Positions 1 to 64,000 of a stretch of DNA of 64,000 nt are shown here, piece after piece; position 1 is the first letter of the stretch, and each line of letters starts with the position of its first letter. The notes beneath the pieces were generated by a model that saw only the letters and a program-made list of their open reading frames with translations, ran no database searches and was not told where the DNA came from. The position numbers were made by a program, and so were the translations under genes. Source of the stretch: a virus; the IMG/VR virus record IMGVR_UViG_3300047499_000113, positions 176,016-240,015 of that record; one strand, 5' to 3'.

Positions 1-971
1 CTGTCAAAGTTTATGTTCTCATCAAAGTCTGTTGCAGGAAACCCGTACGGACCCGATACGTCCTCGATCTCCTTGCCGGAAAGCCAGTTGCCGAGACTCT
101 GGAGAAAATCGTCCATCGTCTCTTCGTTCTTCATCACCGTGGGAAGCGCAGAATCGGAAACTTTTTCCTTTTGACTTGTGTAGGCGCCGCTGTCCTGGGT
201 GGGCGCCACATAGTCAGTGAAAAGAGCCCGCCTGCTCGACCCGGTATGACCGGGGTGCATATAATCGTAGTAGTCAGTCCGCGCCGCAGGATTATCACCA
301 TCGACAGGAAGCTCCGAGTGCTCTTCGGAAACTTTCTTGCCTTTGGGCCTGATGGCGCCAGGATCACGACCGTCGACGCCCTGCTCCTGCGGAAGCGTCG
401 TAGCTTCCGCTACGGTCTCCACTCGAGCGTCGTAGACGTCGGTCTTCGGATGGAAGTGCTGGATGTTGGCGTCCTGGTCGCCCGGAACGAGGCCCACAGC
501 AATGAAGCCGCGGTGCATGAGGGTCCCGAGACGTCCATCGTCACCGTCCGGATAGATTAGACTCCGGTCTGGATTGAAGACGTTGGCCGGCTGAGCATCT
601 CCAATGGGAGGCTCGTGCTCGCAGTCCTCGTCGCAGACGTGGTCCGGCGGCAGAACGCCATTCGGAAGAGGTCCGAGGCGCATTGTCATCTCGGACACTG
701 GTGATGTGTCGACCGACACTGGATAGCTGACAGTGCGGCTCTCCGGCTCGTTCGGATACGAGAGCCACTCCTCATCACCGGCCCCGTTGCCGGGGACCTC
801 GATCTGCGATGACTTGGTGGCGTCGTCTGGCAGCGTGCGGCCTGCAGGCTCGTGCGCCTCAGAGTTCTCCCCGTGATCCCCTTCTTCGTCTCGCTGGGAA
901 TCGTAGGTCCCGATGCCCCAAGTATCGACTTGCTTGGGGAGGGTGCTCTCTGTGGGGAGTGTAGACGGCAT
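1..971 (-). CDS. Hypothetical acidic protein, C-terminus cut by window edge
   Basis: The minus-strand frame starting at the ATG at 971 stays open to base 1, giving at least 323 residues with the C-terminus outside the window. The start overlaps the stop of the next gene upstream (TGATG), which points to translational coupling. The protein starts MPSTLPTESTLPKQ and is acidic, rich in Asp, Glu, Pro and Ser, with a Cys/His patch (HVCDEDCEHE) near residue 115. No family is recognised. Its pairing with another long acidic protein suggests a virion or scaffold role, which is inference only. Confidence 0.7.
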   Translation of the reverse strand, partial: MPSTLPTESTLPKQVDTWGIGTYDSQRDEEGDHGENSEAHEPAGRTLPDDATKSSQIEVPGNGAGDEEWLSYPNEPESRTVSYPVSVDTSPVSEMTMRLGPLPNGVLPPDHVCDEDCEHEPPIGDAQPANVFNPDRSLIYPDGDDGRLGTLMHRGFIAVGLVPGDQDANIQHFHPKTDVYDARVETVAEATTLPQEQGVDGRDPGAIRPKGKKVSEEHSELPVDGDNPAARTDYYDYMHPGHTGSSRRALFTDYVAPTQDSGAYTSQKEKVSDSALPTVMKNEETMDDFLQSLGNWLSGKEIEDVSGPYGFPATDFDENINFD

Positions 972-2323
972 CAGAACTGCGTCTCCCACAGGTTCGGAAT
1001 TTCGAGCTTCGGCTTCTTGGGATTCAGGCCCGGCGGCGGGTCAGGCTGCGAATGCTCGCGCAGCCACTTGAGGTCTTCCTCGTTCATTCCAAGCGCGTAG
1101 TAATCGAGATTTTTGCTGTTGTCGGCGCCCGGGAGCCACGAGTAGGTCTGCGGGAGAGCGGCCACCTTCGTGGCTACCGAGTTCAGGTCGACGCTCTCTG
1201 CGCTCTCCGTGTACGGGTCGCCGAGTCCCGTAGTGCCATCGAGCATCGCATCGTAGCCTTCCGGGAGCTGCTTCTCGGTGTTGACGCCGCTGTCGAGTGC
1301 TTCCCCAGTGGGATCGTCCGAACCGTATTGCTCGTCGCCATTGAAGCCACCCTCACCCGGACCGATGTGCTCGATGCGGGGACCAGGCAGGCTGTCCGGA
1401 TCCACCGATGAGTCCGCGACGCGAGTCGACGCCGTACGCATCTCGTACGCGCGCATTAGATGGGCAATGGCCGAAGCGTAATTGCCCTGCTCCGGCGTCG
1501 TGGTGTGCATCACCATTTCGACGGGGCTTTGGCCCTCGTGCTGTTCGCCCGTACCGCCCGGGAGTTGCGAGCCCTGCTCGCCGGGCTCCTCGGACTTCTT
1601 CTTTTTCTCGAGGATCTTCTTGTCGCGCTTGGCCGTGTCAGCGTAGCTGGAGAGCTGCATCTGGCCGTCGCCGCTGGCGTCGTTGTCCTCGGACGAACCC
1701 TCGTCACCCCAGCCATCGTTGTCGCCGTTGTCGGTCTCGTCGCTCTCGACCTGCGGGTTCATCTCGTCGGCGTTCGGGTTCTCGACAGGCTCGTCGAAGG
1801 TTTCCTCGGGGTTCTCCTCCTGGAATTCCTCCTCGACAAAGCCGGCCGGATTCTGCTTGACCTCTTCGGTCTGGTCCAGAATCTCCTCGGCGGGCCCGGA
1901 CTCTCCGGCGCCCTGCCAATGCGGAGCGTTGATTTCGTCGTCGACAGTATCGGTGAAGGACGAAAGCACCTCCGCCGCCTGCGCGAGCGACTGGCGCATG
2001 TCCTTGATGTTCTGGATATAACCACGGCCACCGAGCAGTCCGTCCGGGCTGATCTGCGCGGACGGCATCTTGGAGAAGAGCCGGAAGGCCGCCATGGCGT
2101 AGCTCTGAGCACGCTGGCTGGCCCACAAGATCTTGGCAAGTTCTCGCAGCGCCTCGGGAGTCCACTGGAAGTCCTGAACGCGGATGTCGCGCCGGATCGG
2201 ACCGGTGTCCTTGACGAACTCGATCTTGCCGGCCGTCCTGACTTGCGGCTTGCCGCGCACTCCGGCCACACGCATGGCGTGGCGAATGAGGACACCAGCG
2301 GCGATTCGAGAAAGGCGGTCCAT
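971..2323 (-). CDS. Hypothetical acidic protein with RIAA-type N-terminus
   Basis: 450 residues. The basic N-terminus (MDRLSRIAAGVLIRHAMRV) resembles the starts of two other proteins here, at 43431 and 63463. Residues 20-140 look helical. The middle (about 160-240) is a long Asp/Glu/Asn-rich low-complexity stretch, followed by Lys/Glu-rich and mixed segments. No enzyme motif is visible and no family is recognised. It lies in a tight minus-strand run (9 bases from the gene upstream, overlapping the one downstream), so it is probably co-transcribed. A structural or head-assembly role is possible but not shown. Confidence 0.75.
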   Translation of the reverse strand: MDRLSRIAAGVLIRHAMRVAGVRGKPQVRTAGKIEFVKDTGPIRRDIRVQDFQWTPEALRELAKILWASQRAQSYAMAAFRLFSKMPSAQISPDGLLGGRGYIQNIKDMRQSLAQAAEVLSSFTDTVDDEINAPHWQGAGESGPAEEILDQTEEVKQNPAGFVEEEFQEENPEETFDEPVENPNADEMNPQVESDETDNGDNDGWGDEGSSEDNDASGDGQMQLSSYADTAKRDKKILEKKKKSEEPGEQGSQLPGGTGEQHEGQSPVEMVMHTTTPEQGNYASAIAHLMRAYEMRTASTRVADSSVDPDSLPGPRIEHIGPGEGGFNGDEQYGSDDPTGEALDSGVNTEKQLPEGYDAMLDGTTGLGDPYTESAESVDLNSVATKVAALPQTYSWLPGADNSKNLDYYALGMNEEDLKWLREHSQPDPPPGLNPKKPKLEIPNLWETQF

Positions 2324-2332
2324 GGAGACCTC

Positions 2333-2602
2333 TCAGCCCTTCACAGGACCGTTGTCGTCGTCGACCAGGCGCTCGATGTAGAAGCCCTTGTCGTCCTTGC
2401 CCAGGTGCCAAAAGTCCTGTTGCGACAAGTGCACCAATTGGTCTTCGGCGACGAGTTGGAAACCGGCCAGCTGACCGGCATTGGCGATGCGAATCCTGCC
2501 GACAGGCGCCGCGCTCGCCTTCCGCACCACGGGCTTCGAGGTGAAGAAGTCGTCGATTGAGCTGGAGGAGAAACGCAGGTCTTCGATCTTAGGCGCAGGC
2601 AT
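2333..2602 (-). CDS. Hypothetical small protein
   Basis: 89 residues, beginning MPAPKIEDLRFSSSSIDD and ending in an Asp-rich tail. The C-terminal half (DFWHLGKDDKGFYIERLVDD) alternates hydrophobic and charged residues as in a small beta fold. No family is recognised. It sits between the acidic protein and the BACON-like protein in the same minus-strand run. Confidence 0.6.
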   Translation of the reverse strand: MPAPKIEDLRFSSSSIDDFFTSKPVVRKASAAPVGRIRIANAGQLAGFQLVAEDQLVHLSQQDFWHLGKDDKGFYIERLVDDDNGPVKG

Positions 2603-2653
2603 GTCTCACCCTTTGCAAGGCATGCCAATGAACAGCCTAGGAGTGTCCGAGGG

Positions 2654-3568
2654 TCAGCTGACGACCAACTGCACCTGGACGTTGACCGGAGTAACCGTGG
2701 GGTTCGGGGACGAGATTTGAAGTATCTCGAAGTAGGTTCCCGGCACCTGAGGTATCCCCGCCGACCAGAGCGAGAGAGTGACGATAGTCGACTGGCCCCC
2801 AGCCAGGCCGCTGACGGTGGGCGGGTTGAAGGCGAGCCAGGGGCTGTTGTTCTGCACCTTGGCAACCGTCGCGTTCAGGATAGACGACGTCGGCCCGGTG
2901 TTCGTGATCGTCAGCTGCTGCGATCCGCTGTTCGCGGCCGTCAGCAGGGTCCAGGTGAGCTGGATGACGGCAGGCTGGGCCGAGATGACCGGCGGCGGAA
3001 GCACCGTGACGTTGACAGTCAGCGGAATGACCGTCGGCGTGGCGCGATTATCCTGCAGGTTGACCGTGCCGACGTAAGGCGCCTGCTGGGCGACCAGAAT
3101 CGTCGGATCCAGAATGACAGAAAACTGTCCCGTCTGGTTCTGACCAATCCCCGGGATAGTCACCGGGGAGGCCGAAAGCCAAGGCACTGTTGGGGTCGCC
3201 GTGGCAGTCATAAAAGACCCGAAGGCGCCGGCGTTGATGATATTGACCGCCCCAACGAGAGACGCCGCGTCGCCTTGCGTGACAGTGATATTGAACGATG
3301 TCTGCTGACCCGCGACGAGCGCCAGAAGAGGCGCGAGCTGCTGCTGCAGCTGCGTCATTGAACCGGCCATCTCTTGGACGACGTCGCCGGGGATCGGAAC
3401 GTCGACGCCATCCGTGTAGCGGCCAAACGGCGTCTGGATGTCGCAGACGTAGTATTGCTGCGAAGCTCCTTGAACGTTGCTGGCCGAAACAGTCCAGTAC
3501 CAAGTCCCGCCAACCGAGATCTTGCTGAACCGGAAGCCGCCCGAGGCTACGTTGGAGCCCATCGCCAA
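2654..3568 (-). CDS. BACON/Ig-like repeat protein, probable virion decoration
   Basis: 304 residues. After about 100 N-terminal residues with a short helix (TQLQQQLAPLLALVA) come two beta-rich repeats containing PWLSASP and SPWLAFNPP, with GQxQTGQFSV and AGGQSTIVTLSL strands. This W-containing pattern resembles BACON domains, which are common in phage surface and tail proteins and bind carbohydrate or mucin in some cases. The family match is from pattern only. No signal peptide is seen. It may decorate the capsid or tail. Confidence 0.65.
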   Translation of the reverse strand: MAMGSNVASGGFRFSKISVGGTWYWTVSASNVQGASQQYYVCDIQTPFGRYTDGVDVPIPGDVVQEMAGSMTQLQQQLAPLLALVAGQQTSFNITVTQGDAASLVGAVNIINAGAFGSFMTATATPTVPWLSASPVTIPGIGQNQTGQFSVILDPTILVAQQAPYVGTVNLQDNRATPTVIPLTVNVTVLPPPVISAQPAVIQLTWTLLTAANSGSQQLTITNTGPTSSILNATVAKVQNNSPWLAFNPPTVSGLAGGQSTIVTLSLWSAGIPQVPGTYFEILQISSPNPTVTPVNVQVQLVVS

Positions 3569-3586
3569 GGAGCGACCATGGGAAGC

Positions 3587-3802
3587 CTACCAAATGTCTC
3601 GGCCGCTCATCGACGGAGCGTCGAACACCTCGGAATAGAAGCGCTCGAGGTCGTGAAGAAACCCTCGAGTGGCGCGGTTGAGAGATCGCCGGTATCGGCG
3701 GTTGGCGATCCTTTTGTCTTGGCGTTTGGAAAGGATGCTGTAGTTCACCCAGCGACGAGCCCGTTTGCAGCTGTACTGCACAGCAGGTAGGACGGTGATC
3801 AT
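3587..3802 (-). CDS. Small basic hypothetical protein
   Basis: 71 residues and strongly basic (RRWVNYSILSKRQDKRIANRR). An excellent ribosome-binding site, AGGAGGT, lies 7-8 bases before the ATG, which is unusual in this window where most starts lack one. A second GGAGG precedes a four-codon reading frame just upstream. The function is unknown; nucleic-acid binding is plausible from charge alone. Confidence 0.65.
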   Translation of the reverse strand: MITVLPAVQYSCKRARRWVNYSILSKRQDKRIANRRYRRSLNRATRGFLHDLERFYSEVFDAPSMSGRDIW

Positions 3803-3858
3803 GGTCAGAACCTCCTAAAGTCCTGACATGATCGCCTCCTTTCGCGCGTCGAAGTGCA

Positions 3859-4314
3859 TCAGCTCTCCATTACCTCAAAGACTTCTTCGTGAACTTGTCT
3901 CAAAAGAAGGCCCTTGCAGGCCCAGGTCCCGAACTTCTTCCACTTCGGCCGGTGCGTGTAGCCATGCATCCAGCGTTTCTTGGCGTTGAACGGAACCTCT
4001 ATGCTCTTGACAGTAATGCAAAGATGTTTCGGACTCACCTCAACGGTCAACTTCCCGTGCCGATGGCTCGTGCCGCGGTTCACAGCTATCAGGTCGAATG
4101 TGATTTCGACGGCACCAGGCAAGTAATTGCTGCTGAGGGTGCCTGGCTGAACTTGGAAATATCGAGAAAGATAGAACGCCCCAATCACAGACACGATGGA
4201 TGGACGAGCCCACTCGCAAGCCGCAGGCAATTCCTTTGGTAGCAGGTCCGCAGGCTGGAGCACTTGCTCCGTCATCTGCTGAGCCTCATCCACTGTGAAA
4301 AGGTGGGTCTTCAC
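3859..4314 (-). CDS. Hypothetical protein ending in MES
   Basis: 151 residues from a GTG start. A hydrophobic patch (SIVSVIGAFYLSRYF, about 40-55) precedes a beta-rich segment. The C-terminus is EVFEVMES, matching the (M/H)ES ending of the small zinc-ribbon family in this window, although this protein has no CxxC motif. Two 17-base direct repeats lie immediately upstream of the start. The function is unknown. Confidence 0.65.
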   Translation of the reverse strand: MKTHLFTVDEAQQMTEQVLQPADLLPKELPAACEWARPSIVSVIGAFYLSRYFQVQPGTLSSNYLPGAVEITFDLIAVNRGTSHRHGKLTVEVSPKHLCITVKSIEVPFNAKKRWMHGYTHRPKWKKFGTWACKGLLLRQVHEEVFEVMES

Positions 4315-4354
4315 GCCGCTATTCTTGGGGTCAAGTTGCCGCTATTCTTGGGGT
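4315..4354. repeat. Two 17-bp direct repeats before a gene start
   Basis: GCCGCTATTCTTGGGGT occurs at 4315-4331 and again at 4338-4354, a 23-bp period, touching the GTG start of the minus gene ending at 3859. Two exact copies about two helical turns apart suit a pair of protein-binding sites. The remaining stretch to 4496 shows no convincing gene. Confidence 0.55.
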
Positions 4355-4495
4355 ATTAGGTCGCTCCCGCAGCCTGAGCCCGGGAATAGAGAGTCGTAAC
4401 GACTCTTAGCAACATCCCTTTGGATTGATGTCGTCATCGCGGCTTCACGTGCACGGTGCCTCGGGACAGTGAGATTACACCGTCGTCGGGCAGAC

Positions 4496-4687
4496 CTACG
4501 ATTCGTGGACTTGGCGGGCGACGCGAACGATGTATTCTTCCGTAGGTGGCGGGCCTGCGAGTGGTCCCATCCTCGCACCGCACCTCTTGCAGACGCGGAC
4601 GAGCGCGGCCATCGAAGGGTTGCCGGACTTGCGGCGCTCCGTTTTGGGGAGCTTCTGCCACTCGTGGCCAAAGTTACGCGCCGTCAC
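4496..4687 (-). CDS. Small zinc-ribbon protein, HxW...CxxC...HES family
   Basis: 63 residues. The GTG start at 4687 has GGGGAG 7 bases upstream and overlaps the end of the nucleoside hydrolase gene. It contains GHEW near the N-terminus, CKRCG in the middle and VARQVHES at the C-terminus. It is one of at least seven related small proteins in this window. Zinc binding by the H and C residues is inferred. The role is unknown; small phage zinc ribbons often bind nucleic acid or host proteins. Confidence 0.7.
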   Translation of the reverse strand: MTARNFGHEWQKLPKTERRKSGNPSMAALVRVCKRCGARMGPLAGPPPTEEYIVRVARQVHES

Positions 4688-5564
4688 TGGGTAGCTCCCC
4701 GGCAAGCACTCGTTCGAACCGTTCCCGATTGTAGTTGATGGCAATGAAAGTGCTCGAGTCGTCTGATAGGCGACTGCCCCACTCACCCTTATCTCGGTAG
4801 AGCTGGACTCGAGCAAATTCGCAGATTCCGGGATCGATGGTGGACATGGCGGCGAGTGGGTCGTGGAACGCTTTGCCTTTCGGGTTTTTCCCAAGATATT
4901 TCGCCATCCCTTCTCGCATGAGAGCAAAGCCCGGGTTCGGATTCTCGACTCGCATCATGCGCTCGTGTGTCGCCGGATCGTAGATGACGCCGTGGCACAC
5001 GTTCTTGGAGACCAGGTGTCGCTTGAGCACAGACGGGCTCTCGAGCACGTGTTTGGCCGCCGGGACGTCGCCGTTGAGGTTGTAAGTCGCACACGTCTCT
5101 CGGCCACGGAACTTCTCGAGTCTGTACTGCTCAGGCACGACGCTATCGCCGGCGAAACCGCCTTGAATGAACATGCTCGGAATGATGACGCCGGCGCCGA
5201 GCGCCGCCGAGATGTTGCTCAAAGCCGCTCCCGTGATGACTGTCGTGTTGGGGTGACTGTGGAAGACGTCCTGCAGCACGCAGGATCCGGTCCCATCAGG
5301 AGACTTGGGAGGGATAGGCCCAAGCCAGTCGTAATGGAAGCTCGAGACGCAGTCCTTCGGATGGTTCGGGCGCGCGGAACCAATAGAGGTGTTCTTGTGA
5401 TCGAGCCGGTCGAGAACGTACCGGACAAGTCCAACCTGCGCTCTCGAACCTGGAGTGACAGTCACCGCGCGCAGAATGACCCCGGGATGCGTGCACAGCA
5501 GGCACAGAGCCATCACATCATCAGGGTCACTTGTTTCCATATCAAAAGCTATGTTCAAGCGCAT
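4674..5564 (-). CDS. Nucleoside hydrolase (IUNH family)
   Basis: About 296 residues, typical length for inosine-uridine-preferring nucleoside hydrolases, which cleave the N-glycosidic bond of ribonucleosides. The N-terminus FDMETSDPDDVMALCLL aligns with the family's calcium-binding DxDxxxDD loop. GGFAGDSVVPEQ and a C-terminal FIAINYNRERF also fit. The ATG at 5564 is chosen because GGAG lies 7 bases before it; an in-frame TTG at 5576 sits 7 bases after a GTACGCT element and is the alternative start. It probably salvages or degrades host nucleosides. Confidence 0.8.
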   Translation of the reverse strand: MRLNIAFDMETSDPDDVMALCLLCTHPGVILRAVTVTPGSRAQVGLVRYVLDRLDHKNTSIGSARPNHPKDCVSSFHYDWLGPIPPKSPDGTGSCVLQDVFHSHPNTTVITGAALSNISAALGAGVIIPSMFIQGGFAGDSVVPEQYRLEKFRGRETCATYNLNGDVPAAKHVLESPSVLKRHLVSKNVCHGVIYDPATHERMMRVENPNPGFALMREGMAKYLGKNPKGKAFHDPLAAMSTIDPGICEFARVQLYRDKGEWGSRLSDDSSTFIAINYNRERFERVLAGELPSDGA

Positions 5565-5583
5565 CGGAAACTCCAATAGTTCG

Positions 5584-5593
5584 AGCGTACAAT
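5584..5593. promoter_or_regulatory. Divergent -10 pair sharing one GTAC
   Basis: On plus, GTACAAT (5587-5593) ends 6 bases before the ATG at 5600. On minus, GTACGCT (5584-5590) ends 7 bases before the TTG at 5576. The two elements overlap on the palindromic GTAC, so only one direction can probably fire at a time. Confidence 0.55.
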
Positions 5594-5599
5594 ACGTGC

Positions 5600-5851
5600 A
5601 TGCCCAACTACCAGATCGAAATGCTCTGGCGCTGCGTTTGCAACGCCAAACAAGTCAACAAGGGCTTGTCCCGGCATTGCAGTAGTTGTGGGCGTCCGAA
5701 GGGCCCCGACATGGAGGAGTTCTTCCCGGATGATATAAGTATCCGGGCTGCCCTCCGGCGTGGAAATCTTGCCGTAGTCACTCGATGGGGACGATTGCAG
5801 CGTCGCCGCGGTCACGAAACTGCGGAAGTGACACTTCGTGCAGGATGTTGA
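5600..5851 (+). CDS. Small zinc-ribbon protein
   Basis: 83 residues, beginning MPNYQIEMLWRCVC and containing CVC followed by CSSCG, a plausible four-cysteine zinc ribbon. A GTACAAT element sits 6 bases before the ATG. The last quarter overlaps the 3' end of the opposite-strand sigma-like gene and is Arg-rich; the true protein might be shorter if a frame error exists. The function is unknown. Confidence 0.5.
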   Translation: MPNYQIEMLWRCVCNAKQVNKGLSRHCSSCGRPKGPDMEEFFPDDISIRAALRRGNLAVVTRWGRLQRRRGHETAEVTLRAGC

Positions 5852-6551
5852 AGTGCTTGTCCGAAATGGCGAAGAACACGGTCCAATACTTGCCGTACTT
5901 GGAGTTCTTGACCGCGTCCTCGAGTTCGTGCTCGGCCGCTTCGACTTCGTCCTGAGAACGACCCTGCTTGCGCATCATCTGCACTTGGACCTGCTTCTCG
6001 CGAGCCTCCTCGGCGATGAGGTCCTTAATGCGTTGAAGAGCGCGGAAGAAACGATGACGGACCCGGCCTTGGGTCAGGTTCATCTGCTTGGCGATCTCTG
6101 ACTGGCATGTAGTCTCGTACATGCGCCAGAGAATCTCCCTGTCCTGATCACAGAACTTGGGCCCAAGTTCCAGCTCGAACAGCTCCTCGTCCAACTCGGG
6201 AATGGTGCGGAGGAATTGAATGCGCTTGATGCCGCGGTGAAGACGATAACTCACGGCCGCCTGGGTGATGCGGAACAACTTGGCTATCTGTTCCTGCTTC
6301 ATCTTGTCGTGGTGATACAGACGGATGAGATCCGCCTCGCGCGGCGGGATCCTATCCAGGTACGGCGCCACGGCGGCGAAATCGAGTGACCGGCTCTCGG
6401 CTTTCAGCTCCTCTTCGGGCTCCGGCGCGAGTTGCGCTTCGATCAGCTCGTCGAGGTCTTGTTCGGTGTCGGCGTCGTAGCCGAGCCTATCTTTGGTGCT
6501 GTAGCGAGAAGAGAGATTACTCGGATCCTGGATCAGGATATGGGATGACAT
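5778..6551 (-). CDS. Sigma-like protein with two region-4-type HTH motifs
   Basis: 257 residues. Residues about 70-110 (IPPREADLIRLYHHDK then QEQIAKLFRITQAAVSYRL) and 130-175 (QSEIAKQMNLTQGRVRHRFF) each look like a sigma-70 region 4 helix-turn-helix. No region 2 is obvious. GGAG lies 5 bases before the ATG. It may bind -35 DNA or the RNA polymerase beta flap to redirect host transcription. Other HTH regulators are possible. Confidence 0.65.
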   Translation of the reverse strand: MSSHILIQDPSNLSSRYSTKDRLGYDADTEQDLDELIEAQLAPEPEEELKAESRSLDFAAVAPYLDRIPPREADLIRLYHHDKMKQEQIAKLFRITQAAVSYRLHRGIKRIQFLRTIPELDEELFELELGPKFCDQDREILWRMYETTCQSEIAKQMNLTQGRVRHRFFRALQRIKDLIAEEAREKQVQVQMMRKQGRSQDEVEAAEHELEDAVKNSKYGKYWTVFFAISDKHFNILHEVSLPQFRDRGDAAIVPIE

Positions 6552-6721
6552 TTGGCTCCGACCGTGGCGACCCGTGAGGATCGGCAGTTTCCCGAGTATG
6601 CGTATTTGTCTGAGGACCCGTGCGGGTCAACGGAGTATACGTATTGGTCTGCGTATAACGGCGGAGCCGGTGCTTCCCGGCACGCTAATGACACACTACC
6701 AGATGAATCTTTTGTCTGGAA
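6552..6721. other. Intergenic spacer with short hairpin
   Basis: 170 bases between two minus genes. GACCCG/CGGGTC (6615-6628) can form a 6-bp stem with a 2-base loop. Near-repeated blocks around GCGTATTTGTCTG and ACGTATTGGTCTG flank it. It may hold the promoter of the sigma-like gene; no convincing reading frame is seen. Confidence 0.35.
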
Positions 6722-7759
6722 TCAGATACCTTCGAGCCAGCTCTCGAGAGGCACCTGACCATCGCCAACGGCTGCCGGCGGGCGGAAGGGACCGAAGTCC
6801 AGACCCGAGATAAGTAGGTCTTCCCGACAGATGTCGACTGCCAATTGGTAGTCCTTCTTACCGGGTTGGAGGCTCGAGGAGAGGTCCAGGTCGTCCTGGA
6901 GACCCACGAGCCTCCAGTTCATCTCTATACGGGCTCGGTGCTCGAGGGTCTTGGTCCGTTCGCCGTTGCTGAAGCTGGTCAGGCCCGAGGCGAACACATC
7001 TTCCACGGTGGGAAGATGGCACACAGTCATAGCTGTCTTCTTGCGCAGTAGCGGTACGCCGGGGATGCTGTCCGAGTTGTCGCCGCAAAGCGACTTGAAC
7101 ATCCGCACCTGGCCGCAAGGGACCTTGGGGTGTTTCCCCTTGAGGAGTCGACCCCACACCTCGGCGGACGCCGCGGCATCAACGAACCGTTGCTCCTTCG
7201 AGCCCGGACGGAACATCACCACACGCGGATCTGTCAGGAGTTGGAAGAAGTCCTTGTCGTCCGACACGACGATGCGGACGGAGTCCGGATGCTGCTTGCA
7301 GAAGCTGGCGATGAGGTCGTCGGCTTCCTCCGCATGATTGTGGTAGACGTCGCACCCGAGGAGTTGCAAGATATGTGACAGGACGGCGATGTCACTCTCG
7401 GCCTCGAAACCGTCGCGGAGCCGGAGTGGGATCTTGACCGTCTCTTCACCGAAGAGCTTGAGATCGTGCTTGGTGTCCTCGCGCTTGATCTTGTACGTGG
7501 GATCGAGCGCTCGCCGGCGCACGGGTGCCCCGTCGAAGAAGATGGATACAGACGTGAACGGCTGCATCTCATAGAGCCAAGAACACAGGAACGTAAGGAA
7601 CCCGTAGATGATGCCGGTCGGATACCCTTTCGGGCCACTCATCAGCGGCCTGCCATCTTTGAGACGGCCTTCGACGAAGACGTAAAATGCTCGCTGCAGG
7701 ACGTTATTCCCGTCCACCACGACGTGGCGTTTGGTCTCCGCTCCTCCGATGTGCCTCAC
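6722..7759 (-). CDS. 5'-3' exonuclease (FEN/PIN family)
   Basis: 345 residues, the family length for phage or Pol I-type 5' nucleases that remove RNA primers and flaps. Visible metal-binding motifs are VVVDGNNVLQRAF near the N-terminus, EEADDLIASF (about 155), VSDDKDFFQLL (about 175) and LCGDNSDSIPGVP (about 225), the last leading into the helix-3-turn-helix. The GTG start overlaps the stop of the NusG-like gene. It clusters with clamp loader, clamp and primase, consistent with Okazaki-fragment processing. Confidence 0.9.
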   Translation of the reverse strand: MRHIGGAETKRHVVVDGNNVLQRAFYVFVEGRLKDGRPLMSGPKGYPTGIIYGFLTFLCSWLYEMQPFTSVSIFFDGAPVRRRALDPTYKIKREDTKHDLKLFGEETVKIPLRLRDGFEAESDIAVLSHILQLLGCDVYHNHAEEADDLIASFCKQHPDSVRIVVSDDKDFFQLLTDPRVVMFRPGSKEQRFVDAAASAEVWGRLLKGKHPKVPCGQVRMFKSLCGDNSDSIPGVPLLRKKTAMTVCHLPTVEDVFASGLTSFSNGERTKTLEHRARIEMNWRLVGLQDDLDLSSSLQPGKKDYQLAVDICREDLLISGLDFGPFRPPAAVGDGQVPLESWLEGI

Positions 7760-8367
7760 GTGTCGTCCTTCTGCAAATACGAGGCTGGAAAGTCCATGAA
7801 GATGCCGCCTCCCTTGATGGAGCGCAGGTTCACGAATACCTGGACTTTCTCACCGTCGTCGTAGATCATCGCGACGCGACCGGGGAGTCCCTTGTAGCTA
7901 CCCTTGGTGATTTTGACGCGCTGGTCTTCCTTGAACCTCGAGGCCGTAACTTTCAGGTCCTGCATGCCGTTGCGCATGTGAGACAGGTCCTTGTCGGTCA
8001 AGAGTGAATAGACTCGCTTCTTCTCACCATTGACCGAGCTGAGACTGCTCAGCACCATGTTGAAGTAGTTGGTCTCGGCGAGTTTGTGGTAACTGACGCC
8101 AGGTTCGTACTGCACGAAGACGTAGCCTTCGGAGTACCAGGTAGTCAGAGAGTCATCAATCCCCTTCTGGTTGATGGCCGGGACGAAGACGTCCAGATCG
8201 TTTCGAGCAAGGATCTGATGAGCAGATCGAATGATCAGCTGGATATTCTTCTCCCGCTCCCCAAGGGCCGTCAGCTGCACGACCACCCACTGAGAGACGG
8301 GTGGCGGAGCAGCGGGCGGAATCGATGCTTTCTTATTCTTGACCTTTGATCCTTTGGAGGAAGCCAC
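7756..8367 (-). CDS. NusG-like transcription factor
   Basis: 203 residues from a GTG start with GGAG about 8-10 bases upstream; the start lies inside the 3' end of dnaX. The N-terminal NGN-like domain includes QWVVVQLTALGEREKNIQLI and EGYVFVQYEPG. The C-terminal KOW-like domain includes RVKITKGSYKGLPGRVAMIYDD. NusG family proteins bind the RNA polymerase clamp and control pausing and termination. The central linker is longer than in bacterial NusG. A phage antiterminator role is inferred. Confidence 0.75.
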   Translation of the reverse strand: MASSKGSKVKNKKASIPPAAPPPVSQWVVVQLTALGEREKNIQLIIRSAHQILARNDLDVFVPAINQKGIDDSLTTWYSEGYVFVQYEPGVSYHKLAETNYFNMVLSSLSSVNGEKKRVYSLLTDKDLSHMRNGMQDLKVTASRFKEDQRVKITKGSYKGLPGRVAMIYDDGEKVQVFVNLRSIKGGGIFMDFPASYLQKDDT

Positions 8368-9754
8368 GCGCGAACTCCTTTGGCGCCATCGGATGGAGAT
8401 CCTTATCCAACCGTACGTCCGGAGCGCTGGTCGGACCCGTGGCAATCGGGGCCCCACGGCTTCCTTTCTCGAGCTTGTCGTCCACTGAGGTGAGCTTTTC
8501 GGCCGGAGTGAAGCTCACTCCGTCGATTTCGAGTGCTTTCGGCTTGACGATACGACGTGGAGGCTCCGCCTTGACCTCCGGTTTGGGCTCGGGAGCCTTC
8601 GGAGCCGGTGCAGGCTGGGGAGGGGCCTGCTGGACGGGCGCTGCCTGCGGAGGGGCAGCCTGGGGCGCCGGCGTAGGCGGCGTTGGAGGCGTTGAGAGCC
8701 GCTTCTCCCAGTCGGCCGGCAGAGGAGTGGTAGCGGCAGGAAGATTGGGGATGGCCTCAAACAAGATGGCCTCGACGTCGGCGGCGCCGGGTTTGTCGAG
8801 CTGACCGAGGGCTTTCGCCACAGCGAGCCACGCCGGTCCACGCGTCGCGTACAGCGATGCGGGCACCATCAGGGTCGGCTTCGCCCCGACACTCGCCCGC
8901 ACGGCGCTGGTGACCACTTGGATCGTGGTGTCGCGCACCCAGGACGGTCCTTCTGTGTCGAGAAGCTCAGAAATAGCGCTCAGCGCCACCTTCGGGTCGG
9001 ACGATAGTCCTTCGAGCGCGGCGACCAGCTTCTCTGTCGCCCCGAGCCTGAAGTATGTCCTGACGTCGTCGACTGTGATAGGCCCCGCCGACGACAGCAT
9101 CTCGAGGGCAGTTAGACACGTGCGCGGGCAGTTAGACTGCGCCTGCATGATCAGCTGAAGTGCGTCGTCAGGCGCTTGAATGGACTCGGCCTCGCAGACA
9201 CGATGCAGGTGTCCAAGCAAAACGTCCACGGGCGGCGCAGAGACGGGAAACTCCGTCATCCTGTCGCGCAACGGCCCCTGGATTTTGTGAGGCTCCGTAG
9301 TGCACAGGATGACGAGCATTCGCCGATCTTCGATGCTCTTGAGGAGAGCATCTTGGGCCTGCTTCGTCAGACGCTGCGCTTCGTCTAGGATGAAAACAGA
9401 CGGCTTGCCGTTGAGATTCCCGTAGTCGAGTTCCGACACGATGGTACGCATATGCTCGACCGAGCCCTGCGTAGCGGCATCGAATTCCTCGAAACTTTCC
9501 GCGCTTTCCTGACGCACGCCGAGACATGCGTTGCATACGCCGCAGGGCTCACCGTCCTGCAAATCGTTGCAGACTACAGCGCACGCCACAATGCGCGCGA
9601 GCGAGGTTTTGCCGCAGCCCTTCGGGCCCCCGAACATCAGTGACCGCTCGCCGAGCTTTCCGCCACGACTGAGCTGATGAAGGAGCTGTACGACAGCTTT
9701 GTTCCCCAAGATATCGGCGAACTTCTTGGGTCTGTACTTGAGGTCAAGAGCCAT
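8333..9754 (-). CDS. dnaX: DNA polymerase III gamma/tau clamp-loader subunit
   Basis: 473 residues. AAA+ core: Walker A GGPKGCGKTS, a four-cysteine zinc site starting CNDLQDGEPCGVCNAC, Walker B FILDEAQRLTKQAQ and sensor 1 ILCTTEPHK. A Pro/Ala-rich linker (about 365-420) precedes a short C-terminal domain, as in tau. The canonical SRC arginine finger reads DRMTEF, so the finger is shifted or altered. Clamp, delta and delta-prime genes are in the same window, giving a complete phage clamp loader. Confidence 0.92.
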   Translation of the reverse strand: MALDLKYRPKKFADILGNKAVVQLLHQLSRGGKLGERSLMFGGPKGCGKTSLARIVACAVVCNDLQDGEPCGVCNACLGVRQESAESFEEFDAATQGSVEHMRTIVSELDYGNLNGKPSVFILDEAQRLTKQAQDALLKSIEDRRMLVILCTTEPHKIQGPLRDRMTEFPVSAPPVDVLLGHLHRVCEAESIQAPDDALQLIMQAQSNCPRTCLTALEMLSSAGPITVDDVRTYFRLGATEKLVAALEGLSSDPKVALSAISELLDTEGPSWVRDTTIQVVTSAVRASVGAKPTLMVPASLYATRGPAWLAVAKALGQLDKPGAADVEAILFEAIPNLPAATTPLPADWEKRLSTPPTPPTPAPQAAPPQAAPVQQAPPQPAPAPKAPEPKPEVKAEPPRRIVKPKALEIDGVSFTPAEKLTSVDDKLEKGSRGAPIATGPTSAPDVRLDKDLHPMAPKEFARGFLQRIKGQE

Positions 9755-9761
9755 CGCGCTT

Positions 9762-9768
9762 ATATTAC
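9762..9768 (-). promoter_or_regulatory. Start-proximal -10 element for dnaX
   Basis: GTAATAT ends 7 bases before the dnaX ATG; no ribosome-binding site intervenes. Confidence 0.5.
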
Positions 9769-9775
9769 AGCGCGA

Positions 9776-9982
9776 CTAGTTCAACCCGTGCGGCCTCGCA
9801 GTTTGCATCGTTATGGACTGGCGCCAATAGGCTTCCGCCTCGGCTCGCTCGTTCTCACATAAGTCAGCCCAGGCTTCTTTGAGCTGCTCGTCGATGCTGT
9901 TGACCTTCGCTTCGGCGGAAGAGGGAGACAAGCCCCGTAGTTGGTCTACGAGGTCCTTGTACCGGCGAAGAGCTTCGGACAC
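9776..9982 (-). CDS. Small helical hypothetical protein
   Basis: 68 residues from a GTG two bases after the stop of the preceding gene. It is mostly charged and helical (DEQLKEAWADLCENERAEAEAYW), likely a coiled coil or helical hairpin. It lies between the metallopeptidase-like gene and dnaX. The function is unknown. Confidence 0.55.
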   Translation of the reverse strand: MSEALRRYKDLVDQLRGLSPSSAEAKVNSIDEQLKEAWADLCENERAEAEAYWRQSITMQTARPHGLN

Positions 9983-9983
9983 T

Positions 9984-10502
9984 TCATTTGCCCTTTAGAC
10001 TGTCGCCGAGTGCTGCCAGGTCTGTGTTCCACTTGCCGTGGCGTGCTGCAATTTCCGGGAATTCCTGCACTTGAGGTGGCCTCAATCGGTACTTGTACTC
10101 GCCCGTGGTCTCGTCCTCGATGGCGACGCATCTGGCAAGCAGATGGTCGACCAGGGCAGTACGTTGATTCGGCTGCAAGCCGTTCCAGACATCGAGGGCG
10201 ACCGTCAGTACGTAGTCAGCACCTTCATCTCCGGCCTTTTGAGCGAGGTGCTTTTCGGTGGGATTGGCCTTCCGGATAGTGCCCGGAACGGGAGTGCCTG
10301 CCGCTTTGGACGCACGATTGCGGCACAAGCAGAGGATGTGAGCGTTCACAAGCTCGTGGTAATACTTCGGCACGAGCTTTTGAACTATCTCGAAGACCGA
10401 CTCCGAGTCCGCGATGATGAGCGGTTCGGGGGCCGCCTTTTGCTTCTTGTCCCGTACGGCGTCGTTCTCATTGGATCGTTCTGCAGTTTGCACGGTCACC
10501 AT
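9984..10502 (-). CDS. Phage metallopeptidase-like protein, active site degenerate
   Basis: 172 residues. The arrangement YYHELVNAHILCLCRNRA, then ADYVLTVALDVWNGLQPNQR followed by TALVDHLLARC, resembles the putative phage metallopeptidase family, where the last segment normally reads LVDHELCH. Here the HExxH-type motif is HLLAR, so the catalytic Glu and second His are missing. It may be a non-catalytic binding protein. The ATG overlaps the stop of the primase gene (TGATG). The family call is from pattern only. Confidence 0.55.
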   Translation of the reverse strand: MVTVQTAERSNENDAVRDKKQKAAPEPLIIADSESVFEIVQKLVPKYYHELVNAHILCLCRNRASKAAGTPVPGTIRKANPTEKHLAQKAGDEGADYVLTVALDVWNGLQPNQRTALVDHLLARCVAIEDETTGEYKYRLRPPQVQEFPEIAARHGKWNTDLAALGDSLKGK

Positions 10503-11299
10503 CAGATCACTCCCGCGAGTGCCCGTTTGAAGTGAGCCCGGAACCGGTCGTCGCCGACTCGTTTCCAGTAGTCACCCGGGTCTTTGTCCTTGGGTTGTAG
10601 GCAGGGATATTTTACGTTTAAGACCTCGAATTCGTTGCTGAATCGCTCGGTGAAGCCAGTGACACCTTTCCTGCCTGCTTCATCCATATCGAGAATGAGG
10701 ACAATTCGACGGGCGAACCTCCGCAAGAAGCGCAATTGAGATTTGCTGACACCGCTGGTCGTAAGTCCAAGGATGTTCGGAGCGATAAGTCGCTCGCAGA
10801 TCTGATGGTCACCGGGCCCTTCCACAAGAATTGCAGTCCGCGTCGACCAAACCGCAGCTATGTTGGCGGGATTGCAGAAGAAGAAACCCTCGGGTCTGCG
10901 ATGCAGAGCGAACGTGTCGTATTCTTTGCGGTCCAAGTGGCGAATTTGGAAGCCAACATGGACACCCGAATACGAAGTCAGCGGGAAAACTACGCTGCCG
11001 CGAATGCGACGCCCTTGGAATTGCGTCTTCGGGCCGTTTTCTTCCACAGCCTCCCACGTCGAAGACCAGTTCCGGAAGTGGCACGAATCGCACCACAGGT
11101 GCTTCTTCTCGCGGTCAGAGCACTGCGCTCCATGGCCGCGATCTAATGACGAGTCCACCGCATAATCCTCGGCGGTGTAGCCGAGGCGATGCTCGAACAT
11201 CTGCGCTTCCGAAATCCCGCGGCCCTGGAGATAGCTCTTGGCATCATCGGACTGCATCAATCCGTGGTATGCCCAGTCCAGAAATGCGTCGACATCCAT
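10502..11299 (-). CDS. DnaG-type TOPRIM primase lacking N-terminal zinc domain
   Basis: 265 residues. YLQGRGISEAQMFEHRLGY and RIRGSVVFPLTSYSGVHVGF match the primase core N-subdomain. AILVEGPGDHQICE and VLILDMDEAGRKG are the TOPRIM Glu and DxD motifs. The usual N-terminal CHC2 zinc domain is absent, but a Cys-rich insert (CSDREKKHLWCDSCHF, about 60-75) may bind zinc. No helicase-binding domain is seen. It probably makes RNA primers for the phage fork, with other parts supplied in trans. Confidence 0.85.
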   Translation of the reverse strand: MDVDAFLDWAYHGLMQSDDAKSYLQGRGISEAQMFEHRLGYTAEDYAVDSSLDRGHGAQCSDREKKHLWCDSCHFRNWSSTWEAVEENGPKTQFQGRRIRGSVVFPLTSYSGVHVGFQIRHLDRKEYDTFALHRRPEGFFFCNPANIAAVWSTRTAILVEGPGDHQICERLIAPNILGLTTSGVSKSQLRFLRRFARRIVLILDMDEAGRKGVTGFTERFSNEFEVLNVKYPCLQPKDKDPGDYWKRVGDDRFRAHFKRALAGVI

Positions 11300-11300
11300 C

Positions 11301-11900
11301 TCAGTCAGGCGGGCAGAAAGCCAACCCGTTCCGGACGTTATGTACCAGAATACTCGAGCGACCGCCCACGAACTGAGTGTACATGCCGACGAAGTCCGGC
11401 CGTGAGCAGAACACCGGAAACTCGACCTTGGACGGTGTCACGCGGCAGACTTTGCAGAACACGCCGTCCACCAGGTCCTTGCCGGCGGCCTTGTTGAAGG
11501 CCGTGACGGCTTTACCCTCAGGAGCTAGTACCATGTGCGGCTGGGACTTCATGCCTGATGCTTTCTGTACGTAGCTAAAAGCCGCATGAAGTTGTTTCTT
11601 GCCGCGAAAGATGTTCGGCCAGTTCTCCTTGACGGCAAGCTCGTACGCCGACTTCATCAGGTCGCCGATGAGTTCGTCGATTCTATCCGAGTCGTACTTG
11701 AAAACGCCGCTACGAAGCTTGCCGTCCTGCGTGAGCTTGCGCGACACGAGGAAGCGCTTCTCGGGCACATCCATGCCCGAGCCACTGATGACTGCAGGCA
11801 CAAATGCTGGCTTGGCTGGCGTCTCTATCCAAAGCGGGACTGCTTGGATGTTGGCGCGCGAGCGGTGCAGGTCATGGTCAAGAAGCCGGAGGAGAATCAT
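11301..11900 (-). CDS. Hypothetical protein
   Basis: 199 residues, mixed alpha/beta, ending VHNVRNGLAFCPPD. FCKVCRVTPSKVEFPVFC contains three cysteines that could form a metal site. It begins 7 bases after a GTACGAT element and starts within the 3' end of the gene upstream. No family is recognised; it lies between the primase and the SMC-like ATPase in a replication block. Confidence 0.6.
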   Translation of the reverse strand: MILLRLLDHDLHRSRANIQAVPLWIETPAKPAFVPAVISGSGMDVPEKRFLVSRKLTQDGKLRSGVFKYDSDRIDELIGDLMKSAYELAVKENWPNIFRGKKQLHAAFSYVQKASGMKSQPHMVLAPEGKAVTAFNKAAGKDLVDGVFCKVCRVTPSKVEFPVFCSRPDFVGMYTQFVGGRSSILVHNVRNGLAFCPPD

Positions 11901-12465
11901 CTTTCTGATCGTACCACAAATTCGACGTCAACTCGGGCGGCGGGAGTTGCGGGAGAGCAGGAATTGGCTTCCAGAATTTGGACTGGAGCCAGAACCAGAA
12001 CCGTTCGAGGAACGTCAGCGGGACTTCGTGAATGCGTTCCCCGAGGACCCACTGGAGCGTGGCGACGTCCCGGTAGTTGTTGAACACGTACTCGTCGTCC
12101 GAGAGCCTATCCAGAAAGTCCTTGCGAGCCTGCTCGAGTGTGACTCGTGGCTTGAACATCGGGCAGCGCTTCGCTTTGTCGTCCGAATCGCATGTGTCTC
12201 CCTGCCATGTCGCCGCATTGTCGGCGCCGTACATGCACAGGTGCACCGATTGGTCGTGTCCGACCACGACGAGCGTTTTCTGGATTCGAGGAGCCAGCTC
12301 CATTTCAGTCTCGAGCGAGGGCTTGTACTCGAGCTGCGCCGGCGCGTGCTCTTCATTGAAGACGCAGTTCTTGTAGCACCGAGCCTGCGTCGCTTCCACA
12401 TGTTTGTGGGCGTACCGAGACCGGAGCTTTTTGAGCCGCGACTCCACCTGAGCACGTGTCTTCAC
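11878..12465 (-). CDS. Hypothetical Cys-rich protein
   Basis: 195 residues. CYKNCVFNEE (about 30) and CDSDDKAKRCPMF (about 95) give several cysteines suited to metal binding, and WFWLQSKFW near the C-terminus is aromatic. The ATG overlaps the stop of the SMC-like gene. The function is unknown; the replication-operon position is the only clue. Confidence 0.6.
   Translation of the reverse strand: MKTRAQVESRLKKLRSRYAHKHVEATQARCYKNCVFNEEHAPAQLEYKPSLETEMELAPRIQKTLVVVGHDQSVHLCMYGADNAATWQGDTCDSDDKAKRCPMFKPRVTLEQARKDFLDRLSDDEYVFNNYRDVATLQWVLGERIHEVPLTFLERFWFWLQSKFWKPIPALPQLPPPELTSNLWYDQKDDSPPAS
11908..11914 (-). promoter_or_regulatory. Start-proximal -10 element
   Basis: GTACGAT ends 7 bases before the ATG at 11900, inside the end of the preceding gene. 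Confidence 0.45.
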
Positions 12466-13121
12466 GGGGACATCTCCGCCGGCTGGAACCGAAGCCTGCG
12501 GAGCTTGAGCGCTCCGGTGCCAGTTCCCTCCTTGCGCCCATCATACGCGATGTGCGCCTGGTTCAGGAATTCCGGATTGTGGGTCACCATCAGAATGTTG
12601 ATCCCGGTCTCCTCGGACAGACGCCTCATGAAGGCGCCGGCGCCGGGGACGTACGAATTGGAAAGAGCGAGCATGGACTCGTCGAGGATGAGTAGGTTCG
12701 CCATCTTCATCCGAGCCATCACAGCGATGCGGAGCACGAACGAGATGACAACAGCAGCGCCACCGCCGTAGGACTGAATGGGGTCGCCCTCCACGCCATT
12801 GTCCTCGAGCACGAATCGCATCGCGAGACGGTTGTACTTGGGCTCCTGCTTGATCTGGAAGTTGAGTTTTTGATCGTGGATGATGTGTTGGAGCCCGGTC
12901 GTGGCAAGCTCCGCCATCGAGTCCACGTTTTTCTTCATCGAGTCTTCGAGCCAAGTCTTGAAGACCTCAGATGCCTTCTGATGCAGCTCGGCGCGATACG
13001 CGAGGGCGGTCTCCTCCCTCTCGAGACCGTTCACCTGCGACTGCAGGATGTCACGGTAAGTCGAGAGCTTGTGGATTCCATCCTTGAGTTGCTTGAGTCT
13101 CTCGCGCGCGGCGTCGTGCAT
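12462..13121 (-). CDS. SMC/SbcC-like ATPase, C-terminal half only
   Basis: 219 residues. An N-terminal coiled coil (1-70) is followed by a nucleotide-binding C-lobe with a signature-like SYGGGAAVVISFVLRIA, Walker B NLLILDESMLAL and switch-like LMVTHNPEF. The N-terminal Walker A lobe is absent from this gene and was not found in the window. SbcD lies 2.3 kb upstream in the same direction, so the two may form a reduced SbcCD-like recombination nuclease. Related short phage ATPase halves are known. Confidence 0.75.
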   Translation of the reverse strand: MHDAARERLKQLKDGIHKLSTYRDILQSQVNGLEREETALAYRAELHQKASEVFKTWLEDSMKKNVDSMAELATTGLQHIIHDQKLNFQIKQEPKYNRLAMRFVLEDNGVEGDPIQSYGGGAAVVISFVLRIAVMARMKMANLLILDESMLALSNSYVPGAGAFMRRLSEETGINILMVTHNPEFLNQAHIAYDGRKEGTGTGALKLRRLRFQPAEMSP

Positions 13122-13124
13122 GCT

Positions 13125-14255
13125 TCAAGCCCTTTCCACCATCGCCTGGATGAAGTGTCTGGCCCGTGCCGTTCCTTCGGATGCCTGTTCGGCAATCTCG
13201 AGAACGGCAGGCGCGGACGGGTGCGAAAACTTCAGACAGGCGTTTCCTTCGCCGAGATACCGTACTATTCCGGCCAGGTACTTGACCGGAAAATCGGCGG
13301 AAAGGCGTTTACCGGCCTTGAACTCGACCGGCATCTTGGAGATTTCCTGCTTGCCGTTGATGAACTCCATGGTACCTGAGCCGTCAGGCTCGGCCAGGGC
13401 CAGGACGGTCACCCGTTGCGTCCCCTCGATGCACATCGCCGCCCAGCTGAGACATTTCGACAGCTGGTCGCGATCGATGTTGATGATGACTTGGTGCCCG
13501 TCTTCCGGCGGCAGAGCCAGCGGCGGCTTCTTGGAAGCCACGCGACTGAAGAGTAAGTGCGAACCGCTCTGAGGGTCGCAAACGAAGGTGTGCTTTTCGG
13601 TTTGGCCGACCTGAATCTGCCTCTCACCGAATTTGCCACAGAACGACTTCATCAGCGGGAGATCGGCGCTCACTATGGAAATGTCCATCTCGAGGCCGGG
13701 CATCGTGGCCGCCGTCGCGTAGAACCTCGCGTTGGCGACTGCGCACTGCTTCTCTGGATAGAAGTGCACCTGGTTGATGCGCATCGCCTCTTCGGTCTTG
13801 GTCTCGCGCACGAGTGCGGAGCACGACACCTGACGCAGAAGCTCCTCGAAGTCCTTCGCCGGAAGAGTGGCCGCCGCCGCGAGCGACGGCTTGGGAGGCA
13901 TCGGCGGCCTACGTGACAGTTCCGCGCGGCGCTTGATTGTCGCTTGGCGACTCTGCTTGCCGCCCTCGGCCTTGAGCAGCATTCCCTTGTCCGTGACGGT
14001 GATGGTGACGGCCGTCAGTTCGGACTCGAGAAAAGCTTGCCTGTCCGCCGGGAGAAAATGCTCGTCTGACGTGTAATCGTCGGGAGCGGCCTTCAGCGGA
14101 CGGATCTCAGCTCGTGCGCACCGGCGTTTGTCGTAGGAGTAGATGACGAGCTGCCCGCCGACTATCTTGAGAACATAGTCGTTCGTCATCGGCTTGACGA
14201 GCTTCGCGATGGAGAGCCCGTGCCGCAGTTCGGCCGGGTCGAACTCGAGCTTCAT
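13125..14255 (-). CDS. dnaN: Beta sliding clamp
   Basis: 376 residues from the ATG at 14255, which overlaps the upstream stop (TGATG); an in-frame TTG is 3 bases earlier. Length and three-domain layout match bacterial clamps. MRINQVHFYPEKQCAVANA and ISIVSADLPLMKSF correspond to the middle domain, and VKYLAGIVRYLGEGNACLKF plus a C-terminal RHFIQAMV to the third. It encircles DNA and tethers the polymerase, and is loaded by the phage DnaX/HolA/HolB complex. Confidence 0.88.
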   Translation of the reverse strand: MKLEFDPAELRHGLSIAKLVKPMTNDYVLKIVGGQLVIYSYDKRRCARAEIRPLKAAPDDYTSDEHFLPADRQAFLESELTAVTITVTDKGMLLKAEGGKQSRQATIKRRAELSRRPPMPPKPSLAAAATLPAKDFEELLRQVSCSALVRETKTEEAMRINQVHFYPEKQCAVANARFYATAATMPGLEMDISIVSADLPLMKSFCGKFGERQIQVGQTEKHTFVCDPQSGSHLLFSRVASKKPPLALPPEDGHQVIINIDRDQLSKCLSWAAMCIEGTQRVTVLALAEPDGSGTMEFINGKQEISKMPVEFKAGKRLSADFPVKYLAGIVRYLGEGNACLKFSHPSAPAVLEIAEQASEGTARARHFIQAMVERA

Positions 14256-14560
14256 CAACCGGCCTCACGGATTTCCTTGAGCATCGGGCGGATGATGTTC
14301 TCACCCTCCTCGAGTTCCGTCTTGAAGACTTCCATCTTGATCCGGACGACTTCTTCGGTCCGCTGAAGCTCTTCCTTGATCTTGTCCGGGTCGTAACCGG
14401 CCTCGCGAGTCTCGTCCATCACCTTCTTGAGGACACGCTTGCGAGCCGAGAACTCAGCATCGAGCTTCACTTTGTTCTGCTGAAGCGCGTCTCGCCTCGC
14501 GACGAGACCTTCGTACTGGGCGATGACGCCCTCGATGTCCTTGTCAGTGGTGGTGGCCAT
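14255..14560 (-). CDS. Small coiled-coil protein
   Basis: 101 residues, almost wholly helical and charged (VARRDALQQNKVKLDAEFSA; EELQRTEEVVRIKMEVFK). GAGGT lies about 6 bases before the ATG, and a GTAATCT element lies 17 bases before it, leaving a short leader. It is immediately upstream of dnaN and could be a clamp or SMC accessory, which is inference. Confidence 0.65.
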   Translation of the reverse strand: MATTTDKDIEGVIAQYEGLVARRDALQQNKVKLDAEFSARKRVLKKVMDETREAGYDPDKIKEELQRTEEVVRIKMEVFKTELEEGENIIRPMLKEIREAG

Positions 14561-14580
14561 AATACCTCGTAAGGCGTAGA

Positions 14581-15438
14581 TTACACCTGCTCGAGATCGA
14601 AGATGGAATTCTCGATCCGGCCGCCGGTTTCTACTTTCCGTTTGGCCAGATACTTCTGGCCGTCTTCACATTTGGTGATGAAGTCGCAGCGGTGACACTC
14701 GCCCGAAGGGGTGGCGTCGAACTGTTTGAGATGAATCTTCTTGGCGACCTCGAACGTCTTGTCGAGCGAGGCCCGCATCACGTTGTTGTCGTACGCGATC
14801 CACTTGACTGGGTCCTCTGGAAAACACCAGAAGATGAACCCGAGGCGTGATGGAGCGATGTGGTACTTGAGGTAGTGCTGGACCGCGTACCAGATGAGCT
14901 GCTCGGAATCGACGTACTTCTCTTTGTGCTTGCTGGCCTTCCCGTCGAGGAGCCAGATGTCTTTATCCCCTTTGACGTGCGTGAAGTCTGAGCGACCGCC
15001 GATTTTGAGGCTCAGACCGTGCTTGGGACTCGTGTACTCAATGGACAGATCCGCCTCGACGCGACTTTGCGCAGACAGAAGACCGTGCTTGCGGATGATC
15101 TCCACGCCCTCGGGGACGTACTTGCGGAGGTCCTGCTGCAGGAGGTTCACAAATGCCGGATCCGTGACAGGGTCGAAATCTTCCTTCTCGTAGACTGAGC
15201 GCGTCGCATCCTCGACATACGAGACCACCGTAGCCACGGGATCTGCGGTCGCCCAAGCCCGGCGTGAATAGAACCACTCGTAAACCTTGCCGATGATGGA
15301 GCCGAAGAACGTGTTGCGCCGGTCTCCTCGTGTCTTATCCTTCAGGATATACGAGAAGTGGTACTTCTTCGGGCACGTCATGTAGGACTTGCGGCCAGAG
15401 TAACTGAGGTAGAGGTCGTAGCCCATGAGGTTCTGCAC
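14581..15438 (-). CDS. Cas4/RecB-type PD-(D/E)XK nuclease with Fe-S cysteines
   Basis: About 285 residues from the GTG at 15438, which has GAGGAG 7 bases upstream; an ATG lies 4 codons later. YSGRKSYMTCPKKYHF supplies the first cysteine and GECHRCDFITKC the remaining three, the layout of an iron-sulfur nuclease of the Cas4/AddB type. IGGRSDF and WLLDGKAS supply the catalytic D...(D/E)xK. It likely resects DNA with SbcD and RecD2, its neighbours. Confidence 0.85.
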   Translation of the reverse strand: MQNLMGYDLYLSYSGRKSYMTCPKKYHFSYILKDKTRGDRRNTFFGSIIGKVYEWFYSRRAWATADPVATVVSYVEDATRSVYEKEDFDPVTDPAFVNLLQQDLRKYVPEGVEIIRKHGLLSAQSRVEADLSIEYTSPKHGLSLKIGGRSDFTHVKGDKDIWLLDGKASKHKEKYVDSEQLIWYAVQHYLKYHIAPSRLGFIFWCFPEDPVKWIAYDNNVMRASLDKTFEVAKKIHLKQFDATPSGECHRCDFITKCEDGQKYLAKRKVETGGRIENSIFDLEQV

Positions 15439-15439
15439 C

Positions 15440-16432
15440 TTACTGCTCCTCAGTGACTCCTGCCTCAGCGGCCTCGAGTAGGCTAAGCGCAAGTACACGT
15501 AGATCCTCCGGGAACTTGTCCAGTTCCTTCTTGCGCGATTCGAGAGCGTCATCCGACGCCAGATTGGCGTTTTCGCGCAGCTGCGCGATGAATTCGTTGA
15601 GAGAGCGGCGCTCGTTGTCCAGCTTCTTCTTCAGTTCGAGGTCGAAGACGTGCGCGGCGTCCGCGTGGGGGACGACGTGCTCTTCGACTGAGAACCCTTG
15701 AGAGTTGAACTTGAGAGAAGCGCATTTGGGCTTGCGCTCCAGGTTCTCGAACGTGAGCGCCCCTCGAGAGATAGCGCCGAGGTTGACGAACTTCACACCC
15801 AGGTGGTCAACAATGCCTTGGTCCTTGTGGTAATGCCCGAAGATGTAGACGTCGGGGCAGCCTTCGAATACCAGGTCTCTATAGTCGAACACGCGCTCGT
15901 GGAAAAAGCTCTGGATTTTCTCCTCCGGAGCCATCGCGGCGAGTGCGTGCACAACGGCCACCGTGAAGTTCTCGTCTTTCTTCTTGACGAGGGAGTGGAG
16001 GCCATCGACGTCGATGTCAGTGGTATATTCGACACCGACCACACGCACTTTCAAACTCCCGTCTTCGAACGTCTGCTCTTGCAGGTGGTTGAAGACGTGG
16101 GACTCGAGGAGGACTCCGAGCGGCTGACCCGGAACCGTGCCCGGATCGTTGTTGCTCATGTCGTGATTGCCAGCCAGAGCCCATGTCGGACACGGGTAAC
16201 GGCGATGCAGTCGCGCTGCCATCGCCATGGTCCGCATGGTAGTCTTGTTGGCGGCCTTCACATGGAAGAAGTCGCCACCCCTGAGGAAAGCGTTGGCCCG
16301 GAAGCGCTCGGCGAATCCGCCCTGCCACTCTATCTTGGACAGGATAGCGGCCCGATAATCGTCTTTGCGAAAACCGGGGGCTAGATCTGCAAGATGCTCG
16401 TCCGATGACGAGACGAGGCGCACTTCGGACAT
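15440..16432 (-). CDS. SbcD/Mre11-like metallophosphoesterase nuclease
   Basis: 330 residues. Phosphoesterase motifs in order: SSDEHL (DxH-like), FLRGGDFFHV (GGDxxH), LAGNHDMS (GNHD), VAVVHALA and IFGHYHKD (GHxH). The C-terminal 80 residues form a helical or coiled-coil capping region. It would form a nuclease with an SbcC-like partner, and a half-length SMC ATPase is in the same operon. A GTACCGT element precedes the ATG by 5 bases. Confidence 0.88.
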   Translation of the reverse strand: MSEVRLVSSSDEHLADLAPGFRKDDYRAAILSKIEWQGGFAERFRANAFLRGGDFFHVKAANKTTMRTMAMAARLHRRYPCPTWALAGNHDMSNNDPGTVPGQPLGVLLESHVFNHLQEQTFEDGSLKVRVVGVEYTTDIDVDGLHSLVKKKDENFTVAVVHALAAMAPEEKIQSFFHERVFDYRDLVFEGCPDVYIFGHYHKDQGIVDHLGVKFVNLGAISRGALTFENLERKPKCASLKFNSQGFSVEEHVVPHADAAHVFDLELKKKLDNERRSLNEFIAQLRENANLASDDALESRKKELDKFPEDLRVLALSLLEAAEAGVTEEQ

Positions 16433-16437
16433 ACCTG

Positions 16438-16444
16438 ACGGTAC
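16438..16444 (-). promoter_or_regulatory. Start-proximal -10 element for sbcD-like gene
   Basis: GTACCGT ends 5 bases before the ATG at 16432, within the 33-base gap after the RecD2-like gene. Confidence 0.5.
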
Positions 16445-16465
16445 ACCGAGGACTTATTGGAAGGG

Positions 16466-18736
16466 TCAGGCGCTAGCGACTGCCCGTAGGATGCCGGAGA
16501 GACGCGGCCGGCTGTGCTGCTGCTCGACGTGCTCGTGGACGAGCTGCGCCAGATGGGAATTGCGTTGCGAGTCCCGTTCGTTACCCACCGCAATCCGGAA
16601 CGCCTCAGGATCGCCGAAGATGAATACCTTCTTCTTCGCGCGAGTGATGGCGGTATAGACGAGGTTGCGGTAGAGCATGACGCCGTACTGCTTGGTCATC
16701 GGCATCAGGACGTAGTCGAACTCCTGGCCTTGAACCTTGTGAGCCGTACAAGCGTACGCCACGCGCAGGACGCTCTTGGCCTCCTCGATCTTGAACGAGA
16801 AGACTTTGTCGACGTACGTCGGAACCGCGGCTTCCTGGTCGAACCAGTTGAAGATCTTGACCTCGAACTCGTCGTGTTTGAGCGAGATGCGTTGAATCTT
16901 CCCGACGTCGCCATTGAAGATCATGCGGTCGTAGTCATTGCGCACGACCATCACGCGGTCGCCTTCGAAGAAGTTCACGTCTCCGTGCTTGACGTAGGAC
17001 GCCTTCCTCGAAGCGTACTCGGAGTTGAGGACCTCCCGCAGCTCGAGGTTCAAGTTGTCGACTCCAAGGTCTCCCGCGTACGTCGGGGCGATGACCTGGA
17101 AGTTCAGGTCATTGGACTTGAGAACGCGAGCCATGTCGCGAACTTCGTCGAGCACCTTCTCCTGTGGGTAGGGCAGGAAAACGAAGTCCGACTTGCGGTT
17201 GAAGGTGGTGTCGACAGGCTTCCCGCTCAGGATCTTGTGAGCGACCTTGATGATATCGGACGCCTCCTCTTGACGGTAGATGCGAGTCAAAGAGACGTGC
17301 GGCACTTCCTCGCAGCCCATGAGGCTCCGCAAAATGTCGCCGGCGCCGACAGACGGAAGCTGATGCGAGTCGCCCACGAGTACCAGAATCGTCGTCGCGG
17401 GGAGGGCCGACACGAGATGGTAGAACGTGCTCGAGTCGATCATCGACATCTCGTCGACGATGACGGCGTCGCAGAAATACTTGTTGTGTTTGTTGTGTTC
17501 CCACTGGCCGTCGTGACCGTAACCGAGTGCACGGTGCACGGTGGAGGCCGGCTTACCAGTCATCTGCGAGAGACGCTTGGCCGCGATGCCGGTTGGCGAC
17601 AGTAGCTGGTAGTGGAGGTCGTTGGTCTCGAATAGGTGGACGAAAGCCGACGTCAGAAGCGTCTTTCCAGTGCCAGGAGCACCGGACACCACGCACACAC
17701 GACTGCGGTCGAGCATGAAGAAGGCGTCGCGCTGCTCGTCGGACAGTTGCAGCTGGTGATCGGCTTCGAACTCCTTGAGGATGGTCGTCAGGTCCCCAAG
17801 AGGCCGCGGAGATTGAGTCACCATCTCGGACAGGGCCTGAGCGGCGTCGTTCTCGCTCGTCCAGTTGTTGATCAGGTAGTTGCGGTTGTCGTCCGAGTAG
17901 ATGGCTCCAGCGTCGCGAAGCTCCATGAGCGACGCGTAGAAGTGAGACTCCGACATGTACTCGCCGTGCGTGAACGGCGAGACCGCGTGGCGCTTGAACA
18001 GCTTGTGCGTGATGTAGTGCAGGATCTGCTTGGACTCGCAGTACACGTGTCCGTCTGACTGCGCCAGTTCGTTCATCACGAACAGGATCATTGCCCGCAC
18101 ACGCCGGGCATCGTCGACACCCACACCGAGCTTTCGAGCTGCTGAATCTGCGGTGCTGAATCCGACGCCCGAGCAGTCATAAAGGCAGTACGGATTCTCC
18201 TTGATCTTGTCCCTCGTGGCCTGGCCGACTCCGAGCTTCGCTACCACTCCACGGACCTGGTAGGAGTTGAGGCCGAGGTCTGTCAGGAAGATGGCCGTCG
18301 TGCGACTCTCCGAAGCCTGCGACCACTCTTTGAGGATCGCGTCAGCCTGTCGCGCTTGCAGGAACTCGACCTGACGGATCTGCTCCGGGTCGTTGTTCAA
18401 GATTTCGACCAACCCGTCCCCAAAACGCTCGTAGAGCTTGTGGGCGGTCACATGCCCGATGGATGGGACGTTCGCCGTCAGGTATTGGATGATGCCAATT
18501 CTGCCCTTTTCCGGCAGAATTTCACAACTGTTGGCATGAAGACGCTTGCCATATTTCTGGTCTTCAATATACCGACCTACAAACTTCGCTTTCAGACCAA
18601 CTTGTACAGGAACACCAGGGAAGCTACCTTGGACAAATACTTCTCGCCCTGAGTCGAGAGTAGTCCGAAGCACGCAGAACCCGGTAGTCCGGTTGGAAAA
18701 AACAACTCCACTAATTTTAGTGATTACTTCTTCCAT
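16466..18736 (-). CDS. RecD2-type SF1 DNA helicase
   Basis: 756 residues. The N-terminal OB-like and HhH region (SIGHVTAHKLYERFGDGLVEIL, 90-115) is typical of RecD2. Helicase motifs: I VVSGAPGTGKT, Ia LLSPTGIAAKRL, II VIVDEMSMID, III VLVGDSHQLPSVGAGDIL, IV/V YRQEEAS, and VI VYTAITRAKKKVFIFGD, with AYACTAHKVQGQEFD before it. It is a 5'-3' helicase for repair or fork restart. It is divergent from the HNH gene with 40 bases between. Confidence 0.92.
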   Translation of the reverse strand: MEEVITKISGVVFSNRTTGFCVLRTTLDSGREVFVQGSFPGVPVQVGLKAKFVGRYIEDQKYGKRLHANSCEILPEKGRIGIIQYLTANVPSIGHVTAHKLYERFGDGLVEILNNDPEQIRQVEFLQARQADAILKEWSQASESRTTAIFLTDLGLNSYQVRGVVAKLGVGQATRDKIKENPYCLYDCSGVGFSTADSAARKLGVGVDDARRVRAMILFVMNELAQSDGHVYCESKQILHYITHKLFKRHAVSPFTHGEYMSESHFYASLMELRDAGAIYSDDNRNYLINNWTSENDAAQALSEMVTQSPRPLGDLTTILKEFEADHQLQLSDEQRDAFFMLDRSRVCVVSGAPGTGKTLLTSAFVHLFETNDLHYQLLSPTGIAAKRLSQMTGKPASTVHRALGYGHDGQWEHNKHNKYFCDAVIVDEMSMIDSSTFYHLVSALPATTILVLVGDSHQLPSVGAGDILRSLMGCEEVPHVSLTRIYRQEEASDIIKVAHKILSGKPVDTTFNRKSDFVFLPYPQEKVLDEVRDMARVLKSNDLNFQVIAPTYAGDLGVDNLNLELREVLNSEYASRKASYVKHGDVNFFEGDRVMVVRNDYDRMIFNGDVGKIQRISLKHDEFEVKIFNWFDQEAAVPTYVDKVFSFKIEEAKSVLRVAYACTAHKVQGQEFDYVLMPMTKQYGVMLYRNLVYTAITRAKKKVFIFGDPEAFRIAVGNERDSQRNSHLAQLVHEHVEQQHSRPRLSGILRAVASA

Positions 18737-18760
18737 AGGGAAACCGGTTTTAGTGCCTTT

Positions 18761-18767
18761 GTAAGAT
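18761..18767 (+). promoter_or_regulatory. Start-proximal -10 element for HNH gene
   Basis: GTAAGAT ends 9 bases before the ATG at 18777. The following TTCTCCC also occurs before the gene at 51975. A 10-bp palindrome, AAACCGGTTT, lies just upstream at 18741-18750. Confidence 0.5.
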
Positions 18768-18776
18768 TCTCCCTAT

Positions 18777-19373
18777 ATGAGAGTTTGCAAAAGCTGCTCC
18801 AAAGATGAAAATACAACAAAGTTCAACGGAAGAAGCAGGTCTTGCATTGAATGTCACAAGGCAAGATGCGTCGAAAGAAGAGCTTTCATAAAGCTATCGA
18901 TCCTTGCCCACTACAGCAACGGGGAAACGAAGTGTGGTTGCCATGGGTGCGGGGAGTCGAGAGTCGAATTTCTCACTGTTGATCACATCGACGGAGACGG
19001 CCGCTCCCATCGAAAAAAGATAAGAATTCCGTTCTATGAGTGGCTCTGGCAGAACGAGTTCCCGCCAGGGTTTCGGGTTTTGTGTTTCAACTGCAACTGT
19101 TCGATTGGACAATGTGGTTATTGCCCTCATATTGAGAAGTCAAGGATTCCGAGCCTGGAACACTTGAAACATGTGAAGATACTTCCAAGTGGACGAGGTG
19201 GGAGGGCTTGGAACGCGAAGCTAACTCCAGATGCCGTGAGAAACATCAAGATAGGTAAAGAGAACGGCGTTCCGATCAAACAGTTGGCCCGACAGAATGG
19301 CGTAAGCCCGGCCGCCATACGAGGAATCCTTAGAGGCGAAACGTGGAAACACGTGACTACTGGACCTTCTTAG
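18777..19373 (+). CDS. Free-standing HNH homing endonuclease
   Basis: 198 residues. N-terminal zinc finger (CKSCSKDE...CIECHKARC), HNH core with LTVDHIDGDGR and VLCFNCNCSIGQCGYCPH, and a C-terminal HTH-like DNA-binding segment (PIKQLARQNGVSPAAIRGIL). It is visibly more AT-rich than its neighbours and is transcribed against the surrounding minus genes, both usual for mobile endonuclease genes. It shares its HNH core with the gene at 36538. Confidence 0.85.
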   Translation: MRVCKSCSKDENTTKFNGRSRSCIECHKARCVERRAFIKLSILAHYSNGETKCGCHGCGESRVEFLTVDHIDGDGRSHRKKIRIPFYEWLWQNEFPPGFRVLCFNCNCSIGQCGYCPHIEKSRIPSLEHLKHVKILPSGRGGRAWNAKLTPDAVRNIKIGKENGVPIKQLARQNGVSPAAIRGILRGETWKHVTTGPS

Positions 19374-19418
19374 CGGCCTGCACAGTGTTAATCCGGGCAC
19401 GATTCGATTGTCGATCAG

Positions 19419-20249
19419 TCATTGCACGCTTTCCCCCATCATTTCGTACAGTCGAGCCTCAGAGATCACTTCAGTGCCATATTTCTTGGCATTCTGCATC
19501 TTCTTGGACGTGGTGTCCGTCTCGTTGGTCACCAGGTAGCTGAGCCCGGCGCCTACACTGTCCTTGACAATCCCGCCGGCGTCCATAATCAGCTTCTGCA
19601 CGGCTTTCCGGGGCTTGGAAGTTGCCCCCGTAATGCAGAATGACTTGCCGGAAAGTGGGCCGGCTCCAGGACCCCGGATGTCGAGGACCTCTGCAAGATC
19701 CATTATAGCACGTCGACGGTCTTGGAGCCCATCATAGACCTGCTGGGCGGTCACCGGGCCAATATTCGGGACCTCGCGGAGTTGTTCGACGGTCAAGGCC
19801 AGGACCTTCTCCACAGAGTCGTAACCGGCCTGAACGATGTCCGTTGCAGTCGCCACGGCCAGATTCGGGATGTTCAGTGAAGCGATCAGCAGCTCGAGCT
19901 TGATGCTCTTGTTGGAGTGCAGGATATCATGGCACTTCTTGGCCATCTTCAGGCCCGAAGTGCATTCGGCGATTTCCTCAGGCTCGAGCTTGTAGAGATC
20001 GGCCAACGACTGGATCTTTGGGCTGTCTGGATTGGTGAGCGCGTCGATGAGCGCGTCGCCCCAATGCAACAGACCTAGCCGCTTGACCCAAACCCGCACC
20101 GAGCCCGAAAGCTGGACTGGACAGGCGCGGTTCCGGCAGTAGAGGAACTGCCCCTCGACGCTCAGTGATCCTGAACAGGCGGGACAGTGATCGGGAATCG
20201 CGAAATAGTCGGGTGCCGCGTTCATACCCTGCCAGGATACATCCGCCAC
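19419..20249 (-). CDS. NAD-dependent DNA ligase, C-terminal subunit (Zn, HhH, BRCT)
   Basis: 276 residues from a GTG start. Zinc finger HCPACSGSLSV...CRNRACPVQL (20-50), helix-hairpin-helix repeats including VPNIGPVTAQQVYDGL (about 170-190) and a BRCT domain (LSGKSFCITGATSKPRKAVQ to the end). These are exactly the parts missing from the ligase gene at 21277 on the other strand. It should join that subunit to seal nicks. Phage T5 also has a two-subunit NAD ligase, but with adjacent genes. Confidence 0.88.
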   Translation of the reverse strand: MADVSWQGMNAAPDYFAIPDHCPACSGSLSVEGQFLYCRNRACPVQLSGSVRVWVKRLGLLHWGDALIDALTNPDSPKIQSLADLYKLEPEEIAECTSGLKMAKKCHDILHSNKSIKLELLIASLNIPNLAVATATDIVQAGYDSVEKVLALTVEQLREVPNIGPVTAQQVYDGLQDRRRAIMDLAEVLDIRGPGAGPLSGKSFCITGATSKPRKAVQKLIMDAGGIVKDSVGAGLSYLVTNETDTTSKKMQNAKKYGTEVISEARLYEMMGESVQ

Positions 20250-20254
20250 TCTGG

Positions 20255-20261
20255 AGCTTAC
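20255..20261 (-). promoter_or_regulatory. Start-proximal -10 element for ligase C-subunit
   Basis: GTAAGCT ends 5 bases before the GTG at 20249 and falls in a 14-base gap after the preceding stop. Confidence 0.5.
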
Positions 20262-20263
20262 GA

Positions 20264-20803
20264 CTACTGCGCGGCCTCTTGGGCCTGCTGCTCCTCTTCC
20301 TGCTCCTGACCGCCCTGCCCCTGACCCTCAGCCAGGGCCTCCTCGAGAGCGGCCTCCTCGTTGTCGCCACCCTCGCCGCCCATATCAACGAGCGGGGCTT
20401 CCGCCGGCTGAGGGGCGCCACCCTCTTCGCCGTAGGTGAAGTCGCTCTCGGCCATGCTGTACTTGCCCTCGTAGAAGGCTTTGGAGAAGGCCGACAGCTC
20501 GTTGCCGAGAGTCAGTACGGCTTCCGAGATCCGCTCGAGCCGCGAAAGTTCTTCACCCGCAAAGTCGCCCTCGAGGCGGGCAAGCTTCGCGTACAGGACG
20601 TGGGTGTCCTTGAGCACGTCCGCGATGTAGGAGTGAACTCGCTGCCACTCGGCCTCGCGGTCGACGGCAGCCGTCTGATGCCGGATGGTGCGGGATACTT
20701 CAGCAGCCAATGCAGCAAAGCGCGCCTGGCGGACCTTCACTTGAGGGGGCTGCCTGAGTGCTTGCGCGACTTCAGAGGCGGCCTTGGCGAGCTGCTGTGA
20801 CAT
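20264..20803 (-). CDS. Hypothetical helical protein with acidic Gln/Glu tail
   Basis: 179 residues. The first 120 are helical (LAKAASEVAQALRQ; RLERISEAVLTLGNELSAF). The last 45 are Gly/Glu/Gln-rich low complexity (AEGQGQGGQEQEEEQQAQ). The start is preceded by AAGG at 6 bases. The function is unknown; the acidic tail may be a disordered interaction or DNA-mimic segment. Confidence 0.65.
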   Translation of the reverse strand: MSQQLAKAASEVAQALRQPPQVKVRQARFAALAAEVSRTIRHQTAAVDREAEWQRVHSYIADVLKDTHVLYAKLARLEGDFAGEELSRLERISEAVLTLGNELSAFSKAFYEGKYSMAESDFTYGEEGGAPQPAEAPLVDMGGEGGDNEEAALEEALAEGQGQGGQEQEEEQQAQEAAQ

Positions 20804-20843
20804 GGTATGCCTTATCCCTTTCCTTCCAGGCGCAACAAAGGAT

Positions 20844-21278
20844 CTAGGAGGCCATCACCTTGGCCACCTCGATAAGTTCCAGGATGGTCTCGATGCTTTC
20901 GACCTGTGTGTAGAAGAAGTAGTCGTGCCTCTGACCCTTGAGATAGGTCGCGCGGATGATCCCCGAGTATTTCTCCTGCAGGATTCTCTCGACTGCTTCC
21001 TGACTTGGCATACCTGGAAGGTCGCCGATATCACGGATCCAAACCATTCGGACCTTCGCCATCTCGCCGACTCGCGGTGCACAATATCCGAGACCCGGAC
21101 GCTCGAGCTCGACGTAGCAGATGAAGCCGGCCGCGGCGAGCATGTCCCGCCCATGCTCGCGGAACAGATCTTCGACTGCTTTCAGGTACTGCTTGTAACT
21201 GGAAGAGTCACCCTCAGAGAAGTAGGTGATTCTCCGCTCAGGCGTAGCTTTCGATTTCTTGAGCGTACCCTTTGGCAT
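20844..21278 (-). CDS. Hypothetical protein, divergent from ligase
   Basis: 144 residues, alpha/beta, with RITYFSEGDSSSYKQYLKAV and a helical C-terminus (IETILELIEVAKVMAS). LPGMPSQEAVERILQEK resembles LPGMPVQDIGDTLDKK in the protein at 50798, a possible shared motif. Its ATG overlaps the ATG of the opposite-strand ligase gene in GCATGC. The function is unknown. Confidence 0.6.
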   Translation of the reverse strand: MPKGTLKKSKATPERRITYFSEGDSSSYKQYLKAVEDLFREHGRDMLAAAGFICYVELERPGLGYCAPRVGEMAKVRMVWIRDIGDLPGMPSQEAVERILQEKYSGIIRATYLKGQRHDYFFYTQVESIETILELIEVAKVMAS

Positions 21279-22389
21279 GCCTGAGGAGTCCCTGGAAGAA
21301 GCCCGAACCCGCCTCCGACGCTACCAGGAGGCTTATTACAACCTCGAGCCCCTCGTACCCGATTCCGAGTACGACGCGCTGGTCGAGTGGGTGCGGCAGC
21401 AGGATCCAAACGCGCCCGAACTCAAGAAGGTCGGGGCACCAGTCCCAACCCATTCAGTTTGGGAGAAGGTCGCGCACGACATCCCCATGGGTTCGCTCAG
21501 CAAGGCCAACAACGAGGCGGAGTTCCTCGAATGGGCCGGCAAACTCTCCGCCGAGACTTGGTTCATCACGCATAAAATCGACGGATCGTCGATGGAGCTG
21601 GTCTACAAGGCCGGCAAGCTCATCAGATGCGTGACTCGCGGCGACGGGATGATCGGCGAGGATGTGACCGCAAACATCGCCCAAGTTCCGTCAGTCCCCA
21701 AAGAACTGCCGGTGAAGGTCGATGTGACGGTCCGGGGCGAAATCGTCATGTTCAAGGACGTGTTCAAGGAAAAGTATGCCGAGGAATACGCCAATCCGCG
21801 CAACACGGCCGCCGGCAAGGTCCGACAGAAGAAGGATGGAGGCGAGTCATGCCAGGACCTCGAGTTCCTGGCCTACTGGATGAAGATGGGCAACCATCTC
21901 GACCAGCCCAAGACGATGCACGTCACTTTCATGTGGCTGCAAAATCACGGCTTCAAGACGCCGGCCGGTCTCGCATCCGCCGAACTCGACGCCATCAAAT
22001 CCCACTTCGCGCAGACGGCCAAAGAACGAGATGCGGTCCCGTACGAGATTGACGGGATGGTCGTATCCGTCAACAGTCTCGAGCTGATGGAGGAGTTGGG
22101 GGACCTCAACATGCGCCCGCGCGGTCAAATCGCGTGGAAATTCGAAGCCCTCATGGGCATCACGCGCATGGTCGCGGTCAAATGGCAGGTGGGCCCCTCC
22201 GGACGCGTCACTCCGGTCGCTGAGGTCGAGCCCGTCGAGGTCGGAGGGGTCACCATCACGAGTGTCAGCCTGCACAATCTTTCCATCTTCCGAGATCTCA
22301 AGCTCTGGAAGGGGTGCCGGGTCCTCGTGTCCCGGCGCAACGACGTCATCCCGTATATCGAGAAGAACCTCGACCTCGAAGCGGCATGA
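21277..22389 (+). CDS. NAD-dependent DNA ligase, N-terminal subunit (adenylation, OB)
   Basis: 370 residues from the ATG at 21277. Domain Ia (YYNLEPLVPDSEYDALVEWV) binds NMN. Nucleotidyltransferase motifs: HKIDGSSMEL (lysine nucleophile), TRGDGMIGEDVT, VRGEIVM, NPRNTAAGKVRQ, YEIDGMVVSV and IAWKFEA. An OB fold ends near residue 365. The protein stops at the OB/zinc boundary of standard LigA; the remaining domains are encoded at 19419-20249 on the minus strand. No ribosome-binding site is evident. Confidence 0.9.
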   Translation: MPEESLEEARTRLRRYQEAYYNLEPLVPDSEYDALVEWVRQQDPNAPELKKVGAPVPTHSVWEKVAHDIPMGSLSKANNEAEFLEWAGKLSAETWFITHKIDGSSMELVYKAGKLIRCVTRGDGMIGEDVTANIAQVPSVPKELPVKVDVTVRGEIVMFKDVFKEKYAEEYANPRNTAAGKVRQKKDGGESCQDLEFLAYWMKMGNHLDQPKTMHVTFMWLQNHGFKTPAGLASAELDAIKSHFAQTAKERDAVPYEIDGMVVSVNSLELMEELGDLNMRPRGQIAWKFEALMGITRMVAVKWQVGPSGRVTPVAEVEPVEVGGVTITSVSLHNLSIFRDLKLWKGCRVLVSRRNDVIPYIEKNLDLEAA

Positions 22390-22616
22390 ACGCCCACAAA
22401 TGGGTAATGGGTGCGCCCGTCGCCAAGTATAATGACGACGGGTCGGTCTCGAAATACGTGATGAAGTTCGTATGCACCGTTTGCGGCACTGAGGTGAGAC
22501 TCGGAAGGCCGAACTCTCTTGTGAGCTTCGACTTGCCACTACCCGACGAGATGCGCGATAATCATATCGACGCAGATTGCGATATGACGCAAGTACGTCA
22601 GGTGATGGAGAGCTAG
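22386..22616 (+). CDS. Small zinc-ribbon protein, HxW...CxxC...MES family
   Basis: 76 residues. The ATG overlaps the ligase stop (ATGA). It has AHKW at the start, CTVCG in the middle and DADCDMTQVRQVMES at the end. The spacing of His, CxxC and the C-terminal CD matches family members at 43829 and 51280. It is probably co-translated with the ligase N-subunit. The function is unknown. Confidence 0.75.
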   Translation: MNAHKWVMGAPVAKYNDDGSVSKYVMKFVCTVCGTEVRLGRPNSLVSFDLPLPDEMRDNHIDADCDMTQVRQVMES

Positions 22617-22820
22617 ATGCGCGAGCACAAGTGGGTTCCCGTCTCGTCCGACTGCACGGAATGGGAGTGTGAGCTTTGCGGCTTCGAAACCGTCAAAGCC
22701 GGAGTCCCGTGCCGGAACCTACCGCTCATCTACACCGTTCCTGAGACAGGCGAAGAGCTGAAGTTCTACTGCGACGACATCGCAGCCATCGTCTTCGTCA
22801 TCGACGTGCACGATTCCTAG
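22617..22820 (+). CDS. Small zinc-ribbon protein, divergent HxW family member
   Basis: 67 residues, its ATG directly abutting the preceding TAG. It starts MREHKWV, has CTEWECELCGFE, and ends VFVIDVHDS, a variant of the (M/H)ES tail. It is a tandem paralogue of the previous gene with extra cysteines (VPCRN, FYCDD). The function is unknown. Confidence 0.7.
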   Translation: MREHKWVPVSSDCTEWECELCGFETVKAGVPCRNLPLIYTVPETGEELKFYCDDIAAIVFVIDVHDS

Positions 22821-23065
22821 CCGTTGCGCTCTCGGGTCGCTTGAATCATCCGCTCGATGGTCGAGATGGTCTCGAACGATGCGCAGGTGAATCTGACCTG
22901 CTTGCCTTCGTTCAACTTGAACCACTCTTGAGAGGAAAACGCCACGCCATCTGAGTCAACGATGACGTACTCGCCCTTCTCAGGATCGTGCACGATCGTG
23001 CCGTCAAGGATTTGACCGCGGTCGTATCCGAACTTGAATTGGTCGCGGACGTTGTCGTACTTCAT
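22817..23065 (-). CDS. Hypothetical protein
   Basis: 82 residues, mainly beta (GTIVHDPEKGEYVIVDSDG) with a C-terminal helix (ISTIERMIQATRERN). No family is recognised. It converges on and slightly overlaps the plus-strand zinc-ribbon pair. A GTAGTGT element precedes the ATG by 6 bases. Confidence 0.6.
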   Translation of the reverse strand: MKYDNVRDQFKFGYDRGQILDGTIVHDPEKGEYVIVDSDGVAFSSQEWFKLNEGKQVRFTCASFETISTIERMIQATRERNG

Positions 23066-23071
23066 TCCGCG

Positions 23072-23078
23072 ACACTAC
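23072..23078 (-). promoter_or_regulatory. Start-proximal -10 element
   Basis: GTAGTGT ends 6 bases before the ATG at 23065 and overlaps the stop codon of the 42-residue gene upstream. Confidence 0.4.
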
Positions 23079-23203
23079 CGCTTGGCTCTTCGCCGTCCAG
23101 TCCCGCCGCACCAGATGCAAGTGCGAGGTCCGAAGTAGTCGGGCTCTTTGCCAGTGCCTCTGCAGGCAAAGCACACGACGTAGAGCACGTGGACAGGCTG
23201 CAT
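23075..23203 (-). CDS. 42-residue protein with two CxxCxGTG motifs
   Basis: A short frame directly after the RNR stop (TGA ATG). It contains CFACRGTGKE and CIWCGGTGRRR, two CxxCxGxG units as in the DnaJ zinc centre, enough for one zinc ion. The C-terminus is basic (GRRRAKR). Location suggests coupling to the reductase, perhaps as a redox or zinc accessory, but the role is unknown. Confidence 0.7.
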   Translation of the reverse strand: MQPVHVLYVVCFACRGTGKEPDYFGPRTCIWCGGTGRRRAKR

Positions 23204-26200
23204 TCAGCTACAGCCGGTCGTTTGACCGCACGAAGTGCACAGGTAGCACGACCCATTGCGCTGCGTGATGCTGCCGCACCGAGCGCACGGAGGGCCACCG
23301 AGATTCTTGCGGGGAGGAACAGGCTCTTCCGCCGTAGCGACGGCCTGGATGCGTGTCGACGAATCGGGCTCCTTCGAGATTCCCTCGCGAACGTCCATTG
23401 CCGGCGGAGGAGCTTCAGACGCCTTCATCTGAGCGAGCTTCTCCTCGAGGCCCGAGTGCGAGCCGCCGTAGTAACGGACATCGAGCACCTTGAACAGGTA
23501 GTCGTACAGGCTCTTGGCGAACCTGATGTGCTTGTTCGAGGTGATGCCGGCGGGCTCGAACCTCGTATCGACGAAGCTTTGGATGAGCTTCGGCAGAGGC
23601 ACGCCATACTGAAGAGCGATGCTCATCAGCTGCGTGAATCCGTCGATGAGGCCCGAAATCGTGCTTCCTGGCTTTCCGAGCTTGAGGAATACCTCGCCCG
23701 GTCGCCCGTCCGCGTATTCGCCGACGATGATGTATCCCTTGTAGCCGTCGATCTCGAACTTGTGGCGCCAGCTGTTGACCTCGGCGGGCAGCTTCTCACG
23801 ACGTGCTCCAGCGGCCTTCGCTTCCGCGATGAGCTGGTCGACCGGAGGAGCCTTCGGCGCCGGCGCGGGCCTGATCCCTTCCTTGTCGCCGTCCTTCTTG
23901 GTAGAAAGAGGCTGCGAAGCCTTGCACCCGTCACGGTAGAGCGCGATGCACTTGAGCCCGAGCCGCCAGCTCTCCTCGTAGATCTTGGCGATTTCCTCGG
24001 CCGTGATCTCGCTCGGAAGATTGACGGTCTTGCTCATCGCGCACGTGATGAGCGGTTGTATGGCCGCCATCATCTTGATGTGCGCCATGGGCGAAAGGTA
24101 TCGACCGCCAGGTGCAGAAGGCATTGCGCAGTCGAATACTGGAAGGTGCTCGGGCTTGAGACCCGGAGCGCCTTCGATGGTGCCGTTGTCCTCGAGGGAC
24201 TTGCAGATGGTGTTGATCTGGTCTTCGGCGTAGCCGAGTCCGAGAAGCGCGTCACGTACGCCCGTGTTCACCAGGCGCAGAGAGCCTCCGCCCACCATGC
24301 TCTTGTAGCTCACGAGCGAGAACGCCGGCTCGATGCCGGTGGTGCTCATTCCCATGAGGAACGAGATGGTGCCGAGAGGCGCCTGGAGAGAAGCCTGCGA
24401 TACCGAGTAGCCGTACCTCTCACCAAGAGCGATTGCCTCGCGCCACACCTCGGCCGACGTCGGAACCACGTCGTCCCCGGTCGGAGACGACTCGAGATGC
24501 CAGCGCTTGATGATGGTCGCATCAGCTTCTTGATGCATCTTCATCACGCGGAGCATGTCCTCGCGGTTCAGCTCGAAATCCGGGAACGAGCCGACACGCG
24601 CCGCGAGCTTCGCCGCGGTGACGTAGACCATGCCCGTCATGAGCGATGCCATCTGCGCAGCTACCGCACGACCTTCGTCGGTGTCGTAACCGTAGCCGAG
24701 CTTCATCAACAGCGCTCCGAGGTCGCCGTAGTTCGTCCCGATGGGGCGCAGCTTGTGCGAGTTGTGCGCGATCTCTTCGGTCGGGTAATCCGCCTTGTCG
24801 ATGATCGCCATCTGCGAGGTCGAGAACAGGCGAACAGCCTGCTCGAAACGCGCCTTGACGAACTTGCGACCGTCGAAGAACTTCGTCAGGTTGATCGCGC
24901 ACAGGTTGCACGCCGTGTTGTCGACATGCAGGAACTCGCTGCAGTTGTGAGCCACCACCCCGTCAGCAATCAGAGAGCTCGTCTCCGGCTCCGTGATGTC
25001 ATAAACGAGGGTTTGCTCGCCTTTGTCGACGACCCTTACGACTTCATCGGTCCATTGATCACGGCCGTTGTTGTTCACGCCTTCCGGGATTTCGTCCAAA
25101 CGCGCCTGCTTGCGTGAGGAGAGGAGACCCACTTCGAGCATAAGAGATTTGAAGGTACGCAGACTCTGTCCAGTGATGACGAGATCGTTCGTTTTTTCCT
25201 TGGACGGGTAAGTCCGGACTTCCCCAGATTTGGTCGTATACGTGAACGACGGCTTATCGCCAGGACGCCGATCCTTATAAAGAGTGCTGTTGACGCCGAG
25301 GTTCAGAAGAAGAGCCTGCACTCCGCGCAGAAGTTCCAGGCTGGTGGAGCTGAAGCGAGCGTCGACGTTCTTCTTCGGCTGGATGTTGAAAGTCCCATCC
25401 GCAGAGAACAGGCCAGAGAGGAACGAGAGCTGCTCCAGTCGAGTGGAGCAAAAAACCGCGTCCATCACTTTCTTGACTGGAGCCTTCGTTCCCGGCTCGC
25501 AAGAAAGCGTGGACATTAGTTGCCAGACAGCCTTTCGGTGAATACGGACATAGTCCGGACTTTCACCCACAGAGCCGTCCTGACGCTTCAACGAGTATGG
25601 GATGTCGTTCCGTTCGAAGAACTTCGAGACGGTATCGAGGACGTCCTTGTCGTCACGACCGAACAGAAGGCCAACCTCGTGAGTGTTTCTGCAGGGGAGA
25701 GGTCGCAGAACCCAGCCGTCGCCGACGACCCAGCCGGCGAGCTTATGCCACATCAGGCGATCGTCGACAGCAGAGAAAGCTTTTTGAGCCTCCGTCGGGA
25801 GGCATGGCTCAGCACCCTTCTCAGAGAAGGCTCCCTGTCCGGCCTGAAGCATCAGGATGCTTTCATCCGTCAGATCGCGCGCTTCAACCCAGCCGTCCTT
25901 GGTCATGAGGCGATGATCATGGGTGACTTTGATGACACGGCCTCGACGCGTGTGAACCTCGACGAGGTGATGGACACCGGTCGGGAAGACGACCGCGTCC
26001 TTGAGCTGAGGACCGTCCGGAGTTTGGACGAGAGTGCGGAATGTCGGTTTATTCGAGTCAAAAGACTCGAACTCGGAGCAGAGATCCTCAATTCGCACGA
26101 GTCCATGCTCAGTGGCGATCCTAGTGTCCGGATGGAAGCACGGATTGCTCGCACGGATCGGACCACTCTTGGGAGTGGTGTGCCACCTGTTGATGGCGTC

Positions 26201-27289
26201 CGTGAACTGCACGCCAGGGTCTCCACAGACCCACGCGGCTTGAGCGATCTCGTTCCACAGCTCACGTGCCTTGTACTTGTGAACTGTCTTGCCCGAGCGG
26301 CGTTCCTTCGTTTCCCACTGCCCGTCGTCGAGCATGGCCTGCATGAAGGAGTCCGGCACCGACACTGAGTTGTTGGCCGCCTGGAATCGAATCCGCTTGT
26401 AGGCCCCATTCGGATCGTCGTACGCAGCCGAGTAGCCCGCCGCCACGAGCGCGTGAGCAAGCTTCTCCTCTTCCGCCTTGCAGCGGATGAAGCCCGGACG
26501 TCCATCGCGAGTCTGTAGCACGTCGGGATGGTCCATGTCCATCACGACCATCTTGGCCGCGTTGCGTGTGGCGCCGCCTGACTTCATCGCCTTGGCGTAG
26601 GCGTCGAGTCCTTCCATCCACGAGATTGGACCGGACGTGTACGAGCCAGACGAGATCTTCTCGTAAGAGGAACGGAGCTTCGAGATGTTGGCGCCGGAAC
26701 CAGATCCTGAACGGAAAATCTTCATCTCCGCGGTCTGATACTTCATGATGTCTTCGATGGAGTCGTTGACATCTTGGATGAAGCACGCCGAGGCCATCTG
26801 AGCGCGGCCGGCGATACCGAGATTGAACCACACAGGCGAGTTGAACGCGCCGTACTGGTGGAGAAGAGCGTAGCAAAGCTCCTCCTCGAACACCTGCGCG
26901 TCCCTGTCCGTGTTGAAGTATTTCTGCTCCTCGGCCCAGCGGCGGAGAGTCGAGCATACGCGCTGGAAGACTTGCTTGACGGAAGTCTCACGCACGCCGT
27001 TGATCACGCGGAAGTATTTATCCGCAACGACGTTGATGTTGTTCTGAGTCCACCACGCGGGCACCTCGATGTCCTTCTGAAAGAACACCACGTCGCCCTT
27101 GGCGTTGCGGATCTCAGCATCGGCACGACGCCACTCCACCTCGTCGAAAGGATGGACGCCGTCCTTCGTGAAAACACGGGGCCAGTGACCAGCTTCTTTG
27201 GCGATGCGCGCTTGCTCCGACGACAGATCAGCACGGGTCCCTTTCAGGATCGGTACCACTTGTGCTGACATTACGCTAGCGCTTGACAT
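23204..27289 (-). CDS. nrdJ: Class II (B12-dependent) ribonucleotide reductase with intein
   Basis: 1361 residues including a 399-residue intein; the spliced product would be about 962 residues. GAFNSPVWFNLG and FRSGSGSGANISKLR lie before the intein. The catalytic NPCSE cysteine follows it, then DNTACNLCAINL and LGTISFLMGMSTTGIEPAFS. The C-terminal part carries a GYKGYIIVGEY segment and a Cys-rich tail (CARCGS...CYLCTSCG) for redox transfer. GAGGAGG lies 6 bases before the ATG, inside the end of the delta gene. It makes dNTP precursors without needing oxygen or a small subunit. Confidence 0.92.
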   Translation of the reverse strand: MSSASVMSAQVVPILKGTRADLSSEQARIAKEAGHWPRVFTKDGVHPFDEVEWRRADAEIRNAKGDVVFFQKDIEVPAWWTQNNINVVADKYFRVINGVRETSVKQVFQRVCSTLRRWAEEQKYFNTDRDAQVFEEELCYALLHQYGAFNSPVWFNLGIAGRAQMASACFIQDVNDSIEDIMKYQTAEMKIFRSGSGSGANISKLRSSYEKISSGSYTSGPISWMEGLDAYAKAMKSGGATRNAAKMVVMDMDHPDVLQTRDGRPGFIRCKAEEEKLAHALVAAGYSAAYDDPNGAYKRIRFQAANNSVSVPDSFMQAMLDDGQWETKERRSGKTVHKYKARELWNEIAQAAWVCGDPGVQFTDAINRWHTTPKSGPIRASNPCFHPDTRIATEHGLVRIEDLCSEFESFDSNKPTFRTLVQTPDGPQLKDAVVFPTGVHHLVEVHTRRGRVIKVTHDHRLMTKDGWVEARDLTDESILMLQAGQGAFSEKGAEPCLPTEAQKAFSAVDDRLMWHKLAGWVVGDGWVLRPLPCRNTHEVGLLFGRDDKDVLDTVSKFFERNDIPYSLKRQDGSVGESPDYVRIHRKAVWQLMSTLSCEPGTKAPVKKVMDAVFCSTRLEQLSFLSGLFSADGTFNIQPKKNVDARFSSTSLELLRGVQALLLNLGVNSTLYKDRRPGDKPSFTYTTKSGEVRTYPSKEKTNDLVITGQSLRTFKSLMLEVGLLSSRKQARLDEIPEGVNNNGRDQWTDEVVRVVDKGEQTLVYDITEPETSSLIADGVVAHNCSEFLHVDNTACNLCAINLTKFFDGRKFVKARFEQAVRLFSTSQMAIIDKADYPTEEIAHNSHKLRPIGTNYGDLGALLMKLGYGYDTDEGRAVAAQMASLMTGMVYVTAAKLAARVGSFPDFELNREDMLRVMKMHQEADATIIKRWHLESSPTGDDVVPTSAEVWREAIALGERYGYSVSQASLQAPLGTISFLMGMSTTGIEPAFSLVSYKSMVGGGSLRLVNTGVRDALLGLGYAEDQINTICKSLEDNGTIEGAPGLKPEHLPVFDCAMPSAPGGRYLSPMAHIKMMAAIQPLITCAMSKTVNLPSEITAEEIAKIYEESWRLGLKCIALYRDGCKASQPLSTKKDGDKEGIRPAPAPKAPPVDQLIAEAKAAGARREKLPAEVNSWRHKFEIDGYKGYIIVGEYADGRPGEVFLKLGKPGSTISGLIDGFTQLMSIALQYGVPLPKLIQSFVDTRFEPAGITSNKHIRFAKSLYDYLFKVLDVRYYGGSHSGLEEKLAQMKASEAPPPAMDVREGISKEPDSSTRIQAVATAEEPVPPRKNLGGPPCARCGSITQRNGSCYLCTSCGQTTGCS
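24944..26140 (-). mobile_element. LAGLIDADG intein within nrdJ
   Basis: Residues 384-782 of the precursor. It begins at Cys384 (CFHPDTRIATEHGLV), has block B-like VTHDHRLM, and ends ADGVVAHN before Cys783. Two LAGLIDADG-like helices (KLAGWVVGDG and FLSGLFSADG) mark a homing endonuclease domain. The +1 extein residue is the cysteine of NPCSE, the reductase thiyl-radical position, so an unspliced enzyme would be inactive. Confidence 0.92.
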
Positions 27290-28190
27290 CCTTCGCCTCC
27301 TCAGACAACCGAATCACTTCCAACTCCAGACCAAAGCGCGCCCAAGGACTACCGCGTTTGTGCGCGATGTCCAGGTCGCAAAGCGTGTCGATGGACCGTT
27401 GTAGCGACTGCTTGGTCCATAGACCCTTGCGAGTTACGTACATCCGCTTGAGAACAAACGGATGGACCCCGAGAGTTATGGCGGCCCGGTCGTCGGGTGC
27501 CTTGCTCTCCGCCAGCAGCTCGAACCGCAGCTGCTGAAGTACATGACGCTGCATGTACGCGAGGACCCACCCAGTCTCATCGGTGCGCTCCTGGAGCTTG
27601 TCGAGAAAAGCGAGCGCTCTGGCGGTTTGTCCGTCGCATAACGAGTCAACAACTTCTTTCGGGGTCAGCTCGGCAGAGAAACAGAGGAGGGAGCGTGCTG
27701 CGTCCGGTGATACGACGCTACCTTTTGGCGTGACCAATGCAAGCTTGTCCACCTCTGTAGCGAGCTTACGAAGACTGCTTCCAGAGTTCACAAAAAGAGC
27801 ACCCGCTACTCTCGATAGATCTATGTTGTGCCTTTGACCCTCTTTTAGGATCCAGCCGAGCACTTCGTTGTTTTCCGGATATGACTTCAATTTTGGAAAT
27901 TTCAACGCGCGCTTGGCCTTCGGGTGCGTGAGTGGCTTCTTGCTGAGGACAATCAGCGTGTCATGCTCGTTGACGGGGAGCGCAGGCACCTCCTTAGCAT
28001 CCCAAATGACGTACGCGCGCTTTCCTCCGCCAAGGAGGCAGCACGACGACTCCTGCAGATATTCATCGAGCCCCGCTGAAGTGGCATCGAATTGCAGCAC
28101 TTCTTCAGCGAGACTGAGACGAGCCTCGTCCTGAGCGGCCCGCTCCATCAACAGCTCTTCCTCGCCACTGATGAGGACCAAGACCGGCAT
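27276..28190 (-). CDS. holA: DNA polymerase III delta subunit
   Basis: 304 residues from the ATG at 28190. MPVLVLISGEEELLMERA is the HolA N-terminus, followed by a cryptic AAA+ fold with HDTLIVLSKKPL, then NSGSSLRKLATEVDKLAL and the helical collar (LAYMQRHVLQQLRFE). Delta opens the clamp. It lies directly after delta-prime and overlaps nrdJ by 14 bases. Confidence 0.85.
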   Translation of the reverse strand: MPVLVLISGEEELLMERAAQDEARLSLAEEVLQFDATSAGLDEYLQESSCCLLGGGKRAYVIWDAKEVPALPVNEHDTLIVLSKKPLTHPKAKRALKFPKLKSYPENNEVLGWILKEGQRHNIDLSRVAGALFVNSGSSLRKLATEVDKLALVTPKGSVVSPDAARSLLCFSAELTPKEVVDSLCDGQTARALAFLDKLQERTDETGWVLAYMQRHVLQQLRFELLAESKAPDDRAAITLGVHPFVLKRMYVTRKGLWTKQSLQRSIDTLCDLDIAHKRGSPWARFGLELEVIRLSEEAKDVKR

Positions 28191-28201
28191 GGACTGGTAG
28201 C

Positions 28202-29023
28202 TTACACCAGAGACACCAGATGGGTAGCCATTCTCAGCCAATGGATCTCGGCGCTCGCGGACGGCACGGAGAGTAGAGCGGAGCTGTATCTGAGAATCGT
28301 CACCAACTGATCGGTCGTGGCTTTCTTGAACTTCGCTGCGGTGAGCGCTGCTTCGCGACAAACGTGCGCTACGCACTCTCGTTGCAGGGGTTCTTTGGCC
28401 TCTTTGACGACCTCCGGTACGGAGTCAGTCAGTAGACTGGCCTTGCCCTCGCACGCACGCATGAGGATGTCGAACAACTCGGCGTGCTTGGTGCCGCCCT
28501 CGTTTTCGAACATAGCATGGAAGAGTCCGGGCCGTCCGCCACACAAGATGAGCGCTTTGCTGTCTTCGCCGGATCCGAAGGCGACGGCGAAGTTGCGCAT
28601 CTCCATGAGAGACAAGAGCTTCCATCGAATGGTGCAACGGAATCTCGAGCGGATCGCGGGCTGCAGGAGCCCATCGTCCGGCACCACAAACACGATGCAC
28701 GAATGATCGCCCGGCTGCTCGAGAAGCTTGAGATACGCGTCCTGCGCAGCCTCCGTCATCGTATGCGCATCATCAACGATGACGTACCTATTCGGTGACG
28801 AGAGCGGGTGCGTCTTGCAGAATTCGACCGCCTCGCGAGCCGAATCGATACTTTTGTCTGCCAGGAAGAGATCCGTCTCTGCCGTCAGCTCAGATAGGGT
28901 GTCCCTCAGGAACGTCGCTTTGCCCACGTGCGACGGACCCGTCAGGCACAGACTCCTGGCCGAGCTGTCCAGAGCCACCTTCAGCTTCGACTGCGCTGGG
29001 GAGTTGCCGAAGATTTGCGTCAA
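28202..29023 (-). CDS. holB: DNA polymerase III delta-prime subunit
   Basis: 273 residues from a TTG start. GPSHVGKATFLRDTL is a P-loop, RYVIVDDAHTMTEAAQDAYL the Walker B/sensor region, LLEQPGDHSCIVFVV sensor 1, and AIRSRFRCTIRW the SRC-like arginine finger. It completes the clamp loader with DnaX and HolA. The start overlaps the end of the zinc-ribbon frame upstream. Confidence 0.85.
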   Translation of the reverse strand: MTQIFGNSPAQSKLKVALDSSARSLCLTGPSHVGKATFLRDTLSELTAETDLFLADKSIDSAREAVEFCKTHPLSSPNRYVIVDDAHTMTEAAQDAYLKLLEQPGDHSCIVFVVPDDGLLQPAIRSRFRCTIRWKLLSLMEMRNFAVAFGSGEDSKALILCGGRPGLFHAMFENEGGTKHAELFDILMRACEGKASLLTDSVPEVVKEAKEPLQRECVAHVCREAALTAAKFKKATTDQLVTILRYSSALLSVPSASAEIHWLRMATHLVSLV

Positions 29024-29153
29024 CGTCAGGACCTCGAAGCTCGATGAGTTCGAACTTCACCTGAAAGATACAACGACACTTCAGGCAGACGAGCTGGTTG
29101 ACGTAACCGCAAGCCTCCAGCGGGCTATTGCAGTGCAGACAGAAGAAGGTCAC
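28890..29153 (-). CDS. Putative four-cysteine zinc-ribbon protein
   Basis: 87 residues from a GTG overlapping the previous stop (GTGA). FCLHCNSP and VCLKCRCIF give two CxxC pairs. The C-terminal third overlaps the start of holB in another frame and is less protein-like, so the true end may differ. The function is unknown. Confidence 0.5.
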   Translation of the reverse strand: MTFFCLHCNSPLEACGYVNQLVCLKCRCIFQVKFELIELRGPDVDANLRQLPSAVEAEGGSGQLGQESVPDGSVARGQSDVPEGHPI

Positions 29154-29425
29154 GCGCCAGAGAACTGACCGCCCATGTCGACCGACCACTGGAAATGGCA
29201 CTTGCAGCACTCGAAGGAGGCCACCTTGCCACCAGTTCCGGGATTGGGCGTCGTGTTGAACGCGCGCTTGCTGTCGCAGTATTGACCCTTGGTCTTGATG
29301 TCCTTGCCGCGCTGGCAGGGCATGTTGACTTCAGGTCCGGGGTTGTTCTTGCCCGGCCTCTTGCCGACGAACGAAACTGCCTTGGGACCACTTTCCTGGG
29401 CCGGAGCCTTATCTGTTTTGGGCAT
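29150..29425 (-). CDS. Hypothetical Cys-rich small protein
   Basis: 91 residues. A Lys/Pro-rich N-terminus (APAQESGPKAVSFVGKRPGK) precedes CQRG, QYCDSK and ECCKCHFQW, which could bind zinc. GAGGT lies about 7 bases before the ATG. It lies upstream of the delta-prime cluster. The function is unknown. Confidence 0.6.
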   Translation of the reverse strand: MPKTDKAPAQESGPKAVSFVGKRPGKNNPGPEVNMPCQRGKDIKTKGQYCDSKRAFNTTPNPGTGGKVASFECCKCHFQWSVDMGGQFSGA

Positions 29426-29786
29426 CGAAGGTACCTCGTCCAGCGAACTGTACCTGCAGAGCCCCCGTGATGCGACTCAACCGGCTCGCCTGCGATTCCA
29501 TAGGGAATAGAGGCATGGGCAGAGTGTTGACGATCTGCATACAGATGAGGTAGTCTGCATAGAGCAGCCACAGCTGGCTCAGGGGTCCCGGCCCTCTTCC
29601 TCGAGAGAGGAAGACGATCTTGTTGCCGAGAGGGTCCGACTGGATGTCCGCCTGCACAAGCGGCGCAGTGCCGTTGTAGCTGAACATGTCGAGCACCCAC
29701 TGCGGAAGCACCGTCGTGGCGAAATAAGTCGACACCGGCGTGATGGCCCGGCCTTGAAGTCTCTTGCCGGCGAGCGACCCGTCCAT
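29409..29786 (-). CDS. Hypothetical protein
   Basis: 125 residues, beta-rich, with a hydrophobic central stretch (LWLLYADYLICMQIVNTLP). No family is recognised. It is packed between the sigma-like operon and the zinc protein in the minus-strand run, with a 17-base overlap downstream. Confidence 0.55.
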   Translation of the reverse strand: MDGSLAGKRLQGRAITPVSTYFATTVLPQWVLDMFSYNGTAPLVQADIQSDPLGNKIVFLSRGRGPGPLSQLWLLYADYLICMQIVNTLPMPLFPMESQASRLSRITGALQVQFAGRGTFDAQNR

Positions 29787-29791
29787 GACGG

Positions 29792-30955
29792 CTACGACCA
29801 GTCGGGCTTCACCGACTTGGATGCAACCCGAGCTGCGATGCTGAGAGCGCGAGCCAACGGCAGCTCCGACGCCACCTGCTCTTCACCCTCCGCCTTGCCC
29901 TTGCCCGGGTTCTCCTCGGCCTTGATGGCGTCCACGTCGACGCCTTCCTTCTTCAGCTTCTTGGCGAGAGAGTCGTACGACTTCTTCTCGGATGGAGTGA
30001 GCGTGCCCTGCTCCTCCTTCCACTTGAAACGCGCGACCTTGCGCTCGTCGATGCCGCGCTGGTAGTCCAGCTTGTCCTGGACCTTCTTCTTCTCCATGCG
30101 GCGCACGGCGCTCGGATCGACGTCGCCGAAGAATGTTTCCTTCAGCTGATCGTAGGCCGCGGGCTCCATGTACTCATCGAGATACTTCCAGATCTCGTCG
30201 AGGAGCTTCTTGCGCAGGTCGCCCACGAAGCCCGACCAGCGCTTCTCGTGCTTCTTGTACAGCTCCGGGTGCTTGTCCTTGAGCGCCGAAGCCTGGCCCA
30301 TGTTCTCCTTGATGTCGGAGCCGAATGAGCCGATGTTGTCCTCGAAGATGAGGTCGAACAAAGCACGTGTCTCGGGCGAGAGAGTCGCCTTCAGGTCGTT
30401 GACATGCTCGTCGATGAGGTCGATGAATTCCTTGACGGCTGCCTTGTCATCCAGGGCCTTGCCAAGAGCGGACTCGGGGTCCGTAGGCATGCGGCCCTCG
30501 CCACCCTCCGGCGAGCCACCGCCCTCGGGGCGCTGACCGTAGGCTTCGTCCACGCCCTTCTCGCGCTTCTTCTGGCGCGTCTTGCCCATCGACTCCGAAA
30601 TCGCGCGCCGGCGCACGTTCGTGTAGATGGCGTCCAGGGCGTCCTGCCACTTGGGGAAGTCCTTCTTGAAATCCCAGTTCTTGCTGACCAAGTAGGTCAG
30701 AAAGTCCTGGATGACGTCCTGGGCGCGCGTCTCGTCCTGCTGAACTTGCTTCTTCGCAATGTTCATCAGCTTGGCGCCGACCGCCTGCGGGTCCAGGTCG
30801 ATCTTCTCGCCAGGATAGGACTTCTTCAGGACCTCGAGCAGGCCCTTGCCGATGCCGGTGTTGACGTCAGCGTAGAGGCGGAACATGGCCAGAAGCAGTC
30901 GGATGGAGGGTGCAATTCCATGCATGGGCGCGCTCGTGACCATCACCAAAAGCAC
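29792..30955 (-). CDS. Large helical protein, weakly sigma-like
   Basis: 387 residues from a GTG. AQDVIQDFLTYLVSKNWDFK followed by ALDAIYTNVRRRAISE faintly resembles sigma region 2, and LSPETRALFDLIFEDN region 4, but no clear HTH is visible. The C-terminus (SIAARVASKSV) echoes the RIAAR motif at other N-termini. It is highly Lys/Glu-rich. It is co-oriented with the sigma-like gene 11 bases upstream. A transcription role is a guess. Confidence 0.6.
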   Translation of the reverse strand: MLLVMVTSAPMHGIAPSIRLLLAMFRLYADVNTGIGKGLLEVLKKSYPGEKIDLDPQAVGAKLMNIAKKQVQQDETRAQDVIQDFLTYLVSKNWDFKKDFPKWQDALDAIYTNVRRRAISESMGKTRQKKREKGVDEAYGQRPEGGGSPEGGEGRMPTDPESALGKALDDKAAVKEFIDLIDEHVNDLKATLSPETRALFDLIFEDNIGSFGSDIKENMGQASALKDKHPELYKKHEKRWSGFVGDLRKKLLDEIWKYLDEYMEPAAYDQLKETFFGDVDPSAVRRMEKKKVQDKLDYQRGIDERKVARFKWKEEQGTLTPSEKKSYDSLAKKLKKEGVDVDAIKAEENPGKGKAEGEEQVASELPLARALSIAARVASKSVKPDWS

Positions 30956-30966
30956 CCACCAAAGCT

Positions 30967-32499
30967 CTAACCCGCATGGGCGACACGATTGTCGTTCGCG
31001 AGAGAGCGGTTGATAGCCGCCGTGACACGCTCTTCCGATACGTGGAACCGGGCCGAAATTCCGGGGATGCCCATGCCCATATCGAAGAGGGAGGAGAACA
31101 GTTCGGTCCTGGCCAGCACGACCGGCCCGAACAGGGCCGTGCCGGCGATGTCAGCCACGGTGCAACCGTGTTTGGAGGCGATGCGCTCGGCCATCTCGTC
31201 CGTGACGACGTCCGGCATGTCCTGCGCCTGAAGCTTGCGGTGCGCGCTCGCAATGAGGCGGTGGACCTTGGCCACCGGCAAGTCGGATTTCTCCGAGTAT
31301 TGCCGAACGCTCATGTCGCCGAGATCCACCGACACGAGGACGTCTGCCTCCTCGTCCGACAGATTGGCCGAGTCGACCAGGCGCTTGACGTCATGCCAGC
31401 CCTCGGCCTGCACGAACTTGCTGATGGCGCCGTTGTCGCGGATGACACGCTGGATGGTGGACGGGTCGTCGCTTTCCTTGTCGTCGGAGTCCCAGGCGAC
31501 CGTCTCCTTGTCGCTGAATTCGGGCGACATGCCCTTGTTGAGGACCATCGTCGAGAGGTCCTCTGCACGACCCATGCGCTTGAAGTCGTTGACGACTTCG
31601 TGGTCGATCACCATCTCGGCGTACTTGAGCAGGCCCGCATCGATCCCGTGCTTCGGATCGCGCCGCATGATGTAGAGCGGGGAGCTTTTCACGAGGTTCT
31701 GCCGGCGCCAGTCGCGCAGGAACGGCCGCAGTTGCGAGTCGTTCCAGCGGAGCTTGCGAACCGCGTCGACCACGTCCGCGCTGCTCCAGCGATGCGAGAG
31801 CGACAGCCCGCGCGAACGTAGCAGCTCGCGCCCGTGGTCGCAAACCGGGCACGCCTGCACACGAGAAAGGTGGTAGTGGTTGCTGCAGTAGCCCATCGCG
31901 TAGTGCTTGCGGTTGCAGTCGCCGTAGCCGCACAGGTCGCCACGCTTAGGGATGGACTCGATCTTCTCCTGGCACTCGTGCTCGGTCAGCTCCGAGGGCT
32001 TGAGCTTGCCCTGCCGGTAGAGCGACTCGAGCGCGCCGAAGTCGTTCGGCCCGTAGCCCAGCAGGCGCAGCACCTTCGTCGAGTCGATGGTGTGGCTCTG
32101 GATGGAGTAGAAGTAGCGCTCGTAGTCGAACTTCGCGTAGTCGAGAAGATCCGACACACGGAAGATGGACGTGTCGAGCGCGGGGTCGCTGCGACGCTTG
32201 CCGTAGACGGGGACGACCGCGCCCGTGTACGTGAGCATCACGCCGCCGAGGATGAGTTCGGCCTGCTTCTTGTCGACCAGCTCGTCGGTCAGGTGCTTGA
32301 AGAACCAGCGACCGATGAAGTTCTTGGACAGGAGGCGCAACCGCACGTTCTGCGCGGTGTCCTGGCAGCGCTCCTTATCGCGCTTGAAGTGCCGCGCCAC
32401 CTTGCCCGCAGTCCAGTGATACCACTGCTTGAGGAAAGACTGGTTGGTGGGAATGGCGATGGGGTGAAGCGCAGGCACAGACAGAGACGACCGGCTCAT
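30967..32499 (-). CDS. Sigma-factor-like protein with internal zinc finger
   Basis: 510 residues. KVARHFKRDKERCQDTAQNV and nearby helices (25-75) resemble sigma region 2. CGYGDCNRKHYAMGYCSNHYH...CPVCDHG (190-225) is a zinc-binding insert. LSDEEADVLVSVDLGDMSVR followed by QYSEKSDLPVAKVHRLIASA (about 390-430) resembles region 4, and HVSEERVTAAINRSL is a further HTH. It probably binds host RNA polymerase to read phage promoters. An iteron cluster and a GTACAAT element lie upstream. Confidence 0.65.
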   Translation of the reverse strand: MSRSSLSVPALHPIAIPTNQSFLKQWYHWTAGKVARHFKRDKERCQDTAQNVRLRLLSKNFIGRWFFKHLTDELVDKKQAELILGGVMLTYTGAVVPVYGKRRSDPALDTSIFRVSDLLDYAKFDYERYFYSIQSHTIDSTKVLRLLGYGPNDFGALESLYRQGKLKPSELTEHECQEKIESIPKRGDLCGYGDCNRKHYAMGYCSNHYHLSRVQACPVCDHGRELLRSRGLSLSHRWSSADVVDAVRKLRWNDSQLRPFLRDWRRQNLVKSSPLYIMRRDPKHGIDAGLLKYAEMVIDHEVVNDFKRMGRAEDLSTMVLNKGMSPEFSDKETVAWDSDDKESDDPSTIQRVIRDNGAISKFVQAEGWHDVKRLVDSANLSDEEADVLVSVDLGDMSVRQYSEKSDLPVAKVHRLIASAHRKLQAQDMPDVVTDEMAERIASKHGCTVADIAGTALFGPVVLARTELFSSLFDMGMGIPGISARFHVSEERVTAAINRSLANDNRVAHAG

Positions 32500-32669
32500 C
32501 TTTTCGCATCTCCGTGCGGCGGTTGTACCGCCGGCTGAGTGGAGGGTTGCTGCTACTCGAGAATGCCCGCCCTATGCGGACTGGGCGGAGAGTACAGAGC
32601 CTAGCATGGTGACTAGGCTGCCACAATCATTCGCGAACAAACTGGAAACCGCTTCGATAACTTACACTC

Positions 32670-32793
32670 TGTGGGTGAACTGTGGACGGATCTGTGGAAG
32701 ACTTGTGGATGTTGTAATTGTACGCCTCAAAAAGGCTCGAAAAACCCGGCTCCGAATGCGTCCACAGGCTGTGGACGCGAAGACCTGTGGACG
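32670..32793. repeat. Helically phased TGTGGA iteron cluster
   Basis: TGTGG begins at 32670, 32681, 32693, 32704, 32770 and 32786. The first four are 11-12 bp apart and the fifth is 66 bp (six turns) further. GTCCACAG-G-CTGTGGAC makes an inverted pair at 32760-32776. TGTGGAT at 32704 resembles half of a DnaA box (TGTGGATAA). It is a candidate replication origin or operator. Confidence 0.65.
32717..32723 (-). promoter_or_regulatory. GTACAAT -10 within iterons
   Basis: GTACAAT on the minus strand, flanked by iterons, about 220 bases before the sigma-like gene. It is the likely operon promoter, so iteron-bound protein could control it. Confidence 0.4.
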
Positions 32794-32818
32794 AACACGT
32801 CAAATTATGAATACGTTT

Positions 32819-32844
32819 CGGGGCCATCCGAACGGATGACCCCG
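32819..32844. terminator. 12-bp-stem hairpin
   Basis: CGGGGCCATCCG and CGGATGACCCCG are separated by AA, pairing except for one C/A mismatch. It lies 35 bases past the stop of the secreted lysozyme-like gene on minus. No T-run follows, so it may be a Rho-independent-like pause site or part of the control region. Confidence 0.4.
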
Positions 32845-32878
32845 ATTCGCCGGTCCAGAATACCGCAGAAATACCCGA

Positions 32879-33739
32879 TCAGGGGTTCGCGGAAACCTGG
32901 GCCTCGGTGAAGTGGAAAGGATGCGCTCGGCTGTAGCGCTCCGCCCAGTCATAGCGAACGTCGCCTTTGGGGCAGTCACCCATCTCGCCCGTGAACTGGC
33001 ACAAGCGAGCGTGATTGCGGATGCTGCGGCGAGCGATGTGAAGGGCCACGCGACACGCCGACTGGCGATTGAGCATCCCTGCGGGCGTCACGAGCGTGCC
33101 GTCGTCGGGCTCCTGATCGGCGTACGTCCACTCTTGCTTGTTGATGTCGCGAGTGTCGTCGTCGTAGTTGGCTGGGATGGTGTAGATGCCGCCTCTGTCA
33201 GGATGGACTTGCCAGATGCTGTGAGCAAGCCCGCCATCGCAGAAGCCCGACCAGCCCATGGTCTTGCGCCCCTCCTCGGACGCGCGCCATACGCGGTCGT
33301 TGCATTTGCCCTCGTCCACGTAAGCGAGAAAGCTCGTCTCGTGGAAAGCGATGGACACCATCATAGTCGCCGTACGTGCCTTTGTGGAGTCGTCCCTCCA
33401 CATCGGAGGCTCGGTTGGGTCGAGAACCACCGTCGCGATGTCGCGAGAGATGTCCTCGTATGAGGCACTGCGACCGGGGATCGGAGTGACCGCCGATTTC
33501 ATTGCCGTCAAGAGGTAGTCAGCGAGTTGCCCAACCTTGGCATTGTCCTTCTTCTCGGAAGTTGCCTCCGGCTGTACAGGCACCTCTGTGGGGATGAGCA
33601 CGGCTGCACTGTTGACTGACTGCATCGAGGCCACTGCCACAGAAGCCTTCGGCTGTTCTGCCGAGGCCACTGCAACGATGACCACAAATGCGGCCAGGCC
33701 ACAGAGGGCCGCGGCGCACCGGATCAGAGTCTTGTACAT
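32879..33739 (-). CDS. Secreted lysozyme/transglycosylase-like protein
   Basis: 286 residues. The ATG at 33739 has AAGGAG 7 bases upstream. MYKTLIRCAAALCGLAAFVV and the following residues to ASA form a signal peptide. The SLT-like core includes VSIAFHETSFLAYVDEG (candidate catalytic Glu in HETSF) and GLAHSIWQVHPDRGG. Cysteines in the core could form disulfides. It may act on peptidoglycan from the periplasm for lysis or superinfection control. The family call is from motif pattern. Confidence 0.7.
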   Translation of the reverse strand: MYKTLIRCAAALCGLAAFVVIVAVASAEQPKASVAVASMQSVNSAAVLIPTEVPVQPEATSEKKDNAKVGQLADYLLTAMKSAVTPIPGRSASYEDISRDIATVVLDPTEPPMWRDDSTKARTATMMVSIAFHETSFLAYVDEGKCNDRVWRASEEGRKTMGWSGFCDGGLAHSIWQVHPDRGGIYTIPANYDDDTRDINKQEWTYADQEPDDGTLVTPAGMLNRQSACRVALHIARRSIRNHARLCQFTGEMGDCPKGDVRYDWAERYSRAHPFHFTEAQVSANP

Positions 33740-33784
33740 CACGAATCTCCTTGTATGGGGTCTTGAAGGAAGAAAGAGGAGCCG

Positions 33785-33808
33785 GAGCAGTATACAATTG
33801 TACTGCTC
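33785..33808. promoter_or_regulatory. 24-bp near-palindrome over a -10 element
   Basis: Arms GAGCAG and CTGCTC surround the palindromic core TACAATTGTA. On minus the core supplies GTACAAT (33797-33803) about 57 bases before the start of the secreted protein. The arrangement suits a repressor operator covering a promoter. Confidence 0.5.
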
Positions 33809-33837
33809 AGACTTGAAACTGGCAAATAAAATTCGAG

Positions 33838-34128
33838 TTACGAGTCTACAGGCTTCCACTCCAGATACTGAGTGAGGCCCGCTAACCCAGGTCTGCCAGT
33901 CTCGTATTTCAATACCGCTCTGTGGACTTTGTAGGGACCCTCGATGTGCCGGCTCTTTCTAGAGTCACGCGGGTTCTTGAGCACGACACTGAATTCCACC
34001 ACGGTCCCTTGGCCAAGGAGCGGGAGTTCGCCCGCACGAAACTCCAGGTGCACGGGTAAATCCGTGAAAACGAAGATCGTTCGCACGTTCCCTCCGCCCG
34101 AAACGACTCCGGGCGTCTTCAGCACCAT
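33838..34128 (-). CDS. Hypothetical beta-rich protein
   Basis: About 96 residues; AGAAGGAG lies just before ATG and GTG candidates at 34128 and 34125. The strands TIFVFTDLPVHLEFRAGELP and TVVEFSVVLKNPR suggest a small beta sandwich. No family is recognised. Confidence 0.5.
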   Translation of the reverse strand: MVLKTPGVVSGGGNVRTIFVFTDLPVHLEFRAGELPLLGQGTVVEFSVVLKNPRDSRKSRHIEGPYKVHRAVLKYETGRPGLAGLTQYLEWKPVDS

Positions 34129-34155
34129 TGCTCCTTCTGCTTCACGATTCACCGT

Positions 34156-34494
34156 CTACGTCCGTATCTTCTGTACTTCCACCGTCTCCGTCACCGCTAG
34201 CTTCGCTACCGCCACACGCTCCTTCGGAGCTTCATCTTCCGTCGTCGTTGTTTGAGCAAGAAACTTGATCGAAGGATCAAGAAGAGAAGATCCTTTGGGG
34301 AAAGGATCTTTTTCACAAGGTTGCGGAATGGAACCGGTTGCTCGTGAAACGAGGACGTCCGTGAGCATTGGACGAACCGACTGCTTCTTGATGCAATCTT
34401 CCTGGGTCTGTGCCACCGCCCGAAGGCTAGGGACTTCTCCTCGTTGAACTGTGCTCCGAGGATCGGTCCCCACTGAGCATGTATTGTCATACAT
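34156..34494 (-). CDS. Doubtful hypothetical reading frame
   Basis: 112 residues beginning MYDNTCSVGTDPR, with a Thr/Glu-rich C-terminus (TTTTEDEAPKERVAVAK). Two perfect hairpins lie inside it (34264-34313), which is unexpected within a gene. GGGAG lies 13 bases upstream of the ATG. It may be non-coding regulatory DNA instead. Confidence 0.3.
   Translation of the reverse strand: MYDNTCSVGTDPRSTVQRGEVPSLRAVAQTQEDCIKKQSVRPMLTDVLVSRATGSIPQPCEKDPFPKGSSLLDPSIKFLAQTTTTEDEAPKERVAVAKLAVTETVEVQKIRT
34264..34313. terminator. Tandem perfect hairpins, bidirectional terminator-like
   Basis: GATCCTTT-GGGG-AAAGGATC followed by TTTTT on plus (34289-34313) is a textbook intrinsic terminator. CTTGATC-GAAG-GATCAAG (34264-34281) is a second stem, followed on minus by TTTCTTG. 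They insulate the plus operon starting at 34570 from the minus genes. Confidence 0.7.
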
Positions 34495-34555
34495 GGTCAC
34501 GGTCTTGCTCCCTGCAGCGAGGACTCTACAGCGCAGTGACGCGAGCGCGACCGAA

Positions 34556-34562
34556 GTATAAT
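34556..34562 (+). promoter_or_regulatory. Consensus -10 at head of plus-strand operon
   Basis: GTATAAT ends 7 bases before the ATG at 34570. TATAAT is the perfect sigma-70 hexamer, and transcription would start at or next to the ATG. Only a weak TGAC-containing -35 candidate is visible. Confidence 0.65.
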
Positions 34563-34569
34563 TGTCGAG

Positions 34570-35298
34570 ATGAAGAAGAACGGGCGAGGAAAGCCTCTGG
34601 ACCGGGAAGAAGTAGATCGTCACATCGACGACTGCCTCCGAAGGCTCCGGTGCGGCAAAGACGCTCCATACTTCCGCTCTCTGCTTGAGGGAATGGTTTA
34701 TCAGGGCGTAGTGCCTCTAGACCTGCTACGGAAGGTGCCCGCTCCTGCACAGGAAGCCGGCAAGACGCGCTTTGACCAGCTCTACGGGGCTGCGATGCAG
34801 CTCGTGTTCCCCGACTACAGAGAAGAGACGCTCCGGCGCTTTCTCGGTCCTGAGGCTCCCGTCACGGAGGACAAAATCTGGCGCGTCATGTTCCCCGAGA
34901 AATTCGGCATGACTCACGTGTTCATGCGCGCAGGAACTTTCCAGCAGGCGTTCGCTCTCGGATGCGACTACGCGTGTCGCGTTCACATGCGTGCGTTTGC
35001 GACGATCCCATCGGACCTCACCATTCGGGTGATGTTTGTCTCCGAGAGGGCCCTTCGTCGAATACTCGACATGCGTTGGGCGGCCAAGACTCACAAGCGA
35101 ATGCAGCTCAAGCTTGTGGGCAGGGAGTTCACGCCGCGGATGCTCAAAGGCGCGAGGCTCGCGGCGCTCGGTCATCCGGACAGCCCTATGCACTCGATAG
35201 CCAGGTACGCCGAGATGAAGGACCTCGAGAAGGTTCGAAAGTCCAAAGGACGAGTGCGTACGTCGCCGGTCGAATCGGAATCTTTTCGCAGAAAATGA
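34570..35298 (+). CDS. Hypothetical basic protein
   Basis: 242 residues, rich in Arg and Lys, with DREEVDRHIDDCLRRLRCG near the start, FPDYREETLRRFLGPEAP and an Arg-rich tail. No family is recognised. It begins the main plus-strand gene run, directly after the best -10 element in the window, so it is likely well expressed. Confidence 0.65.
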   Translation: MKKNGRGKPLDREEVDRHIDDCLRRLRCGKDAPYFRSLLEGMVYQGVVPLDLLRKVPAPAQEAGKTRFDQLYGAAMQLVFPDYREETLRRFLGPEAPVTEDKIWRVMFPEKFGMTHVFMRAGTFQQAFALGCDYACRVHMRAFATIPSDLTIRVMFVSERALRRILDMRWAAKTHKRMQLKLVGREFTPRMLKGARLAALGHPDSPMHSIARYAEMKDLEKVRKSKGRVRTSPVESESFRRK

Positions 35299-35328
35299 GA
35301 TACGTTGCCGACATGATCATGCAGCGCT

Positions 35329-35335
35329 GTACGGT
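35329..35335 (+). promoter_or_regulatory. Start-proximal -10 element for purZ-like gene
   Basis: GTACGGT ends 6 bases before the ATG at 35342. Confidence 0.5.
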
Positions 35336-35341
35336 CCCTGC

Positions 35342-36517
35342 ATGCAAGACGGCAAGTTCAACGTCATCATTGACGCTTTTTGGGGTTCATCTGGCAAGGG
35401 CAAGACCTCGACGTGGTTGGCCGACAAGTTTTCGGTCACCCGTGTGTCGTCTTCGAACTTCCCGAACGCCGGCCACACAGCCGCTTTCGAGGACGGGACG
35501 AAGTTCGTGGCTAAGGCCATCCCCACTGCCGCCATTCTCAAGAAGACTCGAGGCATGGGCGTCGAGTGCTTTCTTTCACCGGGTTCCGGTTTCGCGTGGG
35601 CGCAGCTCGTCAAGGAGTGGAAGGAAGCCGGCAAGCCGACCATCCGCATCCACGAACGAGCCAGCATCGTCACCGACGACCACGCAAAGCGAGAGCGTGA
35701 AGGCGCGGAGTCGACGATGCACATAGCGTCGACGATGCAGGGTTCGGCTGCGGCAATCGTGGACAAGGTGCTTCGCAAGGCGGACTGCCAGCTCGCGTGG
35801 AACACCGTCGACGAAGTGATGCGCGGATTCGAGGGCACGATGAGCCCCGAGTTCGCCGAGTCGGTTCGCGTACTCAAGGCCGACGCTTTCCGCGCAATGT
35901 CGCAGGGCGCGGTCCTCGACGAGGGCCACACGTGGCTGCACGAGGGCTCTCAGGGCTTCTCGCTCTCCATCGACCATGGCTCTCACTACCCGCACTGCAC
36001 GAGTCGAAACTGCACGGTGCAAGCGGCGCTCGATCACATGGCGATGCCGCCGCAGGTCCTCGGCGACGTCTATCTCAATCTGCGCACTCGACCCATACGC
36101 GTAGGGAACGTCGTGGACAATGGCATCCAGAAGGGTTACTCGGGCGATTTCTACCCGGACTGCAAGGAGATGACCTGGGAGCAGGTCGCGGCAGAGTCCG
36201 GGATGCCGGCGGAGGAAGCGAAGATCCTGGCCGAGCGCGAGCGCACAACGGTGACCAAGCGCATCCGCCGCGTCTGCAACTTCACCTTCGTGGGCCTGCG
36301 CGACGCCGTGCGCACCAACGGCGCCACGAAACTCTGCCTCAACTTCATCCAGTACGTCAACTGGGAAGACCGTGGCCTCAAGGGAGGCCGGGACGCCTTC
36401 GACAAGCTCTCGAAGAAGAGCCGCGCGTTCATCGATAGGGTCGAGGAGGCCGCGCAAGTGCCGGTCGTGCTCGTGGGAACCGGCGCGCTTCATGATGAAA
36501 TGATAACTCTCTTGTAG
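35342..36517 (+). CDS. purZ: PurZ-like adenylosuccinate synthetase homologue
   Basis: 391 residues, shorter than bacterial PurA (about 430). The P-loop region reads FWGSSGKGKTS where PurA has WGDEGKGK, so the catalytic Asp is Ser. NFPNAGHTAAF keeps the catalytic His. EGSQGFSLSIDHGSHYPHC and TVTKRIRRVCNFTFVGLRD match the IMP/GTP- and aspartate-binding regions. The Asp-to-Ser change is the feature reported for PurZ, which condenses dGMP with aspartate on the way to 2-amino-dATP. A PurA-like activity is the alternative. Confidence 0.8.
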   Translation: MQDGKFNVIIDAFWGSSGKGKTSTWLADKFSVTRVSSSNFPNAGHTAAFEDGTKFVAKAIPTAAILKKTRGMGVECFLSPGSGFAWAQLVKEWKEAGKPTIRIHERASIVTDDHAKREREGAESTMHIASTMQGSAAAIVDKVLRKADCQLAWNTVDEVMRGFEGTMSPEFAESVRVLKADAFRAMSQGAVLDEGHTWLHEGSQGFSLSIDHGSHYPHCTSRNCTVQAALDHMAMPPQVLGDVYLNLRTRPIRVGNVVDNGIQKGYSGDFYPDCKEMTWEQVAAESGMPAEEAKILAERERTTVTKRIRRVCNFTFVGLRDAVRTNGATKLCLNFIQYVNWEDRGLKGGRDAFDKLSKKSRAFIDRVEEAAQVPVVLVGTGALHDEMITLL

Positions 36518-36537
36518 CAGCGGTAATTACCGTTGCT
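36516..36537. promoter_or_regulatory. 22-bp imperfect palindrome before HNH gene
   Basis: The perfect core CGGTAATTACCG (36521-36532) has flanks AGCAG/TTGCT with one mismatch. It starts in the purZ-like stop codon and ends at the HNH ATG. It may be an operator or a weak terminator; it contains GTAATTA, close to the start-proximal -10 motif. Confidence 0.45.
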
Positions 36538-36990
36538 ATGATTCAAAAGAAGCGCCGCTGCAACGTCTGTAAGAAGAAGAAGACTCTCGATGAGTTCTAC
36601 AGGAACTCAAAATTCCCACTGGGCCGTACATATACGTGCAAGCTTTGTATGAATGAAGCGGGCACGGCGAGGTACCAGCGGAACAAGGAAGAAATCAATC
36701 GGAAGAGGCGAGAGGAAACCAGACGCCTGAAACTTGAAGTGGTCGATGGGTATGGCGGGCACTGCGAGTGCTGCGGTGAAGACCGGTGGCAGTTTCTCAA
36801 CATCGACCATCGCAATGGGGGCGGGACAGCTGAACGACGAAATGCCAAGAACAAGAATCCACTTTTCTTTTACAAACGGCTCGTCGCCGAGGGTTTCCCT
36901 AAAGAAAAGTTCCGTTTGCTCTGTTGGAATTGCAATTTGAGCATTGGTCTATACGGGTCGTGTCCACACACAGAAGAGAAAGTCGCATGA
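36538..36990 (+). CDS. Free-standing HNH homing endonuclease
   Basis: 150 residues. Zinc finger CNVCKKKKTLDEF...CKLCMNEAG, a basic linker and an HNH core (HCECCGEDRWQFLNIDHRNGGG; LLCWNCNLSIGLYGSCPH). It shares the core and the LSIG..G.CPH ending with the gene at 18777, so the two are paralogues. It lies between the purZ-like and NADAR genes and is more AT-rich than either. Confidence 0.85.
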   Translation: MIQKKRRCNVCKKKKTLDEFYRNSKFPLGRTYTCKLCMNEAGTARYQRNKEEINRKRREETRRLKLEVVDGYGGHCECCGEDRWQFLNIDHRNGGGTAERRNAKNKNPLFFYKRLVAEGFPKEKFRLLCWNCNLSIGLYGSCPHTEEKVA

Positions 36991-37572
36991 CCGACGAAGA
37001 TCTCTTCTACGATCCTGAGTCGGTCTATAACTTCAAGGTGAAGAAAGTGGCGCGCGTTCCGTCGGGTGAGAAGATGCATGACCTCGTCGTCCGAGACGGC
37101 TACGCGCTCTTTTGGGGCGAGTGGCCGTCCAACTGGACGTGGGCGCCCTTCACTCTCGACGGCGTGCGGTATAACTGCACCGAACAGCACATGATGGCAG
37201 AGAAAGCTCGGCTCTTCAAGGATGAGCAGGCTCTCCGCCACATCATGAAGGCTACGGACCCGGCGAACCAGAAACGCTATGGTCGGCAGGTAAAGGGCTT
37301 TGACGAACGTAGATGGTCGTCAGTCTGCTACGACATCGTGCTTCGTGGGAATCTCGAGAAGTATCGGCAAAACCCGGAGCTTTGCGAGAAGCTCCTGGCG
37401 ACCGGGAATCTCCATTTTGTCGAGGCTAGCCCCAAGGATAAAGTGTGGGGCATCGGTATGGACAAACATCACCCCGACGCGACAAAACCCCGGCAAATGG
37501 CTCGGCAAAAATCTGCTCGGGAAAGTGCTCGACGAAACCAGGCGTATCATCAGGCAGGAGCGTGGGTTGTGA
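36987..37572 (+). CDS. NADAR (YbiA/RibX-type) domain protein with +1 frame break
   Basis: The ATG overlaps the HNH stop. YALFWGEWPSNWTWAPFTLD, then NCTEQHMMAEKARLF and VWGIGMDKHHPDATKP, match the NADAR fold, which hydrolyses ADP-ribosyl or riboflavin-intermediate N-glycosides. The expected C-terminus (GKWLGKNLLGKVLDETRRII) is in the +1 frame; switching at the CCCC run 37488-37491 restores about 195 residues ending at 37572. Unshifted, the frame runs on into the next gene. A sequencing error or programmed +1 shift are both possible. Confidence 0.75.
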
Positions 37573-38057
37573 GCCAGCTCGTGGACTTCTACGCCGGCGC
37601 CGGCAAAGACCACGCGGGCCGCAAGATCGACGACATTTGGGCTTGGGATGAAGACAAGCTCGAGAACGTTCACGACTACATCCAGTGGCTCTTCCCGAAC
37701 AGGGCCCCGAGCCGCTTCAATCCGGAGGCTCCGCTACTGACCGACGAAGACGCACAAGCTTTCAAGGAAAGCACTTACCTGTCGTCGCGAGTTCTGCGCT
37801 CGTTCGACATGATGTGCGCGTTCTATCGCGTTGGCTCCATGCAGTGCAAGCGTGCAGGCGTGAACGAGGGCCCGCCGTACTGGTGGGACAGCTTCGCGCA
37901 TTCGCACAATTGGCTGCGGATGACCCGCATCATGCTCTGCATGACCGAGGTCGGCTACCAAGACAACGCAAAAACTTTTCTCGAGTGCATCGAGAAAGCG
38001 ACTCTTCCGGACAGCAAAACGCGGCTCTTTTGGCGAGCCGCAGCGGGCGTGAAATGA
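37569..38057 (+). CDS. OGFr_N-like domain protein
   Basis: 162 residues from a GTG overlapping the NADAR stop (GTGA). DFYAGAGKDHAGRKIDDIWA, LENVHDYIQWLFPNR and SRFNPEAPLLTDEDAQAF match the conserved region of the opioid growth factor receptor family, also found in bacteria and phages with no known activity. SFDMMCAFYRVG completes the domain. Coupling to a NADAR gene suggests a joint role. Confidence 0.75.
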   Translation: MSQLVDFYAGAGKDHAGRKIDDIWAWDEDKLENVHDYIQWLFPNRAPSRFNPEAPLLTDEDAQAFKESTYLSSRVLRSFDMMCAFYRVGSMQCKRAGVNEGPPYWWDSFAHSHNWLRMTRIMLCMTEVGYQDNAKTFLECIEKATLPDSKTRLFWRAAAGVK

Positions 38058-38191
38058 AAATTCTCAAGCGTAATCGGGTTCTTCACCAGGGCAAGACGTG
38101 CTGCGGCCACGAGTTCAAGACGCTCTATGGACTCAAGATGCACGCACGCGATAAGCACGGGTCGAGGGTCCGACTCAAACGAGTGCGATGA
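38054..38191 (+). CDS. 45-residue C2H2-like zinc-finger protein
   Basis: The ATG overlaps the previous stop. CCGHEFKTLYGLKMHARDKHG resembles a single classical zinc finger (Cys/His pair, then HxxxxH), with a basic tail RVRLKRVR suited to nucleic-acid binding. Both ends overlap neighbours by ATGA, which supports a real gene. Confidence 0.65.
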   Translation: MKILKRNRVLHQGKTCCGHEFKTLYGLKMHARDKHGSRVRLKRVR

Positions 38192-38460
38192 GCCGAGACA
38201 TGCAGAACGAGGCGCGTGTTTTTGGCGATGGGGACGTGACCATCGTCGTCAACATGACCTCGGCCAGCGCTCGCGTTTACGTGGGAACGCAGCAGGTGGG
38301 TTATCTGCAGAAGCTCAACCTATCGCTCGACCTCGAGAATCCGTCGCCGCAGCTCGAATTCGTCTTTCCGCAGTCATATGACTCCGGCGTCAACACACGC
38401 ATCGAGGAGCAGGTTCGCGCGGTTCGGCAACACGTGCCGTGGGCGAAGATTATTCGCTGA
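38188..38460 (+). CDS. Hypothetical small protein
   Basis: 90 residues, mainly beta (DVTIVVNMTSASARVYVGTQ; LSLDLENPSPQLEFVFP) with a C-terminal helix. No family is recognised. It converges on the minus gene ending at 38450. Confidence 0.6.
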   Translation: MSRDMQNEARVFGDGDVTIVVNMTSASARVYVGTQQVGYLQKLNLSLDLENPSPQLEFVFPQSYDSGVNTRIEEQVRAVRQHVPWAKIIR

Positions 38461-39019
38461 CCTGGTCCTTCTTCTTACGCTTGAGATGAATACCGATTTG
38501 GTCAGGATTCTCGATCATGTAACGGTGGCACGACGCGAAATAACCGGGAAGCGGCTGCGCTGCGTCCCTTCGCATCAGCGCTTCGAGAATCGTCATTCCT
38601 CCGGCATCTGACCAAAGCCACTCTTCCGTAATGGGCACATCCGGCTTCTGCTGGCTCCAGACGTTCCCGTAAGGGAACATCATCAAAACGTATTCCTTCT
38701 TGTCAAAGTGCGGAGAGGGGCTAGGGACGAACTCCTCCTTGCGCTTGATGGACAAGTAGACTCCCGCCGGCAGGGTTACTTGAGCTTCTGGCGTCACCGT
38801 CACCCAACGCTTGATGCTCATCCACTTTGTCTCGGGCGTCTTGAGCTTTGCTCTCTTGCGGCAAGCGAGAGAGCAGTTGTAAAGAGCGGAAGGAGATAGT
38901 CCGCTTTCCCACGGACGAAAAGACTTCGGGACTTCCCGGAAAACGTGCAGTGCAGGGAAGAACGGAATCTGGATCGCCGCGACTGCGTGCTGTACTCTCG
39001 CCAACTCTTCAGAATTCAT
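38450..39019 (-). CDS. Hypothetical protein
   Basis: 189 residues, mixed fold, with a Lys-rich C-terminus (HLKRKKKDQVSE) and SLACRKRAKLK. TAGGAG lies 9 bases before the ATG and is the reverse face of the thyX ribosome-binding site in the 17-base divergent gap. No family is recognised. Confidence 0.6.
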   Translation of the reverse strand: MNSEELARVQHAVAAIQIPFFPALHVFREVPKSFRPWESGLSPSALYNCSLACRKRAKLKTPETKWMSIKRWVTVTPEAQVTLPAGVYLSIKRKEEFVPSPSPHFDKKEYVLMMFPYGNVWSQQKPDVPITEEWLWSDAGGMTILEALMRRDAAQPLPGYFASCHRYMIENPDQIGIHLKRKKKDQVSE

Positions 39020-39036
39020 AGGGAGACACTCCTAGG

Positions 39037-40371
39037 ATGAGCGACATCAAGACAGAAGTCTTTTGCCTCACAGCCCCGGACGGCCGTCTGTTGCCACCTG
39101 CTGTACAGGCAACGGTACTCGCCAAGTATTCCCGATCGCCACTGTCGGCGCGGCAAATCGTCGCGTCGCTGACGGAGGAAGAGGCGGACAAGTTCCAGGA
39201 GAAGTGGGTCATCGGGTACAACCACTCGAGCGTCGCTGAGTTGGCTGTTTTGCCGATTTGCTTCGAGGGCGTGTCCATCGTCGCTTCCAAATTCCTGGAA
39301 TCCTTCCAAAGGCCCGGGTACTCGGAAAAGAGTACACGTTACCAGGTCTTCTCTCGCGATTCCTTCGTCACGCCACCTGGTGCGCCGGCGACAATGCAGA
39401 AGTTTGCCGCCAGGTTCTACGACGCGTACGAAAGCCTGTATCCGAAGGTCCTGCAGCGTGTGGCCAAGCTCACCGGCAAGGACCCGGAAGACCGATTGGT
39501 CAAGGCTCGAACATTCGACAACGTCAGGTATCTGCTGCCCGCCGGGACCGGCACGAACCTAGCCTGGGTCGGCAATGCGAGAGACGCTCGCTACCTCATT
39601 TCCGCAGCTCGAGGTCACACCAACCCCGAGATCCGGATGCTCGGCGATATGGCAGCGAAAGCCGTGGCAGAGATGTGCCCGGTGTTCGTGCAGAAGGCCG
39701 ATGCGGACTCATTCGAACCGCCGATTCGGAGCCTCGGCAATCTCAGCCCGAAGTTCGACTTCTCCAACCCGAACTGGTACGTCGACTTGCATCGCAAGCA
39801 TCTATTGCCAGACTCGGCGCTCGTGCAGAAGTCCTTCGAGGCAGCGATAGCTGACCGCCACGGCATGAGTTGGTCTGCTTTCTCGAAGCTCATGGAGTCC
39901 CGTGGACCCCGAGCGGTACCCAGGGTGTTCCGCACAATCCAGCTCTCGTTCGACATCATGATGGACTACGGAGCGTATCGCGACCTGCAGCGGCACCGCA
40001 GGTGTGAGCAATACGCCGAGCCCCTGCACCCCAACTACGGATTCCTCGTCCCGGACGACATTCTCGGGACCGAACTCGAGCAGGAGTACCGGGCGGCAAT
40101 GCAAGCGGCCCACGCGTACGACGACGAAGCGGTCGTGCACGACCCCGACCTGATGCAGTACATGGTTCCACTCGGATACCTGCACCGGTCGGTCTTCGAC
40201 ATGGACGCTCAGGAGGTTTATTACCTGTCCGAGTTGAGGACGCAGCCTCAAGGCCACATCTCGTACCGGCGAGTGGCGTACGAACTGAGTCGTGTGGCGG
40301 CGGCCAGGCTCCCTCAGGTCTTCCAGTGGTGCCGGGCCATCAAGCCGGAGGCAATCGGCGAACACAAGTGA
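39037..40371 (+). CDS. thyX: Two-domain FAD-dependent thymidylate synthase (ThyX type)
   Basis: 444 residues, about twice a single ThyX. The first half has HNSSVAEL-like YNHSSVAELAV and FQRPGYSEKSTRYQ; the second has YRDLQRHRRCEQYAEPLHPN, matching the RHRxxSxxxxSxR signature but without its serines. The NEKSxRY and RHR parts of the active site thus sit in different halves, as in other long ThyX proteins. It makes dTMP (or possibly a modified pyrimidine) with flavin. Confidence 0.8.
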   Translation: MSDIKTEVFCLTAPDGRLLPPAVQATVLAKYSRSPLSARQIVASLTEEEADKFQEKWVIGYNHSSVAELAVLPICFEGVSIVASKFLESFQRPGYSEKSTRYQVFSRDSFVTPPGAPATMQKFAARFYDAYESLYPKVLQRVAKLTGKDPEDRLVKARTFDNVRYLLPAGTGTNLAWVGNARDARYLISAARGHTNPEIRMLGDMAAKAVAEMCPVFVQKADADSFEPPIRSLGNLSPKFDFSNPNWYVDLHRKHLLPDSALVQKSFEAAIADRHGMSWSAFSKLMESRGPRAVPRVFRTIQLSFDIMMDYGAYRDLQRHRRCEQYAEPLHPNYGFLVPDDILGTELEQEYRAAMQAAHAYDDEAVVHDPDLMQYMVPLGYLHRSVFDMDAQEVYYLSELRTQPQGHISYRRVAYELSRVAAARLPQVFQWCRAIKPEAIGEHK

Positions 40372-40640
40372 CTGTTCTGAAGATAGTCGAGCTGTTGGCG
40401 AAGATGGATCCGGACCGCAGAGATGCGGTCCGAGATGCCATACGCGGGCGTGTGCGCTCCGCTGTACAACAAGAAGTGCTCGACAAGATCTCCGAGGCTA
40501 TCGAGGCGGCCGGTCAAGCCGGCATGACGGACGAAGAGATCATGGAGTTCGTCCGCAAGACGCTGCGCAAGTTCGCTCAGAAACGAACGGTTGCGAATGC
40601 GCTCAAGTACCGCCGCCACCCTTCGGGTGGATCAAATTGA
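40368..40640 (+). CDS. Hypothetical helical protein
   Basis: 90 residues from a GTG overlapping the thyX stop (GTGA). It is helical throughout (VLKIVELLAKMDPDRRDAV; DEEIMEFVRKTLRKFAQK) with a basic C-terminus. It is likely co-translated with ThyX. No family is recognised. Confidence 0.6.
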   Translation: MTVLKIVELLAKMDPDRRDAVRDAIRGRVRSAVQQEVLDKISEAIEAAGQAGMTDEEIMEFVRKTLRKFAQKRTVANALKYRRHPSGGSN

Positions 40641-40962
40641 TGTTGAATGGCACCGTCTCGCGTGGGTGCTTGATCGGCTGAGAGAACACCTTCACGAGAT
40701 CGATCTTCAACCGATTGTTTTCTTCATCCCAGCTCGGCACCTCGGCGAGAGTCAGACACGGCCCGTCCTTCTCCATCCGTTCGCGGGACTCGGCGCTCAG
40801 GATGTGAGGCTTGACTGGAGTCCGGCCATAGCCGCCGACGATTTGGCAGGTCACAACCCGTTTGAGAGCAGGGCGAGGCTGCATTGGACTCGCACCTTTC
40901 CTGGGGCAGGTTGCGGCGACTTTGCACTTGTCGCACGTCATCGGGAGCTTTCGAACTTCCAT
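40603..40962 (-). CDS. Hypothetical protein with CxxC motif
   Basis: 119 residues. MTCDKCKVAATCPRKG near the start supplies three cysteines. The rest is mixed with a C-terminal GGGG. It overlaps the plus gene at its 3' end by 38 bases. A GTATCGT element precedes its ATG by 5 bases. Confidence 0.6.
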   Translation of the reverse strand: MEVRKLPMTCDKCKVAATCPRKGASPMQPRPALKRVVTCQIVGGYGRTPVKPHILSAESRERMEKDGPCLTLAEVPSWDEENNRLKIDLVKVFSQPIKHPRETVPFNINLIHPKGGGGT

Positions 40963-40967
40963 GATGA

Positions 40968-40974
40968 ACGATAC
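40968..40974 (-). promoter_or_regulatory. Start-proximal -10 element
   Basis: GTATCGT ends 5 bases before the ATG at 40962, in the 38-base divergent gap facing the PAS gene. Confidence 0.5.
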
Positions 40975-41000
40975 AGCTTTAGTTACTTCGCCTTGACGAG

Positions 41001-41921
41001 ATGCAGCCCAAGGGTCTCCCCTACGACTCGATCGTCATGCGCGAGCTTGGCCAGAGCTACGCGGACAAGGGTCTCTTCGAAGTCAACTTGATGTCAGGAG
41101 CGGTCGAGTGGGCAAACGAGTTCGCGCTATCTAAGTACGGGATGACCCTCGAACAGATCCAGGCGATGACAATCTACGACCTGGTTCCGGGCGAACATCA
41201 CGATGCCCTGGCGAGTTCAGTCGCAGATGAGTCGAAGGGTCGAACTCAAAAGTTCTCGATTTGGGCCGGCAAAGCCGCCAATGGGCAGCTTGTTTGGTGG
41301 TATATCACCAAAGTCAAGGCTGCTCATCCTTATCACTGGTACAAAGCCGAGTACCTCAACACCACAGCCAAGACGGGGCCTGAATTCACGGCGATGTTGG
41401 CTGCCATGAACACGGCCAACAGCTACAACGACCTGGCCGCACGGCTGCTCGACTACCAAGAGTGGACGCAGAGCGAAATCAAGAGAATCGATGACGCCAC
41501 TGCGGTCATCCGTCAGGGACAGTTCGAGATGCAAGAGCAGCTCAAGGGGTGTCTGTCCGCCGCGAATCGTGCCGCCAACGAGGCCGTTGAAGCGAATCAG
41601 CGGATGCAGAAGTTCGAGCAGAACGTCGAGAATCAGTTCGCGAAACAGACGACTGAGATCCTGCGGCTCATCAGCACTGACGTCGTGCACGAGCAGAGGA
41701 TGGCATCGTTCGAGTCAGCGATGAAGAAGGCTGCCTCTGACGCCGCTACGAACGCGATCAAGGAGATTGCGGCGTCGGCCGATAAAGCCGGCAAGGCCAT
41801 CACGACTCAAGCGAACAAAGCCGGTCAGGGCCTCGCACGCAAGGTCACGATTCCTGTCGGCGTGATCGCGACGGTCGCGACCATCATCCAGTGGATCATC
41901 ACGAACTGGCCGAAGAAGTAG
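41001..41921 (+). CDS. PAS-domain coiled-coil protein with C-terminal membrane anchor
   Basis: 306 residues. Residues 20-110 (LFEVNLMSGAVEWANEFALS; MTIYDLVPGEHHDALASSV) match a PAS sensor fold. Residues 130-265 are a long coiled coil resembling a chemoreceptor signalling hairpin (AANRAANEAVEANQRMQKFE). Residues 283-300 (VGVIATVATIIQWIITNW) form a single membrane helix. It has no kinase or methyl-accepting motif. It may sense a ligand or redox state at the inner membrane. Confidence 0.7.
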   Translation: MQPKGLPYDSIVMRELGQSYADKGLFEVNLMSGAVEWANEFALSKYGMTLEQIQAMTIYDLVPGEHHDALASSVADESKGRTQKFSIWAGKAANGQLVWWYITKVKAAHPYHWYKAEYLNTTAKTGPEFTAMLAAMNTANSYNDLAARLLDYQEWTQSEIKRIDDATAVIRQGQFEMQEQLKGCLSAANRAANEAVEANQRMQKFEQNVENQFAKQTTEILRLISTDVVHEQRMASFESAMKKAASDAATNAIKEIAASADKAGKAITTQANKAGQGLARKVTIPVGVIATVATIIQWIITNWPKK

Positions 41922-42141
41922 GCTTCGGATAGCCCTCGCGCACGAACCGATCCATTTCGGCCACGCGCTTGAGGGTCTCGGTCCGCCACCCTTGTTCGTC
42001 GGTGTTCCACGCCGCACGAAGGACAGCCTGCATGCGATCAGGTCGTTCGGCCTTCTCGGCCACGAACTTCTTGACGCGCTCATCTGTGGCGAACATTGCC
42101 TTGGCGAAACGCACGAGCGTCATCGACCTGTGTGGAAGCAT
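41899..42141 (-). CDS. Small helical hypothetical protein
   Basis: 80 residues; GGGAG lies 6 bases before the ATG. It is mainly helical (VRFAKAMFATDERVKKFVAE) with a Ser/Ala tail. It overlaps the end of the PAS gene on the other strand. The function is unknown. Confidence 0.55.
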   Translation of the reverse strand: MLPHRSMTLVRFAKAMFATDERVKKFVAEKAERPDRMQAVLRAAWNTDEQGWRTETLKRVAEMDRFVREGYPKPTSSASS

Positions 42142-42181
42142 CGTGTCTCCCTACCTCGAAGGTGTCGAGATTTCCGGCGTA

Positions 42182-42490
42182 TCACTCGTCGTCATCGAGG
42201 AATTTATCTAGCTCCAATGCCATCTCTCCGGACTTTGTCCGTTGCTCGGAAGACCTCGCCGACATCCGGCGGGCGAGTTCCGCTATCTGGCGCAGAGTCG
42301 AGTGCATCATCCGTGGCATGTCATCGCACTCAGCAGCACAACGTATCAGCCATCGTGCTCCGCTCACTGCAGCGATTCGCCATGACTCGATACCGCGATA
42401 CTCTGCAACTACATCAGTCTCAAGCGCGATTCGAAGCAACTCCTCTCGCAGTCGAGCAGGAATTGTATACTTTGCGGGTCCATCAGACAT
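42182..42490 (-). CDS. Hypothetical protein
   Basis: 102 residues from the ATG at 42490; an upstream in-frame start at 42532 is the alternative. ARLREELLRIALETDVVAEY and RWLIRCAAECDDMPRMM suggest a helical fold, ending in an Asp-rich tail. Its ATG overlaps the opposite-strand ATG of the next gene (CATG). Confidence 0.55.
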   Translation of the reverse strand: MSDGPAKYTIPARLREELLRIALETDVVAEYRGIESWRIAAVSGARWLIRCAAECDDMPRMMHSTLRQIAELARRMSARSSEQRTKSGEMALELDKFLDDDE

Positions 42491-43157
42491 GTCGTTAACA
42501 AGCCACTCCAAAAACGTCTTCGAGGCTACCATCGAAGATGGAAAGATCAGCGGGAAACGCCACGGCCGCGTTGCGATGGCTTCTCCGCAGGCCGCAGCTT
42601 ACTTCGACAAACTCAAAAGCGAGCTGAAACTCGCGAAGATCGAGGGCTACGAGATCCGAGCAGAAGAGAACACGCGTGACGCAATTGTGAAGGCGAAGAT
42701 CCGCGTGAGTTTCAACGGCAAGGAGTATGCGCAGAAAGTCCAGCTCTCGAGGTCCGGCGCTTACAAAGCAGAAACTCCGAAAGAGCCCATCGATGTCGGC
42801 AAGGACCCGGAGACTAAGAAGTTCTGCCTGCACATCGCTGAGGAAGCGCGCAGAGTGACCGGCCAGGCGACCTGGGATTACACGAAGGACGGGAATCCCA
42901 TCCCGCACGAAGACATCGTGCTCAGGCAGGTCCGCGAAGTGCTCAAGAACGACGTGCGCGATACGAACATGCGTCTCGTCCAGGAAATGCGGGACCTTCT
43001 CGAGCAGGACGACGTCAAACGCGAGGCTCTCATCGCTTTCGAAGACGTGATGCGAGACCGAGTGCACAACGCACTCGAAGAGTTCGAGAAACTGCCGCCC
43101 GAGACGATGCACAAGTTTCTTGACGAGATGTACTGCAAGAAAATCCACGACGCATGA
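42489..43157 (+). CDS. Hypothetical protein
   Basis: 222 residues. The N-terminal half is alpha/beta (GKISGKRHGR; ENTRDAIVKAKIRVSFNGKE). The C-terminal half is helical and acidic (RDLLEQDDVKREALIAFEDV). A GTATACT lies 17 bases before the ATG. No family is recognised. Its stop overlaps the start of a zinc-ribbon gene. Confidence 0.65.
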   Translation: MSLTSHSKNVFEATIEDGKISGKRHGRVAMASPQAAAYFDKLKSELKLAKIEGYEIRAEENTRDAIVKAKIRVSFNGKEYAQKVQLSRSGAYKAETPKEPIDVGKDPETKKFCLHIAEEARRVTGQATWDYTKDGNPIPHEDIVLRQVREVLKNDVRDTNMRLVQEMRDLLEQDDVKREALIAFEDVMRDRVHNALEEFEKLPPETMHKFLDEMYCKKIHDA

Positions 43158-43408
43158 GTAAACAAGCCGGCAACGGGCACGAGTGGCGAGACCTCTCGGA
43201 CAAAGAAGTCATCTTTCACAACCCGGAGCTTCGCGAGAAGGCAGCAAAGAGCGGGGAAGAGGGATCTCAGTGGATGAGCCGCAAGTCCTTGCCGTCTTGG
43301 TACAAAACACGTGAGTGCACCAGGTGTGGACTCTTGTCTCCAGATTACCTCGATCCGGAGAACTCATCCTGTAACATAGTCGTCGTGCGCGGCATCCACG
43401 AAAGTTGA
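43154..43408 (+). CDS. Small zinc-ribbon protein, HxW...CxxC...HES family
   Basis: 84 residues, ATG overlapping the previous stop (ATGA). GHEWRDL near residue 8, ECTRCGLL about 57 and SSCNIVVVRGIHES at the end follow the family order. The spacer between His and CxxC is the longest in the family. The function is unknown. Confidence 0.75.
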   Translation: MSKQAGNGHEWRDLSDKEVIFHNPELREKAAKSGEEGSQWMSRKSLPSWYKTRECTRCGLLSPDYLDPENSSCNIVVVRGIHES

Positions 43409-43430
43409 ACCTTTTCTGCGCCGCGGGAAC

Positions 43431-43625
43431 GTGGATAGGGCTCGGTTGGAGAGGATTGCTGCACGAGTCGCCTGGGAACCGCCCAAGACGGATTCTGGCG
43501 AGACCATGACGCTCCTCGAATACGCCGGCCCTCTCGGACCGAACGACGAAGTCATAGAGCGCGACGGCAAGCAGTACGTCTTGCGCAAAGCTCCGAAAGC
43601 GCCGGCGAAGCCATACGAGTGGTGA
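43431..43625 (+). CDS. Hypothetical small protein with RIAAR N-terminus
   Basis: 64 residues from a GTG. The start MDRARLERIAARVAWEPP closely matches MDETRLARIAARIAALPP of the protein at 63463. The remainder is acidic and Pro-rich (KAPKAPAKPYEW). The function is unknown. Confidence 0.6.
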   Translation: MDRARLERIAARVAWEPPKTDSGETMTLLEYAGPLGPNDEVIERDGKQYVLRKAPKAPAKPYEW

Positions 43626-43626
43626 T

Positions 43627-43633
43627 GTAAGTT
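43627..43633 (+). promoter_or_regulatory. Start-proximal -10 element before a TTG start
   Basis: GTAAGTT ends 7 bases before the TTG at 43641, supporting that unusual start. Confidence 0.45.
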
Positions 43634-43640
43634 CCCCTCG

Positions 43641-43871
43641 TTGAGGAGGCACGTCTGGCCCGAAATGAAGCCCACCGAGATTCAAGGGCAGTGGAAAAGC
43701 GTGTGCCCTCGGTGTGGAACAGTCATTTGGGGCTCGATGGGCCACAAGCCAACGCCGGCGGACCTACAGTTCCAAGACATCCTGGAGATTGCGATGAGCA
43801 ACTTGCCCGGCGAGTCATGGAGTCCTAAGTGCACGATTGGGGATTCGTGTCAGAGCGTCGAAGACCGCTGA
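43641..43871 (+). CDS. Small zinc-ribbon protein, HxW family without MES tail
   Basis: 76 residues from a TTG. This start yields MRRHVW, matching the M..HxW start of the family. SVCPRCGTVIWG and two later cysteines (SPKCTIGDSC) could bind zinc. The C-terminus is SVEDR, lacking the (M/H)ES ending. Its 3' end overlaps the next family member by 43 bases. Confidence 0.65.
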   Translation: MRRHVWPEMKPTEIQGQWKSVCPRCGTVIWGSMGHKPTPADLQFQDILEIAMSNLPGESWSPKCTIGDSCQSVEDR

Positions 43872-44017
43872 ACAGCTACGGGTCGGACAGAGAAGCGACC
43901 TGGAAGTGCAGCAAGTGTCTGAAGACGACGACTACAGACGACAAAGACGAGCGGCCGTATGTCGGACACGACGACAACTGCGACATGACCGCCGTCCGAG
44001 CAGTGATGGAGAGTTAG
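43829..44017 (+). CDS. Small zinc-ribbon protein, HxW...CxxC...MES family
   Basis: 62 residues from a GTG giving MHDW. TWKCSKCLKTTTTDD and DDNCDMTAVRAVMES follow; the last 12 residues are nearly identical to those of the gene at 22386. It is a tandem paralogue of the previous gene. The function is unknown. Confidence 0.72.
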   Translation: MHDWGFVSERRRPLNSYGSDREATWKCSKCLKTTTTDDKDERPYVGHDDNCDMTAVRAVMES

Positions 44018-44018
44018 C

Positions 44019-44690
44019 ATGCAAGACGACGACAAAGTGGCACTCATCGACCTGGACGGAACAATCGCCGACTACGACACGGCGATGAAGAAAGAGCTGG
44101 ACTTCCTGCGCTCTCCTGGAGAGCCTCCGGTGATCGACAGGTACATGGACAGGGAAGCCAACGAAGTGCGTGCTGCAAGAAGGGCTTCTACGCGAGCGGT
44201 GGCGCACGAGGCGCCTCATCTCGAGCGCCGACGCAAGCTCATCCAGCAAAAGCCCGGATTCTGGCGCGGACTCCCTCGTCATCCGCTCGGATTCCAGGTA
44301 ATCGAAGAGATACGCGCCCTGCGCTTCACGCTCGGCGTGCTCACGAAGGGTCCGGGCAAGACTCCGGGAGCGTGGACCGAGAAGTTCGAGTGGTGTCAGG
44401 CGAACATCCCCGACGCCGACGTGACCATCACGCAGAACAAGGCGCGCGTCTACGGGCGCGTCCTGTTCGATGACTGGCCCGACTACTACATCCCGTGGCT
44501 CGTCCACCGTCCGCGCGGACTCGTCATCTCGGTCGCTCAGCCGTGGAATGCGAACATGGACGAGATTCTTGCTGCGGCGAAGAAGGCGGGAGTCGAGACT
44601 CCGCGCATCATTCGCTACGATGGGACGAATCTCGAAGAGTTGAAAGCGCAGCTGCACTGGGCGTACAATCGTCCGTCACGGAGCGTCTGA
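44019..44690 (+). CDS. HAD-superfamily phosphatase, nucleotidase-like
   Basis: 223 residues. ALIDLDGTIADYD is HAD motif I, GVLTKGPGKTPGAW motif II and RVLFDDWPDYY motif IV; NKARVYGR supplies the motif III region. Phage relatives are often 5'(3')-deoxyribonucleotidases. It starts 2 bases after the previous stop. It may trim unwanted dNMPs, fitting the altered nucleotide metabolism, but the substrate is not evident from sequence. Confidence 0.75.
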   Translation: MQDDDKVALIDLDGTIADYDTAMKKELDFLRSPGEPPVIDRYMDREANEVRAARRASTRAVAHEAPHLERRRKLIQQKPGFWRGLPRHPLGFQVIEEIRALRFTLGVLTKGPGKTPGAWTEKFEWCQANIPDADVTITQNKARVYGRVLFDDWPDYYIPWLVHRPRGLVISVAQPWNANMDEILAAAKKAGVETPRIIRYDGTNLEELKAQLHWAYNRPSRSV

Positions 44691-45076
44691 TGGACTCCAC
44701 GGTGAAAGTCGGACCGATACCTGGTGAGTCTGATCCGAAAGACGCGGCGCAGGAACGGCTCACCAAACTGAAGGAGTCGTTCAAGCTGGGAACCTATCAG
44801 CACTACAAGGGCCCATACTACACGGTCTACGCGCTCTCCATCAAGGAGGACACATGCGACGTGCTCGTGCACTACTCGCATGATCACAAGACCCAGTGGA
44901 CAAGGACCTTCGAAGACTTCACGACTGCCGTCGAAGGACACGGCAAACGCTTCAAATACGTGCGAGAAGCGCACCCGATTCAGCTTCTGCGGGCTGCCGG
45001 TTTCGACAGCATGGTAGACGGCTTCCAGGCGCTCGGAGACGCGTGGCAGTTTCTGCGTGAGATTCGCGGCGCGTAA
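44690..45076 (+). CDS. DUF1653-like protein
   Basis: 128 residues; the ATG overlaps the previous stop (TGATG). GTYQHYKGPYYTVYALS and QWTRTFEDFTTAVEG match the G-x-Y-x-HYKG...W.R....F pattern of DUF1653, a small beta barrel of unknown function. The C-terminal 30 residues are helical. A GTACAAT occurs about 20 bases before the ATG. Confidence 0.65.
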   Translation: MDSTVKVGPIPGESDPKDAAQERLTKLKESFKLGTYQHYKGPYYTVYALSIKEDTCDVLVHYSHDHKTQWTRTFEDFTTAVEGHGKRFKYVREAHPIQLLRAAGFDSMVDGFQALGDAWQFLREIRGA

Positions 45077-45079
45077 CGT
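45073..45079 (+). promoter_or_regulatory. Start-proximal -10 element
   Basis: GTAACGT ends 5 bases before the ATG at 45085 and overlaps the preceding stop codon. Confidence 0.5.
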
Positions 45080-45084
45080 CTGGT

Positions 45085-45381
45085 ATGTCGGATTACGTGC
45101 ACTTTCTCGGCGCCATCACGCGCTGCGATGGGCTCCTTGCATTCGGGAAGTTCATCCGAGATGACGGGCAAATCATCGACGAGATGGGTATGCCCCTCAA
45201 CGCCTTCAATGTTCCTCCGCCGCCGGCGACGGTCATCATCGCTCGGGCGAAGTTGAACGGGCCGGGCCCGATCGCCAAGCTGGATCTCAAGTTCCGGGCA
45301 GCCACGCTCGAGGAGATCCAGTTCTTCGACCGAGTCGAGATGGCCGAAGTCTTCCAATGGATGAAGACCGTCGAGATCTAG
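45085..45381 (+). CDS. Hypothetical protein
   Basis: 98 residues, alpha/beta (PPPATVIIARAKLNGPGPIA; LEEIQFFDRVEMAEVFQWM). No family is recognised. It lies just before the Ig-repeat protein. Confidence 0.6.
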   Translation: MSDYVHFLGAITRCDGLLAFGKFIRDDGQIIDEMGMPLNAFNVPPPPATVIIARAKLNGPGPIAKLDLKFRAATLEEIQFFDRVEMAEVFQWMKTVEI

Positions 45382-45395
45382 GCTGCTTGTGAAGG

Positions 45396-45402
45396 GTAGC
45401 GT
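45396..45402 (+). promoter_or_regulatory. Start-proximal -10 element for Ig-repeat gene
   Basis: GTAGCGT ends 6 bases before the ATG at 45409. Confidence 0.5.
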
Positions 45403-45408
45403 TTGACC

Positions 45409-47988
45409 ATGCCCACCTTCACCGTGTCCTTGATCGCGTCGATTCCGGTCAGCGCACAAGTGGTGGTCGAGGCTGACAACGAGCAGGATGCCGTCAAACT
45501 GGCAGCCCAGCTCCATTCACAAGCCCGCCTCGGGTGGCTCTACAATGGCCTCCCCATCCCGGCGTTCAACGGGCCGGTGGCCTCCATCTGGTCGAGTCCC
45601 GGGACGTTGCCCGGACCTGGGCCCAAGACGTCCAAGACGACCCTTCAGGTCAACTCCACAGTGGTGCCGTTCGGCACACCGGTCACAGCGGTCGCCACCA
45701 TTCAGCCAGGCGCTACCGGCCTGGTGACTTTCTACGACGGAGGCACGCTGCTGGGGTCGGCGGTGCCGAACGGTTTGGGAGTCGCCACTCTCGCCGACAT
45801 TAACTTGCCCATCGGGACCCAGCCGATTGTGGCGCAGTTCGCAGGCGATTTATATCTGGCACCAAGCACGTCGAACATCGTGGACGTTCTCGTGCAAGCA
45901 CCCGCGACGCAAACAGCGGTCGTGGCCGCGCCGAACCCGCAGAACTTCGGAAACAACGTCACCATCACGGCGACCGTCACATCGACCGCGGGCACCCCGG
46001 ATGGGCTCGTGTTCTTCTATGACGGGCTCACGCAAATCGGATCCGGACCGCTCAGTGGTGGTATGGCTTCCATGGTCACGAATGTGCTTGCCGCGGGCAA
46101 CCATTCGTTGACTGCTGCGTATCAAGGAAGTTCCAACTTCGCGCCAAGCACGTCTCCCGCATACATCGAGACCATTCTTACGACAGCGACAAACACCACG
46201 GTGATGTCGAACTTGCCGAGTTCGATCTTCGAACAACTCGTGGTCTTTACTGCAAGCGTCAGTTCTACGTTTGGTCCTCCAACCTCCGGAACTGTCCACT
46301 TCGTAGCTGTGCCGTCCAGCGGACCGTCGATCGATCTCGGGACTGTGGGTGTGGATGGAAGCGGCAACGCCGCGGTATCCAGTGCCACGTTGCCCGTTGG
46401 CACGTACACTATTCAGGCCACGTACAGCGGCAACGTCAACTTCCAGGGAAGCCAGGGCACCACCGGTCAACTCGTCGCCGCTGCTCCGACAAACACTGCG
46501 GTTGTTTCGAGCAATTCGAACGCGGCATTCGGTGTTCTTGTCACGTGGACCGCAACCGTCACGTCGACGTACGGAACAGTCAATGCGGGGTCAGTCACAT
46601 TCGTCGCTATCCCTACTGGAGAAGGCGTCCCTATCACGTTGGGAACTCAGAACGTCGACGGCACCGGACACGCATCGGTCAGCTCGTCCACGCTTCCGGC
46701 CGGGTCTTGGACGATTCAGGCGTCCTATAGCGGCACCATGAATTTCGGCGCCAGCGTCGGAACGACGGGCCAGACGATCTTCTTGAACACCGCTATGATC
46801 ACGGTGACGGACAACCCGACCTCGTTCAATACGCTATACTTGGACGGGCTCGTTTTGCGTGCCACTCTCAGCGGCAGTGGACCTACCCCGACCGGCACTG
46901 TGACATTCTATGCGGGATCAACCGTCGGGTGGCCAGGTGATGCGGCTGCAGTTCCCGGAGGGTCAAATATCACCATCGTGGGTGGTGTGGCCCAAGTCAC
47001 CATTCCTTCGACGAGTATCGGCGTCGGGGTCTATACGATTTCGTGCTCGTACAGCGGAGACAGCAATTACTCGCCGGTGACGTATACTGTCCCAACCACC
47101 TGCCAGCTCAACGTGGTCGATCCGTTCAATATCGTGAACTCGACGCACGCTACGACAGTGCTGAATGGGAATCTTACCGACAACACGGTCAATTTCCTGG
47201 CAGGAGGCGAGTACAGCGTTCAAGTCAACGACCAGCTCATCATGAACGGAACTGGCAACGTATACCAGATCCTTGCAGTGAGCACCAACACGCTAAGCGT
47301 GCTGTCCGTCATCAACTCGGATACCGGACCCAACAACAACGGCTTTACCAGCAGTGACGTTGGGTCAAATATGTCGTACACGATCGAAAGCTCGAACATC
47401 TCTCCAAATCAATTCTGGAGGCTGGCGAGCAGTCCATCCGGGACATACAACGATTGGACTGTCACTGTCCAACAAGGAACCGGAGCCGCTCCGACACCGA
47501 CAGGGACACTCTGGTTCTTCTACTTCCCGAGCGGCGAGTTCACTCAAGCGCCAGCGTGGACACAACTCGGGATTGTCAGCAACGTCACGAACAGCGGCGG
47601 TCTCATTCAGATCGTCACGACACAAGAGCACGGATACATCAGCGGACAGCAAGCAGTCATTAGTGGTGTCGTTGGAGTCCCGGCAAATGGTACATGGACT
47701 GTCACCATCGTCGACTCTCAGACATTCACCCTCAACGGGTCCGTGTTCTCAGGAAGCTATTCGAGCGGCGGAATTTGCGGTTTCTTGATGAGCGGGGGTT
47801 CTGCCACCTTCCACATGGACCAAGGTGGTGCCGACCCATTTGGAGGCGGCCTAGCGCAGAGCGCACCTCTTTCCGTGCAGTATAGCGGCGACTCGAATTA
47901 TGCCAACACTCCGAACCCGAACGGAGACTCCTCGCTCCCGCCAGGGGCTCCTCTCCTCGGAGGTGTGCAGCTCGAGGGAGCCGGTTAG
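45409..47988 (+). CDS. Multi-repeat Ig-like (Big_3-type) surface protein
   Basis: 859 residues. At least five Ig-like repeats run from about residue 75 to 560, each with an ATV/ATI strand, a TGLVTFYDGGTLLGS or SGTVHFVA strand and a closing QATYSGN-like strand. A different beta region with FYFPSGEF and a ubiquitin-like NGTWTVTIVDSQTFTLNGS segment follows, then a final YSGDSNYANTP repeat. No signal peptide is seen. It is likely a virion or tail-fibre adhesion protein that binds the host surface. Confidence 0.75.
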   Translation: MPTFTVSLIASIPVSAQVVVEADNEQDAVKLAAQLHSQARLGWLYNGLPIPAFNGPVASIWSSPGTLPGPGPKTSKTTLQVNSTVVPFGTPVTAVATIQPGATGLVTFYDGGTLLGSAVPNGLGVATLADINLPIGTQPIVAQFAGDLYLAPSTSNIVDVLVQAPATQTAVVAAPNPQNFGNNVTITATVTSTAGTPDGLVFFYDGLTQIGSGPLSGGMASMVTNVLAAGNHSLTAAYQGSSNFAPSTSPAYIETILTTATNTTVMSNLPSSIFEQLVVFTASVSSTFGPPTSGTVHFVAVPSSGPSIDLGTVGVDGSGNAAVSSATLPVGTYTIQATYSGNVNFQGSQGTTGQLVAAAPTNTAVVSSNSNAAFGVLVTWTATVTSTYGTVNAGSVTFVAIPTGEGVPITLGTQNVDGTGHASVSSSTLPAGSWTIQASYSGTMNFGASVGTTGQTIFLNTAMITVTDNPTSFNTLYLDGLVLRATLSGSGPTPTGTVTFYAGSTVGWPGDAAAVPGGSNITIVGGVAQVTIPSTSIGVGVYTISCSYSGDSNYSPVTYTVPTTCQLNVVDPFNIVNSTHATTVLNGNLTDNTVNFLAGGEYSVQVNDQLIMNGTGNVYQILAVSTNTLSVLSVINSDTGPNNNGFTSSDVGSNMSYTIESSNISPNQFWRLASSPSGTYNDWTVTVQQGTGAAPTPTGTLWFFYFPSGEFTQAPAWTQLGIVSNVTNSGGLIQIVTTQEHGYISGQQAVISGVVGVPANGTWTVTIVDSQTFTLNGSVFSGSYSSGGICGFLMSGGSATFHMDQGGADPFGGGLAQSAPLSVQYSGDSNYANTPNPNGDSSLPPGAPLLGGVQLEGAG

Positions 47989-48476
47989 CGATGCGGATGC
48001 TCAGCGTTCCAGACCTTGAGAAGAGCAAGCCTTCTGTCGATAGGGCCGGCGCGGTCTAGGATGAGCACACCGTCAAGGTGATCGGTCTCGTGCTGCACGC
48101 ACGCGCTCGCGAGCCCATTGCACACCATCTCCACTTTGGAGCCGCGGTAATCTAGAGCCCGTACCAATACCGAGGCCGGGCGAGACACCTCAATCGTGGC
48201 CCCTGGAAGACTCAGGCAGCCCTCTTCCAGTCTGGCAGTGCCTTCTCCCATGTCCTCCACTATCGGGTTGACGAAGGCTTTCCGACCCTGACCCGGCAAG
48301 TGCATGACGAACATGCGGAGTGCGATTCCGCATTGCGGGGCAGCCAGACCTATTCCTCCCCATTCGTCCATGCGGTCCATCATTTCGTCGATGGAGTGTT
48401 GGATCTCAGGGGAAAAGACCTCTACTGGCTTGCACTTTGTCCGAAGTCGAACATCGGGGTACAGCAGCAGGCTCAT
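47985..48476 (-). CDS. def: Peptide deformylase
   Basis: 163 residues from the ATG at 48476, which has CGAGG 4 bases upstream. The three signature motifs are intact: GGIGLAAPQCG, EEGCLSLPG (zinc cysteine) and CVQHETDHLDG (HExxH-type zinc site, reading HETDH). It removes the formyl group from new proteins. Phage deformylases are known from other large phages and may keep phage protein maturation going. It faces away from the spanin-like gene. Confidence 0.9.
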   Translation of the reverse strand: MSLLLYPDVRLRTKCKPVEVFSPEIQHSIDEMMDRMDEWGGIGLAAPQCGIALRMFVMHLPGQGRKAFVNPIVEDMGEGTARLEEGCLSLPGATIEVSRPASVLVRALDYRGSKVEMVCNGLASACVQHETDHLDGVLILDRAGPIDRRLALLKVWNAEHPHR

Positions 48477-48534
48477 TTGCCTCGAGAGTCCATTCAAGCC
48501 CAGTGCGCCGGCCTCGTTGGGGCCTTATTTCCTT

Positions 48535-48541
48535 GTAAAGT
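48535..48541 (+). promoter_or_regulatory. Start-proximal -10 element for spanin-like gene
   Basis: GTAAAGT ends 5 bases before the ATG at 48547. With the next three bases it forms GTAAAGTTAC, which also reads GTAACTT on minus, 60 bases before the deformylase start. Confidence 0.5.
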
Positions 48542-48546
48542 TACAC

Positions 48547-49146
48547 ATGCCCGGCGAGCAGCAAGAAGGCCAGGTTGATGAAGCACAGCCCGCGGTTGAG
48601 GTCGCAGGAAAGGACCTCATCCTCCATCTCGGAGGCGGCGGAGGGAGCGATAGCACCCCACCGGATCCGAAGGCCCAGAGACTCAAGTCATGGGCGAACA
48701 TCATCGCAACGACGGCAGCGCTGGTCACGGCCGTTGGAGCACTCATCAGACCGCAAGACCAGACGGCGACGAAGAACGCGTACGAGCAGCTCAAGACGTC
48801 GATTGAACAGACCAATCAAAACGTGCAGAGCAATCACGACGATGTAGTCGCATTGCACAACTACTTGCAGGGGTACTTCGCTTCGAACGCACAGGTCTCT
48901 CTGCCGCCGCTCTCCGGCTCGAGCGGAGGTGGGTCGAGCGGGTTCAGCAGTGGCTCAGGCGGTCCTGCTCCTTCGACTTCGTCCACAGCCAGGAGACCAC
49001 CGCCGTACACCGCAGCGCCCACCACTACGGCGACGATGGCTTACGCGCCGTCACAGGCATCGCCAGCGTTCCCGCTGCCGCCCGTCGCGTCCAACGTCGC
49101 TCCGCCTCCCCTGCCGCCATTCGATTCAGTCGCGGCTAAGAAGTAG
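48547..49146 (+). CDS. Membrane protein, spanin- or holin-like
   Basis: 199 residues. After 50 acidic residues a single membrane helix (NIIATTAALVTAVGALI, about 52-68) is followed by a helical segment (KNAYEQLKTSIEQTNQNVQS) and a long Gly/Ser then Pro/Ala/Thr-rich tail. An inner-membrane spanin with a periplasmic coiled coil and flexible tail fits. It lies 0.6 kb before the endolysin, so it is part of a lysis module. Confidence 0.6.
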   Translation: MPGEQQEGQVDEAQPAVEVAGKDLILHLGGGGGSDSTPPDPKAQRLKSWANIIATTAALVTAVGALIRPQDQTATKNAYEQLKTSIEQTNQNVQSNHDDVVALHNYLQGYFASNAQVSLPPLSGSSGGGSSGFSSGSGGPAPSTSSTARRPPPYTAAPTTTATMAYAPSQASPAFPLPPVASNVAPPPLPPFDSVAAKK

Positions 49147-49713
49147 GTCCTGACCGCATCGGAGCGCGTGCACGATCTCGATGAGGCGTGGCCATGTGTG
49201 AATCCGCTTGAACCCACGTGACGTCCTGTTGTATGTCATATCCCACAGGAGTGCGTGGGACTTCGGGTGCCACTCTTCCCATTTCTGAATCGTCTTGGGA
49301 CGATCATCGACGAGAAGGTCGCCACGTACGTGGTGCTTCTTGAACGCATGCACAATGTCGTCGTGCGCCGCGGTGTAGAATCTGTGCAGCCACTCTTGGC
49401 GCTCACGCATCCATGTCGGATTGTGAGGATGAGGAGTCGTAACGAACACGACTTCACAAATCTGTTTCAGCTCGCGCACCGCTTCCACGGATCCGGGCTG
49501 GGGGAGGATCCGCGATGCGAAGCCAGGCTTGGCGATCGCAGCATTTAGAGCGTCCTTCATCTCCTGAGTCGGCAGGATGTCGGTCACGTCCCACGTGACG
49601 AAGTCCTCGAGCTTGAGGTTGAGGCCGAACATCTCATTCGCTACGTTCCGAGCCTCGGAATGGAAATCGCCCAGCGGTCCGTCAACATCGAGTAGGAGAA
49701 CTACGTCGCGCAT
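49126..49713 (-). CDS. 5'(3')-deoxyribonucleotidase-like HAD phosphatase
   Basis: 195 residues. VLLLDVDGPLGDFHSEA is motif I, VVFVTTPHPHNPTW motif II with the NT5C-type TxPxxxxxxW pattern, and GDLLVDDRPKTIQKW motif IV. It would dephosphorylate deoxynucleoside monophosphates. It is the second HAD phosphatase in the window. It is divergent from the endolysin gene with overlapping -10 elements. Confidence 0.82.
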   Translation of the reverse strand: MRDVVLLLDVDGPLGDFHSEARNVANEMFGLNLKLEDFVTWDVTDILPTQEMKDALNAAIAKPGFASRILPQPGSVEAVRELKQICEVVFVTTPHPHNPTWMRERQEWLHRFYTAAHDDIVHAFKKHHVRGDLLVDDRPKTIQKWEEWHPKSHALLWDMTYNRTSRGFKRIHTWPRLIEIVHALRCGQDLLLSRD

Positions 49714-49720
49714 TTGACGA

Positions 49721-49730
49721 AAAGTACAGT
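49721..49730. promoter_or_regulatory. Divergent -10 pair sharing one GTAC
   Basis: Plus GTACAGT (49724-49730) ends 5 bases before the endolysin ATG. Minus GTACTTT (49721-49727) ends 7 bases before the nucleotidase ATG. Both use the same palindromic GTAC. Confidence 0.6.
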
Positions 49731-49735
49731 CCTGT

Positions 49736-50845
49736 ATGACTACGCCCGCAGAAATTGGCTGGTCAGCCTATCAGAACTTCGAAGGTCCGTTCTACATCGG
49801 ATCTGTGCCGTATGTTCCGCCGGCGAATCCGGACTTCTTGGATTCGTGCATCAGCGTCGTGACGGCCACCGAAGGCGGGCACTACGATGCCATCAACATG
49901 TACGACTCGTGCATGCTTTCGGTCGGGATCATCCAGCTCTGCGGAAGACTCGGCGAACTAACGAACATGCTCGGAGCTTGTGCAGCGTACGACCTCGGAA
50001 CGATGAGGACAGCGTTCGCGCAGTTCCCAATTCCGGCCGATTTGAGACAAAACGGGGCCACGTGGCAGTTCTACATGCTCGACGGCCGCGGATTCGTAAC
50101 AACCGCGCAGCAGATGCAAACGCTCTGGCTCGGAGGGTCAACGGGCGCTCTTGGCGCATGGACGCCTACGCAAAAAGCGCAGGCCCGCCAAGTCGCAGCC
50201 ACGATGGCAAGCATCTGGACGAGCCCGGGGCTGCAGACGGGGCAGCGCGAGTTCATCAAGCCGAGTCTCATGACTTACGTGATGCCTCGAGCTAAGGCAA
50301 CTCTGTTCTCAAACCCCGACCAAACCGGATATGCGGGTGCGCTCAAGGCGGCTTTCATTTCATACGCGGCGAATCTGCCCGCGGTTGCGGACAAATACCT
50401 GGCCCTTGCTGCCGCAGACCCGACTTGGACTACGGCGTCTGACCAAGACAAATTCATGATGGCGATGGAGAAGATAGTCCCGGGGCCCGGCATCGCCATA
50501 TGGCCAGAGCGATACGCAACCATTCAGCCCGTGCTCGAGAAGCTATTCGGAGTGAGCCTGCCCACCCTGCAAGAAGTTTTGCAGGGTCACCCGAATCCTC
50601 CGCCGCACCCGAACGGTTTGCTGCTCACGACGACGAAGAGTATCCAGGAGTTCCTCATCGCGCATGGGTATGACTGCGGTCCGACCGGCGCCGATGGGCT
50701 TTGGGGTCCGCGCACAGAAGCTGCAGTCAAGAAGTTCCAACAGGATCACAAACTCACGATAGATGGCGTCGTCGACGCACCAACACGTGCAGCGATGCTA
50801 GCTATCTTGAACAGCCCGGGCGGTCCCACCGGGGCCCAGCCCTGA
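49736..50845 (+). CDS. Endolysin with C-terminal peptidoglycan-binding domain
   Basis: 369 residues. The N-terminal region has VVTATEGGHYDAINMYDSCMLSVGI, which resembles a lysozyme-like catalytic site with Glu in TEGG. The C-terminal PG_binding_1 domain (about 298-360) includes SIQEFLIAHGYDCGPTGADG and RTEAAVKKFQQDHKLTIDG. There is no signal peptide, so it would need a holin. It cleaves the host wall at lysis. Confidence 0.78.
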   Translation: MTTPAEIGWSAYQNFEGPFYIGSVPYVPPANPDFLDSCISVVTATEGGHYDAINMYDSCMLSVGIIQLCGRLGELTNMLGACAAYDLGTMRTAFAQFPIPADLRQNGATWQFYMLDGRGFVTTAQQMQTLWLGGSTGALGAWTPTQKAQARQVAATMASIWTSPGLQTGQREFIKPSLMTYVMPRAKATLFSNPDQTGYAGALKAAFISYAANLPAVADKYLALAAADPTWTTASDQDKFMMAMEKIVPGPGIAIWPERYATIQPVLEKLFGVSLPTLQEVLQGHPNPPPHPNGLLLTTTKSIQEFLIAHGYDCGPTGADGLWGPRTEAAVKKFQQDHKLTIDGVVDAPTRAAMLAILNSPGGPTGAQP

Positions 50846-51283
50846 TCCGTAGACCTCTCCGAGGTACTCCATGGCCTGCTCGTACTCGAGCACGCGCTTG
50901 GGATCAAGCCTGCGCAGGTAGCGACGAAAGAGTGTCATCTCCCACGCTTCTCGGAGCGCTTCCTCATTGAGTTGCTTCTCGGCGATCTTGCCGAACTCAT
51001 CGGATAGCGCACGCCCAGCACACTCAGACACAAAATCGACAGCGGGTTTGATGTCATGGTACTCGCTGGGTCGATGCGTCTGGAGTTTCTTGTCGAGCGT
51101 ATCACCGATGTCCTGGACTGGCATGCCAGGTAGAATGTCGGCCGTCAGCCGCAGTCCCATCTTGAACATCACATCCACGATGTAATGCGGACCGGTGGGG
51201 CTCTTGACGATCTTCAGGTAGCGCAGTCCAAAGAGCCCGTCCTGCACGTTCAGGATAGGCTGGATGACGGGCGGCTGGGTCAT
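50798..51283 (-). CDS. Hypothetical protein
   Basis: 161 residues; the ATG overlaps the stop of the zinc-ribbon gene upstream (ATGA). YIVDVMFKMGLRLTADILPG and a helical C-terminal half are visible. LPGMPVQDIGDTLDKK resembles a segment of the protein at 20844. The function is unknown. Confidence 0.6.
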   Translation of the reverse strand: MTQPPVIQPILNVQDGLFGLRYLKIVKSPTGPHYIVDVMFKMGLRLTADILPGMPVQDIGDTLDKKLQTHRPSEYHDIKPAVDFVSECAGRALSDEFGKIAEKQLNEEALREAWEMTLFRRYLRRLDPKRVLEYEQAMEYLGEVYGSGLGPGGTARAVQDS

Positions 51284-51507
51284 GACTCCATAATACGCTT
51301 GACGACCTCGAGGTCGCAAGACAGGTAGCCGAATGACTCGTCGTTGTCGACTGTCTCTTCGTGAACGATGCGACCGTCGTAGCGCTTGCGGATAGTCTTC
51401 TTCTCGTCGAGCTTGAAGACACCACACCTTTTGCACTTGTACGTGAAGCTGATGCCGCGTTCTTCAGTTCCCCACTCGCCGTACTTTTCCCACTCGTGCT
51501 CGGTCAC
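51280..51507 (-). CDS. Small zinc-ribbon protein, HxW...CxxC...MES family
   Basis: 75 residues. It has MTEHEWEKYG at the start, YKCKRCGVFK near residue 25 and YLSCDLEVVKRIMES at the end. Both ends overlap neighbours by ATGA/GTGA-type junctions. The function is unknown. Confidence 0.75.
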   Translation of the reverse strand: MTEHEWEKYGEWGTEERGISFTYKCKRCGVFKLDEKKTIRKRYDGRIVHEETVDNDESFGYLSCDLEVVKRIMES

Positions 51508-51923
51508 GATTCCATGATCGGTTCGACCACGTAGTGCTCCTGGAGCACGAGCGTGGCTTGCTCGAGGGTCAGCCGGTTGGTGATGCCGTACGCGCGCAGA
51601 GCCGCGGAGAACGCCTTGCGTTTCCAGAGCAGCTCGAATTCGGCGATGTGCTTGTCGAGATCCTGGATGTGCCAGTCCAATGCACCGTCCTTGCCGACGC
51701 TCTCGACGAGGCTATGGGCCACCTCGTCGAGAATCCTCTGCCTGTTGCCTTGTGGCTTCGGAGACCACTGGAACTGGTCCGGCTTCTCGTAGCCGTAGAG
51801 ATCCACGGTGAAGTTGGTCTCGGTGTTGTCAGACGACATCACCTTGACTTTGAGCACCTTGGCTACGCTCTTGGCGGTCGGGTGGCGCTCGAGTGATACG
51901 TCAGCGACGTGGTAGGTGCGCAC
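51504..51923 (-). CDS. Hypothetical protein ending in MES
   Basis: 139 residues from a GTG. There is an N-terminal beta segment (TETNFTVDLYGYEKPDQFQW) and a helical C-terminal half ending VVEPIMES, the same ending as the zinc-ribbon family but without CxxC. A GTATTAT element is 5 bases before the start. The function is unknown. Confidence 0.65.
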   Translation of the reverse strand: MRTYHVADVSLERHPTAKSVAKVLKVKVMSSDNTETNFTVDLYGYEKPDQFQWSPKPQGNRQRILDEVAHSLVESVGKDGALDWHIQDLDKHIAEFELLWKRKAFSAALRAYGITNRLTLEQATLVLQEHYVVEPIMES

Positions 51924-51928
51924 AACGA

Positions 51929-51935
51929 ATAATAC
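51929..51935 (-). promoter_or_regulatory. Start-proximal -10 element
   Basis: GTATTAT ends 5 bases before the GTG at 51923. Confidence 0.55.
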
Positions 51936-51959
51936 AGGAATCGAGGCGAAATTTCCGTT

Positions 51960-51966
51960 GTAGGGT
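51960..51966 (+). promoter_or_regulatory. Start-proximal -10 element
   Basis: GTAGGGT ends 8 bases before the ATG at 51975; TTCTCCC follows, as at 18767. Confidence 0.5.
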
Positions 51967-51974
51967 TCTCCCCT

Positions 51975-52187
51975 ATGGGCCTCGAAGACATCCGCAGTCA
52001 GTTGCAGCAGTTGAGCGACACGGATCTCATTACCCTTCTGAATGACGTCTCCGACGAAGTAAAGCGCCGGAACACCATCATGAAGGGGATATTGGGAGAC
52101 CAGGGGCCGGAAGTCCGAAAAGAGACAGTTCAGCAGGGTTTGCGAACCATCTTCGATGCGCTGAGCGGCGGGAAGACGAAAGGCTGA
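51975..52187 (+). CDS. Small helical hypothetical protein
   Basis: 70 residues, helical (MGLEDIRSQLQQLSDTDLIT; VRKETVQQGLRTIFDALSG), with a Lys-rich end. It has its own start-proximal promoter and a following terminator, so it may be a monocistronic unit. The function is unknown. Confidence 0.6.
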   Translation: MGLEDIRSQLQQLSDTDLITLLNDVSDEVKRRNTIMKGILGDQGPEVRKETVQQGLRTIFDALSGGKTKG

Positions 52188-52246
52188 CGCGTCGTCGTCA
52201 CGAAACCTTCACGCAACGCGTTCGAAGCGCCCCAGCCAAACCTATC

Positions 52247-52280
52247 AAAAAGCGACCGTAAAACGCGGTTGCGCTCTTTT
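52247..52280 (+). terminator. Intrinsic terminator-like hairpin
   Basis: AAAAA precedes GCGACCG, loop TAAAACG, then CGGTTGC (one G-T pair), followed by GCTCTTTT. It lies 60 bases after the gene at 51975. Confidence 0.55.
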
Positions 52281-52288
52281 CGACACTC

Positions 52289-52561
52289 ATGTTTGAGATA
52301 ATGACACACATCTTGTGGAGCCCAGAGGAGGGCGTCTGCAGTCAGTGCGGGGTCCCTCACACGCACGTCCGCAGATGTACCAGCGGCAACTCGCAGACCA
52401 AGTTCTGCAAAGGCTGTTGGCGAGATTTCGTCAACGAGTGTAACGTCGCCCCAGGACAGTGGAAGGACGACGTCGCCAAGGATTGGTGCTCCAACGTCGA
52501 CCTCAGACTGGTATTTGAGGGAGACGATGGAACCACACAAGTCGCTCGATTCCTCAATTGA
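52289..52561 (+). CDS. Hypothetical Cys-rich zinc-binding protein
   Basis: 90 residues. GVCSQCGVPHTHVRRC and FCKGCWRDFVNEC supply two CxxC pairs and more cysteines, a probable treble-clef or ribbon. A start at 52301 (MTHILW) is the alternative. It overlaps the start of the glycosylase gene. The function is unknown. Confidence 0.65.
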   Translation: MFEIMTHILWSPEEGVCSQCGVPHTHVRRCTSGNSQTKFCKGCWRDFVNECNVAPGQWKDDVAKDWCSNVDLRLVFEGDDGTTQVARFLN

Positions 52562-53213
52562 GGCGTTTCGCCCGTCACTCGACGACCCGAAAGTCTACTT
52601 CCAAAAGGCACTCGGTTTCGCCCGCACGCACTACGCGGACGAAATGGAACAAATCGCGTCGGTCAAACACGAACTAGTTGACCCAACGCATTTCTTCCGC
52701 GAGTACACGTGGGTTGTACACGCCACGGGGTTCTCGGCCAAGGCAGTAGGCAAGTTCATGCCTCGTTTGGTCGAGGCTTACGGCCCATACAACGAGCTTG
52801 CCGAGCGGAGTCTCGAGGATGCCATCGGGCGCGTCAAGGTGGTATGCAACAATCCGCAGAAAATAAAGGCAGTACATACTACATCCCGCCTACTTCGCGA
52901 TGGCATCAAAGTCCACGGATGGGACGAGTTCAAGAAGCAGAAGCTCTCGACTCCCGACCTGCTCAAGAAGCTGCCCTATGTTGGTCCGGTGACGTGCTTC
53001 CATCTCGCACGCAACATCGGGCTCCTCGACTGCGTGAAGCCCGACCTGCACCTCATTCGGCTCGCTGAGCATTGGAAATTCAAGGACTGCACAGCGATGT
53101 GCAAGGCCATGGGCGAAGGATCGGGACTGCCGCTGGGCATCGTCGACCTGGTGGTATGGTACGCCGCGTCCACCTTCGGAACTCTTGAGGTGCGCAAGGA
53201 AGGGCAGCGCTAA
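52527..53213 (+). CDS. HhH-GPD DNA glycosylase-like protein
   Basis: 228 residues from the ATG at 52527, with GAGGG 5 bases upstream. KKLPYVGPVTCFHLARN is the helix-hairpin-helix and KPDLHLIRLAEHW contains the catalytic Asp of the GPD loop. The Lys of bifunctional endonuclease III (LPGVGxKTA) is replaced by Val, suggesting a glycosylase without lyase activity. No Fe-S cysteines are seen. It may remove damaged or host-marked bases. Confidence 0.75.
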   Translation: MEPHKSLDSSIEAFRPSLDDPKVYFQKALGFARTHYADEMEQIASVKHELVDPTHFFREYTWVVHATGFSAKAVGKFMPRLVEAYGPYNELAERSLEDAIGRVKVVCNNPQKIKAVHTTSRLLRDGIKVHGWDEFKKQKLSTPDLLKKLPYVGPVTCFHLARNIGLLDCVKPDLHLIRLAEHWKFKDCTAMCKAMGEGSGLPLGIVDLVVWYAASTFGTLEVRKEGQR

Positions 53214-54157
53214 TGCACTACATCGTTTGCATCAGTGGATTCGCAGGGGCGGGCAAAGACGAATGCGCGAGCCAGCTCGTCAGAGGGCATTCTGCAGTGC
53301 AAACGGGTCTTGCGGATCCGGGCAAACGCCACATGGCCGATGCTTACGGATTTACCGAGAAACAGCTTTTCGGACCGAGCCAGTTCCGTAACGCCGGCGA
53401 CGTGCGCATCCCGAAGAATGCCTTCTATGAGCGTGGCCTCGAGCACGTCCTCGAGTTCCCGGATGGAATGGTCGACGCCGCCGATGATAAGTACAAGCTG
53501 GACACGAGCCAGAAGTATTGGGTCTATACGAACGTGATGTTCGACGGCAAAAGGCCCTGGCATCGCGCGGGCAGCGGCCACTACAACATTTTCGTCCGCG
53601 AAGGGGACCCGGAGTTCTGGCTCTCCCCTCGAGAAGCGCTGCAGCAGTATCTCGAGAAGATGAATCAGCTCGACGTCTACACCTGGATCCGCAAGGGCAT
53701 CGAGGACCAGCTGCTCCTCGCAACGGGCCGTTGGAGCTACAACCGCATGCGCGGCCTCATCCGTGCAGACGACCCGGAAGCTGACTCTCGCACCATGATA
53801 GATAGGTCGAGTCAGCACACGGTCACCTGCTTCGCCGACTTCAGACACATCCCCGAAGTGCAGTATATTCGGGATCTCGCTGATCGGAGCCTCGTGCCCT
53901 TCAAGCCGGTGCTCATCCGAGTAAAGCGACCGAGCGTGCCTGTGCCGCCCTATAATCATAGGTCGGAGACCGAACAGGTCAAAATCCGCGACGCAGCGTT
54001 CGATGCCGTCGTTCACAACGACAAAGACCTTCCTCACTTGTATGCTCAGGTTGACGACGTAGTGCGCCGAGCAATGGCAGGAGACCTGCCGCCCAACTCA
54101 TGGCGCGAAGAGTACGTCATCGCCGACCGCAAGCCGGAGGAAGGGTACGCACCGTGA
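53213..54157 (+). CDS. Deoxynucleoside monophosphate kinase
   Basis: 314 residues; the ATG overlaps the previous stop (TAATG). ISGFAGAGKDECASQLV is the Walker A loop. KRHMADAYGFTEKQLFG and TVTCFADFRHIPEVQYI match the phage dNMP-kinase family, which phosphorylates dTMP, dGMP and modified dNMPs. It is longer than T4 gp1 (241 residues) because of central insertions. In a Z-DNA phage it could also act on dZMP, which is inference. Confidence 0.82.
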   Translation: MHYIVCISGFAGAGKDECASQLVRGHSAVQTGLADPGKRHMADAYGFTEKQLFGPSQFRNAGDVRIPKNAFYERGLEHVLEFPDGMVDAADDKYKLDTSQKYWVYTNVMFDGKRPWHRAGSGHYNIFVREGDPEFWLSPREALQQYLEKMNQLDVYTWIRKGIEDQLLLATGRWSYNRMRGLIRADDPEADSRTMIDRSSQHTVTCFADFRHIPEVQYIRDLADRSLVPFKPVLIRVKRPSVPVPPYNHRSETEQVKIRDAAFDAVVHNDKDLPHLYAQVDDVVRRAMAGDLPPNSWREEYVIADRKPEEGYAP

Positions 54158-55134
54158 CCGACGCGAAATTCTGCAAGAACCGCCTGATGCACGTCACCGA
54201 CGTGTATTTCCACGAGTCGTGCCCGGACGGAACGGCTGCGGCTCTCATCTGTGCAGCGGCTTTTCAGTCCATCGGTATGAGGCCGAGGTTCTATCCGTTG
54301 CAGTACAACACGGATCTCATGCGCAAGCTCGAGCCACGTACCGGACAGCTCTTCGTCGACATCACACCTCCCAAGGAGAGATGGGAGGAATGGAAGCAAG
54401 TCCAGCCCATCGTTCTCGATCACCACGAGACCGTGGAGGTCGTGACCAAGGGACTCGATGGCGTATACGAGACGAACGATGCGCACTCAGGAGCCAAGAT
54501 CGCGTACGAGCAAGTCTTCCAAGTGCTCGTGCCAGAGGGCGACGACCCGATCTTGCGCGACTGGCGCGGGTTGAGCGAGCTGGCCATGATTCGCGACACG
54601 TGGAAGAAGACGCACTCGGCGTGGCGTGACGCATGCGCACTCGCCATGGCACTTCTCTTCGAAGGGTCGCGGGGTCTCGTCGACAAGGCGCAGGAAAAGG
54701 GCATTCAGGCTCTCGACCTGACGCACCTGCTGACTCTCGGGACCAAGCTCGTCGAGAGCAACGACAGGCGGGTCAAGAAGCTCGCTGAGAGTGCGTATCG
54801 CGAGACCTACAACTTCGACAGGGAGTATAAGGCGGCGTATTTCAACTGCACCGAGAAGATCGTCTCGGACGTTGCGAACTTCATGATCGACAACGGGTGC
54901 AACATCGCTGTCGGTTATTTCTATCTGTTCGAGGATGGTGCCACGAGGTGCCAGGTGTCCCTGCGAACAGACGGCACGCTCTCAGCACGCAAAATTGCCG
55001 AACGATTCCCTGGAGGCGGAGGGCACGAGCGGGCAGCCGGTTTCCGTCTACCCGAAGGAGATCAGACCTCGCCGTACAAGCTCTACTCCGTCGTCTCCGA
55101 GACCATCGTGGAAATGCTCACGAGCCAGGCGTAA
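54154..55134 (+). CDS. DHH/DHHA1 phosphoesterase
   Basis: 326 residues from a GTG overlapping the kinase stop (GTGA). DVYFHESCPDGTAAALI and PIVLDHHETVEVV are DHH motifs I and III. PGGGGHERAAGFRLP is the DHHA1 substrate loop. Relatives are NrnA-like oligoribonucleases, pAp phosphatases or cyclic-dinucleotide phosphodiesterases. It might recycle nanoRNA or degrade a host signalling nucleotide; the substrate cannot be told from sequence. Confidence 0.85.
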   Translation: MTDAKFCKNRLMHVTDVYFHESCPDGTAAALICAAAFQSIGMRPRFYPLQYNTDLMRKLEPRTGQLFVDITPPKERWEEWKQVQPIVLDHHETVEVVTKGLDGVYETNDAHSGAKIAYEQVFQVLVPEGDDPILRDWRGLSELAMIRDTWKKTHSAWRDACALAMALLFEGSRGLVDKAQEKGIQALDLTHLLTLGTKLVESNDRRVKKLAESAYRETYNFDREYKAAYFNCTEKIVSDVANFMIDNGCNIAVGYFYLFEDGATRCQVSLRTDGTLSARKIAERFPGGGGHERAAGFRLPEGDQTSPYKLYSVVSETIVEMLTSQA

Positions 55135-55142
55135 AAAGCGCC

Positions 55143-55382
55143 ATGAGCCTCGACACGCGCTCGTCGAAAGAAGGCGACGAGCTGGGCATCTGGATTACTG
55201 GCATGGTCGTAGGACTACCGCGCCAAGGTCGTAGGACACCCGAACGACATGGTGGCACTGCCGTCTTGGAGATTCTGGACCCCGAAACGGGACAACCCCA
55301 CCCGAAGTGGAGCGGCTGGAAGCTCAAGGGCGAAGACTATATCGCCCGTGGGCCATGGGCCGAGCATGGCGCAGAGGGCTGA
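55143..55382 (+). CDS. Hypothetical small protein
   Basis: 79 residues, beginning MSLDTRSSKEGDELGIWITG. It looks beta-rich (TAVLEILDPETGQPHPKWSG). It starts 8 bases after the DHH gene and overlaps the next gene by 17 bases. No family is recognised. Confidence 0.55.
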   Translation: MSLDTRSSKEGDELGIWITGMVVGLPRQGRRTPERHGGTAVLEILDPETGQPHPKWSGWKLKGEDYIARGPWAEHGAEG

Positions 55383-55635
55383 CGGGCTCTCTGTTGGTCA
55401 TCAGTTCTTCGTCACGCTCCTTTACGACAAGGACGGGTACTACACGTCTGTCGTCGGGCTGTGCAAGGATTCGGTGGTTTGCAAAGCCTACGCAAGGACG
55501 CAGAAAGTGCCGGGACTTGTTGCGTGCTCCCTCATCTTCGAAGGGAAGTGGAACGGGCAGACGCCTGATGTGAGCCCACCCGAAGACATGAAGGCCGCGC
55601 TCGCTCCGCTCGAGAAAGGAAGAGACGATGACTAA
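55366..55635 (+). CDS. Hypothetical small protein
   Basis: 89 residues. FFVTLLYDKDGYYTSVVGLC and GLVACSLIFEGKWNGQ suggest a small beta domain, followed by an acidic C-terminus. It overlaps both neighbours. No family is recognised. Confidence 0.5.
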   Translation: MAQRADGLSVGHQFFVTLLYDKDGYYTSVVGLCKDSVVCKAYARTQKVPGLVACSLIFEGKWNGQTPDVSPPEDMKAALAPLEKGRDDD

Positions 55636-56113
55636 TGCTGATGAAGACGACGAGGCCCGACTGCCGTACGAGCGCGATGTGCTCAAGGTCCGGGTCGTAG
55701 CGCATGAGGGCATGATCGTCATCGTGCCTTTCGAGCCCGAGAAGGACATCAAGCACCAGTGGTGGCCGACCGGAGGCAAAAACGGCAACAACCTCGGGTG
55801 CGTCATCGGCGACAGCAAGAAGATGCTCGGATGCTCGCGTGAGGCACTCGATCTAATGCGTCGTGTGAAAAAGAATCACGACGCCGTAGGGGATCTCGGA
55901 TGGTGGCGCTGCAACGACGGGCAGTACGCATTCTCGTGGTGGGGACCGATCTTCCGCATCGTGGATCCGGCCCATTCGGAGGCCGACCGCGACTTCCACG
56001 TGCATGAAGACCAGTGCACGATCATCCCGAACGACGTTCCGGAAGAGGCCAAGAAAGCCATCGCGGCGACGGCCACGGCCAAGAAGAAGGCCGTTTCCTG
56101 GAAACAAGCCTGA
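55628..56113 (+). CDS. Hypothetical protein
   Basis: 161 residues. An acidic start, then beta-rich (VRVVAHEGMIVIVPFEPEK) and Trp-rich (GDLGWWRCNDGQYAFSWWGP) regions, ending in a Lys/Ala helix. No family is recognised. Confidence 0.6.
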   Translation: MTNADEDDEARLPYERDVLKVRVVAHEGMIVIVPFEPEKDIKHQWWPTGGKNGNNLGCVIGDSKKMLGCSREALDLMRRVKKNHDAVGDLGWWRCNDGQYAFSWWGPIFRIVDPAHSEADRDFHVHEDQCTIIPNDVPEEAKKAIAATATAKKKAVSWKQA

Positions 56114-56137
56114 CTCACTCGAGTGGGACGGCCCCTA

Positions 56138-56144
56138 GTAAGGT
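56138..56144 (+). promoter_or_regulatory. Start-proximal -10 element
   Basis: GTAAGGT ends 5 bases before the ATG at 56150. AAGGT could instead act as a ribosome-binding site. Confidence 0.4.
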
Positions 56145-56149
56145 AGGGC

Positions 56150-56581
56150 ATGACATGCCCTGCAGGACCGCTTCCGTCAAACGAGTGGACAGTCTGGCTC
56201 GGCCCCGTGCCGTCGCAGCTTACGCAGTTTGCTGTGAAGGACTTGGCGCAGGAAGCGCAAGAGCCGTATGGCTACGAGTGGACGACCACATACGACGGCC
56301 AACAAGTCATGGCCATCAAGCAGCACCACACGTGGACTTACCACAACGGGAAGCTAGTCACCGGAATCTGCATTCCGGGCATTACGCTCTACAGGCCCAA
56401 GAAAGTCGGAGTCGAGGAGACTCCTGTTGACCTTGGAGTACCAAACAACGACGTCGCGTGGTTTGATGAGGGCCCTGGCGTGAGCTGGACGTCTGTTGCC
56501 TGGACGGCCGCAGCTGCAGCGATTGTCATTGCGCTCTTCTTCCTTGCGATCCGTAAAATGGGAAAGAAGCCCGTAAAGTAG
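56150..56581 (+). CDS. Membrane-anchored hypothetical protein
   Basis: 143 residues. The first 110 form a beta-rich soluble domain with many aromatic residues (WTTTYDGQQ; HHTWTYHNGKL). A C-terminal membrane helix (AAAAAIVIALFFLAI, about 120-135) and a basic tail (RKMGKKPVK) follow. Tail-anchored topology is likely. The function is unknown. Confidence 0.65.
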   Translation: MTCPAGPLPSNEWTVWLGPVPSQLTQFAVKDLAQEAQEPYGYEWTTTYDGQQVMAIKQHHTWTYHNGKLVTGICIPGITLYRPKKVGVEETPVDLGVPNNDVAWFDEGPGVSWTSVAWTAAAAAIVIALFFLAIRKMGKKPVK

Positions 56582-56607
56582 CGCGCAAGTAGCGTACGCA
56601 AGATCGC

Positions 56608-57138
56608 ATGCAGCCAGTCCGTATTTCATCCAAAGTGAAGCGGGGCCACGTCCAGTTCTACACAGACAAGAATGGGAACGGCGCCCGTCGCTATTGGATC
56701 AATGACACGATTCTCTGCGGCGGGTCCATCCTCAATCACCAAGACTACCAGCATCTGCGCACGAATCTCGGCGTCACGGGCGTGATGAACTTCTGCAACA
56801 CGACCAAGGACCCGGACGGCATCGAACACTACATCCATCTGCCGTTCCCTGACACCGGCGCGGCGATCCCGCACAGCCTCATCCATACCGCACTCGCATT
56901 CGCAAAGCGACACATCGAGCGCGTCGGACCGGTGCTGTATGTGCACTGCGCTCTAGGCGGATCTCGGGGACCCTCCATGTCCTACGCGGTCTGCAGAGGG
57001 GTCCTGGGTATGGAGCCACAGGAAATCTTCGATGCTATCGCTGCCGGCCACCCGCTCTACCTTCAGTGGAAGGAGACGGGCAACCCAAAGCAGTATCTCA
57101 AGGACATCGAAGAGGCGTTGCTCACCTGGGTTGGATGA
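56608..57138 (+). CDS. Dual-specificity protein phosphatase-like
   Basis: 176 residues. VHCALGGSRGPSMSYAVCRG is the Cx5R signature loop (Cys-Ala-Leu-Gly-Gly-Ser-Arg), and HYIHLPFPDTGAAI supplies the general-acid Asp region. The length is typical of compact DSP/PTP domains. It may dephosphorylate host or phage proteins. It closes the plus operon; a terminator follows at 57488. Confidence 0.8.
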   Translation: MQPVRISSKVKRGHVQFYTDKNGNGARRYWINDTILCGGSILNHQDYQHLRTNLGVTGVMNFCNTTKDPDGIEHYIHLPFPDTGAAIPHSLIHTALAFAKRHIERVGPVLYVHCALGGSRGPSMSYAVCRGVLGMEPQEIFDAIAAGHPLYLQWKETGNPKQYLKDIEEALLTWVG

Positions 57139-57198
57139 CGCCCATGCTCCACCACTCGTTGGAGTCTGTTAGTACGAGCGTCATCAAGTCGCAATTCC

Positions 57199-57456
57199 CT
57201 ATCGGGAATCCTGCGGAAACTGAAAATACTCCTTCATGGGCAGGTTCCCGCGAAGGACGTAGTAAAGCACCGCCTGCATGAAGGCTCCGTGCGTGAATAT
57301 GATGATGTCTTGCGCGAAATGCGAACGCGCGCGTTGCAAACAGGAAAGCACCCGAGCCCTGAACGCGGCGAATGACTCTGCGTCCGGCCGCCTGGCTCTC
57401 TCGGAGATCAAGGACACGCTGGCCGCGCAGAGCCAGAACGGGCCCGCGGGCCGCAA
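57199..57456 (-). pseudogene. Histidine-phosphatase remnant
   Basis: 85 residues. PDAESFAAFRARVLSCLQR and IIIFTHGAFMQAVLYYVLRG match the C-terminal half of the phosphoglycerate-mutase-type phosphatase family. The N-terminal RHG catalytic motif is missing: the open frame extends only to a TAA near 57525 and encodes a DATLTAGQ-like stub. About 100 expected residues are absent. It is the only content of the 57139-57487 stretch. Confidence 0.6.
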
Positions 57457-57487
57457 GAGCTGACCAGCAGTCAGGGTCGCATCAGGC

Positions 57488-57527
57488 GGGCGGCCTCCTT
57501 CACGGGAGTGCCGCCCGTTTGTTTATT
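57488..57527 (+). terminator. Strong intrinsic terminator
   Basis: GGGCGGC and GCCGCCC enclose CTCC/GGAG inner pairing, followed by GTTTGTTTATT. It ends the plus-strand run, facing the minus gene at 57527. Confidence 0.75.
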
Positions 57528-57919
57528 CAGCTCGTCATGATGTCGTCGATGCTTTTGGCGACGTGGTCAGCGATGACGATGGAGCAGTCGGTGTGGCGGA
57601 GGTGGTCGCGCCAATCGTTGAAGACCTTGAACACCCACTCGAAGTCGGCATCTTGAGGGGCCTCGTAGAGGAGCTGGCCGTCCATCTTGTCGATGTTCGT
57701 GATCCGGTCGTGCTCCAGGACCTCGAAGCACATCCGCGACAGGCGGTGGACCTTCACGAGGTCCTGAGCTTCGGGCTTCTCTCGCCGGACGAGCGACTTG
57801 ATGCTCGAGCGAAGAAACTCGACCAGAGGATAGGTCTGGTGAGGCCGCAGCTGCACGTCCAGCAGGCCGTGGTGCAGACTGTATTCGACGCCGCAGACTC
57901 CGCCCTTCACATCTACCAT
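57527..57919 (-). CDS. Hypothetical protein
   Basis: 130 residues from the ATG at 57919 (a TTG precedes it). AGGG lies about 4 bases upstream, and a GTACATT element 13 bases before the start. It is mainly helical (VEFLRSSIKSLVRREKPEAQ; DHVAKSIDDIM). No family is recognised. Confidence 0.6.
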   Translation of the reverse strand: MVDVKGGVCGVEYSLHHGLLDVQLRPHQTYPLVEFLRSSIKSLVRREKPEAQDLVKVHRLSRMCFEVLEHDRITNIDKMDGQLLYEAPQDADFEWVFKVFNDWRDHLRHTDCSIVIADHVAKSIDDIMTS

Positions 57920-57927
57920 CAACCCTG

Positions 57928-57960
57928 CCTACAATGTACCCCGTATAATTTACGGGGGTC
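57928..57960. other. Nested inverted repeats between two minus genes
   Basis: CCCCGTA-TAATT-TACGGGG is a perfect 7-bp inverted repeat, and GGGGGTCCCCC overlaps its right side at the end of the upstream gene. It may form a terminator or a processing hairpin. Confidence 0.4.
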
Positions 57961-58834
57961 CCCCGGATTCATATTCGCCGTGCGGTTCCTCAGGCGGCTT
58001 GCGCTTCTTGGTAGAAGGCGCCACGGTGCCCTCCTGCTCGGCCTGCTCGCGCTTCTCCTTGTGCACGGCCTTGAGGTCTCCCTTGGCCGTCTGCACGACG
58101 TCGGACTTGTAGAACTTGCGGAACTCGACGATGGGATCGTCGGTCACGCCCTCGACCCTCGTGTCCGGATGCTCGTGAACCTCGAAAGAGTAGTGCCACG
58201 GGATATGGTCTATCTCTATCTTGGCTTCGTAGACGCCGGCGATGTCCACGGTCAGCTCCGGCAGACCGCGATCATTCTTTCCCGCTTTGACTCGCCAACC
58301 CTTCTCGGTCATCTTGTTGGCCAAGTCCTGCATCTCCTTGGTCTCTACCTCCTCACGCCCGGCCATGCGGATTACCGCATGGAGCAATCTCGCCGCTTGA
58401 GGGAGACTCGGAAGCACAGTCGCGTGCCGCAACAGACGGGCAAGGGTGCGAGGGCCGATTCTCTGAGCTTCGGCATCTGCAGCCCAGGCCCGAAGAAGGT
58501 TCGACAGCACTGGAGGAGGCATGTAGTTGTGCATCGAGGGCTCGAGCGCGGCGGCCATCTTCTGCAAAGCCTCATCGCCGGCGGTGCCCGTCTTGAGGAA
58601 GTCGACCAGGAACTTCATCGGCTCGTCGGTGACGGCCTCGTCCTTGTCCGATTCGTCCTCGTAGGCATGGACGCTGACCGCGAACTGCGGACTGGACGTG
58701 GGCTTCAGCTCTACGTAGTAGCTGTCGCTCCGAGCCTCGAAGACTCCATCGCGGAAGCTCGAACGCCAGTGTTCGCCCTTGAAGTAGGTCTTCAAGTCGT
58801 CTACTGTAACCGTAGCAGCAACAAGCCTCTTCAT
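57950..58834 (-). CDS. Hypothetical protein
   Basis: 294 residues, beginning MKRLVAATVTVDDLKTYFKG. Two beta-rich segments with parallel wording (VFEARSDSYYVELKP; VYEAKIEIDHIPWHYSFEVH) flank a helical centre, suggesting an internal duplication. The C-terminus is Lys/Glu/Pro-rich. A GTACTTT element is 8 bases before the ATG. No family is recognised. Confidence 0.65.
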   Translation of the reverse strand: MKRLVAATVTVDDLKTYFKGEHWRSSFRDGVFEARSDSYYVELKPTSSPQFAVSVHAYEDESDKDEAVTDEPMKFLVDFLKTGTAGDEALQKMAAALEPSMHNYMPPPVLSNLLRAWAADAEAQRIGPRTLARLLRHATVLPSLPQAARLLHAVIRMAGREEVETKEMQDLANKMTEKGWRVKAGKNDRGLPELTVDIAGVYEAKIEIDHIPWHYSFEVHEHPDTRVEGVTDDPIVEFRKFYKSDVVQTAKGDLKAVHKEKREQAEQEGTVAPSTKKRKPPEEPHGEYESGGPP

Positions 58835-58842
58835 CTCGGTAG

Positions 58843-58849
58843 AAAGTAC
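58843..58849 (-). promoter_or_regulatory. Start-proximal -10 element
   Basis: GTACTTT ends 8 bases before the ATG at 58834. Confidence 0.5.
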
Positions 58850-58860
58850 CAAATAGAGGC

Positions 58861-59451
58861 TCAGTCGTTTTCGAACTCCTGATCGACGAAGGCGTGGTAA
58901 TCGTCGACGACGTCCTGCGGAATCTCCTCGAACTTGGCGATGTTGACCTCGAGGTCCCACATCTGGCCGTAGGTGTTCATCAGGAGCAGGTTGACGCCGT
59001 CGCGCTCCTTGAGCTTGCCGTCCCAATATTGGGCGAAGCGCGGGAAGTTCCGCAGGGTTTTGGCGACCTCGCGCAGGTATTCGGAGTCGCCGAGGATGTG
59101 CTCGCGCTTGACGCTGCGCGACAGCACGAGATTGAAGGTCTTGAGGAACTGGATGCCGAACTCGCGCGGCGTGTACTTGCCGAGCTTGACGCGGAAGCCC
59201 GCAGTGCACGAACGCAGCGCGCCATCGATTGGCGTCCAGAGAAGGTGGAATCCCCACGGCGGATCGCTCTTGAGCAAGATGAAGCTCGAGCTGTAACCCG
59301 GCGTGTCCTCGTCGACAGTCATGACGACTTCGTACTTGAACTTGTGCTTCTCCGTGCGCACGATGGCGGCTGGAATCTTGACCGTGCTCGGGTGCGCGCC
59401 GGACAAGAGCTGCGGAATCGTCAGCAGGCGGGGATTGAGGACTGACCTCAC
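58861..59451 (-). CDS. Hypothetical protein
   Basis: 196 residues if started at the GTG at 59451, which follows a GTACAAT element by 13 bases; longer starts to 59601 would overlap the next gene. VLNPRLLTIPQLLSG, KHKFKYEVVMTVDEDTPGYS and a helical C-terminal half are visible. It ends EEIPQDVVDDYHAFVDQEF. No family is recognised. Confidence 0.6.
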   Translation of the reverse strand: MRSVLNPRLLTIPQLLSGAHPSTVKIPAAIVRTEKHKFKYEVVMTVDEDTPGYSSSFILLKSDPPWGFHLLWTPIDGALRSCTAGFRVKLGKYTPREFGIQFLKTFNLVLSRSVKREHILGDSEYLREVAKTLRNFPRFAQYWDGKLKERDGVNLLLMNTYGQMWDLEVNIAKFEEIPQDVVDDYHAFVDQEFEND

Positions 59452-59458
59452 ACCACCT

Positions 59459-59472
59459 GGTACAATTGTACC
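59459..59472. promoter_or_regulatory. 14-bp palindrome over a -10 element
   Basis: GGTACAATTGTACC, a perfect palindrome sharing the TACAATTGTA core with the site at 33785. On minus it provides GTACAAT for the gene starting at 59451. Confidence 0.5.
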
Positions 59473-59482
59473 CTTCGGATTT

Positions 59483-60019
59483 TCAGCACAGGACGGTGAC
59501 GAATTTAGGACAACCGATCCTATGTTGAATCCCTCCGAGCGAAGCTGCTCCGCCAAAACCTCGCTCATCGGCTTCTGTGTGGGAGGTCTCCGTTTTCTCA
59601 TGGCAGTAGCCGCACTCGGTTACTACTACCGTGGTGCGACCTTCGCGGCGGACCGAGACCTGGTCCTTCTTGTACTTGGGGCAGTTCTCGGCGTGTACGG
59701 CCGAACCGCACCAGCGGCAGCCGAGCTTGCGGGCGATGTTGGCGGCGTTCTTGGAGCGCTGGTCCTCGCACCGCTCTTTGGAGTGCTCGCCATCGATACC
59801 GCAGAGCTGACACTCGGATGCTGGAGGAGGCGGGATACGAGTCTGCTCGCGAATGAAGTCGGTGCGGCGCGAGTGCTCGCGCTTGAGATACGCGCCGTCG
59901 ACCGGGTGCGGCATCCCGGCGACGTTGAACTTCGCGGTGTCGCCGGCCGGGCAGTCGCACGGCAGGTCGTTGTTGCCGGTCTCTATGACTCCTGTGCCTC
60001 GGCACTTGGGGCAGCTCAT
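59483..60019 (-). CDS. Cys-rich zinc-binding protein with DnaJ-like motifs
   Basis: 178 residues from the ATG at 60019. CPKCRGTGVIETG and later CDCPAGD, CQLCG, CRWCG and CGYCHEK give at least five CxxC or CxC units, probably two or three zinc sites. A GTAATCT element lies 5 bases upstream. Its role is unknown; a chaperone-like or RNA-binding function is possible. Confidence 0.65.
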   Translation of the reverse strand: MSCPKCRGTGVIETGNNDLPCDCPAGDTAKFNVAGMPHPVDGAYLKREHSRRTDFIREQTRIPPPPASECQLCGIDGEHSKERCEDQRSKNAANIARKLGCRWCGSAVHAENCPKYKKDQVSVRREGRTTVVVTECGYCHEKTETSHTEADERGFGGAASLGGIQHRIGCPKFVTVLC

Positions 60020-60024
60020 GCCCA

Positions 60025-60031
60025 AGATTAC
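60025..60031 (-). promoter_or_regulatory. Start-proximal -10 element
   Basis: GTAATCT ends 5 bases before the ATG at 60019. Confidence 0.5.
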
Positions 60032-60040
60032 ACGGGCCGA

Positions 60041-60355
60041 TCAGCTGCCGTGGACTGCTGCCACCTGGAAGTCCTCTTGCTCGAGGACGAGCAGGGGCTC
60101 GGTGCCATCGGCTTCGTGCTCGCCGGTCCAGCCGAAACCGACCCACTCCTTGCGCACGCGCGCGAGCTTGCGCCGGCGGCCGTTGCCGATCATGCAGCGG
60201 AACTCGGCGGGCATGGGCAGCTTGTCGACCGATTCGACCATCATCGACTGCAAGGTCTTGAACGAGATGGTCTCCCGGTCTTTCCCGGTCAGCTCGTCTC
60301 GCAGCATCTTGGTGCGCGAAGGTTTCGGCGCGGACTTTCTGGCTCGTGACTTCAC
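60041..60355 (-). CDS. Hypothetical basic-then-acidic protein
   Basis: About 104 residues from a GTG at 60355; the upstream frame is open to 60430. The N-terminus is Lys/Arg-rich (VKSRARKSAPKPSRTKML), the C-terminus acidic (GEHEADGTEPLLVLEQED). GTAAATT lies on minus at 60382-60388. No family is recognised. Confidence 0.5.
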   Translation of the reverse strand: MKSRARKSAPKPSRTKMLRDELTGKDRETISFKTLQSMMVESVDKLPMPAEFRCMIGNGRRRKLARVRKEWVGFGWTGEHEADGTEPLLVLEQEDFQVAAVHGS

Positions 60356-60397
60356 GCAAGGTCGGTACGGGACAGGACTGCAATTTACAGAATGTTG

Positions 60398-60418
60398 GTC
60401 CGCGCCGAAGGCGCGGAC
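60398..60418. terminator. Perfect 9-bp hairpin, UUCG loop on minus
   Basis: GTCCGCGCC-GAA-GGCGCGGAC. On minus the tip reads C(TTCG)G, a stable tetraloop. It lies 44 bases past the stop of the gene at 60462. No T-run follows. Confidence 0.5.
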
Positions 60419-60461
60419 AAGCTCGGGCATCTTCCTATGTGTGTCAGACGGGTGACGACTC

Positions 60462-60782
60462 CTAGTCAGCCTCGTCCTGCTCTTTCCACCACTCGATGAA
60501 CCACTTCGTCAGGTGGTAGTAGTGAATCATGGCAGCGACGAAAGTGACGGTCATCACTATCTCGCACCATAGCGGGACGGGCTTGCCTATCATCCAAATG
60601 AAGAAGTGGTCCACGAACTTCACGACGTCATTACGTAGTGCACCGTGCACCGTGTACTCTTCGCAGTTGAATTTCTTGCCGTCCTGCTCGACCTTGGCGG
60701 TGGCCGCAGGCACGTAATCGGGCGGCACGCGGATACGCTCGAATACGCCGCCGCAGCGCTCGCACTTGTAGCGACGGCGCAC
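60462..60782 (-). CDS. Zinc-ribbon membrane protein
   Basis: 106 residues from a GTG. N-terminal YKCERCGGVFERI suggests half of a zinc ribbon. LWCEIVMTVTFVAAMIHYYHL (about 70-90) is a probable membrane helix, preceded by aromatic residues (HFFIWMIG). The C-terminus is Trp/Glu-rich. The function is unknown. Confidence 0.55.
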   Translation of the reverse strand: MRRRYKCERCGGVFERIRVPPDYVPAATAKVEQDGKKFNCEEYTVHGALRNDVVKFVDHFFIWMIGKPVPLWCEIVMTVTFVAAMIHYYHLTKWFIEWWKEQDEAD

Positions 60783-60904
60783 GGCGCGACCTGACGAAAT
60801 CGTGAACCTTCCGCGGCCCCGCGGCCGCGGGCGGGGCGCCTACGCTCTGGCCGTGACCGAACTTCTTGCAGATGTGACTAGTGGGCAGCACCCACTAATT
60901 GTAC
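60783..60904 (-). promoter_or_regulatory. GC-rich leader with GTACAAT promoter
   Basis: GTACAAT lies at 60898-60904 on minus. The roughly 115-base leader to the GTG at 60782 holds a GTGGG/CCCAC hairpin and a dense CCGCGG/GGCCGC palindromic block near 60820-60840, which could block or control translation. Confidence 0.4.
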
Positions 60905-60905
60905 A

Positions 60906-61272
60906 TCAGTTCCAGCGGTTGCCGTCCGGCGATCTCGTGCGGGTCTTGCCGGCGGCGGGCTGCGGACCGGACTCGTCCGCATCGGCGTCGCCAATCTCCA
61001 CTTCGTCCTTGTCGCCGGTGACGCCCGCGCATTGAAGCGACTGCGTTTCGACCAGGGCGCCTTCTGCCTTGGGCGGAGGTGGCGATGGTGCAAGTCACGT
61101 AGCCGTCGTTGTCCGAATCGATTTGGGCGCAGTTTGGGCTTGCCCTGAACCTTGATGCCCAGGTCGTCGGCCCACTTCTGCGCGGCCTGCTCGGGCGGAA
61201 CGGTGTTGTGGCGCTCGTCGCAGGCGACCTGCAACCCATCCAGCACAGGGTGAGAATGATGGCTTTCTTCAT
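60906..61272 (-). pseudogene. Lipoprotein-like gene broken by about three frame shifts
   Basis: The start MKKAIILTLCWMG is a lipoprotein-type signal. Continuing needs frame changes to read VACDERHNTVPPEQAAQKWA, then NCAQIDSDNDGYVTCTIATS, then KAEGALVETQSLQCAGVTGD to a stop at 60906. Joined, these give about 120 residues resembling small phage lipoproteins with a DSDxDGYVxCT segment. GTAAATT lies on minus at 61302-61308. Breaks near homopolymers suggest sequence errors, but decay is possible. Confidence 0.6.
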
Positions 61273-61316
61273 TTGCACGAGCTGTGCAGCTCGAACGGTC
61301 CAATTTACAGCAGTGG

Positions 61317-61804
61317 TCAGCGCCGGGCGATGATGCTTTTGGGAATGCGCGCCAGACGCTCTTTTGCGGGCAGCTCGGACTTGTACCAGACGTCGACCAG
61401 CCGGAACATGTTCTTGGTGCAGATTTTGCGGCACATGTTGTCGACTTTCCGGCTCGGACGACCGGGCGAGATGTTCAGGTCCCACATGGACTCGTAGACC
61501 TTGTTCATCAGCTCCATGATTTGGTGCTGGGTCCAGTCCTGCATATGCGCCAGGACGCGCTCTTTCTCACTGATGCGGTTGCAGGAAGACTCGAACTGGC
61601 GAAGGAACTGCTGGCCGAACGCGCCCAGGTCGGCCGGCTCTTTCGTGACGACGATGGGGCTCGACCATGTACTGCGACTTGTCCCGCCAGGCGTACGCCA
61701 GGTAGTGGTGCAGCCACAGGGTGCCGGCGTCGCGGATGAAGATGACGGACGAAATGGACCCGTGTCCGTCTTCGTCGGAAAAGACTGTCCGGGTGGGCGC
61801 TCAC
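61317..61804 (-). pseudogene. Hypothetical gene broken by one or two frame shifts
   Basis: Pieces in successive frames read MSAHPDS, then VFSDEDGHGSISSVIFIRDA to SQYMVEP, then IVVTKEPADLGAFGQQFLRQ through MQDWTQHQIMELMNKVYESM to IIARR. The second break is at a CCCC run near 61670. Together they give about 160 residues with no recognised family. Confidence 0.55.
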
Positions 61805-61862
61805 TGTTCGAGACTGCTACACTGGCGCGGGATTCATTTGCGAAAATGCCGCTGCCGTAGGC

Positions 61863-61869
61863 GTACGCT
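61863..61869 (+). promoter_or_regulatory. Start-proximal -10 element
   Basis: GTACGCT ends 6 bases before the GTG at 61876. Confidence 0.45.
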
Positions 61870-61875
61870 CCCCAG

Positions 61876-62420
61876 GTGAAGCCGAAAAAGTTCGACGTGC
61901 GGGATTTTCCGCTGGAAATCGTGCGGCGTGCGCTGGAAACGGGGCGCCCGGTGTCCCGGTTGGAGACCGTGGGCTACTGCATCCCGGCGCTACTGCTCAT
62001 CTACTACACGTGCTGGTCGGTCTACCGGCAGGGCTACTGGCACTGGGTGGACGCGCTGGAACTCGCCGCCGGCGCGGGCATCTTGTGGCTGTTCATCTAC
62101 AAACATCGGCTGGGCGGCAGGGACCGGCAACTTTTGGCGCGGGCCAAGCAGATGGTCAAAGGAAAGACGCAGTACGAGAGGGAGCGCTGCACGCTGGCCG
62201 AGCAGGCGGAGGTTGCCGAAGGCAGGTGCCCGGACTGCGGCGAAAGTCAGCTGATGGCGGGACCGACTGGCGGGTTCTCGACCAACGTCCAGTGCGGCGA
62301 CGTCGAATGCGGCGCTCTCGCTTCAACATCATGGGCCCGTTCGGCATAGAGCGAATCTCTCCGGCGTCGCCGCGCAAAAGTATCGACCTGTCGAGCCGCG
62401 AAACCCCGTTCAGGAACTAG
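61876..62420 (+). CDS. Two-helix membrane protein with C-terminal zinc ribbon, frame break
   Basis: Residues 35-50 (YCIPALLLIYYTCWSVY) and 60-78 (LELAAGAGILWLFIY) are membrane helices. GRCPDCGESQLMAGPTGGFS followed by NVQCGDVECG is a zinc ribbon. The expected continuation SRFNIMGPFGIERIS is in another frame; unshifted the frame ends at 62349, shifted at 62420. The break is near 62310. Confidence 0.6.
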
Positions 62421-62422
62421 AC

Positions 62423-62686
62423 GTGAAGCCCGATGAGGCGGTTATCCGCTTTGCGAATGTGAACCCGCCGCCCGGACTTTGCTGGCATATGGTCCGGGTC
62501 GACCCGACGAGAATGAACTCGGACTGGAAGCAGTGCCGAGAGCCCGCCCGGCCGTACCTGGCCAGCAACGCGCACGGAGACCACATCTTGCAGTGGGTCT
62601 GCGACTCTTGCGCCCGGAGCGCCCAAATCTTCGGAACTGCACTGAGCGAGGAAGAGGTTGCAGTGGCCGAGGTCATGTGCTCGTGA
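62423..62686 (+). CDS. Hypothetical small protein with CxxC
   Basis: 87 residues from a GTG just after the previous gene. HILQWVCDSCARSAQIFGTA is a Cys pair near residue 60; earlier LCWHMV and KQCRE add cysteines. It ends in a short helix. No family is recognised. Confidence 0.5.
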   Translation: MKPDEAVIRFANVNPPPGLCWHMVRVDPTRMNSDWKQCREPARPYLASNAHGDHILQWVCDSCARSAQIFGTALSEEEVAVAEVMCS

Positions 62687-62805
62687 CGGGATGTAAATTC
62701 CCCGGTACGGACGGCCCCGCCGCGTAGCCGGCCTGGAGTGGACTTCCTCCGGCGGAGGCAGGTTGAAGCTCCCCTGGCGAAAGCGGGTGCCCGTCCGGTT
62801 GGTCC

Positions 62806-63030
62806 TCAGACGGTGTAGCTGCTCTGGACGTCGTCGCCCGGATGTCCGTCATCGTCATCGTAGACGGCGGTGACCGAATATTTTTCGGCGACCATCTTGG
62901 CCTCGTCGCCGTACTGGCCGGCTTCCATCGCGTGCAGGGCGTTGAGCATGTCCTGGCACTTGCTCTCCTGCACTTCAATCTCGAGCCAGTCGTCTTCCCA
63001 GTTCTCGATTCTGCCGCCCAGCTTGTCCAC
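62806..63030 (-). CDS. Hypothetical acidic protein, possibly 5' frame-shifted
   Basis: 74 residues from a GTG. ENWEDDWLEIEVQESKCQDM and AKMVAEKYSVTAVYDDDDG are visible. The frame is open upstream (DPDGTYAAGFSAV) to a TAG, and another frame just before reads RFIHISCDPDDLD, which would make a natural N-terminus; a one-base error could separate them. Confidence 0.5.
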   Translation of the reverse strand: MDKLGGRIENWEDDWLEIEVQESKCQDMLNALHAMEAGQYGDEAKMVAEKYSVTAVYDDDDGHPGDDVQSSYTV

Positions 63031-63121
63031 GACGGCGGAGAATCCCGCGGCGTACGTGCCGTCCGGGTCCTAATCCAAGTCGTCCGGGTCGCAGCTGATG
63101 TGGATGAAGCGCAGAGGGTCG

Positions 63122-63463
63122 CTACCTACCGCCCGTGCGCGCGTCATACTCCATCGATTCGTAGGCGTCCTCGGTGTGGAACGAATCGATGGCGTCCGAA
63201 GAGTAAACGACCTCGTCGTCCGACTCCCTCACGAGCGACACCGGGTCGTCCGCGTTCGGCACACCAGTCTTGCCGCCAGCATTCGGGTCGAAGTACATGT
63301 AGTAGCCGCCCGGGACCATGACTTTCTCGTCGGCATCGGGCCGGGCCTTCTTCCACTTCGCGATGGTCTGCTCGATGACCCGCATCGACTCCTCGCCGAT
63401 GGCGGGGTCGGGCGGAAGGGCAGCAATTCGGGCAGCGATACGCGCCAGGCGAGTCTCGTCCAT
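63122..63463 (-). CDS. Hypothetical protein with RIAAR N-terminus
   Basis: 113 residues. MDETRLARIAARIAALPPDP matches the N-terminus of the protein at 43431. The rest includes KVMVPGGYYMYFDPNAGGK and an acidic C-terminal half. CAGGAGC lies immediately before the ATG. The function is unknown. Confidence 0.6.
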   Translation of the reverse strand: MDETRLARIAARIAALPPDPAIGEESMRVIEQTIAKWKKARPDADEKVMVPGGYYMYFDPNAGGKTGVPNADDPVSLVRESDDEVVYSSDAIDSFHTEDAYESMEYDARTGGR

Positions 63464-63486
63464 GCTCCTGCCCAGCGATTAAAATC

Positions 63487-63792
63487 TCAGGGCGACGGAC
63501 GCAGGCGCTTCCAGACGTCCCAGGAGGCGTTGCACAGTAGGTCGCCCTCCTGGCACCGGCCGTCCGAACCCTTGGCCATCCGCTCGGTCACGTACTGCAT
63601 CGGGCAGTTCTGGTCTTTTCCGAACTTCTCCTTGGACGCCCAAAGCTGGATGGAGTCCTCGGGGCGCAAGACCACCTCGCCCGTCTTCTCGTCGTACGAC
63701 GAGACCACAAGGAACAGGCCGACCTCGACGAAGAACCAACGCTGGCCGTGAGCCAGCTGCATTTGCCCGATGGCTGACTCTACGAATAGCAT
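63487..63792 (-). CDS. Hypothetical protein
   Basis: About 101 residues from the ATG at 63792. RWFFVEVGLFLVVSSYDEKT and GEVVLRPEDSIQLW form a beta-rich core; C-terminal NCPMQY and RCQEGDLLCN hold cysteines. No family is recognised. Confidence 0.55.
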   Translation of the reverse strand: MLFVESAIGQMQLAHGQRWFFVEVGLFLVVSSYDEKTGEVVLRPEDSIQLWASKEKFGKDQNCPMQYVTERMAKGSDGRCQEGDLLCNASWDVWKRLRPSP

Positions 63793-63828
63793 AGCGCGGC
63801 CGTACGAGGGACCCACGAAAACTTTCCC

Positions 63829-63982
63829 GCAGCAAGCCGGGTCCTCCCCGAAGGCTTTACCGCACAGTTGGCCGCGCGGCCCAGGGACCCGGAAAGAAGG
63901 CTTGCAGCAAGCCGGGAGGACCCAAAAGAAAGTTTCGCGACTGATATACCCCTCGAAAGAAAGTTCGCGACTAATACCCTCG
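63829..63982. repeat. Direct repeats at the right edge
   Basis: GCAGCAAGCCGGG occurs at 63829-63841 and 63904-63916, with GGGTCCTCC and GGAGGACCC attached in opposite senses. AAAGAAAGTTTCGCGACT and AAAGAAAGTTCGCGACT start two near-copies of about 28-32 bases ending ACCC(C)TCG, at 63924-63955 and 63955-63982. No gene is seen in 63793-64000. Confidence 0.55.
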
Positions 63983-64000
63983 CCCCGGCCCCGCCCGCGC

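Follow-up and report, generated by a model that had tools for sequence, protein, structure and literature searches.

Gene content of the window and its GTANNNT sites

The stretch of DNA that we analyzed (the window) comprises the final 64 kb (positions 176016 to 240015) of an IMG/VR phage record of 240,015 bp; the remainder of the record was examined together with it, and the whole is referred to as G000. The window carries genes for a RecD2 helicase, a class II ribonucleotide reductase with an intein, Thy1, and a split NAD ligase, and the terminase and portal genes lie directly before its start. Searches of the window for tRNAs and Rfam families returned no matches. In this 240-kb phage and its huge-phage relatives, the word GTANNNT precedes about a fifth of the genes at a fixed short distance from the start codon (sites in the window are listed in Table 1). 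Replication genes, nucleotide genes, and probable structural genes are all among those with the word, so the code extends beyond any single functional class visible here.

An earlier note on this DNA had listed 23 starts preceded by GTANNNT ending 5 to 9 nt upstream, and the motif is present at all 23. Eighteen of these starts belong to genes that were called independently from codon statistics, whereas five (5600, 18777, 43641, 51975, and 61876, all on the plus strand) lie on doubtful open reading frames (ORFs) that the caller did not support. The list was also incomplete, having omitted 21277 (plus), 28190 and 51283 (minus), and possibly 27259 and 20225 (minus).

Table 1. GTANNNT sites and sigma-like genes in the window (the gap is the number of nucleotides between motif and start codon)
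Feature	Positions	Strand	Gap	Start codon	Gene and remarks
GTACGCT	5584-5590	-	7	TTG 5576	nucleoside hydrolase-like gene, 4674-5576
GTACAAT	5587-5593	+	6	ATG 5600	83-aa ORF without gene-caller support
GTAATAT	9762-9768	-	7	ATG 9754	clamp-loader-like AAA gene, 8333-9754
GTACGAT	11908-11914	-	7	ATG 11900	
GTACCGT	16438-16444	-	5	ATG 16432	metallophosphoesterase-like; motif kept in 4/4 orthologues
GTAAGAT	18761-18767	+	9	ATG 18777	198-aa ORF without gene-caller support
Second site, same ligase half as next row	20234-20240	-	8	ATG 20225	
GTAAGCT	20255-20261	-	5	GTG 20249	C-terminal half of split NAD-dependent DNA ligase
Second site, same ligase half as next row	21244-21250	+	8	TTG 21259	
GTACCCT	21265-21271	+	5	ATG 21277	N-terminal half of split NAD ligase, ends 22389
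GTAGTGT	23072-23078	-	6	ATG 23065	kept in G002 and G003 orthologues
GTAATGT	27268-27274	-	8	GTG 27259	intein-bearing class II ribonucleotide reductase; weaker case, orthologues without motif
GTAAGCT	28199-28205	-	8	ATG 28190	DNA polymerase III delta-like; kept in G002 and G005
GTATAAT	34556-34562	+	7	ATG 34570	
GTACGGT	35329-35335	+	6	ATG 35342	PurZ-like synthetase; kept in G002 and G003
GTATCGT	40968-40974	-	5	ATG 40962	
GTAAGTT	43627-43633	+	7	TTG 43641	76-aa ORF without gene-caller support
GTAACGT	45073-45079	+	5	ATG 45085	
GTAGCGT	45396-45402	+	6	ATG 45409	859-aa Ig-like repeat protein
GTAAAGT	48535-48541	+	5	ATG 48547	
GTACTTT	49721-49727	-	7	ATG 49713	minus copy of overlapping divergent pair, 49721-49730
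GTACAGT	49724-49730	+	5	ATG 49736	plus copy of the same pair; C-terminal endolysin-type domain
GTATTAT	51290-51296	-	6	ATG 51283	
GTATTAT	51929-51935	-	5	GTG 51923	
GTAGGGT	51960-51966	+	8	ATG 51975	70-aa ORF without gene-caller support
GTAAGGT	56138-56144	+	5	ATG 56150	
GTACTTT	58843-58849	-	8	ATG 58834	
GTAATCT	60025-60031	-	5	ATG 60019	
GTACGCT	61863-61869	+	6	GTG 61876	157-aa ORF without gene-caller support
Family A gene	5778-6551	-			257 aa; two sigma region-4 domains, no region 2
Family B gene	30967-32499	-			~505-aa divergent sigma-like protein; region-4-like residues 372-417; DnaA-domain-IV-like C terminus (low-confidence model)

GTANNNT is positioned relative to start codons

Genes were called from codon statistics alone, each gene was given a set of candidate starts so that the test was blind to start choice, and all 256 XYZNNNW words were counted at identical offsets from identical candidate-start sets. 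Of the 194 genes of the whole record, 48 had GTANNNT ending 4 to 10 nt upstream of a candidate start (3.4 expected); none of the other 255 words approached this count, and GTANNNT was also first of the 256 patterns in the window taken alone, where it occurred at gaps of 5 to 8 nt in 22 of 68 genes (1.0 expected). Its raw count in the window (163 versus 153 expected) is not over-abundant, so the signal is positional. Across the record, the gap to the start codon was 5 nt (n = 21), 6 nt (n = 14), 7 nt (n = 5), or 8 nt (n = 7) and never 9 nt, giving a peak at 5 to 6 nt and a shoulder at 7 to 8 nt, with background at other distances. The initial G is as necessary as the T, A, and T; the three central bases are almost free, with a mild preference for G at the last of them.

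When upstream sequences were shuffled, the whole-record count averaged 5.4 and never exceeded 12, and shifted windows averaged 7.7 with a maximum of 14, against 46 observed; the claimed enrichment thus held against shuffled upstream controls. The choice of start codon is uncertain, and several candidates were allowed per gene, which could favor an explanation by chance or by an artifact of start choice. However, the candidate sets were identical for all 256 words, GTANNNT alone stands out, it does so in seven contigs, and both controls fall short of the observed count, such that we give this explanation a negligible probability. The motif might instead be a site for a regulator or for a packaging or modification enzyme that adjoins starts by coincidence, and the overlapping divergent copies at 5584 to 5595 and 49721 to 49730 are partly palindromic (GTAC). 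Most copies, however, are single and gene oriented, and their distance to the start codon is fixed within 4 nt, which makes a coincidental site very improbable.

Motif-bearing genes avoid Shine-Dalgarno sequences and have promoter-like contexts

The observation that most motif genes lack a ribosome-binding site was borne out across the record, where a Shine-Dalgarno (SD) sequence at any candidate start was found in 6 of 46 motif genes versus 69 of 151 others. The exclusion was complete in G001, one of the relatives described below (0 of 43 motif genes versus 42 of 146 others), and SD sequences were rarer in motif genes in 7 of 7 contigs, significantly so in six. The motif preceded 31% of genes with a divergent neighbor at least 40 nt away and 28% of genes lying 10 to 39 nt behind a same-strand gene, in contrast to 8.5% of genes that abut one. 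Given that it is frequent beside divergent genes and rare where the upstream gene abuts, it behaves as a promoter would. Its TANNNT core lies ~12 bp upstream of the start codon, as in the leaderless class with a start-adjacent -10 element. A common -35 element had been reported as absent, and we likewise found none conserved, detecting only a weak bias toward A, ~17 to 18 nt ahead of the G, in some of the relatives with lower GC. From these observations, we infer that GTANNNT sites very likely act as promoters.

Both the fixed spacing and the SD exclusion would also be expected if the signal acted in RNA, with GUANNNU ~5 to 6 nt before AUG replacing SD pairing as the binding site for the ribosome or for a translation factor. 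A ribosome signal should, however, occur at operon-internal starts as well, whereas the motif is rare there and frequent beside divergent genes; moreover, TA...T is the known -10 core. We therefore regard an RNA signal as improbable, though less so than a coincidental binding site.

The reading that we favor, with a probability of about 0.72, is that GTANNNT is the -10 element of leaderless promoters used by the host RNA polymerase, with a phage sigma-like protein or a host sigma factor choosing them. In this huge-phage clade, many promoters would share GTANNNT, followed by 5 to 8 nt and the start codon, as their -10 element, with TANNNT at -12 to -7, an obligatory G at -13, and no -35 element. 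With T(-7) 5 to 8 nt upstream of it, the first base of the start codon would be the transcription start site, and the resulting mRNAs would be leaderless and translated without SD pairing. The remaining genes would be SD led or coupled to the gene upstream. A gap of 5 nt is at the short end of the usual distances between a -10 element and the start site, which we counted against this reading.

The code is conserved across a huge-phage clade

Relatives were found with the SNF2 helicase, the terminase, and the family A protein (Table 1) as queries; a search with the RecD2 protein as the query found none. Six related contigs were analyzed over the whole or a large part of their length (80 kb only for G006). 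GTANNNT was the top word in all seven contigs, with the same gap peak, over a range of 36 to 66% GC: counts were 62 versus 2.7 expected in G003, 49 versus 7.7 in G001, 47 versus 4.7 in G002, 36 versus 5.2 in G004, 27 versus 6.1 in G005, and 9 versus 2.1 in the 80 kb of G006. In all seven, words with A, C, or T in place of the first G (HTANNNT) were near background at gaps of 5 to 6 nt, indicating that the G is required. Among further contigs of the clade, the excess was strongest in G110 (25 versus 4) and G098 (11 versus 1), and it was small or absent in several AT-rich contigs. Because bare whole-genome pattern counts are a weak measure in AT-rich contigs, our conclusions are drawn from the candidate-start test. 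Stop-codon recoding was also considered for relatives with low called coding density and rejected, as TGA was the commonest stop in all of them and no code clearly won.

In orthologous genes with aligned N termini, the motif was retained while the flanking bases had diverged. It was kept in four phages before the MSE(V/L/I)R gene starting at 16432 and in five before the SNF2 helicase gene, and its presence was correlated between G000 and G003 orthologues (Fisher P = 2e-6). By comparison, LR745208 and Tunturi_5 lack the code, with GTANNNT ranking 21st and 27th, respectively, counting from 0. We regard GTANNNT as a real, clade-wide, and strict variant of the leaderless -10 code.

Candidate readers of the motif

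The RNA polymerase beta domain (PF00562) had no match at E ≤ 1 in the phages, whereas the phiKZ control was positive; the beta' search (PF00623) was uninformative because the phiKZ control itself had no match. Since no beta domain was found, the phages presumably use the host RNA polymerase, and either a phage sigma-like protein or a sigma factor of the host would select the promoters for it. Searches for sigma region 4 identified two conserved proteins in the window, families A and B, while a search of the phage for sigma region 2 (PF04542) found none.

Family A is 73 to 84% identical in five relatives and passes the TIGR02937 model (65.8 versus 42.9 bits). It is disfavored as the reader, given that LR745208 has family A and a paralogue yet lacks the code. 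An RpoD-like sigma-70 is present in G001, G002, and G004, but its absence from G000 and G003 rules it out as a reader shared by all.

Family B has a weak region 4, with PF04545 matching five of six orthologues (best E value, 2.9e-7) and the window's own copy falling below the cutoff. Its structural model, which is of low confidence (pLDDT 64), matches region 4 of SigR with a TM score of 0.73 by target, and the modeled C terminus appears to resemble DnaA domain IV. Pfam region 2 was not detected in family B. The PHROG 1740 sigma profile aligns with residues 257 to 399 of one orthologue (3.8e-5) and is the sole support for a visual resemblance of the blocks flanking a long insert to regions 2.1-2.2 and 2.3-2.4. 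Family B was found in 17 of the 23 clade records tested, including 13 of the 14 larger than 160 kb (all but G001). It was not found in LR745208 or Tunturi_5, both of which lack the code, nor in G001 (182 kb) and G110 (158 kb), which have the code and are possibly fragments, nor in four short contigs. The association between family B and the code is suggestive only. We see an even chance that a phage sigma-like protein, with family B as the best candidate, sets promoter choice, and a chance somewhat short of even that a host sigma factor does so.

One form of the latter possibility is that the code is the host's own: leaderless GTANNNT promoters would be those of the primary sigma factor of the hosts, and the phages would follow suit. 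Only the identity of the reader would then differ. Promoters of the leaderless TANNNT type occur widely in Actinobacteria and Deinococcus-Thermus and are also found in Acidobacteria (PMC3160421, PMC3898074, PMC12340547). An acidobacterium is the host of Tunturi_5, which among isolated phages is the nearest by terminase (26% identity), and single gemmatimonadote genomes show the pattern up to 119 times versus 61 in the control. However, in a set of 106 bacterial genomes, drawn mainly from gemmatimonadotes and acidobacteria with some from other phyla (Actinobacteria and Deinococcus represented by one plasmid each), GTANNNTN5-6ATG never exceeded about twice its control and in most cases stayed close to it, compared with 55 versus 9 in phage G003. 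Furthermore, mycobacterial and Deinococcus TANNNT promoters do not require G at -13, and the code is unchanged across phages of 36 to 66% GC. We consider a host-owned code less likely than not. A search for the host by means of UDP-glucose dehydrogenase gave 41 to 49% matches across many phyla and indicated no host.

The earlier note had proposed a phage sigma-directed, leaderless mode of expression. The leaderless -10 reading is well supported by the spacing, the loss of SD sequences, the lack of a -35 element, the avoidance of operon-internal positions, and the conservation in orthologues; control by a phage sigma is a plausible proposal, with family B as the best candidate. In its most specific form, which is tentative and rather unlikely as a whole, the clade's own sigma-like factor (family B) would redirect the host RNA polymerase, without a -35 element, to a leaderless-only -10 element with an obligatory G at -13, yielding a host-independent code. 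Because the window also encodes a PurZ-like enzyme, this element may be read in 2-aminoadenine DNA.

Comparison with known systems

In Mycobacterium tuberculosis and other Actinobacteria, leaderless promoters carry TANNNT ~7 to 12 bp upstream of a transcription start on the start codon (PMC3898074, PMC3160421). The putative phage promoters resemble them in having no -35 consensus and no SD sequence, although here the start site is predicted from sequence. They differ in that the base before TANNNT is free in Actinobacteria, where the extended form is TGNTANNNT, whereas an adjacent G is obligatory in these phages at 36 to 66% GC. Nor does the phage motif fit the extended -10 element (TGNTANNNT), which needs TG at -15/-14, one base before TANNNT; the G required in the phages directly adjoins TANNNT, and a preceding T is a bias in some phages only. 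In Deinococcus-Thermus, a -10 motif beside the start codon drives leaderless genes alongside an SD-led class (PMC12340547), and the phages would similarly combine a start-adjacent -10 class with an SD-led one. A D. deserti plasmid, however, showed no preference for G (CTANNNT, 7 versus 0.9; GTANNNT, 7 versus 1.4; TTANNNT, 4 versus 0.8).

Jumbo phages of the phiKZ/AR9 type also have genome-wide, phage-specific promoter words. Theirs are read by phage multisubunit RNA polymerases, with AR9 leaders of 26 to 491 nt (PMC5312081), and the words themselves (AACA-N6-TA/G and TATG) differ from GTANNNT; unlike the phiKZ-like phages, the phages studied here have no detected RNA polymerase beta domain (PF00562). 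Families A and B share region-4-like domains with ECF and other sigma-70 family proteins but depart from their architecture, family A in having two copies of region 4 and no region 2 and family B in having a long middle part, a weak region 4, and a putative region 2.

Implications

Leaderless expression is not itself new, since TANNNT leaderless codes are already known in bacteria, and its use at such scale has been described for some bacterial phyla. In the open-access journal literature, which was the scope of our search, we found no description of a leaderless promoter word shared across a clade of huge phages. If our reading is right, GTANNNT would provide a readable gene-start code for uncultured huge phages, would correct start codons that annotation pipelines would misplace, and would point to a promoter reader that can be tested biochemically.

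Promoter-like words in the relatives and the family B C-terminal domain

A second promoter-like code lies upstream of short-gene clusters in four related huge-phage contigs (G002 to G005; see the table) and consists of G(T/C/G)AANNTC, ~10 to 12 nt, CGTA(C/T), 7 to 9 nt, GGAGG, and the start codon. The arrangement resembles a bipartite promoter of the ECF type, with a short SD-led leader, and is not present in the studied phage (G000) or in the related contig G001. In the 485-kb relative LR745208.1, which lacks the GTANNNT code proposed as a leaderless -10 element, GTANNNA occurs ahead of starts 33 times versus 9.4 expected (200 kb sampled, L195 to L204).

The C-terminal domain of family B (window 30967-32499, minus strand), the divergent sigma-like candidate reader of GTANNNT, matched DnaA domain IV by Foldseek (residues ~423 to 500; TM, 0.63 to 0.68 by target; rmsd, 1.5 Å; low whole-model confidence). 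If this low-confidence model is correct, a DnaA-domain-IV-like fold would lie beside sigma region 4, an unusual arrangement.

Gene content

The NAD-dependent DNA ligase is encoded as two halves on opposite strands of the window, each with its own GTANNNT site. A single phage encodes both the peptidoglycan transglycosylase-domain protein and the glycosyltransferase set.

Features and their locations (L-numbers denote stretches of sequence read)
Feature	Location	Strand	Match
PurZ-like synthetase	window 35342-36517	+	NCBIfam PurZ, PHROG 1211
NAD-dependent DNA ligase, C-terminal half	window 19419-20249	-	
NAD-dependent DNA ligase, N-terminal half	window 21259-22389	+	
Class II ribonucleotide reductase with inserted LAGLIDADG intein	window 23204-27289	-	
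Collagen-like repeat protein, 2,295 aa	L008:3048-9935	-	
Additional collagen-like protein	L004:170-1795		
Additional collagen-like protein	L008:15124-16176		
Peptidoglycan transglycosylase-domain protein	L009:639-2636	+	
Glycosyltransferase set, UDP-glucose dehydrogenase, B12-binding radical SAM protein	L007:3142-14395		
Second code, G(T/C/G)AANNTC...CGTA(C/T)	G003:C1 240001-273770 (L032-L033)		
Second code	G004, L058-L060		
Second code	G002, L056		
Second code	G005, L044-L045		

The PurZ-like synthetase matched PHROG 1211 at 6.8e-55 and scored 188 bits against NCBIfam PurZ, under the cut-off of 300. Its motif, WGSSGKGK, carries Ser at the position of the PurA Asp. This synthetase and its motif suggest that a huge-phage clade may possess a 2-aminoadenine (Z) genome.

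What the first reader, a model, noticed from the sequence alone, without database searches (positions are those of the whole stretch)
35342..36517. PurZ-type active-site change suggests a 2-aminoadenine (Z) genome
The PurA homologue reads WGSSGKGK where adenylosuccinate synthetases read WGDEGKGK, replacing the catalytic Asp with Ser while keeping NAGHT and the aspartate loop. PurZ enzymes of Z-genome phages are reported to carry Ser or Gly at this position. The dNMP kinase, ribonucleotide reductase and nucleotidases nearby fit an altered purine pool. DatZ, MazZ and DpoZ were not found in the window, and no polymerase is here.
Basis: partly seen in the sequence, partly recalled or inferred. Interest (0 to 1): 0.82.

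Follow-up and report, generated by a model that had tools for sequence, protein, structure and literature searches.

The report
PurZ-type enzyme in jumbo phages
A very large bacterial virus carries a relative of PurZ, the enzyme that small phages use to replace adenine with 2-aminoadenine in their DNA, but its lineage lacks the usual helper genes, so jumbo phages may make or use the unusual base in a different way.

Summary
Window 35342-36517 (+) encodes a 391-aa adenylosuccinate-synthetase relative with WGSSGKGK (catalytic Asp to Ser), NAGHT, the PurZ aspartate loop TTVTKR, and NFIQ where PurA has the GTP-binding TKLD. Its best solved relatives by sequence and fold are PurZ of phiVC8 and S-2L. 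A tree places it, with full support, in the Ser-bearing PurZ/PurZ0 group, outside PurA, in a separate 23-row clade of mostly large-phage contigs (to 408 kb). Known Z-phages are small. Two syntenic relatives (393 kb, apparently complete; 274 kb) keep purZ at 75-80% identity.

The genome-level claim is unproved. No DatZ or MazZ was found in the window's 240-kb record; the 393-kb relative has only a YfbR-like HD protein. The relatives' polymerase is family A but not DpoZ, and groups with that of a 485-kb phage lacking PurZ. In a second, unrelated large-phage lineage, purZ sits near a nucleoside-deoxyribosyltransferase-like gene distantly akin to DmtZ.

PurZ chemistry is probable (about 0.85), some Z in virion DNA plausible (about 0.6), complete replacement undecided (about 0.3).

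The parts
35342..36517 (+). purZ-type gene, 391 aa (jumbo-phage PurZ clade)
   Evidence: PF00709 4.7e-31; PDB best hits phiVC8 and S-2L PurZ; tree; model and fold search
35381..35404 (+). WGSSGKGK: Ser16 in place of the catalytic Asp13 of E. coli PurA
   Evidence: aligned column: Ser in all PurZ/PurZ0/jumbo rows shown, Asp in PurA rows
35465..35479 (+). NAGHT, keeps His45 (E. coli His41)
36245..36271 (+). TTVTKRIRR, PurZ-type aspartate loop (PurA: GATTGRRRR)
36341..36355 (+). NFIQY, adenine-type pocket of the energy donor as in S-2L PurZ N305/F306/Q308 (PurA: TKLD for GTP)
   Evidence: roles from PMC8342488
34693..35298 (+). conserved gene of unknown function directly upstream (201 aa), kept in G001 (64%) and G002 (55%); part of the kept neighbourhood, function in this pathway not shown
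39037..40371 (+). ThyX/Thy1 thymidylate synthase, kept in the neighbourhood; general nucleotide metabolism
   Evidence: PF02511 3.8e-32; orthologues 77% and 68%
23204..27289 (-). class II ribonucleotide reductase with an intein; general dNTP supply
   Evidence: PF02867 1.1e-110, LAGLIDADG and intein domains
44019..44690 (+). NT5C-like 5'-deoxynucleotidase; possible but untested role in nucleotide pool control
   Evidence: PF06941 1.3e-5

Best explanation
The gene encodes a PurZ-type N6-succino-2-amino-2'-deoxyadenylate synthase of a jumbo phage. It joins dGMP and aspartate at the cost of ATP; host adenylosuccinate lyase and nucleotide kinases then make dZTP, which the phage's family A polymerase incorporates opposite T. 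Ser in place of the catalytic Asp is the accepted mark of the 2-amino purine substrate, and the NFIQ pocket indicates ATP rather than GTP as donor. Shown here: sequence, predicted fold, pocket residues, tree position, syntenic conservation, purifying selection. Inferred: the substrate, the host steps, the phage polymerase (seen only in relatives) and Z in virion DNA. Since DatZ and MazZ are absent and the relatives' polymerase is not DpoZ, the phage either biases the nucleotide pool with other enzymes or replaces adenine only partly. Separate estimates: PurZ activity about 0.85; some Z in virion DNA about 0.6; complete replacement about 0.3. The confidence below is for PurZ activity together with at least partial use of dZTP in DNA.
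For: Best solved relatives PurZ of phiVC8 (8e-34) and S-2L (8e-28), ahead of every PurA. Best NCBIfam model PurZ NF038379, 1.8e-55. Model pLDDT 95.5 with PurZ as the top five fold hits. Ser16, TTVTKR and NF-Q all change together to the PurZ state. Ser-bearing group 100/100 in the tree, excluding bacterial, archaeal and huge-phage PurA. purZ is syntenic and among the most conserved genes of three related jumbo records. Family A polymerase in both relatives, next to where the window record is cut off. A second large-phage lineage pairs this PurZ with an NDT-type protein.
Against: Scores 188 bits, under the PurZ model's cut-off of 300. No DatZ or MazZ in the window record, nor in the apparently closed 393-kb relative apart from a YfbR-like HD protein. 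The relatives' PolA is not DpoZ and groups with the PolA of a 485-kb phage that has no PurZ. No chemical data exist.
Confidence: 0.6

Rival explanations
1. The enzyme has PurZ activity but the phage keeps an adenine genome. The product serves another purpose: draining dGMP/dGTP from the host, sparse incorporation below functional substitution, interfering with nucleotide-based host defence, or feeding another modified nucleotide.
For: No DatZ/MazZ/DpoZ set in the lineage, including an apparently complete genome; polymerase closest to that of a phage without PurZ.
Against: In every characterised phage PurZ serves base substitution (PMC12884076, PMC8342488). PurZ0 phages also lack DatZ and MazZ yet use other helpers, so absence of DatZ and MazZ alone does not exclude Z DNA.
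Confidence: 0.27
2. It is a phage-adapted adenylosuccinate synthetase with PurA-like use (IMP or GMP-type ribonucleotides, adenine supply), and Ser has no bearing on DNA chemistry.
For: It keeps the PurA fold and most catalytic residues. Huge phages can carry a true PurA (LR756503). The PurZ family cut-off is not reached.
Against: True PurAs, including the huge-phage one, keep Asp; Ser, the TTVTKR loop and the NF-Q pocket change together to the PurZ state. Tree support 100/100 for the Ser group.
Confidence: 0.1
3. A relic or repurposed protein without synthetase activity.
For: No biochemical data are available.
Against: dN 0.14 against dS 0.94, no stops, active-site residues kept over deep divergence; mean model pLDDT 95.5.
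Confidence: 0.03

Closest known systems
PurZ of vibriophage phiVC8 and cyanophage S-2L (PDB 6FM1, 7ODX)
   Same: fold, Ser for Asp, TTVTK loop, NF-Q/N donor pocket, dGMP-pocket residues N, A, T, Q, R, V
   Different: about 31-32% sequence identity by tblastn; separate clade; host phage about ten times larger; no datZ or mazZ beside it
PurZ0 of Arthrobacter/Gordonia phages (PDB 7VF6)
   Same: Ser for Asp, TTVT loop; those phages also lack DatZ and MazZ
   Different: PurZ0 keeps the donor-pocket Asp (TMLD type); here Gln; tree separates them; no DutZ or DmtZ profile match in the window lineage
Flavobacterium phage MaF61 (167 kb) and Bacillus phage vB_BpsS-140 synthetases
   Same: Ser-bearing, and like this one below the PurZ cut-off in the case of MaF61
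   Different: other branches of the tree, MaF61 a long branch; MaF61 also encodes a putative adenylosuccinate lyase
Huge phage LR745208 (485 kb), Tunturi_5 (309 kb), Bacillus phage G
   Same: nearest portal proteins (47%, 38%, 28%); first two also nearest terminase (44%, 26%)
   Different: LR745208 has no PurA or PurZ; Tunturi_5 and phage G not among the listed PurZ hits (lists incomplete)
DpoZ polymerases (phiVC8 type and PurZ0 type)
   Same: family A polymerase with 3'-5' exonuclease-type N-terminal part in G001/G002
   Different: outside both DpoZ groups, model scores 29-54 bits against cut-offs of 350-500

Membership tests
PurZ (succino-2-amino-deoxyadenylate synthase) | Ser at the PurA catalytic Asp position | tested here: met
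   Ser16
PurZ (succino-2-amino-deoxyadenylate synthase) | PurZ-type aspartate loop and adenine-type donor pocket | tested here: met
   TTVTKR; N334 F335 Q337 as in S-2L
PurZ (succino-2-amino-deoxyadenylate synthase) | tree position inside the PurZ/PurZ0 group, outside PurA | tested here: met
   100/100 for the Ser group; 100/97 for the PurZ side without PurZ0; own clade 95/99
PurZ (succino-2-amino-deoxyadenylate synthase) | reaches NCBIfam NF038379 cut-off (300 bits) | tested here: not met
   188 bits, best of all models for this protein; MaF61 145 bits also below. Filed as a divergent relative, not as a member of the curated set
PurZ (succino-2-amino-deoxyadenylate synthase) | makes dSMP from dGMP, Asp and ATP | not testable with these tools
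   needs enzyme assay
PurZ0 | donor pocket with Asp; branch with PurZ0 phages | tested here: not met
Ordinary PurA | catalytic Asp, GATTGR-type loop, TKxD donor motif | tested here: not met
   all three replaced
Z-genome phage (canonical gene set) | DatZ | tested here: not met
   none in G000/G002; G001 only a YfbR-like HD protein with DatZ base-recognition residues changed. The window record itself is truncated
Z-genome phage (canonical gene set) | MazZ or another MazG-type dGTP pyrophosphohydrolase | tested here: not met
   no MazG or MazZ profile match in G000, G001, G002
Z-genome phage (canonical gene set) | DpoZ polymerase | tested here: not met
   relatives' PolA outside both DpoZ groups; window record has no polymerase, being truncated
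Z-genome phage (canonical gene set) | 2-aminoadenine in virion DNA | not testable with these tools
   needs nucleoside LC-MS

The most novel reading that the evidence does not exclude
A whole clade of large and jumbo phages (at least two unrelated lineages, genomes to about 400 kb) makes 2-aminoadenine DNA by a third route: a distinct PurZ without DatZ, MazZ or DpoZ, with other pool-shaping enzymes. In one lineage these include an NDT-family enzyme near purZ that acts like DmtZ.
Probability: 0.35. Interest if true: 0.82.

Novelty: new variant of a known kind. Interest (0 to 1): 0.62.

Why it matters
The Z-DNA phages described in the papers held here are small, and those fetched here are 38-83 kb, with a recognisable helper set. 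A 2026 review of jumbo phages names uracil, deazaguanine and acyl-adenine among their unusual bases and does not mention 2-aminoadenine (PMC13282480). If these phages carry Z, very large genomes of three-hydrogen-bond DNA exist and PurZ spreads without its usual partners, so one can test which helpers are truly needed and whether jumbo phages use base substitution for defence evasion. If they do not carry Z, PurZ has an unknown second use.

Tried and rejected
Ordinary PurA and PurZ0: rejected by pocket residues and tree. DatZ in G001 (HD protein a138): considered, but its best model is YfbR 5'-deoxynucleotidase (NF003009 7e-19, itself under its cut-off) and DatZ base-recognition residues differ. 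DpoZ in G001/G002: rejected. Polymerase families A, B and C in the window record: none, explained by truncation. A first structure job with a 3-row alignment was useless (pLDDT 37) and was replaced by one with 64 rows. The NDT-like profile of the second lineage finds nothing in G000-G002, so that link does not extend to the window's own lineage. Literature searches for jumbo or huge phages with PurZ or 2-aminoadenine gave nothing relevant; the library lacks most subscription papers, so novelty is relative to it. Not done: restriction-site avoidance statistics, judged too weak to decide.

Full report
What was checked. The ORF at 35342-36517 (+) is open, starts with ATG and encodes 391 aa. Pfam gives only PF00709, E 4.7e-31. 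The motif WGSSGKGK is at residues 14-21 (DNA). The start MQxGxFNV is shared with two relatives, which supports the chosen start codon.

Context. The window is the right end of a 240,015-base linear virus record with about 227 genes by a home-made caller, among them a portal protein, a large terminase and a contractile tail sheath: a jumbo myovirus-like phage. The nearest described phages by portal are the uncultured LR745208 (485 kb), Tunturi_5 of an Acidobacteriota host (309 kb) and Bacillus phage G; the first two are also nearest by terminase. Two viral contigs encode very close purZ genes: G001 (393,220 bases, GC 50%) and G002 (273,770 bases, GC 66%); the window record has GC 60%. G001 carries an exact 55-base terminal direct repeat, as a circularly closed assembly would, so it is probably complete. 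The three share 128-146 reciprocal best hits in long syntenic runs, and purZ lies in the same gene order, at 75% and 80% identity against means of 56% and 50%. purZ ranks 11th of 124 and 2nd of 112 orthologues by identity; dN is 0.14 and dS 0.94 against G002. The gene is under strong purifying selection.

What the enzyme is. A sequence search of solved structures gives phiVC8 PurZ first (8e-34) and S-2L PurZ next (8e-28), ahead of every PurA. An AlphaFold2 model (pLDDT 95.5) has phiVC8 and S-2L PurZ as its top five Foldseek hits, then archaeal PurA and E. coli PurA; PurZ0 is 11th. Column by column, E. coli Asp13 is Ser here; His41, Lys16, Thr129, Arg143, Gln224 and Thr239 are kept; the aspartate loop GATTGR is TTVTKR as in PurZ; and the guanine-binding TKLD is NFIQ, matching S-2L N305, F306 and Q308, which the published structure assigns to adenine recognition of the ATP/dATP donor (PMC8342488). 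PurZ0 and PurA rows keep the Asp of that motif. The pocket is PurZ-type, not PurZ0-type or PurA-type. The curated NCBIfam PurZ model is the best hit (1.8e-55) but its cut-off is not reached, so this is a divergent relative rather than a member of the curated set.

Tree. An 83-row maximum-likelihood tree puts all Ser-bearing proteins in one group (100/100), away from E. coli PurA, Methanobrevibacter PurA and a genuine PurA of the 735-kb phage LR756503. PurZ0 splits first. The window protein is in a 23-row clade (95/99) distinct from the classical PurZ clade (31 rows, 98/90). In one search contigs of the 23-row clade run from 19 to 408 kb and nine exceed 200 kb; viral contigs of the classical clade do not exceed 64 kb. 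Contigs may be fragments. MaF61 and L145 are long branches of unsure place. Two further relatives have purZ frames of about 751 aa (L129) and more than 1,200 aa (L136); in L136 an intein-like insert follows NAGH directly.

Is there a Z genome? In classical loci the same home-made profiles find DatZ, MazZ and DpoZ beside purZ again and again, a positive control. In the window record none is present. With a DatZ alignment, 21 of 22 records of the large-phage clade give nothing. The one match, in G001 (E 1.2e-14), is better explained as YfbR-like 5'-deoxynucleotidase: W20, I22, Q29 and P79 of S-2L DatZ are Tyr, Ser, Glu and Thr there, though metal and phosphate ligands are kept (residue roles from PMC8065100). 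It could still be a functional substitute. MazG is absent from G000-G002 and, among the other large-phage-clade records, is over its cut-off only in G015 and the 43-kb G021. G001 and G002 have a family A polymerase. The window record begins a few kilobases past the corresponding place, so its own copy is probably off the contig. That polymerase scores far below both DpoZ models and groups 100/100 with the PolA of LR745208, outside DpoZ-1 and DpoZ-2; LR745208 has no PurA or PurZ. The polymerase therefore gives no sign of Z specialisation. S-2L shows that a non-selective polymerase can still yield a Z genome when DatZ removes dATP (PMC8065100), but DatZ is what is missing here.

A second lineage. 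Most other members of the clade lack the window lineage's terminase, so this PurZ occurs in at least two unrelated large-phage lineages. In the second, most records have a short PolA of about 380-475 aa that covers the polymerase domain only. A protein of about 130 aa of nucleoside-deoxyribosyltransferase type ends 0.9-2.3 kb upstream of purZ in 15 of 23 loci examined (some are near-duplicates, about 10 distinct), plus L136. Pfam PF05014 matches at E 4e-4, under its cut-off. A profile comparison with the NDT domains of Ghobes gp53, Makoto and Keanu gives probability 90%. In PurZ0 phages DmtZ of this superfamily cleaves dAMP and makes dZMP from free Z base (PMC12884076). This is a lead that some large phages pair PurZ with a dAMP-removing enzyme. 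It does not apply to G000-G002, where the profile finds no such gene.

Mechanism proposed. Step 1, dGMP + Asp + ATP to dSMP by this enzyme: inferred from pocket, fold and tree. Step 2, dSMP to dZMP by host PurB, then kinases to dZTP: established for other PurZ phages (PMC12884076), inferred here. Step 3, incorporation by the phage PolA: inferred. How A would be kept out is unknown; candidates are the HD protein of G001 and the nucleotidase and nucleoside hydrolase of the window. Partial substitution is a real possibility.

Judgement. The genome-level conclusion is plausible but unproved, and the partners it asked for are not in this lineage. In the papers held, none reports PurZ in jumbo phages, and a 2026 review of jumbo phages does not mention 2-aminoadenine. 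Rated a new variant of a known kind.

Noticed in passing
L136 4812-8507 (+) and L129 7989-10253 (+): purZ reading frames of more than 1,200 aa and about 751 aa; in L136 an intein-like insert sits directly after NAGH of the NAGHT active-site motif.
   Followed up: partly
L081:6087-6524, L075:6094-6543, L083:6072-6503 and kin: A nucleoside-deoxyribosyltransferase-like protein of about 130 aa, conserved 0.9-2.3 kb upstream of purZ in a second large-phage lineage; distantly similar to DmtZ.
   Followed up: partly
36987-38057 (+): A fusion of a NADAR domain with an OGFr_N domain directly after purZ (orthologue 68% in G001). NADARs reverse guanine ADP-ribosylation; 2-aminoadenine has the same 2-amino group, so a link is conceivable but untested.
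   Followed up: no
23204-27289 (-): Class II ribonucleotide reductase carrying an intein with a LAGLIDADG domain.
   Followed up: no
8333-9754, 27276-28148, 28202-29023 (-): Three genes resembling bacterial clamp-loader subunits (gamma/tau-like and two delta-like), in a lineage whose polymerase is family A.
   Followed up: no
21277-22389 (+) and 19419-20225 (-): NAD-dependent DNA ligase apparently split into an adenylation/OB gene and a separate HHH-BRCT gene on the other strand.
   Followed up: no
4674-5564 (-): Inosine-uridine-type nucleoside hydrolase (PF01156 1.3e-13) without an orthologue found in G001 or G002.
   Followed up: no
L192 1411-6189 (LR745208): PolA frame of at least 1,593 aa in a 485-kb phage, apparently interrupted by two intein-sized inserts.
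   Followed up: no
L020 23052-24395 and 34736-36091 (Flavobacterium phage MaF61): A 167-kb phage with a Ser-bearing synthetase and a putative adenylosuccinate lyase, so it may encode both early steps.
   Followed up: partly
L088/L089, L092, L093, L095, L099, L101: Another deep PurZ group in small contigs, with its own family A polymerases upstream of purZ outside both DpoZ groups; L088/L089 also have a Dut-family gene.
   Followed up: partly
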